This document shows, in pieces, positions 1-42,293 of a stretch of DNA of 42,293 nt. Each line of letters begins with the position of its first letter. The first letter of the stretch is position 1. A program made the position numbers and the translations under genes. The notes below the pieces were generated by a model. That model worked only from the letters and a program-made list of their open reading frames with translations. It had not been told where the DNA came from and did no database searches. Source of the DNA: Nitrosomonas sp. (GTDB lineage Bacteria; Pseudomonadota; Gammaproteobacteria; Burkholderiales; Nitrosomonadaceae); assembly GCA_020446045.1 (NCBI GenBank), contig JAGRFM010000106.1:1-42293 (forward strand), read 5' to 3'.

Positions 1-813
1 CCCATCACTTTTCATCCCAAGGTAGTCATCGATACTACCGGTGAATCAACTGTTTCAAACTTTGCCGGTTTGGACATTATTCAAGCTGAAACCTATCAGG
101 CCGCCGCACAAATCTTTACTTTAGCGGGTATTGAGACAGACGATGAAGCAACACTTCATCTCAGCCTTTTGCACACCATCCGAAAAGGTATTGATGCGGG
201 ATTGTACTCAAAAAAAAATGAAATGTTGTCGATCGTTCCCGGTAGCCTGAAATCTGGCCGGGCAGTTTTCAAGTTGGGCCTTCAAATGAAAGTCGATAAC
301 AATCCCGCCCACATAACCTTGCTGGAAATATCCGCCAGAAAGGCAGTAATGGAAATTGTACGGTATTTGAATAACCGCCATGCTTTTTTCAAAAACGCTG
401 CTTTGGGGATGATCGCACCCGAAGTTGGCATCCGTACCGGGCCGCGCAATGTCGGAAAGGCAATATTGCAAAAGGAAGACGTCATGGGATGCCGAAAAGT
501 GAAGGATACAATTGCCAGAGGTGCATGGCCCATCGAGTTTTGGGAGCCCGGGAAAAAACTGCGGTTGGAGTATTTTCCACTCAATGACTATTACGACATT
601 CCCGGAAGAGCGTTACAATCAGCGACCATCCCCAATCTCTTTTTTGCCGGGAGAAACCTCTCGGCATCAGATGAGGCCATTGCAAGCGCAAGAGTCATCG
701 GCACTTGTCTGGCAACCGGATATGCGGCAGGATATTTAGCGGCCGGTTATATAAAACATGAAAGTTATGAATCAACCACCAGGGCTATACAAAGACAGTT
801 CTTAATAGAATAA
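1..813 (+). CDS. FAD-dependent oxidoreductase, 3' part (5' end outside window)
   Basis: The reading frame is open from base 1, so the gene begins upstream; a TTG at 70 is not a credible start because the protein before it still matches the family. The visible 270 residues resemble the FAD_oxidored family (PF12831). Near the left edge there is a VIDTTGES stretch like the usual IDATGDG flavin-contact segment. Near the C terminus there is NLFFAGRNLSAS followed by SARVIGTCLATGYAAG, which in this family closes the FAD site. The substrate cannot be read from the sequence. The stop is 8 bp before an acyl ligase on the same strand, so the two are probably co-transcribed. Whether this pair belongs to the pigment cluster further right or to a separate acyl pathway to the left is open. 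Confidence 0.8.
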   Translation, partial: PITFHPKVVIDTTGESTVSNFAGLDIIQAETYQAAAQIFTLAGIETDDEATLHLSLLHTIRKGIDAGLYSKKNEMLSIVPGSLKSGRAVFKLGLQMKVDNNPAHITLLEISARKAVMEIVRYLNNRHAFFKNAALGMIAPEVGIRTGPRNVGKAILQKEDVMGCRKVKDTIARGAWPIEFWEPGKKLRLEYFPLNDYYDIPGRALQSATIPNLFFAGRNLSASDEAIASARVIGTCLATGYAAGYLAAGYIKHESYESTTRAIQRQFLIE

Positions 814-821
814 GAACACAT

Positions 822-2261
822 ATGAGAGTACCGGATTTTTTATATCAGTCTGCACAGCGCTGGCCCGATAACCCTGCCATCATCGATGAATGGGGCGCGC
901 TGACATATGCTCAACTGGAAACATTGGTCATGGAAATGGCTGTGAACCTCAAAATGCTTGGCATAACGCCGCAATCCGGTGTTGCTGTCATCGGTCGAAA
1001 CAGCCGTTACTTTATCGCGCAATGCTTTGCCGTTATGGAATGCAGTGCTGTGGTGCTACCGTTATCCAATCAAATAAAAACTGACGAGATGGATGAAATT
1101 ATCAGAACCGCCGGATTACAGGCAGTTTTGGATGATCATACCAGCATGATCCATTTCACTAACACACAGAAATTGATCCGATTACCTCACCAGGACTGGC
1201 GTTTTGTTTTTCTAAACCATGCCGAGACAGACAAACCGTATGTGCCTCATGTAAAAAACCCCGCGTTCATTCGTTTCACTTCAGGCACCACCGGCAGTGC
1301 CAAAGGCATCATTCTTTCACATCAGAGCATTGCCGAACGTACCGAATCAACCCATAAAATACTCCAGCTAGGGCCTCAAGATACGGTCGTATGGGTGTTA
1401 TCAATGGCTTACCATTTTGTGGTTTCGATTATCCTTTATCTGCGCTATGGATGCTGCATTATGCTTTGTGATGAATTCCTTGCAGAAACGATTATCGATA
1501 ACACAAACCGCCACAAGGCAACCTTCCTTTACTGCTCTCCCATGCACATCCGTTTGTTGGCCAATGATAAAAGTTACCGGAAAATGCCATCATTGAGATA
1601 TGCAATTTCCACTTCCGTTTCCATATCCAGGGAACAATGCCAGGCATTTTTCAATCGATTTGGAATCCCCGTCAGCCAGGCCTATGGCATCATCGAGATT
1701 GGGCTACCGGTTATTAACTTCGGGAAAAATAAAGAATCACCCGAAGCAATTGGCTTTGCCCTGCCCGATTATCAGGTGCAAATCCGTGATGACAACGATA
1801 CCGTTCTCCCGCCGGGAGAAACCGGAAATTTACTCATACGGGGTCCTGGTATGCTGGACGCTTATCTCTATCCCCCCCGTTGCAGAACAGAAATTCTAGA
1901 CAACGGCTGGTTTCATACGGGTGATCTTGCTTCCATAAATGACGACGGATTGATACGAATTGAAGGAAGAAAGAAAAGTATGATCAATGTATCCGGAAAT
2001 AAAGTATTCCCCGAAGAAGTTGAAGCCGTTCTAAACCAGCACCCCGCTGTGAAGGTCTGCCGCGTGAGTGGTTTTATGCATGCTTTCTTAGGAGAACGTG
2101 TTCAGGCAGACATCGTTTTAACGAATGAACCGGAACAATTTGAACCAGAAGAACTCATAACCTTCTGCCGTAAACGCCTGTCACTTTACAAAATACCGCA
2201 AAAAATAACAATTGTAGAATCACTACCAATAACGTATAGTGAAAAATTGGTTCGATATTAA
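822..2261 (+). CDS. AMP-forming acyl-CoA/acyl-ACP ligase (ANL superfamily)
   Basis: This 479-residue protein activates a carboxylic acid as acyl-AMP and transfers it to CoA or a carrier protein. The phosphate-binding motif TSGTTGSAKG is at residues 153-162. A GWFHTGDL motif lies near residue 365, an EGRKKSMINVSGNKV hinge follows it, and the C-terminal catalytic lysine sits in YSEKLVRY (Lys-475) right at the end. All core motifs are present, so it should be active. It begins 8 bp after the FAD oxidoreductase. It is clearly different from the second ligase at 16882-18309, which has a SGSTG motif and sits in the pigment operon. The substrate is not predictable; a fatty or aryl acid is likely. 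Confidence 0.85.
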   Translation: MRVPDFLYQSAQRWPDNPAIIDEWGALTYAQLETLVMEMAVNLKMLGITPQSGVAVIGRNSRYFIAQCFAVMECSAVVLPLSNQIKTDEMDEIIRTAGLQAVLDDHTSMIHFTNTQKLIRLPHQDWRFVFLNHAETDKPYVPHVKNPAFIRFTSGTTGSAKGIILSHQSIAERTESTHKILQLGPQDTVVWVLSMAYHFVVSIILYLRYGCCIMLCDEFLAETIIDNTNRHKATFLYCSPMHIRLLANDKSYRKMPSLRYAISTSVSISREQCQAFFNRFGIPVSQAYGIIEIGLPVINFGKNKESPEAIGFALPDYQVQIRDDNDTVLPPGETGNLLIRGPGMLDAYLYPPRCRTEILDNGWFHTGDLASINDDGLIRIEGRKKSMINVSGNKVFPEEVEAVLNQHPAVKVCRVSGFMHAFLGERVQADIVLTNEPEQFEPEELITFCRKRLSLYKIPQKITIVESLPITYSEKLVRY

Positions 2262-2340
2262 GTTCAATAACGTATCTGAATATTGTCTCCAATGTTCACA
2301 CTTTATATTGACAGATTACGCCGTCACACCGATATCACCC

Positions 2341-2982
2341 ATGAACATAAGCATGAAAAATAATTGGATTCGTTTGACCCGCAACATTTTTTTCATCATT
2401 ACGGCCAACTTCCTGGTGCTTGTAATGGCGAGTCCGGCACAAGCGAACAATGCCTCTTCTTTAGAACCGTTTGACCGCTGGTCTCTGGATTTTGATAGCG
2501 GCGCCCTATTCAGCATTGGTTCACGCGCATCGCCTCTCGATTACACCATCCTGCCACAAAACCTGTCTTTAAGAGGCAAAGCATTATTACGATACGAAGT
2601 GCGCAACGGTATTCTGGTACTCCGCAGTCGTCTATCCTTACTGATCCAACCGATTGTGCAAGGACCGGAAAATTATTATATGGGTCTGGCGGCAGCTCCT
2701 TCTCTTGAATGGTGGAACAACTCCCGCACATTCAGCACCTTTTTCAGCATCGGGGGTGGTTTTGGCTGGATGGATTCAAAAGGAAATACCGTGTTAGGCG
2801 CTCAGGGACAGGATTTTAATCTCAATTGGTTCATGCACGGTGGTATGCGTTTTCAACTCACCAGGCAACTGAGCGCAACCACAGGGCTTTATTTCCAGCA
2901 TATTTCAAATGGCGGCATGGATCATATCAATCCCGGGATAGATGCGCTTGGACCCACTGCCGGGATAGGCTGGCAATTTTAA
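2341..2982 (+). CDS. pagL: PagL-type lipid A 3-O-deacylase (outer membrane beta-barrel)
   Basis: The frame is open from 2239, but the first 34 codons overlap the ligase end and give no signal. Starting at ATG 2341 (or 2353) gives a 213-residue protein with a clean signal peptide: basic start, hydrophobic stretch at about residues 15-31, and a SPAQA cleavage site near residue 35. The C-terminal part holds the acyloxyacyl hydrolase signature (PF09411): FQHISNGG with His-187, Ser-189 and Asn-190, then NPGID. The protein ends in Phe, as outer membrane barrels do. In Pseudomonas PagL the third catalytic residue is Glu within NPGIE; here the corresponding place appears to be Asp-201. Its expected job is removal of the 3-O-linked acyl chain of lipid A. 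No clear ribosome binding site was seen. Confidence 0.75.
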   Translation: MNISMKNNWIRLTRNIFFIITANFLVLVMASPAQANNASSLEPFDRWSLDFDSGALFSIGSRASPLDYTILPQNLSLRGKALLRYEVRNGILVLRSRLSLLIQPIVQGPENYYMGLAAAPSLEWWNNSRTFSTFFSIGGGFGWMDSKGNTVLGAQGQDFNLNWFMHGGMRFQLTRQLSATTGLYFQHISNGGMDHINPGIDALGPTAGIGWQF

Positions 2983-3123
2983 AAACATACTCCAGTCATT
3001 TGAGTTTTATAGCGCCATACCTATGATCCACTTCCCTGAAGCTGAATTGTTTGGTCCATCGGCAATCTGCCAATTCAGAACCTATTTGACTAATTATTTA
3101 ACTTTAAGTATATTCCGCCACGT
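2983..3123. other. Intergenic region before repeat copy A, with an inverted repeat
   Basis: This stretch holds no gene. It contains an 8-bp inverted repeat, CTGAATTG at 3042-3049 and CAATTCAG at 3071-3078, with a smaller GGCA/TGCC hairpin nested inside (about 3061-3071). There is no T tract after it, so it is not a standard intrinsic terminator, although it may form a structure at the 3' end of the pagL transcript. Confidence 0.35.
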
Positions 3124-3366
3124 TAAACCTAAATACCTCAGTTGATCGTTACAAAAAACACAAACCTGATGAATCAAAATATAAATTTCAGGAAAATTCC
3201 TTAACCTGAATGGTGAACACCACTATGATGCTTATAGCCCATTGTTTTTTACTTTTTGCGGCGTTGCAATTCGTTGTAATAACTGGTTATTACGCCTCAT
3301 TTCGCCTTGCCAAAAATAAAAAACAAAGCACTCTAAACACCATCCAACTGAGGTTTTTAGGTTAAA
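3124..3366 (+). mobile_element. MITE-like element, copy A, with terminal inverted repeats
   Basis: The ends are imperfect inverted repeats: AACCTAAATACCTCAGTTG at 3126-3144 against CAACTGAGGTTTTTAGGTT at 3345-3363. The whole element matches, in reverse complement, the stretch 15011-15253 with no gaps by my hand alignment. There is no transposase, so it is a non-autonomous element if mobile. The interior holds a palindrome, GTAATAACTGGTTATTAC (3276-3293), and a 51-codon ORF. The exact outer boundary and any target duplication are unclear because the flanks are AT-rich (TTA before, TAA after). Confidence 0.8.
3210..3365 (+). CDS. Small predicted one-helix membrane protein encoded in repeat copy A
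   Basis: A 51-codon ORF starts at ATG 3210 and stops at 3363-3365, inside the terminal inverted repeat. The product starts MVNTTMMLIAHCFLLF, has a hydrophobic stretch of about 25 residues, and ends in a basic tail containing RLAKNKK. The second copy (15012-15167) encodes the same protein with three conservative changes (Thr/Asn-4, Ala/Val-18, Phe/Leu-31), three synonymous changes and no indel. It reads straight towards the halogenase-like gene, whose ATG is 40 bp after this stop. No strong ribosome binding site is seen. I do not recognise the family; it may be a genuine small protein or a chance frame in a repeat. Confidence 0.4.
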   Translation: MVNTTMMLIAHCFLLFAALQFVVITGYYASFRLAKNKKQSTLNTIQLRFLG

Positions 3367-3405
3367 AGTCTTTTTCTGCACAATTGACATAAGGATTGGC
3401 CATCA

Positions 3406-4749
3406 ATGGAGAAAATCATACCTGAATCCTTGTTAACACCCGGTACGACAGCGACTCAATGTGATGTGCTCGTTGTAGGAGGCGGCCCCGCCGGTTCTAC
3501 CTGCGCTACACTTCTGGCCGAGAAAGGCTTTCAGGTCATCATGATAGAGAAGGAGCAGCATCCGAGATTCCATATCGGCGAATCACTCTTGCCTGCCAAC
3601 ATGCCCCTTCTGGAACAATTGGGCGTTGCCGAAGCAATAAAAAATATTGGCCTTTTGAAACTGGGCATAGAATTCAACTCACCCAAGCATGATCATGTCT
3701 CACTGATAGAATTTTCCGATGGCTGGAACAAGGATTTCTCATGGGCATATCAGGTCAGACGCTCGGAATTTGATGAAATTCTTTTCCGCAATGCGGCCAA
3801 GAAAGGCGTACACACCATTGAAAATTGTCGTGTCCGGGATATTCAGTTCGACGATAACGGTGATTCACCCGTTATTATCCGTGCCGTGACAGAAACAGGT
3901 CAGACATGCTTTTTCGAGGCAAAATTTCTGGTCGATGCCTCAGGGCGTGATACTTTTCTGGCCAACAAGTATAAAACCAAACAAAAAGACAGAAAACATA
4001 GCAGTTCTGCCATTTTTGGTCATTTCCACGATGCAACCCGATTACAGGGAGAAAAAGAAGGATATATTTCCATATTCTGGTTCGAACATGGCTGGTTCTG
4101 GTTTATACCCCTGGCTGACGGCACAACAAGTGTTGGCGCTGTCTGCTGGCCGTATTATTTGAATTCCCGGAAAAAACCACTGGAAGAATTCTTGTGGGAT
4201 ACTATTCGTCTAAGCCCGCAACTGGCGGATCGTATGAAGCATGCAAAGCTTGTATCCGAAGCCTATGCGACAGGCAACTATTCATACGCAAGCTCTGTAT
4301 CGCATGGTAAACAGTTTATTATGGTCGGTGATGCCTATGCATTTGTGGACCCGGTATTTTCATCGGGTGTTATGCTGGCCATGAATAGCGCGTTTAAAGG
4401 TGCAGACGTCATAGAAGCCGTATTGAATCAATCTCACGATGCGCCGGCTAAATTCAAAGAATTCAATCACGTCATTCAACATGGCCCCAAAGAGTTTTCA
4501 TGGTTCATTCATCGCGTTACCAACCCTTTTATCCAGAATTTGTTTATGTATCCCAGAAAATTTTTGGGTACAAAGGCCAGTGTTCTCAGCGTGCTGTCTG
4601 GTGATATTTTTAACAATCCTAAAATCTGGCCATCAGTTTATATCTTCAAAGCAGTCTATTATCTATCCTCGCTCTTCAGTTTCAAACGTGCCTGGGAAGC
4701 CAAAAAGAGACGCGCTTATAATATTCGCGATGTAGATAACACCGTGTAA
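3406..4749 (+). CDS. Flavin-dependent halogenase-like FAD oxidoreductase (aryl polyene cluster)
   Basis: This 447-residue protein has an N-terminal FAD-binding motif, VVGGGPAGS, at about residues 23-31. Three halogenase features are visible: WFWFIP (residues 230-235, fitting WxWxIP); F313-P316-S319-G321 (fitting the FxxPxxSxG motif typical of halogenases acting on carrier-bound substrates); and Lys-85 in KLGIEF, which seems to align with the essential lysine of the PrnA/RebH group. A GDAYAFVDP segment gives the second FAD contact. In a hydroxybenzoate-primed aryl polyene cluster, the expected role is chlorination or bromination of the aryl head group, as in xanthomonadins. A non-halogenating FAD reductase is the alternative. 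AAGGA at about 3391 serves as ribosome binding site. It is the first gene of the plus-strand arm, directly after repeat copy A. Confidence 0.75.
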   Translation: MEKIIPESLLTPGTTATQCDVLVVGGGPAGSTCATLLAEKGFQVIMIEKEQHPRFHIGESLLPANMPLLEQLGVAEAIKNIGLLKLGIEFNSPKHDHVSLIEFSDGWNKDFSWAYQVRRSEFDEILFRNAAKKGVHTIENCRVRDIQFDDNGDSPVIIRAVTETGQTCFFEAKFLVDASGRDTFLANKYKTKQKDRKHSSSAIFGHFHDATRLQGEKEGYISIFWFEHGWFWFIPLADGTTSVGAVCWPYYLNSRKKPLEEFLWDTIRLSPQLADRMKHAKLVSEAYATGNYSYASSVSHGKQFIMVGDAYAFVDPVFSSGVMLAMNSAFKGADVIEAVLNQSHDAPAKFKEFNHVIQHGPKEFSWFIHRVTNPFIQNLFMYPRKFLGTKASVLSVLSGDIFNNPKIWPSVYIFKAVYYLSSLFSFKRAWEAKKRRAYNIRDVDNTV

Positions 4750-4877
4750 TAAAACAGTAACACCGGCAAGCGTTTGTACCAGCCAGCATTAACGATTTAC
4801 TTATTGATACATTATTAGTACTCTATTCGTATGATATTTAACTTCGCTCGCCAATCAATGTAAGGTTTTAACATGTC

Positions 4878-5912
4878 ATGGAGTTGCTGATTACCGCACA
4901 CTCATTACCACAACCCAACCCGGAACAACACATATTAGGCGGCATTTGTCTTACCCAAGAAGTTGTTAATAACGAAAAAGGAACGCTGTTGCAGCTTCCT
5001 TTACCATTATTGGAACAGAAATCATCTTTGCGAGAACTTTTTTTAATTGATGCAACTCCGGAGCAAATTAGATTTTCGATCCCCAATGGGGCAGTTATTT
5101 ATAGTAAGACGCGTGAATTTGTTTTCGGACATATTGAAGTTGAACAACATTCAGGCATAAAACAACTAGAGGAAACCAGTCAACAAGCCTATCGAACAAT
5201 GCTGCAACTGTGCCAGGATATGCAAACCTTCAACCTGTTGCGTATATGGAATTACATTCCCCATATCAATGCACCGGAGGGTATGACTGAACGTTACCGT
5301 TTATTTAATATCGGCAGAAGAAAAGCCTTTAATGATTATCCACAAGTGATTCATGATCACTACCCTGCAGCTTGTGCCCTCGGTTCTTTTGACAACATCC
5401 TGAGAATTGTTTTTTTGGCGTCAACTCATAAACCACACTATATTGAAAATCCACGCCAGATCAGTTCCTGTTTTTATCCGGAGCAATATGGATCCGTACC
5501 TCCCCTTTTCTCTCGAGCAACGCTTTTTTCTCAAAACCACTGCGTAACGCTTTTTATCAGTGGCACTGCGAGCATTGTCGGCCACAAATCAAACCATATT
5601 GGAGATATCCAAGCACAAACCCGTGAAACGTTACACAATTTGAATACCGTTTTGACCCAGGCCAATATCATCATGACGCAGGAACAAATGGAATATTCCT
5701 ATACAAAACCCTGGATCTTGAATGAATTGAATTGCCGCGTGTATATACGTCATCCTGAACACTTGCAGATAGTTCGCAGTATATTGCAACAAGCCGGTAT
5801 CAAACAGGCAGCCTATGTAAAAGCTGACATTTGCAGAGCCGAACTGCTACTGGAAATTGAAGCCACAGCGAGTCATTTCAATCATCAATTTGGCAATAAG
5901 AAAACAGCCTAA
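4878..5912 (+). CDS. Chorismatase of the FkbO/Hyg5/XanB2 family (hydroxybenzoate synthase)
   Basis: The 344-residue protein removes pyruvate from chorismate. Family signatures are RIWNYIPHIN (122-131), ERYRLFNIGRRKAF (about 138-151), GSFDN (169-173), SGTASIVGHKSNH (228-240) and QTRETLHNL (247-255). A Cys-319 is followed seven residues later by Glu-326, near the C terminus; this spacing recalls the active-site Cys/Glu pair of the 3-hydroxybenzoate-forming Hyg5 type, although subtype cannot be settled by eye. In Xanthomonas, XanB2 supplies 3-hydroxybenzoate for xanthomonadin and 4-hydroxybenzoate for ubiquinone. Here it should supply the aryl starter for the ligase at 16882-18309. It lies 128 bp after the halogenase-like gene and 1 bp before the next ATG. 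Confidence 0.88.
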   Translation: MELLITAHSLPQPNPEQHILGGICLTQEVVNNEKGTLLQLPLPLLEQKSSLRELFLIDATPEQIRFSIPNGAVIYSKTREFVFGHIEVEQHSGIKQLEETSQQAYRTMLQLCQDMQTFNLLRIWNYIPHINAPEGMTERYRLFNIGRRKAFNDYPQVIHDHYPAACALGSFDNILRIVFLASTHKPHYIENPRQISSCFYPEQYGSVPPLFSRATLFSQNHCVTLFISGTASIVGHKSNHIGDIQAQTRETLHNLNTVLTQANIIMTQEQMEYSYTKPWILNELNCRVYIRHPEHLQIVRSILQQAGIKQAAYVKADICRAELLLEIEATASHFNHQFGNKKTA

Positions 5913-5913
5913 A

Positions 5914-6672
5914 ATGACTAAACGCATACAACGTTTTTTTCATATTCTGGCTTTTTATCTGGCGCTAACATGGCTTGCCCTGATGCTGCTCATCGGAAAT
6001 TTTTTTGTGTTTTTTCTTTATTATCTGCTTCCACTCGATGCGGGTAAGAAACTGGGACGAAAAATAAACCGTTATGTTTTTCAATTATTCCTCAATGGCT
6101 GTTGTCATCTGGGCTTAATTCAACTGGATATACAGGCACTCGACAAGCTTAATAATGAAAAAGGTATTATTATCGCACCCAACCATCCAAGCATGCTGGA
6201 TGCGTTGCTTATCCTGTCGCGTATTAATAATACAAGCTGCTTGATGAAAGCCAGCCTCTGGAACAATATATTACTGGGTTCCGGTGCAAAACTGGCGGGT
6301 TATGTACGCAATGACTCAATCAAAAAAATGGTGCGCGGATCAGTCAGTGAACTGCATAGCGGCAGCAACTTGCTGGTCTTTCCGGAAGGGACACGAACGG
6401 TGCAGCGTCCGGTAAACCGTTTAAAAGCCGGTGTGGGCCTGATCAGTACCAAAGCACAGGCTCCTATTCAAACGGTGTTGTTACTTACCGATTCACCGTA
6501 CCTGTCGAAACATTGGCCTATCTGGAAAGTTCCCGCATTTCCCATATCGTTCAAAGCAGTCGTTGGCCAACGTTTTGAACCAACCTGCCGTTCAGCCGAC
6601 ATGATTACCCTACTACAAAACTATTATGACAACACCCTCAACAAGCCACGTACTTCTTATACCCAGTTATAA
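5914..6672 (+). CDS. PlsC-type lysophospholipid/glycerol acyltransferase
   Basis: I chose ATG 5914, 1 bp after the chorismatase stop, over the longer frame from 5857, which would overlap that gene. The 252-residue product has two hydrophobic stretches at about residues 8-40 for membrane attachment. It carries the PlsC/LPLAT signatures: NHPSMLD (H91, D96, the HX4D catalytic pair) and FPEGTR at 156-161. In aryl polyene clusters such enzymes esterify the polyene to a glycerol or lipid headgroup; that role here is inferred from context. The last 47 bp overlap the next gene, so translation is probably coupled. Confidence 0.85.
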   Translation: MTKRIQRFFHILAFYLALTWLALMLLIGNFFVFFLYYLLPLDAGKKLGRKINRYVFQLFLNGCCHLGLIQLDIQALDKLNNEKGIIIAPNHPSMLDALLILSRINNTSCLMKASLWNNILLGSGAKLAGYVRNDSIKKMVRGSVSELHSGSNLLVFPEGTRTVQRPVNRLKAGVGLISTKAQAPIQTVLLLTDSPYLSKHWPIWKVPAFPISFKAVVGQRFEPTCRSADMITLLQNYYDNTLNKPRTSYTQL

Positions 6673-7390
6673 TCCCGGAAATTTGATCATCAGTACCGTT
6701 CAGGAAGCCCTGGCATATTGGCAACCCGTTTGGGTGGTATCAGACGGCAGCACTGACGGCAGCACAAAAATCCTGCAAAAAATGAGTGAAACAAATCCGC
6801 ACTTGAAGGTGTTTGTTTTGCCTTTCAATCAAGGCAAGGGCGCTGCTGTCATGGAGGGACTTCGCCAGGCAAAGAAAGAAGGATTTACACATGCGCTGAC
6901 GATGGATGCCGACGGCCAACATCCCGCCACGCTCATACCGCATTTCATGCAAATCTCGACACAAAATCCTGCTGCCATGATTTTAGGCAAACCCGTTTTT
7001 GATGACAGCGCACCTCAGATACGCGTGCAGGGACGTAAAATCTCGAATTTCCTGGCTAATCTTGATACGCTTTGGATGGGTATCGGCGATTGCCTTTACG
7101 GTTTTCGCGTGTACCCTGTCGTTCCACTTTTAAACATCATGCAAAAACACCGATTTATGCGGCGATTTGATTTTGATATTGAAGCGGTAGTCCGTTTGTG
7201 CTGGGGGAATATACGCCCAATCAATGTTGATGCCCCCGTAAAGTATCTGAATGCTCAGGAAGGCGGCGTATCACATTTTAACTACTGGCGTGACAACACA
7301 CTACTGACCGGGATGCATATCCGGCTGATTGCCGAATGTATTTTACGGTTACCATTACTATTGTGGCGCAAATACAGGCAGCTAAAATAA
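6626..7390 (+). CDS. Glycosyltransferase family 2
   Basis: The 254-residue GT-A-fold enzyme has the expected N-terminal IPSYNPG segment, a nucleotide-binding DGSTD (40-44) and a DADGQHP metal-binding motif (DxD, residues 94-96). A GDCLYGFRVYP segment and an RRFDFDIE segment follow, as in dolichyl-phosphate-glucose-synthase-like GT2 enzymes. A hydrophobic C-terminal stretch may touch the membrane. GT2 enzymes are regular members of aryl polyene clusters and probably attach a sugar or sugar-alcohol group. The gene overlaps the acyltransferase by 47 bp and is followed 2 bp later by a methyltransferase. Confidence 0.85.
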   Translation: MTTPSTSHVLLIPSYNPGNLIISTVQEALAYWQPVWVVSDGSTDGSTKILQKMSETNPHLKVFVLPFNQGKGAAVMEGLRQAKKEGFTHALTMDADGQHPATLIPHFMQISTQNPAAMILGKPVFDDSAPQIRVQGRKISNFLANLDTLWMGIGDCLYGFRVYPVVPLLNIMQKHRFMRRFDFDIEAVVRLCWGNIRPINVDAPVKYLNAQEGGVSHFNYWRDNTLLTGMHIRLIAECILRLPLLLWRKYRQLK

Positions 7391-7392
7391 AC

Positions 7393-8151
7393 ATGTCAAA
7401 TTCAGGCCAATCAAATCGTTCCATAAAAACACCCCATCAGCCGATTACCGACTATTACGCCACCGAAGCAGAACGTGCGGGCTTTGTTCGTGAGTTGTTT
7501 GACGCGACCAGCGCTGACTACGACCGGATAGAATCCCTGCTCGCATTGGGTACAGGTCAGTGGTACCGCAGGCAGGCTTTAAAACGTGCCGGATTAAAAC
7601 CCGGAATGCATGTATTGGACGTCGGTTTCGGCACCGGCCTTGTCGCAACAGAAGCGATTGAGATCATAGGCTCTCCCAAATTACTGACGGGCCTTGATCC
7701 CAGTCTGGGCATGATGCAGGCCAGTCCCTTGTTCAAACAAACCGTCTTAATTGAAGGCAAAGCAGAACAAATCCCCTTTTCCGACAATAGTTTTGATTTT
7801 TTGAGCATGGGATATGCGCTACGTCATGTCAGCGATCTGGAGCAGGTCTTTGGTGAATTCTTAAGAGTACTCAAACCGGACGGTAAATTATGCATGCTGG
7901 AAATCACCAAACCCGAAACACCCGTTGGTTCAACGCTACTGAAAACTTATATGCGGACCGTTATCCCGCTGCTGGCAAAAGCATTTGCAAGCCAACGACA
8001 AACCGCTGAACTTTGGAAATATTACTGGGATAGTATAGAAGCCTGCGTCCCGCCGGAAAATATCATACAAGTTCTGGAATACTCGGGTTTCACACAGATC
8101 AGGAGACATCGTGAACTGCGCATATTCTCAGAGTATCAGGCAAGCAAGTAA
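7393..8151 (+). CDS. UbiE-like SAM-dependent methyltransferase
   Basis: I chose ATG 7393, 2 bp after the glycosyltransferase stop; the frame is open from 7336 but that would overlap. The 252-residue product carries motif I, VLDVGFGTG (74-82), and a post-I acidic residue in LTGLDPS. It then has QIPFSDNSFD and a GYALRHVSD segment typical of the UbiE/COQ5 group. Position and length suggest methylation of the pigment, for example the phenolic or polyene part, rather than quinone synthesis; this is inference. It is the last gene of the plus-strand arm and ends 23 bp before the convergent ketoreductase gene. Confidence 0.8.
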   Translation: MSNSGQSNRSIKTPHQPITDYYATEAERAGFVRELFDATSADYDRIESLLALGTGQWYRRQALKRAGLKPGMHVLDVGFGTGLVATEAIEIIGSPKLLTGLDPSLGMMQASPLFKQTVLIEGKAEQIPFSDNSFDFLSMGYALRHVSDLEQVFGEFLRVLKPDGKLCMLEITKPETPVGSTLLKTYMRTVIPLLAKAFASQRQTAELWKYYWDSIEACVPPENIIQVLEYSGFTQIRRHRELRIFSEYQASK

Positions 8152-8174
8152 AACTACGCCTTGAACGCATAAAA

Positions 8175-8903
8175 TCAGATTATGCCGCCATTCACAGAAA
8201 TCACTTGCCCGGTTATATAGCTGGCTTTCCTGCTGCACAAATAGTCTACCAGACTGGCAACTTCTTCCGGTTTACCGGCGCGTTTCATGGGAACGAGGTT
8301 ATTGATTGCCTTCTCATCGAAAACATTGTCTATCATGGGTGATGTAATAATCCCCGGCGCCACAACATTAACCGTTATGTTTCGACTGGCTAGTTCCAAA
8401 GACAATGATTTGCTGGCGCCATGCAACGCCGCTTTGGCAGCGGCGTAATTAACCTGCCCCCGATTGCCCATTATGGCGGCTATGGATGAAATACTGACAA
8501 TACGACCAAAACGGCTGCGTATCATCGGCATAATTAATGGCTGCGTTACATTAAAAAAACCATTGAGTGAAACATTAATCACATTCTGCCATTGATCTTG
8601 CCGCATGGCCGGAAAAATCACATCATCATTGATACCCGCATTGTTGACCAGTAACTGTATCGGTGTCTGTTCAGTCAATTCCTCCAGCACGTGACGCGCT
8701 TGATCGGGATTGTTGACATCAAACTGTATGGCTCCAGCTGATAATCCCGATTGCTGCAACTGATGAACTAACACCTGTGCAGCTTTAATATTCTCATTCG
8801 CATGAATATAAACATGATACCCGCTGTGTGCTAAAGCCTGACTGATTGCGGTACCAATAGCGCCACTGCCTCCGGTTACAAGGGCATAAGTCTTATTTTC
8901 CAT
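8175..8903 (-). CDS. 3-oxoacyl-ACP reductase (FabG-type SDR)
   Basis: The 242-residue short-chain dehydrogenase reduces beta-keto intermediates during polyene chain extension, using NADPH. Visible motifs are TGGSGAIG (10-17) for the cofactor, NNAG (87-90), Asn-114, and the catalytic Ser-139/140, Tyr-153 and Lys-157. It ends in GQVISVNGG, as FabG proteins do. Its ATG shares one base with the stop of the chain-length factor (TAATG), so translation is coupled. It is the final gene of the minus-strand operon. In aryl polyene systems reduction is followed by a dehydratase; none is visible here. Confidence 0.9.
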   Translation of the reverse strand: MENKTYALVTGGSGAIGTAISQALAHSGYHVYIHANENIKAAQVLVHQLQQSGLSAGAIQFDVNNPDQARHVLEELTEQTPIQLLVNNAGINDDVIFPAMRQDQWQNVINVSLNGFFNVTQPLIMPMIRSRFGRIVSISSIAAIMGNRGQVNYAAAKAALHGASKSLSLELASRNITVNVVAPGIITSPMIDNVFDEKAINNLVPMKRAGKPEEVASLVDYLCSRKASYITGQVISVNGGII

Positions 8904-9748
8904 TAATCAATCCTGACTTCCAACGATAAAGGCTCGAGGTATTCCAGATAAACCATACTGGAAAAATCATGTCCACGGGTCTCTATTTTATCTGCGAGCA
9001 CTTGCAATAATGGGAGACTGCGCGCACTGGGATTGGAGGAACGCAAAGCCTCTAATTCAGGAGTATCCATCCTGCTCATTGGCTGCGATGTGCAGTTCAG
9101 CGTCAATTTTGCCTGGGTAGTATTGTTTGCGGATAAACTCAATATCATTGCCACAGCAAAATCACTGTCCATCGGACGTATGCCACTCAACGGATAAGGA
9201 TACATCACATCGCTGGAGATCAGCAGAATGGATTTTCCTGATGACTTGACCTGACAACAGGCCTCCAACAAACCGGCTGAAAAACTCGCATCATAAGCAC
9301 ACAAACTGGTTGAAGGCAACGTGCACTGATTCGCAATACTCCAGTAACCCGCAGGTGCATTATGTACCGAATTATGAAAGCGCGTCGGAGAGATAAACCG
9401 CTCACTGCTTTCCGGATGCGCAAGTGTTTGAAAAATCGCGTCGCAATTGTCGCCATCTCCTGAAGAAGAAGTAAACACTGTCGCCAGATCTCTGGCATCC
9501 ATACCGGCATCCTGTATTGCCGCTTTTCCGACAGTCAGTGCTAGCCGTACCATTTTCCCTACCCGCCTGCGTTCCGCTGCTGGCAGCCAGGTTACCGGCG
9601 GAATGTCAAATGCTGATTTACAAAAATTCTGCTTTCCGGATAATATCGATAGCGCATCATTCCAGTTAGCCAGACCTGGGCCGAGAATGGCAATGCTTTG
9701 TACGTAACACTGAAGCGTAGCCTCTGACCGGTCAACACGCGTCTTCAT
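8903..9748 (-). CDS. Beta-ketoacyl synthase-like chain-length factor (inactive KS partner)
   Basis: I chose ATG 9748, which overlaps the upstream ketosynthase stop as ATGA, over the longer frame from 9781. The 281-residue product matches the ketosynthase-like family PF13723: GSGLANW-like start, then RFHNSVHNAPAGYWSI at 123-138 and PSTSLCAYDASFSAGLLEA at about 145-163. Where an active ketosynthase has a TACSSS nucleophile loop, this protein has an AYDASF segment, so it should not condense by itself. In aryl polyene synthases such a protein pairs with the active ketosynthase and controls chain length. It is about two thirds of the length of a full KS, which is normal for this family. Confidence 0.82.
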   Translation of the reverse strand: MKTRVDRSEATLQCYVQSIAILGPGLANWNDALSILSGKQNFCKSAFDIPPVTWLPAAERRRVGKMVRLALTVGKAAIQDAGMDARDLATVFTSSSGDGDNCDAIFQTLAHPESSERFISPTRFHNSVHNAPAGYWSIANQCTLPSTSLCAYDASFSAGLLEACCQVKSSGKSILLISSDVMYPYPLSGIRPMDSDFAVAMILSLSANNTTQAKLTLNCTSQPMSRMDTPELEALRSSNPSARSLPLLQVLADKIETRGHDFSSMVYLEYLEPLSLEVRID

Positions 9749-10959
9749 ACCGGGTCTTTCAAACCTACCACAATGCTGCAATTTGACCCGCCAAAACCAA
9801 ACGAATTACTGAGTATATTTCGCATGGGCCTGGCAGTATTTTGTTTTAGATAATGAACCGGAGAAAGGGAATCATCTAACACCTGGGTACCTGGGCTGCC
9901 CCAGGCCATTTGCTGTTGCAATGCTATAGCAGCAATTGCCACATTCAATCCACCTGCCGCCCCCAGACAGTGCCCTGTTGCGCCTTTCGTTGAACTTGCC
10001 GGTATTTTATCGTCAAAAACGGCCGATACCGCTTTACTTTCAATCGCATCGTTATTCTTGGTGGCCGTACCATGCAAATGGATATAATCTATTTCACAAG
10101 CAGGCAGGCGTGCCTGTCGTAAAGCAGAATGCATGGCTTTTTGCGCTCCCGTCCCTTCCGGATGGGGACTGGACATATGATAAGCATCACTGCTCTCGCC
10201 CACACCCTTGATCAGAAGACTTCCCGGCGGTGTCCGATCATCATCGCACGTTAATAGTGCAAAAGCGGCTGCTTCACCGATTGATATACCATCCCGATTG
10301 ATGTCGTACGGCTTGCAAGGATTCTGCGAAAGCAATTGTAATGAATGAAAACCGTACAATGTAGTCAAACATAAACTGTCAACGCCGCCGACTATCGCTG
10401 CATCAATTGCGTCCAACTGAAGCATACGCTGCGCCATGGCAAATACTTTGGCGCTTGATGAACAGGCTGTGGAAACTACCGCAGCAGGCCCGGTCAGTCC
10501 CAATACCGCACGCACAAAATGAGCAACCGAATAGGTATTTTGCGACCGTTGATAATCTACCCAGGGAGGTAATGCACCGGTATCCGGATTAAGTTCACGA
10601 TAGCCTTTTTCGGTTTGTAACATACCGGAAGTGCTGGTGCCCAGAAACACGCCGATTCTGGTTTTGCCAAAATTACTTTTTGCCTTTTCCACCGCATCAA
10701 TGAACCCATCCTGTTGTAGTCCCAAGAAAGCCAGCGTGTTGTTGCGGCAATCAACTCCCCGGAATTCGGCTGGCAGAAAATCTTCCTTGCTAGGTATTTC
10801 CGTAATTCCGATATACGTTTCCAAATCGACTGATTCGAATTGACAAGGTAACAGGCCACTGTTTTGCGCCAAAAGACTATTGCGTAAACCTGACAATCCC
10901 AAACCCAGGCAGGAAGTTGCTGTAAATGCAGACATTGATAGAAAAGCTTGGCCAGTCAT
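9745..10959 (-). CDS. Beta-ketoacyl-ACP synthase (FabF-type, active ketosynthase)
   Basis: This is the condensing enzyme of the polyene synthase. The full triad is present: the nucleophile Cys in VVSTACSSS (Cys-166 from this start), His-296 in HLHGTATKNND and His-330 in STKGATGHCLGAAG. An IGEAAAFALL and a FGFGGSN segment complete the fold. The frame is open from a TTG at 10971, four codons earlier; I prefer ATG 10959, which gives MTGQAFLSMSAFTATSCLG, close to family N termini. Neither start has a convincing ribosome binding site. It overlaps the chain-length factor by ATGA, which suggests that a KS/CLF dimer is made at equal levels. Confidence 0.9.
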   Translation of the reverse strand: MTGQAFLSMSAFTATSCLGLGLSGLRNSLLAQNSGLLPCQFESVDLETYIGITEIPSKEDFLPAEFRGVDCRNNTLAFLGLQQDGFIDAVEKAKSNFGKTRIGVFLGTSTSGMLQTEKGYRELNPDTGALPPWVDYQRSQNTYSVAHFVRAVLGLTGPAAVVSTACSSSAKVFAMAQRMLQLDAIDAAIVGGVDSLCLTTLYGFHSLQLLSQNPCKPYDINRDGISIGEAAAFALLTCDDDRTPPGSLLIKGVGESSDAYHMSSPHPEGTGAQKAMHSALRQARLPACEIDYIHLHGTATKNNDAIESKAVSAVFDDKIPASSTKGATGHCLGAAGGLNVAIAAIALQQQMAWGSPGTQVLDDSLSPVHYLKQNTARPMRNILSNSFGFGGSNCSIVVGLKDPV

Positions 10960-10993
10960 ACGTAATTTCAAATTAAGCGAATCTCTTCAATAG

Positions 10994-11704
10994 TCAGGGA
11001 CACTGACAATGCAATAAAATATTAGCAAACGGCGTACCTTGATACATGGGTATGGCGTTAACCTTGAAACCGGTTTCTTTAAGCTGTGTTTCCCATTCTG
11101 TCAAAGGACGACAATAAACACGTGCCGATTGATGCCCTCGCAAGGTAAAAACTGCAGCATCCACCCACTTGCTCAGCAAAAAAGGCAAGCCCGCCGCCTC
11201 ATCACCAATACGCAGTAACAGTACCCCACCAGAAGGCAGGCAGGCAAAAACGCGCCTGAGAATATCGTTTTGTTCTTCGTATGGTACATAGTGCAATACA
11301 TCCAGTATTACAACTACATCCGCTTCGCCAAATTCAACTCGGCACATGTCACCTTGTATGATTTGGACGCGTGAACCAAAAGACCGCAACGCCCGCTGCG
11401 CACGATACACGTCTTTGGGCATTAATTCAATGCCGGTTATCGACGCCACTTTTATAACGGGCCTTTGTGTTGATGGGTCATGCGCATAATCTTCCATGCC
11501 ACACAGCAAAGCAGCCAGCAAGCCCTGCCCACAACCGATATCAAGTACACGGGCCTGGTCCGGTATATAACCTGCTTGCAGTATATGTGCAAATACCGGA
11601 TCCCGCCCCAGTTTTCCTCTGGCAAAATGCCAGGCAAACTTGCCAGCCGCACGATAGGGGGCACAGATATGATCGAGCAGTTCAGAAGGTAATAAATAAC
11701 CCAT
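10994..11704 (-). CDS. Class I SAM-dependent methyltransferase
   Basis: The 236-residue protein has motif I at VLDIGCGQG (53-61), an acidic motif II in ITGIELMP, and a VVVILDVLHYVP motif IV. It has a long N-terminal helix region and ends shortly after a final beta hairpin. Methyltransferases are common in aryl polyene and xanthomonadin clusters, where O-methylation of the aryl head is known. Together with the UbiE-like protein at 7393-8151 this cluster has two; which site each methylates is unknown. It lies between the deacetylase-like gene (32 bp upstream) and the ketosynthase. Confidence 0.82.
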   Translation of the reverse strand: MGYLLPSELLDHICAPYRAAGKFAWHFARGKLGRDPVFAHILQAGYIPDQARVLDIGCGQGLLAALLCGMEDYAHDPSTQRPVIKVASITGIELMPKDVYRAQRALRSFGSRVQIIQGDMCRVEFGEADVVVILDVLHYVPYEEQNDILRRVFACLPSGGVLLLRIGDEAAGLPFLLSKWVDAAVFTLRGHQSARVYCRPLTEWETQLKETGFKVNAIPMYQGTPFANILLHCQCP

Positions 11705-11736
11705 TTTTACTTGATCTTCCGCAAAAAAAGGAAATA

Positions 11737-12534
11737 CTACAAATCATCTGGCAACGCCTTTGCACTGAGATTGATGCCCTGTAATTTCTGTAATAATGCG
11801 GGCAATACTTCAACAATAACAGCATTGCCTTGACGGGTTAAGGCCGGGTTCCCATCGTGTAAAAGCAGTATATCGCCCACTTGCAGATCACTGCAAAGGC
11901 GTTCCAGCACTTTTCCCGCATCGTTTTGTTGCGTATCAAAACCACGCCGCGTCCAGCTGACCAGGTGTAAATTCATTTTTTGCAGTACAAAATCGAGAAA
12001 AACATTCCGTAACCCTGCTGGAGCACGAAAATAATGTGGCTGGATTCCGGTTACATTCTGTATAGAAATCTGGGCATTGGATATATCCCGGCAAATCTTT
12101 TGCATACCCCAAAGCGAAAAACGATAACTATGCACCATACTATGATTTTCAAGCTTGTGGCCACTATCCACGATCAGTTTTGCGAGGCCGGGATACCGGC
12201 TCACCTTCTCGCCAATACAAAAAAAAGTGGCTTTGGCATTATAGCGATCAAGGATTTGTAATACCTGCGGCGTAACATCGGGATTAGGGCCGTCATCAAT
12301 GGTGATAAACACTGCGTTGCCCGCTTTGGCGCCGGGAATTTTCACGATATTGGTTCCCAGCCATTGACTGCGCGGCCAAAGCCCTTGCGCCACCAGCACA
12401 ACCTGGCTGACAAGCATCACAATCAATCCATAAAACCAGAATCCCGGTATAAAGAACAGACATGCCGCCAATAGATGAAACGCCATGTTGACGCGTAAAA
12501 ACCAGTTAATGTGATAAACAGTCGAGTTATCCAT
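11737..12534 (-). CDS. Polysaccharide deacetylase-family protein (NodB fold), membrane anchored
   Basis: The first ATG is at 12534; a TTG at 12537 only adds one codon. The 265-residue protein has two hydrophobic stretches at about residues 18-50 and then a NodB domain. The metal site looks complete: ITIDDGPNP with Asp-80/Asp-81, and HSMVH with His-131 and His-135. A YFRAPAGLRN motif and a late LLHDGNPA with the second catalytic His are also present. NodB enzymes remove N- or O-acetyl groups from sugars. Presence in the pigment operon suggests action on a sugar or acyl group carried by the polyene. The start is 6 bp after the MMPL stop. Confidence 0.8.
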   Translation of the reverse strand: MDNSTVYHINWFLRVNMAFHLLAACLFFIPGFWFYGLIVMLVSQVVLVAQGLWPRSQWLGTNIVKIPGAKAGNAVFITIDDGPNPDVTPQVLQILDRYNAKATFFCIGEKVSRYPGLAKLIVDSGHKLENHSMVHSYRFSLWGMQKICRDISNAQISIQNVTGIQPHYFRAPAGLRNVFLDFVLQKMNLHLVSWTRRGFDTQQNDAGKVLERLCSDLQVGDILLLHDGNPALTRQGNAVIVEVLPALLQKLQGINLSAKALPDDL

Positions 12535-12540
12535 CAAGTC

Positions 12541-14949
12541 TTAGCGATGAAAAACAGCAGTGTTATTTTCAGTGCGCCGCGACATTATGGCTGAAAACAC
12601 AAATGCCAGCATAACGCCTGATCCAACCGTAATTCCAATAGTCTGCAAAATCGGAATTTGCGAAAAAATCAGAATACCGTATCCGGTTACAGTAGTCGTT
12701 GCTGCCAGCATAAGAGAAGCCAGTGTCGTATCGCTTTGAGAAGAACTGAAAAACAAAGCATAATTTGAACCAACGGCAAAAACCAGCAATAAACCAATGA
12801 CATTGAGCAAATTCAACTGCGCCCCCAGCAGGTGCAATATTGCAGTTACAAAAAGTATAGCGCATACCAGCGGCAGAATCACATGCATGGTTTTTTGCAA
12901 AGAACGCAAAGCAATCAACAATAAAACAACAATCACAATAAAACCGGCGGCTGAATACTTCAGTATCTTATTCAAATAGGTTTTATAAATGGTATTGAAA
13001 TCATCTTGCAGGTCCAATAATACCGACTGTTCATCCAACAGATCAGACAGTTCATGTTGTAGAAGCACTTGGTCTATGCTGCCTGCCTTGCCATTATCAA
13101 GTGGAGCCTGTAACTGTATCAACACATGGTAAATTGTATCATCACCGGCTTTTACTGCGTACAGCATCATACCCAACGCAATCGCCAGGGAACTTTCATC
13201 GAGCATTTCAGATTGTAACAGAGGCAAGGTTTTGCTTTTAGCCGCATCTTCTACAAAACCATGCAGACTTGTCACTGATACCGGCAACGTTTGCTTTGCT
13301 TCCTGAAGCGTTTGGTCAAGTTGCTCCCGGTCAGGAAGCACTCGTTGCCGTTTTAACTGCAGAGAATGGCTGGGCAAAACGATACATGGCGCCTGGTAAG
13401 CCTGCAGTAAACCCTGGGCAACCAAGTCATCCAGCCGTGGCAGGAATTGTTCACAACGCTGTAAAACTTGTTCTTGCGTTTGACCTTGCAACAGTAACAT
13501 ATGTCGTACATCCGCAGCCCCCATATCAACACGCAGTTCGCCATCCAAATCAAGTAAAGCGGTCGGTATGGGGCTCAAATCATTTAACTCATAACTCCAC
13601 AAATAAGCCTGCCTGCCCATTAACATCAACAAGGCGGCCAGTGCAACAAACCAAACGAAATAACGTAAACGGCGCGTTTTTTTTATGATCTGTCTTAGCC
13701 CTGATCCTACAGGATTAAGATTGGTAATAGACAGCCGGTCCGGCATGAGAACGGGCAAAACCCAGCGCGTACAGATAACTGAAACCAGAAGCCCGACTAT
13801 TGAAAAAGTGGCCAGTTGCATTAATCCGGAAAATCCTGAAAATAACAGTGTTGAAAAACCGCAAATGGAAGTTAGCACTCCCAGACTGATCGTACGCCAG
13901 AAAATATTAAAATCATCTTTATTATCGTCAAGCTGCGAACGCTGAAGAAAGAAATAAATAGCATAATCAATCGATTCGCCAATCAACGTAATACCAAATC
14001 CAATGGTCATGGCATGTACGCTGCCAAACCCAAGGCTTACCGCTGTAATTCCGGCAAGCGCTCCGGTAAAAACCGGCAATAACCCGACTAACAATAATTT
14101 AAAATTGCGCAGCACAACCAGCAAAATAGTTATGATCAGTATTAACGCCACTCCCGCCAACCGCGATATTTCTTCTTTGATGATATTTTGCGTTGCTACG
14201 GAGAAACTGGCCGGCCCACTAATAACAATTTCCACATTTTCTGTTTTTTGCACATTTTCCGGTGCTTCTTTGATAAAAGACTCTACTACTTCAGCGAAGC
14301 TTGTTTGCATATACTGTAAAGCAGCTTCCTGTGCTTTGATATCCGTACCGGCGGTTGCCAGTTGCACTAACAGTAGCGCACGATTACCGGGATCATTGAA
14401 CCATTGTCCATCTATTGTTTGTGGACCTTCAGCCGGGATAAGCCTGTCTATCAAGGCCATGACTTCCCCTGTCGGATCACGCATAAAAAGGGATTTACTC
14501 ATCAATCCTGAGGCCGACGACAGTTCCTGCAAATTGCTATAGATGGATTTTTCCAGGTTTTCGGCAGTAAAAAGCGCAGCTGTTGTGTTTGGAGATAACA
14601 GGTAACGATAAGTGTAAATCAATTCCTGCTCAGCGGCGTCGATTAAATTCTGGCCGTTTTGTACATGTGCAAAGGCGGTGCTGCCACGCAATTTATCTGC
14701 AAAGGATTTACCAATCCAGGAAAGTGTCCCGGTATCAGCCCCTTCGATACCGATCAGAAGTATGCGGTTTGCAGCGCCATTTTGTAATTGCCCAATGACC
14801 ATCAGTTCTTCCTGGTCAGGTTCTGATGGTAAAAAAATCGATAAATCCGTACGGTAATCCGTTTTAAACGCCATCACCCAGCCGGATAACAAAACAAATG
14901 AAAGCCACAACACTAGTGGCACACATTTTTCATTCTGGATTTTATACAT
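12541..14949 (-). CDS. MMPL/RND-family exporter
   Basis: The 802-residue protein has one N-terminal helix, a large periplasmic loop, about five helices at residues 265-420, a second helix near 435, another periplasmic loop, and a last helix bundle at about 655-795. This is the duplicated RND layout of MMPL lipid exporters. In aryl polyene clusters the MMPL protein with the LolA-like carrier moves the finished lipid to the outer membrane. Here the gene is separated from lolA by 301 bp of repeat-containing DNA. No ribosome binding site is evident before ATG 14949, so expression across the insertion is a question. Confidence 0.85.
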   Translation of the reverse strand: MYKIQNEKCVPLVLWLSFVLLSGWVMAFKTDYRTDLSIFLPSEPDQEELMVIGQLQNGAANRILLIGIEGADTGTLSWIGKSFADKLRGSTAFAHVQNGQNLIDAAEQELIYTYRYLLSPNTTAALFTAENLEKSIYSNLQELSSASGLMSKSLFMRDPTGEVMALIDRLIPAEGPQTIDGQWFNDPGNRALLLVQLATAGTDIKAQEAALQYMQTSFAEVVESFIKEAPENVQKTENVEIVISGPASFSVATQNIIKEEISRLAGVALILIITILLVVLRNFKLLLVGLLPVFTGALAGITAVSLGFGSVHAMTIGFGITLIGESIDYAIYFFLQRSQLDDNKDDFNIFWRTISLGVLTSICGFSTLLFSGFSGLMQLATFSIVGLLVSVICTRWVLPVLMPDRLSITNLNPVGSGLRQIIKKTRRLRYFVWFVALAALLMLMGRQAYLWSYELNDLSPIPTALLDLDGELRVDMGAADVRHMLLLQGQTQEQVLQRCEQFLPRLDDLVAQGLLQAYQAPCIVLPSHSLQLKRQRVLPDREQLDQTLQEAKQTLPVSVTSLHGFVEDAAKSKTLPLLQSEMLDESSLAIALGMMLYAVKAGDDTIYHVLIQLQAPLDNGKAGSIDQVLLQHELSDLLDEQSVLLDLQDDFNTIYKTYLNKILKYSAAGFIVIVVLLLIALRSLQKTMHVILPLVCAILFVTAILHLLGAQLNLLNVIGLLLVFAVGSNYALFFSSSQSDTTLASLMLAATTTVTGYGILIFSQIPILQTIGITVGSGVMLAFVFSAIMSRRTENNTAVFHR

Positions 14950-15010
14950 GCTGACTGGGAAGTAATCTAGACTGGCTAATCAAGTGCCGACTGCATAAGG
15001 GTTCTGACCG

Positions 15011-15253
15011 TTTAACCTAAAAACCTCAGTTGGATGGTGTTTAGAGTGCTTTGTTTTTTATTTTTGGCAAGGCGCAGTGAGGCATAATAACCAGTTATTA
15101 CAACGAATTGCAACACCGCAAAAAGCAAAAAACAATGGGCAATAAGCATCATAGTGTTGTTCACCATTCAGGTTAAGGCATTTTGAAGAAATTTATATTT
15201 CTGTTCATTAGGTTGTATTTCCTTGTAACGGTCAACCGAGGTTTTTAGGTTTA
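15011..15253 (-). mobile_element. MITE-like element, copy B, opposite orientation to copy A
   Basis: This is the reverse complement of copy A (3124-3366). The ends are TTAACCTAAAAACCTCAGTTG from 15012 and CAACCGAGGTTTTTAGGTT up to about 15251. Over the 86 bases before the internal ORF I count 17 differences from copy A; over the 156-base ORF I count 7. The element lies inside the pigment operon between the lolA-like gene and the MMPL gene. Its outer end overlaps the lolA stop codon. There is no transposase. Confidence 0.8.
15012..15167 (-). CDS. Small predicted one-helix membrane protein encoded in repeat copy B
   Basis: This is the second copy of the 51-codon ORF, starting at ATG 15167 and stopping at 15012-15014. 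The product starts MVNNTMMLIAHCFLLF and ends in a basic tail with RLAKNKK. It differs from the copy-A product at residues 4, 18 and 31, each conservatively. It reads towards the MMPL gene, whose ATG is 62 bp after the stop. I do not recognise it. Retention of the frame in both copies is suggestive but not proof of translation. Confidence 0.4.
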   Translation of the reverse strand: MVNNTMMLIAHCFLLFAVLQFVVITGYYASLRLAKNKKQSTLNTIQLRFLG

Positions 15254-15835
15254 ATCCTGGGAATCTTTTTTGCTAACCGACATAATGGAATAGTCACCAT
15301 CTTTCAGTCTCACTTCAACGGTTTTAACAATGCCCCGGCTTCCATTCAAATTGAGCGTTTCCAGCATTGTGTCTCTTTGAAAGGGACTCAATGCCAGCTT
15401 CCAGTCTGACAGAGTTCCCGTCAATTTAACGGCGTACAAGTAGGTCAACCGTTCCACATCACCCGCCAGTAAAGCCCGCATACCTTCGAAGTGCAGACTG
15501 ATTTCAGGATAATCATCGATATATAAACTGCGGGTTTTACCCTGACGTTCCATAGTTATCGTATTACCGGCCATTTTGAACATTTCCGGTTTGGGGTGCA
15601 ATGTATTTCTGATCATGGTTGACGGCGCTACAAATACCAGCTCTCCTGAAGATTCTATGGGCGCATTCACGCCTTTGATATATTTTTTTTCCTCAAATGT
15701 TGCATGAATTTCCTTATGCTCTGCCATGAACCGTACCAATTGTTTAAGACTGATGCGATCCGTTTCATCTTCGGCTAAAAGATTCATGGTAAACAACGAG
15801 AAAAACACAGCAGTCAGATAACGGTAAAGTTTCAT
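15251..15835 (-). CDS. LolA-like outer membrane lipoprotein/lipid carrier
   Basis: The 194-residue protein has a signal peptide of about 21 residues (hydrophobic stretch ending in MNLLA) and a LolA-type body beginning RISLKQLVRFMAEHKEI, with the FEEKKYIKG strand common in these proteins. In aryl polyene clusters a LolA homologue works with the MMPL exporter to carry the lipid across the periplasm. Its start overlaps the acyltransferase stop as ATGA. Its stop codon TAA (15253-15251) lies at the boundary of repeat copy B, so the last few residues may have been replaced when the element inserted. Confidence 0.8.
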   Translation of the reverse strand: MKLYRYLTAVFFSLFTMNLLAEDETDRISLKQLVRFMAEHKEIHATFEEKKYIKGVNAPIESSGELVFVAPSTMIRNTLHPKPEMFKMAGNTITMERQGKTRSLYIDDYPEISLHFEGMRALLAGDVERLTYLYAVKLTGTLSDWKLALSPFQRDTMLETLNLNGSRGIVKTVEVRLKDGDYSIMSVSKKDSQD

Positions 15836-16800
15836 TCTTTGTATGACGTGTTCCAGAAATCGTAGAAATTAAACCAGTTATATGGGTATTGTTGACAATA
15901 TTTTTCCAACAATTCAACATACCTTTTCTGGGCTTTCGCTACTGCCATCGTACGATCTTCCATCTTCGCTGAAAAATCATAAATCTCTTCAAACAGCAAT
16001 CGGTATCTATTTCCGCCGAGATACAAACCCAGCATCAATAGTACTGGTCTGCGCAAAAGTGCCGCCAGCCTGAAAGGGCTTTCAGAAAATGCAGCGTCAC
16101 GCTCAAGAAATTTTTGTCTTTTGAGGCTTTCCTGTTGTAATGTCCGGTCTGCAAGTATCCCAATCATCGTGCCACTTTCCAGCGCCTCATGAACCTGCAT
16201 CATCGTTTCTAATGTGCCCAGCGGGATGATTTCCTTTTGTAATTCCGGATTTATCGCGGCCAGTACCTGACCTATTTTTCTTGCGTTATTCTGATACATT
16301 AGCTGCGCAAAAGTATAGTCAGTATGTTTATGCCCCAATGCGCGCAACGCTTCAAAACTGCCCATATGCGCGCCAAACAGAAATATACCGCGATTTCGTT
16401 GCATGGTCTGGTGCAACAGATCCTCATTCTCTATGGTTGTAGAAAATAGGTTTACCCGTCCGTTCAAGAAATAAATGCGATCAAGTGATATGGAAGCAAA
16501 ACAAAAAAAATGTTTAAAAATATCTTTCCAGCTTACCGGTCTTCTCAGCACTTTTCCCAAGTACTGACGGGAAGCATGTTTTGCCTGGGTGGCCGCCAAC
16601 ATAAAATACAGACTGATGGGATACAGCAATAACCGGGCAAAATTCCGCCCTGCAAACAAACTCACCCATACCAGTAACCGCAACAAACCAAGACTGCCGC
16701 GTTCTTTACGCCGCATCCAGTCCGAATCTGCTTTCCTATCTGTCTTATCCATTTTAAAAATAAAATCTATCCAGGCATGATAAACATGTCCACGTTTCAT
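15832..16800 (-). CDS. LpxL/HtrB-type acyltransferase
   Basis: This 322-residue protein resembles the lauroyl/myristoyl acyltransferase family. It has a hydrophobic stretch at about residues 40-70, and the catalytic HX4E pair is seen as GAHMGSFE (His-145, Glu-150). An ILADR segment and a C-terminal YPYNWFNFYDFW also fit. The ATG at 16800 has a GGGGA too close for a good ribosome binding site, so a start at residue 17 (MDKTDRK) is possible. In aryl polyene clusters this enzyme is thought to join the polyene acyl group to the lipid anchor. It is the second acyltransferase in the cluster besides the PlsC-type one. Confidence 0.82.
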   Translation of the reverse strand: MKRGHVYHAWIDFIFKMDKTDRKADSDWMRRKERGSLGLLRLLVWVSLFAGRNFARLLLYPISLYFMLAATQAKHASRQYLGKVLRRPVSWKDIFKHFFCFASISLDRIYFLNGRVNLFSTTIENEDLLHQTMQRNRGIFLFGAHMGSFEALRALGHKHTDYTFAQLMYQNNARKIGQVLAAINPELQKEIIPLGTLETMMQVHEALESGTMIGILADRTLQQESLKRQKFLERDAAFSESPFRLAALLRRPVLLMLGLYLGGNRYRLLFEEIYDFSAKMEDRTMAVAKAQKRYVELLEKYCQQYPYNWFNFYDFWNTSYKE

Positions 16801-16881
16801 TCCCCATATCTGTAACGCCTAATAGCCTGAACCGGTTCAATGCTTGTAAATCACCCGTTTACCGGAAAATTGATATGCCCG

Positions 16882-18309
16882 CTAATGCTTTTCCTGTGCT
16901 GAACCACTCTGTTCTGTTTGCAAACTTCGTGCGAGATCAGTCAATAACCGATGCGGTAATTTACCCGTACTATTGCGCGGCAATGCATCAACCATAAAAA
17001 GTGGGCGAGGCATAAAAGCCGCATCAATACGCGCACGCAAGGATTTCAAAATTTCAGCTTTACTTATTCCGGATGCAACAACAAATGCCGCAAGGCGTGT
17101 CTCACCACTTTTTTCATGCGTTTTTTCTGTTGTTTCCGGAATAAAAAACACACCGTCCTGTACACCGTCAATGGCATTTAACTGATAATTCAAGTAACTT
17201 AATGAACTCCGCTTACCGGCAACATTAACCTGATCGGCCTTGCGGCCCAGTAATTTGAAATGACTTTTATCGATAATTTCTATCACATCGTTAAGTTCTG
17301 TTGGTGAAGCAATATAATCACCCTTTGCCACCGAGCTGTCGACACCATCATTTGAACCCATTGCACGCACAATCTCCACCTGACCATAAGTTTGCCATAC
17401 CGGATTATTTGTTGGTAAACGGGTGGCTAGCTGACCGGTTTCCGTGCAACCGTAAATTTCCTGTACGGGTGCATTAAATTTGGCCTCAATGCTTTCCGCA
17501 AGTCGCGCACTCAACGGTGCCGTAGCACTAATAATCAAATCTACTGGCGGCAAGTCAAGACCACTCTCCATCCAGGCTCTTAAATGAAAAGGAGTGCTGA
17601 CCAGTACACGCGGACGAGGCAAATCTTCCAGCTCGGAACAGATATCCTGTGCAAAAAAAGGGTGCGCTGCACTCAACGCCTGGCCACCAAGCAAAGCGAT
17701 CAATACACTGGATTCCAGTCCATACATGTGTTGCGGTGGAACGGTCGCCAGAACAGCAAAAGCACTGTTCCGGAAATTGACATCCTCCATTATTCTTTGT
17801 AATTGCGCCTGTGCATTACGCGTCATGCTACCCCAGGTTTTGGCATGCGGAACAGGTTCTCCAGTGGAGCCAGAAGTAAACACATAAGCCATTACATGTT
17901 CAGCAGGAATATCCGGAACCGAAAAATCTGATTCGGCCTTGTTCTGAGATTCAGCCGCCGATTGACCGGACAAAACCGGATATTCCAGTTGAAAACGCGG
18001 AAACTCGGCTATTTCAGGCATATCTTCATCATAAAGCACATATGAATCAGGATAAGTACGCTGCAGTTGAAATAACATACCCTGATTATAAGTAGGAGGT
18101 AGCAACATGGTTTGCCGATTGATGGCTGCAGCCCCCATACCCACTGCAAACAGATAACGGTTTTTGCAGAAATTAAGCAGAAATTGCTGGTTGGGCAATA
18201 GTCTTGCCAGCTGAATACTATCGCGCAGATAATCTTTTGCAGTTAGCGTCCGCTTTTGTGCATAAGCAATCATCGCATCCGGAGTATGGTGAGCAATCAG
18301 CTTAGGCAT
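16882..18309 (-). CDS. Acyl/aryl-acid:ACP ligase of the aryl polyene type
   Basis: The 475-residue ANL-superfamily enzyme has a phosphate loop TSGSTGEPVPHAK (145-157), a YGCTETGQ motif in the middle and a C-terminal LPRNSTGKLPHR with catalytic Lys-450. In aryl polyene and xanthomonadin systems this ligase activates the hydroxybenzoate starter and loads it on the ACP; the chorismatase at 4878-5912 would supply the acid. In some clusters the ligase is fused to or followed by a dehydratase; here it is a stand-alone ligase. It lies 81 bp upstream of the LpxL-type gene and 22 bp downstream of the membrane protein gene. Confidence 0.85.
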   Translation of the reverse strand: MPKLIAHHTPDAMIAYAQKRTLTAKDYLRDSIQLARLLPNQQFLLNFCKNRYLFAVGMGAAAINRQTMLLPPTYNQGMLFQLQRTYPDSYVLYDEDMPEIAEFPRFQLEYPVLSGQSAAESQNKAESDFSVPDIPAEHVMAYVFTSGSTGEPVPHAKTWGSMTRNAQAQLQRIMEDVNFRNSAFAVLATVPPQHMYGLESSVLIALLGGQALSAAHPFFAQDICSELEDLPRPRVLVSTPFHLRAWMESGLDLPPVDLIISATAPLSARLAESIEAKFNAPVQEIYGCTETGQLATRLPTNNPVWQTYGQVEIVRAMGSNDGVDSSVAKGDYIASPTELNDVIEIIDKSHFKLLGRKADQVNVAGKRSSLSYLNYQLNAIDGVQDGVFFIPETTEKTHEKSGETRLAAFVVASGISKAEILKSLRARIDAAFMPRPLFMVDALPRNSTGKLPHRLLTDLARSLQTEQSGSAQEKH

Positions 18310-18331
18310 ATGCTTGATTCGATGCGTGCAT

Positions 18332-18832
18332 TCAAGAAGATTTCTTATGTTCCCAGTATAAGCTCCATCCTTTCAGAATCGGCAATCTTTTGAGATTTGG
18401 CAAGGAATAGGAACGCACGATATATTCGGCTATAAACATTGCAGCAATAAGCGGAAAATATAATATATTACAAAATAATGACCACAGCATCGCAGATCCG
18501 AAAGCATATAATACCGTGCTGATTAAAGCCAGCGCCAGAAAAAACAGAGCCCATGCCCAGGTTGTATTCCTGCAATACCGCTCCACCTCGGCTGGCATCG
18601 ATAATCCATAGACAATTTGCGCAAAATGCGTAATCAATGGTGTTTTGCCGGGAAGCAGCGTGGATGCAAAGACTGCTGCAAGTAAAAGCTGCGTTACCAC
18701 ATATTGAATCAGATAAACTACAGCCAATTCCTGATATTGACCACCGTGTAAAAAATAATGCATTAACAGCGGATAACCTAAAATCGCTCCTGTTACAACT
18801 ACGGTTACTGCAACAACCCTAAAGGCACGCAT
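18332..18832 (-). CDS. Small multi-pass membrane protein (COG4648-like)
   Basis: The 166-residue protein has about four predicted membrane helices (roughly residues 6-28, 38-60, 92-112 and 115-140) and a basic C-terminal tail ending EHKKSS. It resembles the COG4648-type proteins found at this position in many aryl polyene operons, between the ACP and ligase genes. Its role is not known; a membrane platform for the synthase or an export part is possible. No catalytic motif is visible. Confidence 0.65.
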   Translation of the reverse strand: MRAFRVVAVTVVVTGAILGYPLLMHYFLHGGQYQELAVVYLIQYVVTQLLLAAVFASTLLPGKTPLITHFAQIVYGLSMPAEVERYCRNTTWAWALFFLALALISTVLYAFGSAMLWSLFCNILYFPLIAAMFIAEYIVRSYSLPNLKRLPILKGWSLYWEHKKSS

Positions 18833-18883
18833 CTAAAAATAGCCTCATTAAGATGAAGATTGGAAACGCAGGAATATCAAACT

Positions 18884-19171
18884 TTATTTGGTACGGTTTG
18901 CGGCAATATGAGCAGCCAAATGCCGCAATGAACTGAAAATGGTTTTGTTTTCCGGATCATCCGACTTCATCTGGAAACCGTATTGTTTGGAAATAGCCAG
19001 TGCCAACTCCAGGATATCAATCGAATCAAGTCCCAATCCATCGCCATACAATGGCATATCGAGGTCAATTTGATCAGACGCTACTTCTAAATTCAATGTT
19101 GTCACAATCAGGTTGGCAATTTCACTTTCAAAATTAGAGGCCAGGTGAATATTTTCAACAGAGCTATTCAT
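18884..19171 (-). CDS. Acyl carrier protein of the aryl polyene synthase
   Basis: The 95-residue protein has the 4'-phosphopantetheine attachment motif GLGLDSIDILELA, with Ser-50 as the modified residue. It has a normal ACP helix pattern around it and a typical N-terminal extension. It is the first gene of the minus-strand pigment operon and should carry the aryl starter and the growing polyene. Known aryl polyene clusters usually have two ACP genes side by side; only this one is seen, and the 669 bp upstream contain no second ACP. Confidence 0.9.
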   Translation of the reverse strand: MNSSVENIHLASNFESEIANLIVTTLNLEVASDQIDLDMPLYGDGLGLDSIDILELALAISKQYGFQMKSDDPENKTIFSSLRHLAAHIAANRTK

Positions 19172-19840
19172 AGTTTTAAAGGCTTTTTATCATTAGCAGA
19201 CTCAAATGCAATAACCCAAATTTATTTTTGGTTGATTTGGCTTATCGCTACATTAAACGTATTAAAGATTACTGAAAACGTATATTCCCCATAATCATTC
19301 GACAGAACCAATTGCCTATTATACCTGCTAATCAACAACATCATCCAATTGCAAAGTTTTAGCAAAAACTAAAACCGCACCTTCCGACATACACAAACGA
19401 AGGCTTTCCATAAGGTAATCCACTTAGACCTGTCCAATTTTTGAATCAATGGATAGTTTCTTATGAACGATAATCACACCTTTTAACAAAATTATATTAC
19501 CTTGAGGTATTTATATTTGTAAAGACGAAAAAAGATAGGCTTGAGAATATCAAATTAATAAAGCTTGGATTCAAGTAATCCATGTGCATACTTTCTTACT
19601 ACGGCGTGGTTTTTTTTGAGAAACCGGTGGTTTGGAATATCAGCCAGAAAATATGCAAACCCTGACTGGTATAGTAAGGCTTAAAAAAACAAATTTTCTT
19701 CACAATTTTTTTATGACACAGTGTTACTATAACTTATTCGGTCGATTGTTTTTATGTAAATAATAAATATTGCAAACTAATTTGTTTTTTTGATGAAAAA
19801 ATTGTGTTTACTTGTAGTAAACACATATACAAAATGATTT
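19172..19840. promoter_or_regulatory. AT-rich divergent intergenic region (ACP operon / PhoX-like gene)
   Basis: These 669 bases hold no ORF of note, no RNA gene and no repeat copy that I can see. The region lies between divergent genes, so it should contain the promoter of the minus-strand pigment operon and that of the PhoX-like gene. It has several runs of A or T. A small hairpin, TGGATT/AATCCA, is at 19566-19582, and a strong palindrome is at 19804-19824 (listed separately). I could not pick -35/-10 boxes with proper spacing. Confidence 0.5.
19804..19824. promoter_or_regulatory. Perfect operator-like palindrome GTGTTTACT-TGT-AGTAAACAC
   Basis: Two 9-bp arms are exact reverse complements with a 3-bp centre. 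The right edge is 16 bp before the ATG of the PhoX-like gene. A site placed here would overlap the start of the transcript or block initiation, as expected for a repressor operator. No regulator gene is adjacent, so the binding protein is unknown; an RNA hairpin near the start codon is an alternative reading. Confidence 0.5.
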
Positions 19841-21010
19841 ATGAATAATGTTAATCCGCAACGCCGAAAACTGCTCAAGTATACCCTGGCAGGCGGGCTC
19901 GGCATTTTTTTCTCGGGTCATTGGTTGCCCGCTGTTGGTCGAGCATCTTCATTGATCGATGCTGTTAAAGACGGCTTATTACCTGCGGATCAAAACGGCA
20001 TACGGCTACCGGCAGGTTTCAAGTCGCGTATTGTTGCGCGTTCCGGTGAATCGCTTTTTAACTACCGTTGGCATGCAGCGCCAGATGGTGGCGTTACGTT
20101 TGCCGCTCCAGATGGCGGCTGGATTTACGTATCCAATAGTGAACTCGACAAAAAGCAGGGCGGCGTGGGCGCGCTCCGTTTTGATCGTCATGGCGAGGTG
20201 ATAGACGCATATTCCATTCTATCCAACACGACCCGGAACTGTGCCGGCGGTCATACGCCATGGCACACATGGCTGTCTTGCGAAGAATTTGATCAAGGCC
20301 AGGTATGGGAATGCGATCCTTTTAATCAACACCCTCCCCGTTTAAGGCCTGCGCTGGGCACATTCCGTCACGAAGCGGTGACTTTCGATACGCACCATCA
20401 TCGGTTTTATCTCACGGAAGATATACCGGATGGCTGCCTGTACCGGTTTACTGCAAACCGGCTTGATGACGCTGGAAATCCGGACCTAGATGACGGCATA
20501 CTCGAAGTGGCTGAAGTCCTGGATGGCCGTATTGGGCGCGTCATATGGCACGCGCTTCCCGATCCTCGAGCACTCAGCATGCCGACACGCCATCAAATCG
20601 CCAACAGCACGCACTTCAATGGCGGTGAAGGCATCTGGTTTCACGAAGGCATCGTCTATTTCACGACAAAAGGGGATGACCGGATCTGGTCGTACGATAC
20701 GCGTAACGACATACTGGCTATCGTTTACAATGCCGCCTTTTATTTCCGCCCCGTTCTAACCGGCGTCGACAATATTACCGCAAACGCTGCAGGGGAACTG
20801 ATCGTTGCCGAAGATGAAGGAAACATGCAAATCGTCATCGTCACACACAACGCAATCCGTCCTTTACTACAAATCATCGGACAGGATCGTTCCGAAATTA
20901 CCGGCCCAGCTTTCAGTCCCGACGGTAAACGGCTATACTTCAGTTCACAACGCGGGTCTTCCGGAAAATCAGAAGACGGTATAACGTATGAAATTACCGG
21001 ACCATTCTAA
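19841..21010 (+). CDS. PhoX-like DUF839 protein, Tat-exported
   Basis: The 389-residue protein starts with a twin-arginine signal: QRRKLLKYTLAGG (Arg-8, Arg-9) followed by a hydrophobic stretch, with cleavage probably near residue 34. The body has the DUF839 signature NCAGGHTPWHTWLSCEE (about residues 132-148), then RHEAVTFD and YLTEDIPDGCLYRF strands of a beta-propeller. Proteins of this family include calcium-dependent alkaline phosphatase PhoX, but this one is much shorter than classical PhoX, so phosphatase activity is not assured. No Pho box was recognised. The protease gene begins 54 bp downstream. Confidence 0.8.
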   Translation: MNNVNPQRRKLLKYTLAGGLGIFFSGHWLPAVGRASSLIDAVKDGLLPADQNGIRLPAGFKSRIVARSGESLFNYRWHAAPDGGVTFAAPDGGWIYVSNSELDKKQGGVGALRFDRHGEVIDAYSILSNTTRNCAGGHTPWHTWLSCEEFDQGQVWECDPFNQHPPRLRPALGTFRHEAVTFDTHHHRFYLTEDIPDGCLYRFTANRLDDAGNPDLDDGILEVAEVLDGRIGRVIWHALPDPRALSMPTRHQIANSTHFNGGEGIWFHEGIVYFTTKGDDRIWSYDTRNDILAIVYNAAFYFRPVLTGVDNITANAAGELIVAEDEGNMQIVIVTHNAIRPLLQIIGQDRSEITGPAFSPDGKRLYFSSQRGSSGKSEDGITYEITGPF

Positions 21011-21064
21011 ATAAATCCACAGTGATCACTTTCCATTTTCCGATATCCAAAAAGGAGTATCCAC

Positions 21065-22207
21065 ATGCCTGATAACGGTCGGTTCTTGTCCCGCGTGATA
21101 GGGATCGCATTGGCTTTTGTTTTACTGCTGTTATTTTTTGGAAATTTTCCTGAGTTTTCTTGGGATCGCCTGACATCAGACAGTTCACGGCAACACGCCG
21201 AACCCCGTATCGTCGAAGCACGCGGCAATTTAGCCCAGGATGAACTCAGCACCATTGAATTATTTGAGAATTCGCGTGATTCCGTGGTTTTTATTACGAC
21301 TCGGCAACATGTCCGTGATGTATGGACACGTAATATTTTTTCAGTACCGAGCGGCACGGGTTCCGGCTTTATCTGGGATGATCAGGGCCATATTATCACC
21401 AATTTCCACGTTATCAAGGGAGCCAGTGAAGCAACGGTACGCCTGGCCGATGGACGTGATTATAAAGCCGCACTGGTGGGCGCCAGTCCTGCGCACGATA
21501 TCGCCGTCCTAAAAATCGGCATCGGATTTCAACGGCCGGCACCTGTGCCGCTTGGCACCAGCCATGATCTCAAAGTCGGTCAAAAAGTCTTTGCGATTGG
21601 CAATCCTTTTGGATTGGACTGGACATTAACCACGGGCATAGTTTCAGCGCTGGATCGCTCATTACCTGGAGAAGGCAGCCGGGTTATCGACAATTTAATT
21701 CAAACCGATGCAGCAATCAATCCTGGCAATTCCGGTGGACCATTACTTGATTCCGCCGGGCGCTTAATCGGTATTAACACCGCAATTTACAGCCCCAGTG
21801 GCGCCAGTGCAGGGATTGGGTTTGCGGTACCCGTGGATACCGTCAACCGCGTCGTTCCGCAACTAATCAGCCGCGGTAAATATATTCGACCTGCGTTGGG
21901 TATTACTGTCGATGGAAAATTCAACGACCGTTTAACCAGCATGCTGGATGTTAACGGTGTCGTCATCCTTGGCGTCAGCCGCGGCTCTGCCGCAGAGACT
22001 GCCGGACTGAAAGGAGCGGTCATTTCACCAAACGGCGATATCATGCCGAAAGATATTATTATCGCTATCGATGACAAGCCGATTACTTCCGTGGACAAAC
22101 TCCTGGCACAACTGGATGAATATCGCGTCGGCGATACCATCAATCTCATGATACTGCGCGATGAGCAGGTCGTCGAACTAGCCGTTACGCTACAACCCGG
22201 AGAATAA
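21065..22207 (+). CDS. HtrA/DegS-type periplasmic serine protease, one PDZ domain
   Basis: The 380-residue protein has an N-terminal membrane anchor (about residues 9-27) and a trypsin-like domain with the complete triad: His-115 in TNFHVI, Asp-145 in AHDIAVLK and Ser-223 in NPGNSGGPLLD. One PDZ domain follows at about 285-375. Anchor plus single PDZ is the layout of DegS/AlgW-like proteases, which sense misfolded outer membrane proteins; a general HtrA role is also possible. A strong ribosome binding site, AAGGAG, precedes ATG 21065. The gene converges on holB with 43 bp between the stops and no obvious terminator. Confidence 0.9.
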   Translation: MPDNGRFLSRVIGIALAFVLLLLFFGNFPEFSWDRLTSDSSRQHAEPRIVEARGNLAQDELSTIELFENSRDSVVFITTRQHVRDVWTRNIFSVPSGTGSGFIWDDQGHIITNFHVIKGASEATVRLADGRDYKAALVGASPAHDIAVLKIGIGFQRPAPVPLGTSHDLKVGQKVFAIGNPFGLDWTLTTGIVSALDRSLPGEGSRVIDNLIQTDAAINPGNSGGPLLDSAGRLIGINTAIYSPSGASAGIGFAVPVDTVNRVVPQLISRGKYIRPALGITVDGKFNDRLTSMLDVNGVVILGVSRGSAAETAGLKGAVISPNGDIMPKDIIIAIDDKPITSVDKLLAQLDEYRVGDTINLMILRDEQVVELAVTLQPGE

Positions 22208-22250
22208 ATACTGTATTTCGCACGGATGCATTGATTATCAGGCTATGAAC

Positions 22251-23342
22251 TTACGCCATCAATAGCGCGCGATACCGAATCAACATTTCCTCAAGAAAAA
22301 GGCGTGCCTGAAGCGTGTGCTGCGCCAATGACTGATGCTTGTTTAAAAACTGCTGATAGATCAACATGATTTGCGGGTTAACACGGCTGGAAATTGCTTG
22401 AATGTTTGTTTTGCAATGCGGATGATAGCGTACCGAACCTGTCGTACTAAAACTTAACACATCGTAACACCACTTTTGCATCCAGCCGACTGTCATGGAT
22501 AAGTCCTGATTTTTCAACATGTCCGCAACCGCCAGCGGATCAAATGATTCGGGCTTGCTTAAATGGTTTATAAACTGCTGATGTTGATCGTAATTTTCCG
22601 CAAACTGCAATGCTTTGAATGGCGCATAACTTGCCAAAGCCAGTAACGTCAGTAATTTTTCCGATTCAACCTGTTGTGACGGGACAGTCTTCTGTGACGA
22701 TTGTCCCAGCGGTTGATCGTCAACGGTTTGCTGCTTCAACCACTGTGATGCCGCTTCGCTATCCGGTACCGGCATGGCAATCTGCTGACAACGGCTTCTG
22801 ACAGTTGGCAACAGGCGCTGCGGTTGATGCGACACCAGAATAAATAAAACCAGCTCCGGCGGTTCTTCCAGTTTTTTTAATAATGCATTGGAAGCAGCAT
22901 TGTTCATGGTTTCAGCAGGATAAATCAAAACGATTTTATGACCGGATTGATGCCCTGAAAGGTATACAAAATCATCCAGTTCCCGAATTTGATTAATACC
23001 GATATGCTGGCTTGGTTTTTTTTTCGCTTTGTTGTCGGCAGGAAGCTGATGCGCTCCGTCATCTGAAACGGTTTTGAAGTGTTCGTCAAGAAACGTCTCC
23101 GGGAGAAGTACGGAAAAATTGGGATGCGTATGCTGATCAAACCAATTGCAACTGGAACACTGCCCGCACGCCATGCGGTTGACCGCAGGCTTTTTACACA
23201 ATAACGATTTGGCCAATAGGCGGGCAAAGGCAAATTTGCCAATACCTTCTCGGCCTTTCAACAATAATGCATGACCGCGAATACCGCCATCGCGCATGAT
23301 GGTCTGCCATAGCGCCTGCTGCCAGTTCAAAACAGCATCCAT
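22251..23342 (-). CDS. holB: DNA polymerase III subunit delta'
   Basis: The frame is open from 23465, but that part overlaps tmk; ATG 23342 gives a 363-residue product starting MDAVLNWQQALWQ, as in HolB of related bacteria, 7 bp after the tmk stop. It has a Walker-A-like GREGIGKFA (30-38), zinc-binding cysteines 49, 59, 62 and 65 in the ACGQCSSC region, an IGINQIRELDDF segment and SNALLKKLEEPP followed by RSRCQ, the SRC motif of clamp loaders. It is part of the clamp-loader complex of the replicative polymerase. The tmk-holB order is common in proteobacteria. Confidence 0.92.
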   Translation of the reverse strand: MDAVLNWQQALWQTIMRDGGIRGHALLLKGREGIGKFAFARLLAKSLLCKKPAVNRMACGQCSSCNWFDQHTHPNFSVLLPETFLDEHFKTVSDDGAHQLPADNKAKKKPSQHIGINQIRELDDFVYLSGHQSGHKIVLIYPAETMNNAASNALLKKLEEPPELVLFILVSHQPQRLLPTVRSRCQQIAMPVPDSEAASQWLKQQTVDDQPLGQSSQKTVPSQQVESEKLLTLLALASYAPFKALQFAENYDQHQQFINHLSKPESFDPLAVADMLKNQDLSMTVGWMQKWCYDVLSFSTTGSVRYHPHCKTNIQAISSRVNPQIMLIYQQFLNKHQSLAQHTLQARLFLEEMLIRYRALLMA

Positions 23343-23349
23343 CAGTCTT

Positions 23350-23994
23350 TCATTCCGGTGGATTCCAACGAACACGCTCGAGTAATCGTTCCACAGCCTC
23401 TCTAACAGCTTCGACCGATTGACACGCATCAACCACATGGATTCGATGCGGAAACTGTTGGGCACGCTTCACATACGCTTCTCGTACGCACTGATGGAAA
23501 TCCAGTTGCTCCTGTTCGAAACGATCCCGTGTTTTGATTGCATGGACACGTTGCTGACCCAGAGCAACAGGAATATCGAAAAAAAGGGTCAAATCAGGTT
23601 GCAGATCACCTTGCACCCAGGATTCCAAGATTCCAATTTTTTCCCAGTTCACTCCCCTGCCCCCACCTTGGTAGGCAAAGCTTGCATCCGTGAACCGATC
23701 CGACACCACATATTTTCCCTGTTCCAATGCGGGTGCAATGACTTTATCCAGATGTTCACGACGCGATGCAAACATTAACAACGCTTCGGTCTCTGGGTGC
23801 ATAACGGTCGAATTATCCAGCAGAATGGAACGCAACTGCTCACCCAGTTGCGTTCCCCCTGGTTCCCGGGTCACTACAACAGGCATTCCTTTTCCTTGCA
23901 GCCATGCGACAACAAATTCCAACTGAGTGGATTTACCTGCGCCATCAATACCTTCAAGGGTAATAAATTTTCCCGTTTCCATTGCAGATTGCAT
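23350..23994 (-). CDS. tmk: Thymidylate kinase
   Basis: The 214-residue enzyme phosphorylates dTMP to dTDP. The P-loop GIDGAGKST is at residues 15-23, the VVTREPGGT motif follows, and VVSDRFTDASFAYQGGGRG gives the DR(Y/F) motif and the substrate-binding region. A second in-frame ATG four codons in (23982) may be the true start. It lies directly upstream of holB with a 7-bp gap, so the two are one transcription unit. Confidence 0.95.
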   Translation of the reverse strand: MQSAMETGKFITLEGIDGAGKSTQLEFVVAWLQGKGMPVVVTREPGGTQLGEQLRSILLDNSTVMHPETEALLMFASRREHLDKVIAPALEQGKYVVSDRFTDASFAYQGGGRGVNWEKIGILESWVQGDLQPDLTLFFDIPVALGQQRVHAIKTRDRFEQEQLDFHQCVREAYVKRAQQFPHRIHVVDACQSVEAVREAVERLLERVRWNPPE

Positions 23995-24137
23995 GAAAGA
24001 TTGTTATTTTTTAATATGACACAGAGGTCTAGGAGCGAGGAGATGCCGTACTGTATGCATTTATGCGTGTGTATAACCTATGACGATAACCCATAACAAC
24101 ATCCCTCGACATCGCTTAAAGCAGCTTATAATTTTTG

Positions 24138-24761
24138 ATGAATAACACAATACAAATCACTGCTGACGGTTTGCTCAGTAATACGCATCACCCGATTCAG
24201 TTTATCGCTTCACCCAACTGCAATGAACGTCCTGAAAATAGTTCGATTACGCTGTTAGTGATACACAATATCAGTTTGCCGCCCGGCAATTTTAACGGCA
24301 ACGGTGTGATTGAATTATTCACCAACCGGTTAAATCCTGAGGCACATCCTTATTATGCAACGCTTTCCGGGTTGAAAGTATCCAGTCATTTTTTTATCCG
24401 ACGAGATGGAGAAATCATCCAGTTCGTCGCTTGCAACCAACGTGCCTGGCATGCCGGCGCCTCAAACTGGCTAGGCAAAGCACGCTGCAACGATTTTTCC
24501 ATTGGCATAGAACTTGAAGGTTCTGATCATACCCCATTTACAACTGAGCAGTATAACGCATTAACTGATTTGACTCAGTGTTTGTGCAACCACTATCCGA
24601 TCACCGACATCGTGGGACATGTCCATATTGCACCGGAACGCAAGACAGATCCCGGTCCCTGTTTTAATTGGCAAGCGTATGCAACGCGAATTGGTGATAC
24701 TGCGATTTTACAAATGTATAACGAACTGCCTTATGTTACTCTGCAAACAACCGTGTCGTAG
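24138..24761 (+). CDS. ampD: 1,6-anhydro-N-acetylmuramyl-L-alanine amidase
   Basis: The 207-residue cytoplasmic zinc amidase cleaves anhydro-muropeptides during peptidoglycan recycling. Zinc ligands are visible: His-43 in VIHNISLPPG, and His-161 and Asp-171 in VGHVHIAPERKTDPGP. Lys-169 and a FSIGIELEG strand also fit. I use ATG 24138; a TTG one codon before it is ignored. The gene stands alone, 143 bp from the divergent tmk. Confidence 0.93.
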   Translation: MNNTIQITADGLLSNTHHPIQFIASPNCNERPENSSITLLVIHNISLPPGNFNGNGVIELFTNRLNPEAHPYYATLSGLKVSSHFFIRRDGEIIQFVACNQRAWHAGASNWLGKARCNDFSIGIELEGSDHTPFTTEQYNALTDLTQCLCNHYPITDIVGHVHIAPERKTDPGPCFNWQAYATRIGDTAILQMYNELPYVTLQTTVS

Positions 24762-24874
24762 GCAATCTCCCACCCGGCGATCCAGTTGCGCGACATAAAA
24801 AGAAAGCCTTAAACTAATTCTTATTCAGGTACAATAGAGCATTCTAAAAATTCCAAAACGCGAGGAGTTTCTTT

Positions 24875-25684
24875 ATGGCAACAAGATCGAGCAATGCACT
24901 ATGGATTGGTGCCATCGTTATTGTGGCGGCATTGACGGCAGTTGAACTTATTTCATCCCGCGATAGCGATGACGCAACTGAGTCGATCGATTCTTCAACA
25001 ACGAATGAACTATCCCCTGCAACCCAGATTGCAACAGGTGCCATTACAGAAGCACAAAACGATGACGAAACATTCATAGCTGTTGAAGAAGAATTCGCAA
25101 CAGTTGTCGACCCGGCTGCGGATTTTGATCCATCCACTTTTCAGGCGCCCGATTTAGTAGTTGATCTCGAAAATGACATAGCGCTCATTGAAGACGATAT
25201 ACAAGATGATACTCAGGTACGGGAGCATATTGCCGAACAAGCATCTCAAACGACTGATACAGAACATGATACGCCAACAACTGACTTACAGACTGCATCG
25301 ATCAATGATACAGCGGTATTAGACGACAGTGAAAGCGATGGCATTCTCACTGATACGGATTTAAATGATGAATCAGTGCAAGCACCACAAACGCAGGATA
25401 TCTCACACCATTTGGCAGAAGCTGAGCAGGCCATGAAAGAACTTCGCCTGACAACTCCGGAAGGCAATAACGCCTACGAACATTATCAGGCGGTTTTAGC
25501 ACTGGATGCCAATAATGCTGCGGCACAGGCCGGTTTACAAGAAATGGTCGATATGTATATTTACTTTGTCGAAAAAGCAATTGCCGACGACAAACCCCGT
25601 ACCGCTATAGTCTATTTGCAACGCGCCGAAAGCTTACAACCGGAATCAGCCAAACTGAAAGCATTGCGCGCCGAACTGGAATAA
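24875..25684 (+). CDS. Membrane-anchored acidic protein with C-terminal TPR-like helices
   Basis: The 269-residue protein has a predicted membrane helix at about residues 8-25. A long Asp/Glu/Thr/Ser-rich segment without cysteines follows (about 28-175), then a helical C-terminal part at about 180-269 with ALxLDANNAAAQAGL and AxxYLQRAESLQPESAKL repeats of tetratricopeptide style. The good ribosome binding site GAGGAG precedes ATG 24875. The layout suggests an extended, probably periplasmic, protein-binding protein. I do not recognise a family name. It is convergent with gatB, with 15 bp between the stops. Confidence 0.7.
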   Translation: MATRSSNALWIGAIVIVAALTAVELISSRDSDDATESIDSSTTNELSPATQIATGAITEAQNDDETFIAVEEEFATVVDPAADFDPSTFQAPDLVVDLENDIALIEDDIQDDTQVREHIAEQASQTTDTEHDTPTTDLQTASINDTAVLDDSESDGILTDTDLNDESVQAPQTQDISHHLAEAEQAMKELRLTTPEGNNAYEHYQAVLALDANNAAAQAGLQEMVDMYIYFVEKAIADDKPRTAIVYLQRAESLQPESAKLKALRAELE

Positions 25685-25699
25685 GCAATATAACTGAAC

Positions 25700-27136
25700 T
25701 CAACTGAGTTTCTTTTTCAGCATAGCATTAACTTGTGCAGGATTAGCCTTGCCTTTGGTCGCTTTCATCACCTGACCGACCAAAGCGTTAAAGGCTTTTT
25801 CCTTGCCGTTACGGTAATCGGCAACCTGCTGGGCATTAGCAACAAGTACTTCATCAACCAGTTTCTCAATCGCGCTGTCATCCGAAATCTGTTTCAACCC
25901 TTTGGATTCGATAATGGCATCGACATCCTGTTTAAGCTCACCCAACCACAGGCTTTCAAAAACTGTTTTGGCTGCTTTGCCTGAAATAGTGCCATCGTGA
26001 ACACGTTTGATCAATGTCACCAATATCGTAGAACCAACCGGACAATCAATAATATCCATATCTTCTTTTTTCAGACGCGCACTGATTTCACCCATAATCC
26101 AGTTGGCGCATAATTTGGCCTGCTCAGGAACCTGCTCAGCAGCAGCCTCGAAATAATCCGCCATCTCGCGTGAACTGGTCAATACCGAGGCATCATAGGC
26201 AGACAACCCATAGTTGGAAATATACCGTTCACGCCTTGCATGGGGTAATTCAGGTAATGATTCCCGCAATTGTTCAATCCAGTCAGATTCGATTTCCACC
26301 GGCAACAAGTCGGGATCAGGAAAGTAACGGTAGTCGTTAGCATCTTCCTTGGTACGCATGGTTCGCGTTTCACCCTTGTTTGCATCAAACAGGCGTGTTT
26401 CCTGACGTACCATGCCTCCATCTTCAAGCAGTTCAATTTGGCGTTCGACCTCAAAATCAATTGCTTTTTCAAGAAATCTAAATGAATTCAGATTCTTTAT
26501 TTCACACCGTGTGCCTAATTTATCACTGCCTCGTGGTCGTACCGAAACATTCGCATCGCAACGGAATGAACCTTCTTGCATATTACCATCGCAAATCCCT
26601 ATCCATCGCACGAGTGCGTGCAATATCTTAGCATAAGCCACAGCTTCCGTACTGCTGCGCATGTCGGGTTCTGATACAATTTCCAGCAATGGCGTACCGG
26701 CCCGATTCAGGTCGATTCCACTCATGCCGTGAAAATCCTCATGCAATGATTTACCGGCATCTTCTTCAAGATGTGCGCGTGTGAGACGAATCGTCTTTTC
26801 TGATTCGCCAATCTGAATCGAAACCTCTCCGCCCTCGACGATAGGTAATTCATACTGACTGATCTGGTAGCCCTTGGGCAAATCAGGATAAAAATAATTC
26901 TTGCGGGCAAAAATAGACGGCGAGTTGATTGTTGCTCCGATTGCAAGTCCAAATTTAATCGCCCGTTCAACGGCTCCACGGTTTAAAACCGGCAATACCC
27001 CCGGCAAAGCCAGATCAACCACACAAGCCTGGGTATTGGGCATTGCACCGTATGCAATTGATGCGCCTGAAAAGATTTTGGATTGCGTTGACAGTTGAGC
27101 ATGTATTTCAAGGCCGATGACAATTTCCCACTGCAT
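25700..27136 (-). CDS. gatB: Asp/Glu-tRNA amidotransferase subunit B
   Basis: The frame is open from 27250, but the family start [15 protein letters not shown] is at ATG 27136, giving 478 residues. Motifs seen are GLEIHAQL near the N terminus, [44 protein letters not shown] and [16 protein letters not shown], followed by a C-terminal YqeY-like helical tail ending in LKKKLS. GatB binds the mischarged Glu-tRNA(Gln) or Asp-tRNA(Asn) and activates it for amidation. It is the last gene of gatCAB, 58 bp after gatA. Confidence 0.95.
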
Positions 27137-27194
27137 GTTTAATTTCCAAGTCAAATAAAGTTTAAAATTTCTGAATAAAAATAATATGGCGCGT

Positions 27195-28646
27195 CTAAAT
27201 CCCGGGCATTCTTTGATGCCAGTCCGTAGCCATTTGATATTGATGGGCAATATTCAACATGCGCGCTTCAGCAAAATAATTACCGATAATATGCAGTCCT
27301 ACCGGTCTATTTTTGTCGCCAAACCCAATGGGAATCGACATGCCCGGCAAGCCGGCCAGACTCGCTGCGCTGGTATAAATATCCGATAAATACATTTGTA
27401 TCGGATCACTGCTTTTTTCTCCCAGATCAAATGCAACCGTCGGTGCTGTAGGCCCCATAATGACATCGCACTGTGAAAATGCATGTTTGAAATCCTGTGC
27501 AATTAAGCGTCTCAGTTTTTGAGCCTTGATATAGTAGGCATCATAATAACCATGGGACAAGACATAAGTGCCAATGAGAATCCGGCGCTTGACTTCGACA
27601 CCGAAACCTTCAGCACGGGTTTTACGATACATGTCGCCTAGATCCTGGTAAATTTGCGTGCGATAACCATACCGTACACCATCAAACCGGGATAAATTAC
27701 TGGATGCCTCGGCTGGCGCCAGCACATAGTACACCGGTATTGACAGCGGTGAATTCGGCAACGTCACCTCGACAGTTTCAGCGCCTAACTTGCGGTATTG
27801 ATCCAGTGCCTGCTCAACGGCTTTTTCGACATCGCTGCTCATGCCTTTGGCAAAATATTCCTTCGGCAAACCGATGCGCAGACCGGATAATGGTTTTTCC
27901 AGATCGCGCGCATAGTCTTCTTTCTCACGCTGAAGACTGGTGGAATCCCGTTGATCAAATCCTGTCATGACATTCAACAGTATTGCAAGGTCCTCTACAG
28001 ACTTTGCCATCGGGCCACCTTGATCCAGACTGGATGCAAATGCAATCATGCCGTAGCGTGAAACGGTACCGTAGGTCGGTTTAATTCCGGAAATTCCACA
28101 CAATGCTGCGGGTTGCCGAATGGAGCCGCCCGTATCGGTTCCTGTTGCGGCCGGCACCATACGTGCGGCAACCGCACAGGCCGAACCACCCGAACTCCCA
28201 CCAGGTACAGCGGCAACATCCCAGGGATTGCGCACAGGACCATAAAACGATGTTTCATTACTTGAACCCATCGCAAATTCATCCATATTGGTTTTACCCA
28301 TATTGACCGCTCCGGCCTGGTCAAAACGTTCGATAACACCTGCATCATATGGAGATACAAAGTTTGACAGCATTTTTGATCCGCATGTCGTCAACCAACC
28401 TTTCGCACAAAAAATATCTTTTTGCGCTACCGGTATCCCGGTTAAAGGACCAGTATCTCCACTGGCAATTTTTTGATCGGCCTGTTTAGCCTGAGTCAAC
28501 GTTTTTTCTTCATCAATCGTAATGAATGCGTTGAATTCCGGATTAAATTTTTTGATACGTTCGAGAAATTCGGTAGTCAGTTCAACACTCGATATTTCTT
28601 TTTTTGCCAGCCGTTTGGATAGCTGCTTAAGACTTTCATTAAACAT
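27195..28646 (-). CDS. gatA: Asp/Glu-tRNA amidotransferase subunit A
   Basis: The 483-residue amidase-signature enzyme releases ammonia from glutamine for GatB. The Ser-cisSer-Lys triad can be placed: Lys-76 in VAQKDIFC, Ser-151 in GGSSGGSA and Ser-175 in [12 protein letters not shown]. Length and motifs are complete. The gap to the upstream gatC is 121 bp, longer than in many operons, with no terminator visible. Confidence 0.96.
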
Positions 28647-28767
28647 GATTGGTATTGACGTAACGGGAAGTATAGAATGTGCAAATACAGTATTATTGTT
28701 CTTATTTAATTGTATCGTTTAAAATCTCTTCACAGGAAGGCGCCGCCATTTAATATTACACTGATCT

Positions 28768-29055
28768 TTATTCGATAACTTTAGGTACGAGATACAGACC
28801 GTTCTCAACCTGTGGCGCGATTGACTGGCACAAATCACGCTGATCAGATTCAGTGACTGCATCATCTCTCAATCGCTGTACGACATCCTGTGCATGGGAC
28901 ATAGGTTCAACCTGTGATGTATCGACTGCCTGCATGGTTTCTATCAATTTAAAAATATCGGACAATTGATTCAATGTCGCATTGGCTTCCTCCTCGCTTA
29001 TTTCAATATAAGCAAGGTCAGCAATTTGTTTGACATCATTGATGGATAAGGTCAT
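28768..29055 (-). CDS. gatC: Asp/Glu-tRNA amidotransferase subunit C
   Basis: ATG 29055 gives a 95-residue protein starting [20 protein letters not shown], the standard GatC beginning; the longer frame from 29121 adds an unrelated hydrophobic leader and is rejected. A typical [28 protein letters not shown] segment is present in pieces. GatC stabilises the GatA-GatB complex. It is the first gene of the gat operon and is divergent from mreB with 124 bp between. Confidence 0.92.
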
Positions 29056-30238
<1,183 letters not shown>

Positions 30239-30471
30239 CATTTCCAATCCCTAATTGTTTCCACGAATCTTTTCGTGGTAAAAGCAATCGTTACGAAAAT
30301 TCATTTGGCTACTTAGCTTATCATTCAAGTTTTCAATAATGCTAGCAAAACTATCAAATGCATATTTTCAGACTGCCATTTTTCAAGTATCTATAACTGT
30401 CAAAAGATCAGGAAAAAAACACGTAAACTGTTAAACTGTCAGTACATTGGTTTTTTGTTAATCGCATTGTA
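30239..30471 (+). promoter_or_regulatory. mreB-mreC spacer with hairpin CCACGAA-TCTT-TTCGTGG
   Basis: A perfect 7-bp stem with 4-base loop lies at 30261-30278, 22 bases after the mreB stop. It is followed by TAAAAGC, not a T tract, so it is a weak terminator candidate or an mRNA-stabilising/processing hairpin. It could let mreB be expressed more strongly than the downstream genes. The remaining AT-rich bases may hold a second promoter for mreC. Confidence 0.4.
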
Positions 30472-31365
30472 ATGGATTCAGCTCCTCAGTTTTTTAGACA
30501 TGGCCCTGGCCCGCTGGCCCGTCTAATACTTAGTATCCTATTGTCTTGTCTGCTGATCATGGAAGACTTGCGGTTTAAAACCATTCCCGAACTCCGCCAG
30601 GGTATCGGCACCATCATTTATCCGCTGCAACAGGCCGCGATCTTTCCTGTCATGGTTATCGATTCCATACACGAGTTTATTAGCAACATAGATATTGTCA
30701 AAGAAAATGCTTTCCTTAGAGACCGTTACTTGCGTGACAGCGCAAGACTGCTGCATTTAAATGCACTTGAAACTGAAAATGAGCATTTACGGAAATTGCT
30801 GGGTGCGGTCAACACTATTGATTCCAAAACAAATGCTCAGGCAGTTATGGCTGAAATCCTTTATGTCCCGCGCGATCCTTTCAGTCATAAAATCACCATT
30901 AACAAAGGCAGCCTGCATGATATACAGCCCGGCCAGGTGGTCATCGATAACAAAGGCGTCATTGGACAAATTACACAAATTTATCCTTTGGGAGCCGAAG
31001 TAACATTAATTACCGACAGGGATCATTCTGTCCCGATTCAGATTGTGCGTAACAATATCCGTACCGTCATTTCCGGCACTGGAAAAAACAACGAAATTGA
31101 ACTGCGATATCTCTCGGTCAATACAGATATACGGATTGGCGATTTACTCGTTACATCCGGTATTGGCGGCGTATATCCTCGTGGACTCCCGGTAGCGAAG
31201 ATCGCCGAAATCAAGCGCCATCCTGCGGATCACTTTGCACAAATAACCGGAACACCCATAGCAGGTGTTGATCGAAACCGGCAAGTGCTCATTTTGTCCT
31301 TATTGCCATCTTTGACCAGCTCATCCGAACTGACAGAAAATATTACCGAGGACGTCAAGCATTGA
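30472..31365 (+). CDS. mreC: Rod shape-determining protein MreC
   Basis: The 297-residue protein has one membrane helix at about residues 13-30 and a coiled-coil region at about 70-105 containing LRDRYLRDSARLLHLNALETE in parts. The periplasmic beta domains follow, with VPRDPFSHKITINKG and GVIGQI. MreC links MreB with PBP2 and RodA. Its stop overlaps the mreD TTG start, so the two are translationally coupled. Confidence 0.93.
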   Translation: MDSAPQFFRHGPGPLARLILSILLSCLLIMEDLRFKTIPELRQGIGTIIYPLQQAAIFPVMVIDSIHEFISNIDIVKENAFLRDRYLRDSARLLHLNALETENEHLRKLLGAVNTIDSKTNAQAVMAEILYVPRDPFSHKITINKGSLHDIQPGQVVIDNKGVIGQITQIYPLGAEVTLITDRDHSVPIQIVRNNIRTVISGTGKNNEIELRYLSVNTDIRIGDLLVTSGIGGVYPRGLPVAKIAEIKRHPADHFAQITGTPIAGVDRNRQVLILSLLPSLTSSSELTENITEDVKH

Positions 31366-31907
31366 ATTCCCGAATTTTCAAAAAATCCAAAAAAGTCACA
31401 GGTCACTACCTCGATCATGACATTCTAAAACCTGCAAAAACCGGTTATATTTTGCTCACGCTGGTTGCGGCGCTTTTTCTGAACTTTATCCCGCTCAACG
31501 CATTTCTACATACGATAAGGCCCGATTTCGTTGCGCTGGTCATTCTGTACTGGTGTATCAATCAACCTCAGCGGGCTGGAATGTTTCTGGCATTTTGCGC
31601 CGGTCTGATGATGGACGTTCACCACGCCGGCATTATGGGACATCATGCCATGGTATATTGCATTATCGTTTATATTGCATCAGTATTTCGCCGAAGAATC
31701 AGTATCTTTGAACTCGTTAAACAGGCACCGCAAATTGGCCTGATCCTTGTTATCATGCAATCGTTTCAAATTTTAGTTACGCTGCTCAGTGGCGCATATT
31801 TCCCAGGCTGGCATTTCTTTCTGGCGTCGTTAAGCGGCGCTTTAATCTGGCCACTCGTTTCTTATTATTTAAGCTTACCGCTCAAACCCAAAGACGATTC
31901 TGTTTAA
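31362..31907 (+). CDS. mreD: Rod shape-determining protein MreD
   Basis: The 181-residue membrane protein has about five hydrophobic helices between residues 27 and 170, with FIPLNAFLHTIRPDFVALVILYW typical of MreD in parts. The start is a TTG at 31362 overlapping the mreC stop (TTGA); no suitable ATG exists before the first helices, so an unusual start codon is likely and would keep MreD levels low. It is followed 2 bp later by mrdA. Confidence 0.88.
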   Translation: MNSRIFKKSKKVTGHYLDHDILKPAKTGYILLTLVAALFLNFIPLNAFLHTIRPDFVALVILYWCINQPQRAGMFLAFCAGLMMDVHHAGIMGHHAMVYCIIVYIASVFRRRISIFELVKQAPQIGLILVIMQSFQILVTLLSGAYFPGWHFFLASLSGALIWPLVSYYLSLPLKPKDDSV

Positions 31908-31909
31908 TC

Positions 31910-33829
31910 ATGAAACCATCGGTAGAACTGAGAAATCATCCGCTCGAACTGCACAAGTTTAGAATACGTCTAGCGATTTGTGCCGGTTTTGTTCTGCTGT
32001 TATTTTTGATCTTGTTTGCACGTTTTTATTACCTGCAAGTTGAGCAACGTGAGCATTATCATACGCTGGCCGAGGCCAACCGGATTTCGATAGCGCCATT
32101 GGTGCCTAACCGTGGATTAATTCTCGACCGCAACGGAAAAATTCTGGCGCAGAACTTTTCAACCTATACGCTCGAAATCACACCCAACAAAGTCCCCGAT
32201 CTCGATTCAGCATTAAAAAAGCTTGAAACCATCATTGAAATCACGCCCAGAGATCTTGAACAATTCAGAAAACTGATGCGTGAAAACAGACGCTTTAAAA
32301 GTCTGCCAATACGCAACCGGTTAACCGATGAAGAAGTGGCGCGTTTTGCAGCAAATCGTTACCGTTTCGAAGGGATAGAAATCCAGGCACGTATTCTGCG
32401 TTACTACCCTTACGGCGAACTGGCCGCCCATGTCGTAGGCTACATTAGCCGAATCAGCGATAAGGATCTCGAACGGCTGGAAACCGAAGGCGAACTTGAT
32501 AATTACCGCGGTTCACATTTTATTGGCCGTATCGGCATTGAACAAAGTTATGAAAATGAATTACATGGTATTACAGGATTTGATGAAGTTGAAACAGATG
32601 CTGCTGGCCGCTCGATTCAAGTCCTGTCCCGCACTCCCCCAGTTCCGGGCAACAATCTGATACTGACACTTGATATCGATCTGCAACAAGTGGTCGACGA
32701 AGCCTTTGGTGACCGCCGGGGAGCACTTGTCGCCATCGATCCCAATAACGGAGAAGTCTTGGCTTTTGTCAGCAAACCCGGATTCGACGCCAATCTATTT
32801 GTAGGTGGTATCGATCATAAAAACTGGAACCTGCTTAATAATTCAATAGACCGCCCACTTAATAATCGCGCCTTGCGCGGTGTCTACCCACCTGGTTCAA
32901 CGTTCAAGCCATTTATGGCCATGGCTGCACTTGAACTGGGTTTAAGATCGCCCGGGTACGCCATTAGTGACATGGGTTACTTTAGTCTTCCCGGATCAAA
33001 ACGACGATTCAGAGACTGGAAAGTCGGTGGACACGGAAGAGTCGATTTGCATAAATCACTCGTGGTTTCTTGCGATACGTATTACTATAGTCTTGCACAC
33101 GATATGGGTATTGACCGTATTCATAATTACATTCAGCACTATGGACTGGGTCAGAAAACCGGTATTGACATCTTTGGCGAAGCAGACGGCCTGTTGCCAT
33201 CACAAGAATGGAAAATGCGCAGATATAACCAAAGGTGGTATGCAGGTGATACTATATCTGTAGGTATCGGGCAAGGTTATGTCTTGGCAACACCGTTACA
33301 ACTGGCTTTTTCAACGGCAATTCTTGCCAATCATGGCAAAGCATATCAGCCGCATTTCGTCAAGAAAATCACCAACAGTCAAACCGCGTATGAAAATGAG
33401 CCTGATAAACAATTATTATTTACCGTCGATCATAATCCAAAACATTTGGAACTGGTACATCAAGCATTAATCGATGTGACACGCCCAGGTGGAACAGCAG
33501 CCAATGCAGCCGCAGGCGCCGAATATACATTTGCGGGAAAAACGGGCACTTCGCAGGTTATTGGCATCAAGCAAAACGAACGCTATCAGGCCGACCTGAT
33601 CGATGAACGGCACCGGGATCATGCCATGTTTGTTGCTTACGCACCCGCCGAAAATCCCACCATCGCTTTATCGGTACTCGTGGAGAACGGCGGCAGCGGC
33701 GGATCGACAGCGGCGCCCATTGCCCGGCAGATTTTCGACTATTTCCTGCTCGGTAAACGGCCAGAATCAAAAGAAGCGATTACCGTAACAGCGACAGAGC
33801 ATGATCACGACCACCATTATGATCATTAA
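31910..33829 (+). CDS. mrdA: Penicillin-binding protein 2 (elongasome transpeptidase)
   Basis: The 639-residue protein has one N-terminal helix (about 20-42), a pedestal domain with NRGLILDRNG near residue 67, and a transpeptidase domain with the active-site Ser-330 in GSTFKPF, SCD at 387-389 and KTGTS at 544-548. It cross-links new peptidoglycan during elongation together with RodA. The last residues form a His/Asp-rich tail (EHDHDHHYDH) that is not part of the fold and could bind metal. Confidence 0.96.
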   Translation: MKPSVELRNHPLELHKFRIRLAICAGFVLLLFLILFARFYYLQVEQREHYHTLAEANRISIAPLVPNRGLILDRNGKILAQNFSTYTLEITPNKVPDLDSALKKLETIIEITPRDLEQFRKLMRENRRFKSLPIRNRLTDEEVARFAANRYRFEGIEIQARILRYYPYGELAAHVVGYISRISDKDLERLETEGELDNYRGSHFIGRIGIEQSYENELHGITGFDEVETDAAGRSIQVLSRTPPVPGNNLILTLDIDLQQVVDEAFGDRRGALVAIDPNNGEVLAFVSKPGFDANLFVGGIDHKNWNLLNNSIDRPLNNRALRGVYPPGSTFKPFMAMAALELGLRSPGYAISDMGYFSLPGSKRRFRDWKVGGHGRVDLHKSLVVSCDTYYYSLAHDMGIDRIHNYIQHYGLGQKTGIDIFGEADGLLPSQEWKMRRYNQRWYAGDTISVGIGQGYVLATPLQLAFSTAILANHGKAYQPHFVKKITNSQTAYENEPDKQLLFTVDHNPKHLELVHQALIDVTRPGGTAANAAAGAEYTFAGKTGTSQVIGIKQNERYQADLIDERHRDHAMFVAYAPAENPTIALSVLVENGGSGGSTAAPIARQIFDYFLLGKRPESKEAITVTATEHDHDHHYDH

Positions 33830-33840
33830 TAGTTAATATT

Positions 33841-34977
33841 ATGGCCAATATATCCCACGTACCGTTTAAATTGTCCGCGGTTGAAATCGGCAAGCTTTGG
33901 TACTATCTGACGCGTTATATCGACAAATTTCTCTTGATTGCCCTTTTCATTCTGATAGCAGTCGGCCTGATAACACTCTATAGCGCGTCCGGAGGGGATA
34001 TCAATCGCGTCAGTAAACAGACATTTCATATTTTTGTCGCAACGGGTGTTATGTGGTTAGTAGCCAATGTTCCCCTGCAACATATTATGCGTCTGGCTGT
34101 TCCTTTATATATTGTCGGCCTGATACTGCTGATCGGCGTCGCTTTATTTGGTGAAATTAACAACGGCGCCCGTCGTTGGCTCAATATAGGCGTAACCCGT
34201 ATCCAGCCGTCAGAGATCATGAAAATTGCCGTACCGCTTATGATGGCTTGGTACTTCGACAAACATGAAATCACATTACGTTTGAGAGAATACATAGGGG
34301 CTACTTTGATTCTGGTATTTCCGCTCTTTCTTATTCTCCGTCAACCTGATCTTGGCACTGCCTTGTTGATTGCGGCCAGCGGTTTTTATGTTTTATTTCT
34401 CGCCGGTTTATCCTGGCGCATTCTTACCGGATTATTTTTTGCGGCACTGGCTGCTATTCCGGTACTATGGACTTTTATGCACGATTACCAGCGCAGACGC
34501 GTATTAACCATGCTTGATCCGTCTCAGGACCCGCTAGGCGCCGGTTATCATACGATTCAATCTTCAATTGCTATCGGTTCAGGTGGAATTGTCGGGAAAG
34601 GCTGGCAAAACGGCACTCAAACGCAACTGGATTTTTTGCCCGAACAAAGTACTGATTTTATTTTTGCAGTCTTTTCAGAAGAATTTGGCTTAATTGGCAA
34701 TTCTCTATTATTATTACTGTATTTGATTATCATCGGACGTTGCATGGTTATTACCGCTAACGCTTCAACACAATTTACGAGGCTTATTGCAGGTTCTATC
34801 ACTTTAACTTTCTGTACCTACATTTTTGTCAATATGGGCATGGTGAGCGGAATACTACCTGTTGTTGGCGTGCCGTTACCATTAATCAGTTACGGTGGCA
34901 CCGCTATGGTAACCATGTTTCTCGGTTTTGGCATTCTGATGAGTATACAAACCCATCCTAAATTAGTAAAAACATGA
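33841..34977 (+). CDS. rodA: Peptidoglycan glycosyltransferase RodA
   Basis: The 378-residue SEDS-family membrane protein has about ten helices. It has family segments LYSASGGD near the start, GARRWLNIG, QPSEIMKIA, RQPDLGTALL, a GWQNGTQTQLDFLPEQSTDFIFAVFSEEFG stretch in parts and VVGVPLPLISYGGTAM near the end. RodA polymerises glycan strands with PBP2. It starts 11 bp after mrdA and overlaps rlpA by ATGA. Confidence 0.96.
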   Translation: MANISHVPFKLSAVEIGKLWYYLTRYIDKFLLIALFILIAVGLITLYSASGGDINRVSKQTFHIFVATGVMWLVANVPLQHIMRLAVPLYIVGLILLIGVALFGEINNGARRWLNIGVTRIQPSEIMKIAVPLMMAWYFDKHEITLRLREYIGATLILVFPLFLILRQPDLGTALLIAASGFYVLFLAGLSWRILTGLFFAALAAIPVLWTFMHDYQRRRVLTMLDPSQDPLGAGYHTIQSSIAIGSGGIVGKGWQNGTQTQLDFLPEQSTDFIFAVFSEEFGLIGNSLLLLLYLIIIGRCMVITANASTQFTRLIAGSITLTFCTYIFVNMGMVSGILPVVGVPLPLISYGGTAMVTMFLGFGILMSIQTHPKLVKT

Positions 34978-35909
34978 TCAATAGACTTTTTATATCTCGA
35001 AATCAGTTGCCTGCAACATCAAGCAACCTTATAAAAGGGATAGCATTTTTTGCCTTTTTTTTACTATCCGGCTGTGCCAGCACATCACAATTCAATACGA
35101 TAGATCAATTTGAAACAGCCAGTATTTCCGGTAACGGTACGTCAACCCGGTCAGGGGGATATTACCTGGATGACGGCCCTGGCGATAACCCTCCAGAAAA
35201 TCTCGATGCCATTCCGGATGCCGTACCCAGGTTTGAACCGCTGCGGGACGCCAATATGCGCCCTTACGAAGCATTAGGCAAAACATTCACACCGATGACC
35301 TCGCTTCAACCCTACAAGAAACGCGGTGTCGCCACATGGTATGGGCGTCGCTATCATGGTAATCCAACAGCATCCGGGGAACCTTATGATATGTATGAGA
35401 TGACAGCGGCTCACCCGACGCTCCCATTGCCAAGTTATGCCCGCGTCACCAATCTCGACAATGGAAAATCCGTCATAGTACGCGTCAACGACCGTGGGCC
35501 GTTTCTCTCAGACCGCCTGATTGACTTGTCTTACACGGCCGCGCACAAACTGGATATTATTAATACTGGCAGCGGTGAAGTGATTGTCGAATCGATAATC
35601 CCCGAACCAAACGATCATCAGCATCTGGCTTCGATCCCGACCAAACATCAACCTGAATCAGAAGGTGATTCAAATACAACAATGACCTATCTTCAATTAG
35701 GTGCTTTCGGCACTGTTACAAACGCACACAATTATCTTGATCATATCCAACAACAATTACCCTCATTAGGCAAAATAGTCGGTATCAGAAAAAAGGATGG
35801 GCTTTTCAAAATACATGCTGGTCCTTTTACAAATCTTGCCATGGCACAACAGGCCGCCAGTACATTTAAACAACGTCTGTCGATTAAACCTGTCATGGTC
35901 ATCGATTAG
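34974..35909 (+). CDS. rlpA: Septal ring lytic transglycosylase RlpA (lipoprotein)
   Basis: The 311-residue protein has a lipoprotein signal with lipobox LSGC (Cys-34). The double-psi beta-barrel domain is at about residues 115-205, with GVATWYGRRYHG, TASGEPYDM and VRVNDRGPF, and a C-terminal SPOR domain at about 232-311 begins TYLQLGAFG. SPOR binds denuded glycan at the septum. Its ATG overlaps the rodA stop, so it belongs to the mre operon. Confidence 0.93.
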   Translation: MINRLFISRNQLPATSSNLIKGIAFFAFFLLSGCASTSQFNTIDQFETASISGNGTSTRSGGYYLDDGPGDNPPENLDAIPDAVPRFEPLRDANMRPYEALGKTFTPMTSLQPYKKRGVATWYGRRYHGNPTASGEPYDMYEMTAAHPTLPLPSYARVTNLDNGKSVIVRVNDRGPFLSDRLIDLSYTAAHKLDIINTGSGEVIVESIIPEPNDHQHLASIPTKHQPESEGDSNTTMTYLQLGAFGTVTNAHNYLDHIQQQLPSLGKIVGIRKKDGLFKIHAGPFTNLAMAQQAASTFKQRLSIKPVMVID

Positions 35910-35948
35910 AAACTTACTGGTCAAGATCACGCGCCAATCAATTCAGAC

Positions 35949-35976
35949 AAAAAAAATCCCTACCTAAAGTAGGGAT
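35949..35976 (-). terminator. Intrinsic-terminator-like hairpin oriented for the minus strand
   Basis: The arms ATCCCTAC (35956-35963) and GTAGGGAT (35969-35976) form a perfect 8-bp stem with a 5-base loop. On the plus strand the stem is preceded by eight A and not followed by T, so the U tract is right for transcription leftwards. It may also serve rlpA as a weak two-way terminator. No minus-strand gene ends here. Confidence 0.55.
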
Positions 35977-36177
35977 CAAAGGGCCTCGTCATAAAATCTT
36001 AAATCACAACCCAAAAAACATTCAGTGAACACTTTTTAGCAACAATCAAAGCAATCCATTTATGGCGATTTCTGGACTGTAAAGAGCAACATCAACATGG
36101 AAATAACTTTAACAAAAAAAAAACACATCTAAAATCATGATCTAGTGCATAATCTACCGCTATTTTTAAAAAATTTT

Positions 36178-36193
36178 TGTGATTTAAATCACA
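36178..36193. promoter_or_regulatory. Perfect CRP/FNR-family palindrome TGTGATTTAAATCACA
   Basis: The 16-bp sequence is its own reverse complement and has the TGTGA-N6-TCACA layout of a CRP site. FNR-type regulators use the same half-site spacing with a slightly different outer base. Its centre is about 110 bases before the ATG of the TraB-family gene, a fair distance for an activator site. The regulator is not encoded in the window. Confidence 0.6.
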
Positions 36194-36295
36194 TTTAGCG
36201 AAAAAAACCGCGTAATCATGCCTTAAACAGCACATCGACAAAATACGTTAACTGCCACAAACAGCAAATCCTTCTATTACACTCTACTTTTATTT

Positions 36296-37537
36296 ATGAT
36301 TGAATCAGCATCGACTCATCTGGCCAATACCTCTCAAGACGACATCACCCAAGAACCCATCAAAACAATTCAAATAGATGGACGTTCAATTACCATTCTT
36401 GGTACAGCCCATGTTTCCAAAGCCAGCGCCGACAAAGTTCAGGAGTTGATCGCCACAGGTTCTTATGATGCAGTTGCTGTCGAACTCTGCCCAAGCCGCC
36501 ATAAAGCCATCGTGAATCCCGATGCATTGGCAAAAATGGATTTATTTCAAGTTATCAAAAAAGGCCAGGCAAGTATGGTCGCGGCCAATCTTGCGCTGGG
36601 GGCATTTCAGCAACGAATGGCCGAACAATTTGACATTGAACCGGGTGCGGAAATGCGCGTTGCGATCAACGATGCGCAAGCTGCCAAACTGCCGGTGCTA
36701 TTGATTGACCGTGAAATTGGCACAACACTTAAACGTATCTACCACAGTGTTCCCTGGTGGAAGCGAATGGGACTGTTTGGCGGTTTGATCAGCAGCGTTA
36801 TCAGCAAGGAAAAAGTCAGTGAAGCTGAAATTGAAAAACTTAAAGAAGGCGACGTACTGGAAAGCAGTTTTGCTCAATTCGCCGAAGATGAAAAAGACCT
36901 GTTCAAACCATTAATTACCGAACGCGACCAGTATATGGCTGCCCGTTTGGTCAAGGAAAGCAGCCAGAATAACTATCAACATATTCTGGCCGTTGTTGGC
37001 GCCGGCCATATGAAAGGAATGCAACACCAGATTGAAAGCAACAGCATCAACGACCCTGATAATACGCTGGCGGAACTGGATACCCTCCCTAAAACGTCAG
37101 CCTGGCTAAAATATCTACCTTGGGCTATTGTCTTGCTGATTTTGACCGGTTTCGCAATCGGTTTTATGCGCAGCCCTGAAATCGGTACGGCCATGGTTCT
37201 GGATTGGGTATTGATCAACGGTGGACTATCGGCGCTGGGTGCGGCCATTGCATTTGCGCACCCATTAACCATCCTGACCGCATTCTGTGCGGCGCCACTC
37301 ACATCGTTAAATCCAACCATTGGCGCGGGCATGGTCGTTGCCGCAGCAGAAACGTATTTCAGAAAACCCAAGGTTGCCGATTTTAATCGCCTGCGCAGCG
37401 ATACGACGACATTGAAAGGCTGGTGGAACAATCAGGTAACGCGTATCTTGCTGATTTTCATCCTGTCCACACTGGGCTCGGCGATTGGAACTTATGTTGC
37501 AGGTTTCCGTATTTTCGAACGACTGAGCATGGGTTAA
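36296..37537 (+). CDS. TraB/PrgY-family membrane protein
   Basis: The 413-residue protein has the TraB domain in its first 250 residues: ILGTAHVSKAS (34-44), VAVELCPSRH (about 60-69) and a later VVGAGHMKGM. The rest has three to four helices between about 275 and 405. The family includes PrgY, which limits a peptide pheromone, and is related to GumN/Tiki metalloproteases, so a membrane protease or peptidase role is possible but not shown. The ABC exporter gene follows after 18 bp. Confidence 0.85.
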   Translation: MIESASTHLANTSQDDITQEPIKTIQIDGRSITILGTAHVSKASADKVQELIATGSYDAVAVELCPSRHKAIVNPDALAKMDLFQVIKKGQASMVAANLALGAFQQRMAEQFDIEPGAEMRVAINDAQAAKLPVLLIDREIGTTLKRIYHSVPWWKRMGLFGGLISSVISKEKVSEAEIEKLKEGDVLESSFAQFAEDEKDLFKPLITERDQYMAARLVKESSQNNYQHILAVVGAGHMKGMQHQIESNSINDPDNTLAELDTLPKTSAWLKYLPWAIVLLILTGFAIGFMRSPEIGTAMVLDWVLINGGLSALGAAIAFAHPLTILTAFCAAPLTSLNPTIGAGMVVAAAETYFRKPKVADFNRLRSDTTTLKGWWNNQVTRILLIFILSTLGSAIGTYVAGFRIFERLSMG

Positions 37538-37555
37538 GTCCCACCGTTTACTTCA

Positions 37556-39418
37556 ATGTTCGGATATTTTGAGCGGCTGATCAATCCTTTTCCTCCCGAG
37601 CATCCCGCCGAACCGCCCAAAGGGCTTTATCAATTCTGCCGCCATTATATCCGGGGGATAGAACCTTATCTCATCCTCATGGCCTTCCTGACGACATGCC
37701 TCGCCATCAGTGAAGCCATGTTATACGCCATTCTTGGCAAAATGGTGGATTGGCTGTCGGTAAAAAACACCGCTGAATTTATGGATACCGAATGGCCGCT
37801 TTTGCTGGCAATGACACTTTTCATATTGATATTTATACCGGTCATTGTATTTTTCCATTCTTTGGTCATCAATCAAACGTTGATGGGTAATTTTCCAATG
37901 CGCGTACGGTGGCTGGCGCATCGTTATCTGCTCAATCAAAGTTACGCTTTTTTTCAACACGAATTCAGCGGACGTATTGCCACAAAAGTCATGCAAACCG
38001 CATTGTCAGTCCGTGAAACAGTGATGAAATTACTGGACGTGGTACTGTTTGTCTCGGTTTATTTGATTACCACGTTACTGCTCGTAGCAGATGCCGATCT
38101 GCGGTTATGTATTCCGCTGCTTATCTGGTTAACGGCTTATATCAGCATGCTGTCTTACTTCGTTCCCAAGCTCAAACGGATATCGACATTACAGGCTGAT
38201 GCCCGTTCGTTAATGACAGGCCGCATTGTCGACAGTTATACCAATATCCTGACCTTAAAGCTGTTTTCCAGTAACGACCGGGAATCCGTTTACGCCAAAA
38301 CCGGGATGCAGGAATTCATGACTACCGTCCATCCTCAAATGCGTTTGGCGAGCGGACTGAACATCTGTGTCTGGATTATCAACATGTTGCTGGTATTCTC
38401 AACCTGCGTACTGGGAATCGTGTTATGGATGGACAATGCCATCGGGCCTGGCGCAATCGCTATTGTGATGAGTCTCGCTATACGCCTCACCGGCATGTCA
38501 CACTGGGTAATGTGGGAAGTCAATAACATATTCGAGCACATCGGCACGGTTCAAGACGGCCTTAATACATTATCCAACACGCAAAGCGTCAAAGACGATA
38601 CTGACGCAAAAACATTGCATGTTGCCCGCGGCGCGATACAATTTGACAACGTCTGTTTTTCGTATCATCGAAACAAGCATGAAACCGGTTCGAAACAAAA
38701 CCAAGAACCATGGATTTTCGAGCATTTGAATTTCAGCGTCAAACCGGGAGAAAAAGTCGGTATTGTCGGCCGCTCCGGTGCGGGAAAGTCAACATTCGTC
38801 AACCTGTTATTGCGGTTCTACGATATCCAGCACGGTGCGATTACTATTGACGGTCAAAATATTCGCCATGTAACGCAAGACAGTTTGCGCAGCAATATCG
38901 CAATGGTGACCCAGGACACGTCTTTGTTGCATCGCTCAGTGCGGGACAATATTCTGTTTGGAAGACCCGATGCGACCGAAGCGCAGATTATCAATGCCGC
39001 CAAAAAGGCACAGGCGCACGATTTCATCATGACATTGAAAGACATCAAAGCGCGCTGCGGGTATGATGCGCATGTCGGCGAACGTGGCGTAACGCTTTCC
39101 GGCGGTCAACGGCAGCGCATTGCTATAGCACGGGTGTTGTTAAAAGATGCGCCAATACTGGTACTCGATGAAGCCACGTCTGCACTGGATTCAGAAGTCG
39201 AAGCCAGTATCCAGCAAAGTCTTTATCAACTCATGCAGGGTAAAACCGTAATCGCTATCGCGCACCGTTTATCAACGATCGCCGCAATGGACCGCCTGAT
39301 TGTTTTTGAACAGGGACGCATTGTAGAGCAAGGAACTCACGCCATGCTGATTGCAAACAATCAGTTGTATGCACAACTTTGGAATCATCAATCCGGCGGA
39401 TTCCTTGGATTCGAATAG
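37556..39418 (+). CDS. ABC exporter, fused permease and ATPase
   Basis: The 620-residue half-transporter has a six-helix permease part in residues 35-325 and an ATPase domain after about 360. The ATPase has Walker A GRSGAGKS (405-412), signature LSGGQ (514-518), Walker B ILVLDE (534-539) and a switch His in IAIAHRLS. It should work as a homodimer exporting a lipid, peptide or drug-like compound. The substrate is unknown. It is probably co-transcribed with the TraB-family gene. Confidence 0.92.
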   Translation: MFGYFERLINPFPPEHPAEPPKGLYQFCRHYIRGIEPYLILMAFLTTCLAISEAMLYAILGKMVDWLSVKNTAEFMDTEWPLLLAMTLFILIFIPVIVFFHSLVINQTLMGNFPMRVRWLAHRYLLNQSYAFFQHEFSGRIATKVMQTALSVRETVMKLLDVVLFVSVYLITTLLLVADADLRLCIPLLIWLTAYISMLSYFVPKLKRISTLQADARSLMTGRIVDSYTNILTLKLFSSNDRESVYAKTGMQEFMTTVHPQMRLASGLNICVWIINMLLVFSTCVLGIVLWMDNAIGPGAIAIVMSLAIRLTGMSHWVMWEVNNIFEHIGTVQDGLNTLSNTQSVKDDTDAKTLHVARGAIQFDNVCFSYHRNKHETGSKQNQEPWIFEHLNFSVKPGEKVGIVGRSGAGKSTFVNLLLRFYDIQHGAITIDGQNIRHVTQDSLRSNIAMVTQDTSLLHRSVRDNILFGRPDATEAQIINAAKKAQAHDFIMTLKDIKARCGYDAHVGERGVTLSGGQRQRIAIARVLLKDAPILVLDEATSALDSEVEASIQQSLYQLMQGKTVIAIAHRLSTIAAMDRLIVFEQGRIVEQGTHAMLIANNQLYAQLWNHQSGGFLGFE

Positions 39419-39476
39419 CTTTCAGTGCGAAAATATCAGATTACAATTAAACATGCTTTTATTCACTGAATTCTAA

Positions 39477-41891
39477 ATGGCTACACAATCATTAGCACCG
39501 GCAGCGTTACGCGTTCAAATTGATCCCGATTCACTCGGATTCGAAAACACCGCTTCATTGGTCAATTCTCCACTTTCATGGATCGGTCAGGATCGCGCTG
39601 AGAAAGCGGCACATTTCGGGTTGTCCATGCAACAACCCGATTATCATTTATTCGTGCTCGGTGAAGCAGGCAGCGGACGCTCATCGTTATTACACCAGGC
39701 GATGATCACTGCAGCGACAGAATGCGAAACGCCACCTGATTTATGCTACTTATATAATTTCACTACACCTGAAAATCCACTTGCTTTGTTTTTACCGGCA
39801 GGACAAGGACACCAGCTACGCCATGATCTGTCCCAGTTCATCAAGTCTATCCCGGACGAAATCCAACGCTGTTTGAACAGTCATGGCTTTAAAATCAAAA
39901 GCGAGCAATTATTAAGAAAATATCATCTTATCGAAGCCAAGCACTATACCAAACTCAATGCCTTTGCTGAAAAACGCCAGTTTTCCATTCGCCGCGAAGG
40001 CGATCAAATCGTTTTCACGCTACTGGATGACAAAGGTGAAGTCTTAACCGAGGATAATTTATTTAAATTATCCAAAGCACGCAGGGCAGAAATCGACCAG
40101 GCGGAACAGGAATTGCATGCTGCGATCATCGACTTTTTTGAAACTGTCAAGCGTAACGAAAACGACAAAAACGCCGCCTTGATGACACTGCAACGCAATA
40201 CAGTCAAACCATTCCTGAATCAGATCATCCAAAACATACGCGGCAATCTGCACCGTAAAGTCAACAATGAAACACAAATCAAAACCTATTTTCAGCTCAT
40301 GATTCAGGATATTCTCGATCATCTATCGCTATTTGACAGTAATCATGACAGCGATGAAAAAAAACAGAACGAGCTGGACCAGGTATTATCGCGTTACCAC
40401 GTGAATCTGATTGTCGACAATCGCGAACTGAGCGGTGCACCGGTCATCATTGAAGACAATCCGCTCATGCATAATATATTTGGCAAAATAGACGGCCAGT
40501 TGCTGGATACCCCGATTAAAGCCGATTTTATGCGTATCCACGCCGGAAGCCTGCATAAGGCAAACGGCGGGTTTATCATGCTTCATTTGAACGATTTATT
40601 AGCAGACCCGGCTGTCTGGACAAAACTACACCGGTTTCTACGCTGCAATCGCTTACAAATCGAAGAACAACCTTCGGCATTCACCGCAAATTTACCGATC
40701 ACTATAACGCCGGAACCTGTTGAGATTCATGTCAAGATTATCCTCATCGGATCGCGTGAAGATTATTATTATCTTCAGGAAAGTGATCCTGAATTTATTC
40801 GCCGCTTTCGTGTCAAGGTGGACTTTGCCGACAGTTTTAAATCCACCCCGGAAACCTATTATGCGTCCGCCATTTTCATCGCGCATATCTGTCATGCAAA
40901 AAAATTGCCGCATTTTACTGCCGCAGCTGTCGCACGATTACTGGTGGAATCTCACCGCGAGGTTGACGATCAAACCCAACAAAGCGCCATTTTCTCACGC
41001 ATTGAAATGTTGATTCTGGAAAGCACTACGGCTTGCAAAACGCGTGGTGGAAAGCATGTTGAAGCAAGCGATATCGAAACTGCATTGGAAGCCCGCACAT
41101 TCCGGCATAACTACCCGGATCAGTGGTTACAGGATGCAATAGCAGACGGCGATATTCAAATCACTTTGAGCGGAGAAGAAATCGGGCAATTGAATGCGAT
41201 TACCCAGATCGATTTGGGAGACCACCGTTTCGGTACACCAATTCGCATCACGGCGCATACTTTTGCCGGAGAAGATGGTTTGCTCAACATCGCGCATGAA
41301 GTCAACATGTCCGGACCCATCCACGACAAAGGCGTATTGATTCTGCAAAATTATTTATCAGCCCTGTTCTCCCATATCGCGCCAATCGCACTCAGCGCAT
41401 CCATCGTATTCGAACAGGAATATACCGGTATTGAAGGCGATTCGGCTTCGTGCGCGGAATTTTTTGCCCTACTCTCTTCGCTGTCCAGAATCCCGGTCAA
41501 ACAAAGTATCGCAATTACCGGCGCCTTGAACCAGTATGGTGACGTCCTTCCTGTCGGCGGTATAAACGAGAAGATAGAAGGCTTTTTTAATATCTGCAAA
41601 AAGAATGGCCTAACCGGTGAACAAGGCGTTTTGATTCCGGCCCAAAACCAGCGCAATCTCATGCTCAATCACCCCGTAATCAACGCCGTCAACCAAGGAT
41701 TGTTTCATATCTATACCATGAAACATGTCACCGAAGGCATCTCGTTATTGACCGGCATGCCATCCGGCATTACCGACAAGAAGAAGAAAAAGAAATATTC
41801 AGCAAAATCCGTTTTGGGTCACGCCGAAAAAACGCTCATCACTTTCCGCCATGCGTGCCAATCCTCGCATACTAAAATGGATTCGTTGTAA
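39477..41891 (+). CDS. Lon-related ATP-dependent protease (LonB/AAA_32 type)
   Basis: The 804-residue protein has a degenerate P-loop GEAGSGRSS at 62-70, where Arg replaces the usual Lys as in this family. A long helical insert (about 125-300) follows, then an AAA part with GGFIMLHLNDLL and a SREDYYYLQESDPEF segment. The C-terminal Lon protease domain has the catalytic dyad Ser-656 in EGDSAS and Lys-699 in GGINEKIEG. It degrades proteins in the cytoplasm; targets are not predictable. A lysine-rich linker (KKKKKK near residue 768) is near the C terminus. It lies 58 bp after the ABC gene. Confidence 0.9.
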   Translation: MATQSLAPAALRVQIDPDSLGFENTASLVNSPLSWIGQDRAEKAAHFGLSMQQPDYHLFVLGEAGSGRSSLLHQAMITAATECETPPDLCYLYNFTTPENPLALFLPAGQGHQLRHDLSQFIKSIPDEIQRCLNSHGFKIKSEQLLRKYHLIEAKHYTKLNAFAEKRQFSIRREGDQIVFTLLDDKGEVLTEDNLFKLSKARRAEIDQAEQELHAAIIDFFETVKRNENDKNAALMTLQRNTVKPFLNQIIQNIRGNLHRKVNNETQIKTYFQLMIQDILDHLSLFDSNHDSDEKKQNELDQVLSRYHVNLIVDNRELSGAPVIIEDNPLMHNIFGKIDGQLLDTPIKADFMRIHAGSLHKANGGFIMLHLNDLLADPAVWTKLHRFLRCNRLQIEEQPSAFTANLPITITPEPVEIHVKIILIGSREDYYYLQESDPEFIRRFRVKVDFADSFKSTPETYYASAIFIAHICHAKKLPHFTAAAVARLLVESHREVDDQTQQSAIFSRIEMLILESTTACKTRGGKHVEASDIETALEARTFRHNYPDQWLQDAIADGDIQITLSGEEIGQLNAITQIDLGDHRFGTPIRITAHTFAGEDGLLNIAHEVNMSGPIHDKGVLILQNYLSALFSHIAPIALSASIVFEQEYTGIEGDSASCAEFFALLSSLSRIPVKQSIAITGALNQYGDVLPVGGINEKIEGFFNICKKNGLTGEQGVLIPAQNQRNLMLNHPVINAVNQGLFHIYTMKHVTEGISLLTGMPSGITDKKKKKKYSAKSVLGHAEKTLITFRHACQSSHTKMDSL

Positions 41892-41999
41892 AGTATTTTT
41901 GATTGATTTTAGAAGAAGTTTATATATTCACCTCAACCTACCATACCAAGAAGCGGACACTTTTTTACCGGATTCTACACGTTCCATTCGGCTACTTGC

Positions 42000-42227
42000 T
42001 TATGCACCCTCTATAACACGTACCACTTCATTTCCACATACAGCGCAGCAACCATTAAGAACAAGGTTAGTGCCACTCATAGCAGCTTTGTAGTCAACGA
42101 TTTTGACCACATCATTGCAATGAGAACAAAACACGTTAGCCAGCAATTGAGTTTTTATTTCGGCCGGTATGGTTGCCCAAAATTCCGCTGCCTCTGGTGT
42201 AAATTGAGGTAATTTGGTTATTTTCAT
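42000..42227 (-). CDS. Small zinc-ribbon-like protein with two CxxC motifs
   Basis: The 75-residue protein has CSHC near residue 34 and CAVC near residue 61, spaced for a single zinc site, and a helical N terminus beginning KITKLPQFTPEAAEFW. The function is not known; small proteins of this kind often bind other proteins or nucleic acid. It is convergent with the Lon-related gene. Nothing is seen in the remaining 66 bases to the window end. Confidence 0.6.
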   Translation of the reverse strand: MKITKLPQFTPEAAEFWATIPAEIKTQLLANVFCSHCNDVVKIVDYKAAMSGTNLVLNGCCAVCGNEVVRVIEGA

Positions 42228-42293
42228 ACTTTATGATGGTTTTGTTGTTTAACACTGGAATAATTTTCGCATTTGCAGCAAATATCGCAAGTC

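Follow-up and report, generated by a model that had tools for sequence, protein, structure and literature searches.

A xanthomonadin/arcuflavin-like gene cluster of Nitrosomonas without the two dehydratase genes of such clusters

The xanthomonadin of Xanthomonas is brominated, according to PMC3691225 and PMC3949708. Arcuflavin, from Azoarcus sp. BH72, has the formula C41H52O4 and is halogen-free, yet arcA in its cluster is annotated as a halogenase (PMC3949708). The dehydratases ApeI and ApeP of aryl polyene (APE) clusters have been described as a heterodimer sharing one active site.

The window analysed here, the whole stretch of 42,293 nucleotides, is contig C25, from base 1, of a draft genome in 242 contigs (G000). 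The host belongs to the same genus as Nitrosomonas sp. JL21, in agreement with the Nitrosomonas-like host proposed in a first-pass annotation, which had described a xanthomonadin-like, probably halogenated aryl polyene cluster at 3406–19171. All of the genes that it named are found there as intact open reading frames, and their families match arc functions, which supports a xanthomonadin/arcuflavin-type gene set. The cluster lacks both dehydratase genes and is carried in this form by four Nitrosomonas genomes (G000, G031, G075 and G086). No report of such a cluster in Nitrosomonas was found among the matches listed from an open-licence library, and in the main-text passages that mention aryl polyenes together with Nitrosomonas, no aryl polyene cluster of that genus is named.

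Gene content and conservation of the cluster

The forward-strand genes begin with a FAD-dependent protein of the flavin-dependent halogenase family (ArcA-like, 3406..4749), followed by a FkbO/Hyg5/XanB2-type chorismatase (ArcB-like, 4878..5912), a PlsC-type acyltransferase (ArcD-like, 5857..6672), a family 2 glycosyltransferase (GT2, ArcE-like, 6626..7390) and a UbiE/COQ5-like methyltransferase (7336..8151). The family membership of the chorismatase is clear from sequence matches, and at two positions Gly and Cys replace the Ala of FkbO; according to PMC3949708, the type of chorismatase product cannot be proved from sequence.

The reverse strand encodes a FabG-type ketoreductase (KR, ArcH/ApeQ-like, 8175..8903), a short ketosynthase-like chain length factor (CLF, ArcJ/ORF16-like, 8903..9781; Ketoacyl-synt_2, its role assigned from a Lysobacter protein), a ketosynthase with an ACSSS motif (KS, ArcK-like, 9745..10971; PRK09185) and a second, SAM-dependent methyltransferase (ArcM-like, 10994..11704). 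These are followed by a polysaccharide deacetylase (ArcN-like, 11737..12537), an MMPL/RND exporter (ArcP-like, 12541..14949), a LolA-like carrier with a weak match to flexirubin LolA2 (ArcQ-like, 15251..15835) and an LpxL-type acyltransferase (ArcR-like, 15832..16800). An aryl AMP-ligase (ArcT-like, 16882..18309), a small membrane protein without a Pfam match (ArcU by position, 18332..18832) and an acyl carrier protein of the PRK09184 family with a GLDSID motif (ACP, 18884..19171) complete the set. The deacetylase was absent from the first-pass list, which had also overlooked the lack of dehydratases and the leftward continuation of the cluster.

Thus the aryl ligase, ACP, KS with its short CLF partner and KR are all present, as are the genes for envelope placement (acyltransferases, GT2, LolA and MMPL), and alignment shows the motifs of KS, KR, ACP and ligase. 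Order and relative strand of the ten genes from halogenase to deacetylase are shared with the JL21 locus (L028), in which MMPL comes next and is truncated at the end of the locus. A block of 16 genes has an identical order in G031, G086 and G075. The order is therefore kept in four genomes, one of which carries the cluster split over two contigs, and this excludes a chance grouping.

All 16 genes are kept under purifying selection, with omega of 0.06–0.25 for the three pairings of G031, G086 and G075; omega is quoted for these genomes because comparisons with our own cluster are near synonymous saturation.

Two copies of a MITE-like element are found at the locus, one of about 245 bp at 3123..3366 on the reverse strand, which is 91% identical to the other, at 15005..15256 on the forward strand, with 22-bp inverted ends. 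The insertion of the latter accounts for the LolA-MMPL gap of 301 bp, compared with 41–59 bp in three relatives. Together with the loss of two core genes and the 242-contig draft, these insertions could suggest a decaying relic or an assembly error, but the gene order shared by four genomes, the intact reading frames and the low omega make this highly improbable.

The missing dehydratases and the likely product

Neither of the two dehydratase genes that such clusters carry, ArcI/ApeP-like and ArcS/ApeI-like, is present, and for this reason the cluster is filed as a dehydratase-less variant rather than a full member. There is no space for ArcI, since KR and CLF share base 8903. KR and CLF matches are present in 44 of the 80 fetched loci, 41 of which also have ArcI; the other three are two Nitrosomonas loci, with 4 and 8 bp between the KR and CLF matches, and L017, which ends within CLF. 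All 13 fetched loci with a ligase have ArcS; Nitrosomonas is not among them. The ligase-LpxL junction (16801..16881, reverse strand), which corresponds to the position of ArcS in Azoarcus, is 81 bp long here and 125–145 bp in three relatives. Inspection by eye revealed no remnant in it and no ArcS-like frame in the junctions of all four clusters. Dehydratase remnants were also sought with the ArcI and ArcS profiles, which match nothing in our stretch or in the cluster stretches of the relatives.

The search was extended to whole genomes. The ArcI profile matches in none of the four carriers at E<=1, and it does so in two of three control Nitrosomonas genomes with a seemingly ordinary aryl polyene cluster. 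The ArcS profile finds a copy within a 573–574-aa open frame in all three controls; in the four carriers it finds the FabZ gene only, plus one place with E=0.11 in G000. FabZ is the sole match of PF07977 at E<=0.1 in G031, G075 and G086, in which MaoC gives no match above the cut-off; with the four profiles, no relocated dehydratase was found in these three genomes. G000 contains in addition a FabA-like protein of 203 aa (contig C11) and a 495-aa frame with a MaoC-like domain, so FabZ is not the sole dehydratase candidate there, although these two are unlikely to be relocated cluster enzymes. The single active site of the ApeI/ApeP heterodimer fits a loss of both genes together, although they lie apart.

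These absences bear on the proposed aryl polyene: its gene set stands, and the word "polyene" is in doubt because neither the cluster nor the four genomes contain the dedicated dehydratase subunits. The preferred reading, to which we give about an even chance, is a xanthomonadin/arcuflavin-like aryl polyketide cluster that has lost its heterodimeric dehydratase (ArcI and ArcS), is otherwise maintained by selection and uses FabZ as a stand-in. Housekeeping FabZ would most likely supply the double bonds. The chorismatase would produce 3-hydroxybenzoate, which the ligase would load onto the ACP; on this carrier the ring may be modified by the halogenase-family protein. Extension with malonyl units by KS-CLF and KR would follow, with dehydration by FabZ, and the phenol may be methylated by one or both methyltransferases. 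The acyltransferases, GT2 and the deacetylase would attach the acyl chain to a lipid or sugar-lipid anchor, and MMPL and LolA would transport it to the outer membrane. We infer all chemical steps of this route, the FabZ stand-in and halogenation included.

In an alignment of 11 FabZ proteins, one position is Ile in the four carriers and Phe or Leu in the remaining seven. This residue was rejected as a carrier marker, as a degenerate DNA pattern finds it in 19 of 125 family genomes, 15 of them non-carriers, and no FabZ feature marks the four carriers. Laboratory E. coli has FabA and FabZ. When the E. coli CFT073 cluster was cloned in such a strain, deletion of "most" core genes, with apeI and apeP not listed individually, abolished the pigment, which suggests that such housekeeping enzymes may be unable to take over from the heterodimer.

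An unlikely alternative is that no dehydration takes place. KS-CLF and KR would then give an aryl polyol, a poly-beta-hydroxylated aryl chain that may be ring-halogenated and methylated and is attached to a lipid and exported, so that the product has changed and not the helper enzyme. It would fit the loss of both subunits in four of four carriers while KR, KS, CLF, ligase and ACP are still under purifying selection in the three compared, and also the cloned E. coli cluster, which suggests that FabA and FabZ are not simple stand-ins. A chain of this kind is not known from the type II PKSs of the family.

Divergence points both ways. With distances to other clusters expressed relative to those of the Oxalobacteraceae counterparts, over comparison sets that vary by gene and do not include the UbiE-like methyltransferase, extra divergence (ratio 1.35–1.56) is seen for KR, chorismatase, ligase, MMPL and LolA, which counts in favour of the aryl polyol. 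However, the other ten measured genes fall at 0.97–1.21, among them KS (1.21), CLF (1.16) and ACP (0.97), and the extra divergence is therefore not special to the chain-building enzymes. Faster change confined to these enzymes is rejected on the same values. The ratios omit G055, G059, L043, L032 and rows below 60% of length.

In a tree of KS and KR, built from 38 rows having both genes plus our cluster and leaving out G055 and G059, Nitrosomonas sits on a long stem (0.90), and the tree does not resolve which lineages lie next to it. In the halogenase tree, Nitrosomonas adjoins Oxalobacteraceae (98/87), all five of which carry both dehydratases. The sister group of Nitrosomonas thus differs between the two trees. 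Alignments and trees omit L002 and L028, duplicates of G086 and G031, respectively.

In three relatives the cluster extends leftward, into a part that our contig, beginning within it, covers incompletely. The 3' part of a FAD-dependent oxidoreductase (PF12831) occupies 1..813 on the forward strand, its frame running off base 1; the full-length homologue in the JL21 locus has 424 amino acids. It is followed on the same strand by a second AMP-dependent acyl ligase (AL0, 822..2261), 66–69% identical to its homologues in three relatives, and a PagL-like lipid A deacylase family protein (2239..2982, the start probably further in), which has counterparts of about 40% identity in L003 (Thiobacillus) and L015. 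Besides the oxidoreductase and second ligase, this lineage-specific left module contains, in the relatives, a second halogenase-like protein, a second ACP and an HxxxD condensation-like protein.

It is conceivable, if decidedly improbable, that an enzyme of this module performs the unsaturation or yields a different acyl product. The module adjoins the cluster in three relatives; the condensation-like protein is matched in 2 of 399 genomes of the order sample (G086 and a 29% partial match), and only two Nitrosomonas loci among the 80 fetched have the FAD oxidoreductase or AL0 matches above 35% identity. Against it, the condensation-like protein was not found in our assembly, though the contig break may explain this, its domain match is under the Pfam cut-off (25.5 vs 30.6 bits), and its structure model (pLDDT 33) is unusable. 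We know of no beta-hydroxyacyl dehydratase in these families. Distinctly unlikely, too, is the conversion of an aryl polyene synthase into a non-dehydrating type II PKS whose repeating beta-hydroxylated, possibly ring-halogenated aryl chain is joined, ahead of export, to a second acyl group by the ligase, ACP, condensation-like protein and FAD oxidoreductase of the left module, yielding an uncoloured envelope lipid of an undescribed class.

The halogenase-family protein

Lysine 85 and the motifs WxWxIP (W230-F-W-F-I-P235) and FxDPxFSSG (F313-x-D-P-x-F-S-S-G321) are invariant in all 83 aligned rows, and the FAD-binding GGGPAG in the 25 rows aligned. K85 falls at the position-76 lysine of CndH, which we take to be catalytic. 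The structure model (pLDDT 85.7) matches, at ranks 1–40, halogenase, chlorinase or brominase entries, FasV (8zop), ctcP (7xgb) and 3nix. 8zop is termed "Halogenase", and 7xgb appears in another match list as a tetracycline 7-halogenase, so that the one exception among the closest solved structures is 3nix, titled a flavoprotein/dehydrogenase. Geranylgeranyl-type reductases are far behind, and a placement among non-halogenating reductases, which would have spoken against the first-pass proposal, is not borne out by these matches. By its signature residues and structural matches the protein is assigned to the flavin-dependent halogenase family, with a putative halogenating activity. Several of the halogenases among the nearest structures (PltA, ChlB4, Mpy16 and Bmp2) act on carrier-bound substrates.

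The product had also been called probably halogenated. This does not follow from the enzyme family, because arcuflavin contains no halogen despite arcA. An ordinary halogenated aryl polyene, with a ring that bears chlorine or bromine and with all dehydration left to enzymes from elsewhere, would agree with the invariant lysine and motifs and with nearest structures that are mostly halogenases, but given the arcuflavin case it is improbable.

Yellow aryl polyene pigments of the xanthomonadin type normally owe their double bonds to the enzyme whose two genes are missing here. The four genomes allow one to ask whether FabZ builds a polyene or another product arises, and whether the halogenase-like gene common to such clusters really halogenates. 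For an ammonia oxidiser, the cluster is in addition a candidate source of an envelope pigment or lipid; the first-pass annotation suggested that such a pigment could matter under oxidative or light stress while ammonia is oxidised.

Comparison with known aryl polyene systems

By annotated function and position, our genes match arcA, B, D, E, H, J, K, M, N, P, Q, R, T, U and V of Azoarcus sp. BH72 (PMC3949708). The two clusters share the halogenase-like gene, XanB2-type chorismatase, ligase, ACP, KS, short CLF, KR and methyltransferase, as well as the deacetylase, two acyltransferases, GT2, LolA and exporter. The arcuflavin cluster, which is made of two unlinked blocks, has the arcI and arcS dehydratases that ours lacks, while the Nitrosomonas lineage adds a second ligase and the FAD oxidoreductase, and the relatives also a second ACP, a condensation-like protein and a second halogenase-like protein.

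The xanthomonadin pathway, likened here by its description in PMC3691225 and PMC3949708, is a type II aryl polyene pathway that contains a halogenase gene, as here, and is fed by 3-hydroxybenzoate, as proposed here, but our cluster, unlike xanthomonadin-type clusters, has no dehydratases. The yellow pigment cluster of Lysobacter enzymogenes, as described in PMC3691225, has a KS with a half-size CLF-like partner (ORF17/ORF16), KR, ACP and AT, as does ours; it has two FabA/FabZ-like dehydratases and no halogenase, which is the reverse of the situation here.

APE clusters, known from E. coli, Xenorhabdus and Acinetobacter and apparently present in Nitrosomonas G055, G059 and, by matches, G056, follow the same logic of ACP, ligase, LolA-like protein, MMPL, KS and KR. 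They use 4-hydroxybenzoate and have ApeI and ApeP, and in G055 and G059 the frame of the ligase includes the ApeI-like part. No chorismatase appears in the gene table for E. coli or among the matches in the stretches of G055 and G059, whereas the dehydratase-less cluster carries its own.

Gene content and carriers of the cluster

The block at 3406-19171 contains 16 genes, five on the + strand facing 11 on the - strand. The + strand genes encode the halogenase-like enzyme, a chorismatase, a PlsC acyltransferase, a GT2 and a UbiE-like methyltransferase. Those on the - strand encode a ketoreductase (KR), a chain length factor (CLF), a ketosynthase (KS), a methyltransferase, a polysaccharide deacetylase, an MMPL protein, LolA, an LpxL-type acyltransferase, an aryl ligase, a membrane protein and an ACP. 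Every item listed in the first-pass annotation is present, and the polysaccharide deacetylase, absent from that list, is to be added. Inside the cluster, a ~245-bp MITE-like element with 22-bp inverted ends is present twice (15005-15256 and 3123-3366). It has at least 45 matches in the same genome, at least 40 of which span 162 bp or more (40 of 112 candidates scored), and the stop codon of LolA sits in its outer end.

In the chorismatase, the motif FISGTAS has Gly and DICRAE has Cys. The nearest two entries of solved structure, 5ag3 and 5a3k, are deposited as putative pteridine-dependent dioxygenase and are taken here to be Hyg5; both have FVSGTAS, 5ag3 has DVCRSD, and in FkbO (4bps) each of the two places is occupied by Ala. 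These two places presumably separate 3-hydroxybenzoate makers from FkbO. The reaction of a chorismatase is described as not accurately predictable by alignment alone (PMC3949708).

CLF homologues of this type occur in four of 125 family genomes, the own genome (G000), G031, G086 and G075, the last consisting of two contigs and rated 100% complete. All 16 genes are collinear in G031, G086 and G075 as full-length frames. Among the best 80 of 341 relatives, the closest halogenases are those of Nitrosomonas sp. JL21 (L028, 81%) and a Nitrosomonas MAG (L002, 79%). Only weak CLF matches were found in G055, G056 and G059, whose own cluster seems to be another one, of the ordinary aryl polyene (APE) type, a call made for G055 and G059 from cluster stretches (L088-L096 and L110-L112 cover the three) and for G056 from matches only. 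The record L058, titled Bordetella parapertussis MAG, carries cluster genes and is placed by the halogenase tree with unclassified Burkholderiales near Sulfuriferula; its species label looks doubtful.

A lineage-specific module to the left of the halogenase is shared by the three relatives (1439-6639 in L028; stretches L104-L109), with a second AMP-dependent acyl ligase (AL0), an FAD oxidoreductase, an HxxxD condensation-like protein, a second ACP, a lipoprotein-like protein of 203 aa and another halogenase-family protein, whose motifs read WSWRIP and FIDPVFSSG. The condensation-like protein has its HxxxD motif as SHILLDAYG in L028, with a Pfam match under the cut-off, and was found in two of 399 order-sample genomes, G086 and one with a 29% partial match. 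It was not found in the own assembly (a draft of 3.57 Mb, 242 contigs, 97.5% complete), where the window is the start of contig C25 and its left end holds AL0 and the end of the FAD oxidoreductase before the contig ends.

The missing dehydratases

Aryl polyene synthesis depends on a 3-hydroxyacyl-ACP dehydratase. ApeI and ApeP of A. baumannii are described as a heterodimer with a single active site (PMC8041823), and the xanthomonadin-type equivalents are given as ArcS, between acyltransferase and ligase, and ArcI, between CLF and KR (PMC3949708). In the window, base 8903 is common to KR and CLF, and the ligase-LpxL junction spans 81 bp. Representatives were chosen by position from the locus L004, where ArcI reaches 22.6 bits with the Pfam ApeP-like family, below its cut-off of 27, and ArcS 32.4 bits with the FabA-like family, above its cut-off of 23. 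Among the best 80 of 341 relatives, ArcS is present in all 13 loci that hold the ligase, and ArcI in 41 of the 44 with KR and CLF matches; it is absent from two Nitrosomonas loci and from L017, whose CLF is cut off at the locus end, 8.9 kb from KR. Four Burkholderiaceae loci (L016, L017, L027 and L073) show no ArcI within the stretch covered and are uninformative, because that stretch ends within KS or CLF.

Genome-wide, an ArcI profile (24 rows) gave no match at E<=1 in any of the four carriers but detected copies in two of the three control genomes (G055, G056 and G059). An ArcS profile (11 rows) matched only the FabZ gene in the carriers, plus a place at E=0.11 in G000; each of the three controls has a copy within an open frame of 573-574 aa, and the frame with the ArcS/ApeI-like part is the ligase frame in G055 and G059. 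PF07977 detects nothing but FabZ in G031, G075 and G086, which also have no MaoC-type match over the cut-off. G000 has one such MaoC-type match, in a 495-aa frame, and its PF07977 matches are FabZ and a 203-aa FabA-like protein on contig C11. The latter belongs to a separate cluster (3354-7602 of L113) of 4HBT thioesterase, FabA-like protein, ketosynthase, 181-aa protein and AMP ligase, a possible second dehydratase source in G000. The genes lpxD, lpxA and lpxB usually surround fabZ. The fabZ of G000 is downstream of genes read as bamA and skp; on contig C130 (2167-6185 of L114) it lies between genes read by eye as skp and rnhB, which leave no space for any of these three lpx genes.

Maintenance, history and proposed function

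Omega (Nei-Gojobori) is 0.06-0.25 for all 16 genes among G031, G086 and G075, comparisons with the window being near saturation, and in the window KS, KR, ACP and ligase retain their motifs. Together with the collinear full-length genes, this speaks against both a relic and a misassembly. In the halogenase tree the four Nitrosomonas sequences group together (100/100), with five Oxalobacteraceae as their sister group (98/87). Since all five of these have both ArcI and ArcS, the two genes were probably both lost on the Nitrosomonas stem, unless the loss preceded transfer. In the KS+KR tree Nitrosomonas likewise forms a single clade, with a long stem (0.90) and neighbours that the tree does not resolve. 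When distance to other clusters is set against that of Oxalobacteraceae, LolA, KR, MMPL, chorismatase and ligase have the highest ratios (1.35-1.56), compared with 0.97-1.21 for the other ten genes measured (KS 1.21, CLF 1.16, halogenase 1.06), so the elongation machinery is not singled out.

The cluster would be expected to work like a xanthomonadin/arcuflavin cluster up to the beta-hydroxyacyl stage. The favoured reading, at about even odds, is that FabZ then stands in as dehydratase: no other dehydratase was found in every one of the four carriers, and its use would require no new chemistry. The main counter-evidence comes from laboratory E. coli carrying the cloned CFT073 aryl polyene cluster, where most core-gene deletions abolished the pigment, apeI and apeP not being singled out in the account drawn on here (PMC8253772). 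A non-dehydrated aryl chain as product is less likely and, if true, would represent a new product class.

The halogenase-like protein and comparison with known clusters

The halogenase-like protein belongs to the flavin-dependent halogenase family. Among sequences of solved structures, it is most similar to 5buk (Mpy16), ChlB4, PltA and 3e1t (CndH), with E-values of 9.5e-55 to 2.6e-51, as opposed to 2.6e-9 for the geranylgeranyl-type reductase 3oz2. Lys85, which lines up with lysine 76 of CndH, is, like WxWxIP and FxDPxFSSG, invariant in all 83 aligned rows (78 of 80 fetched loci after two duplicates were dropped, the window, three Nitrosomonas relatives and one G059 paralogue). When the AlphaFold model (pLDDT 85.7) is compared with solved structures, the first 40 ranks are taken by halogenases and by the flavoprotein 3nix, reductases and monooxygenases appearing from rank 41 on. 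A place among non-halogenating reductases, named in the first-pass annotation as grounds for rejection, is thus not borne out by these sequence and structure matches. The "probably halogenated" product follows only weakly, since arcuflavin (C41H52O4) is described as non-brominated although arcA is a halogenase by annotation (PMC3949708). As described in PMC3691225, Lysobacter has neither a halogenase gene nor a brominated pigment, while in Xanthomonas the halogenase gene is present in two clusters and the pigments are brominated to varying degree.

The gene set of the block matches arcA, B, D, E, H, J, K, M, N, P, Q, R, T, U and V of the Azoarcus arcuflavin cluster by annotated function and position (PMC3949708). 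The proposed xanthomonadin-like character holds for the gene set in the features tested and fails for the dehydratases; with these missing, the cluster is therefore filed not as a full member but as a variant of the xanthomonadin/arcuflavin clusters.
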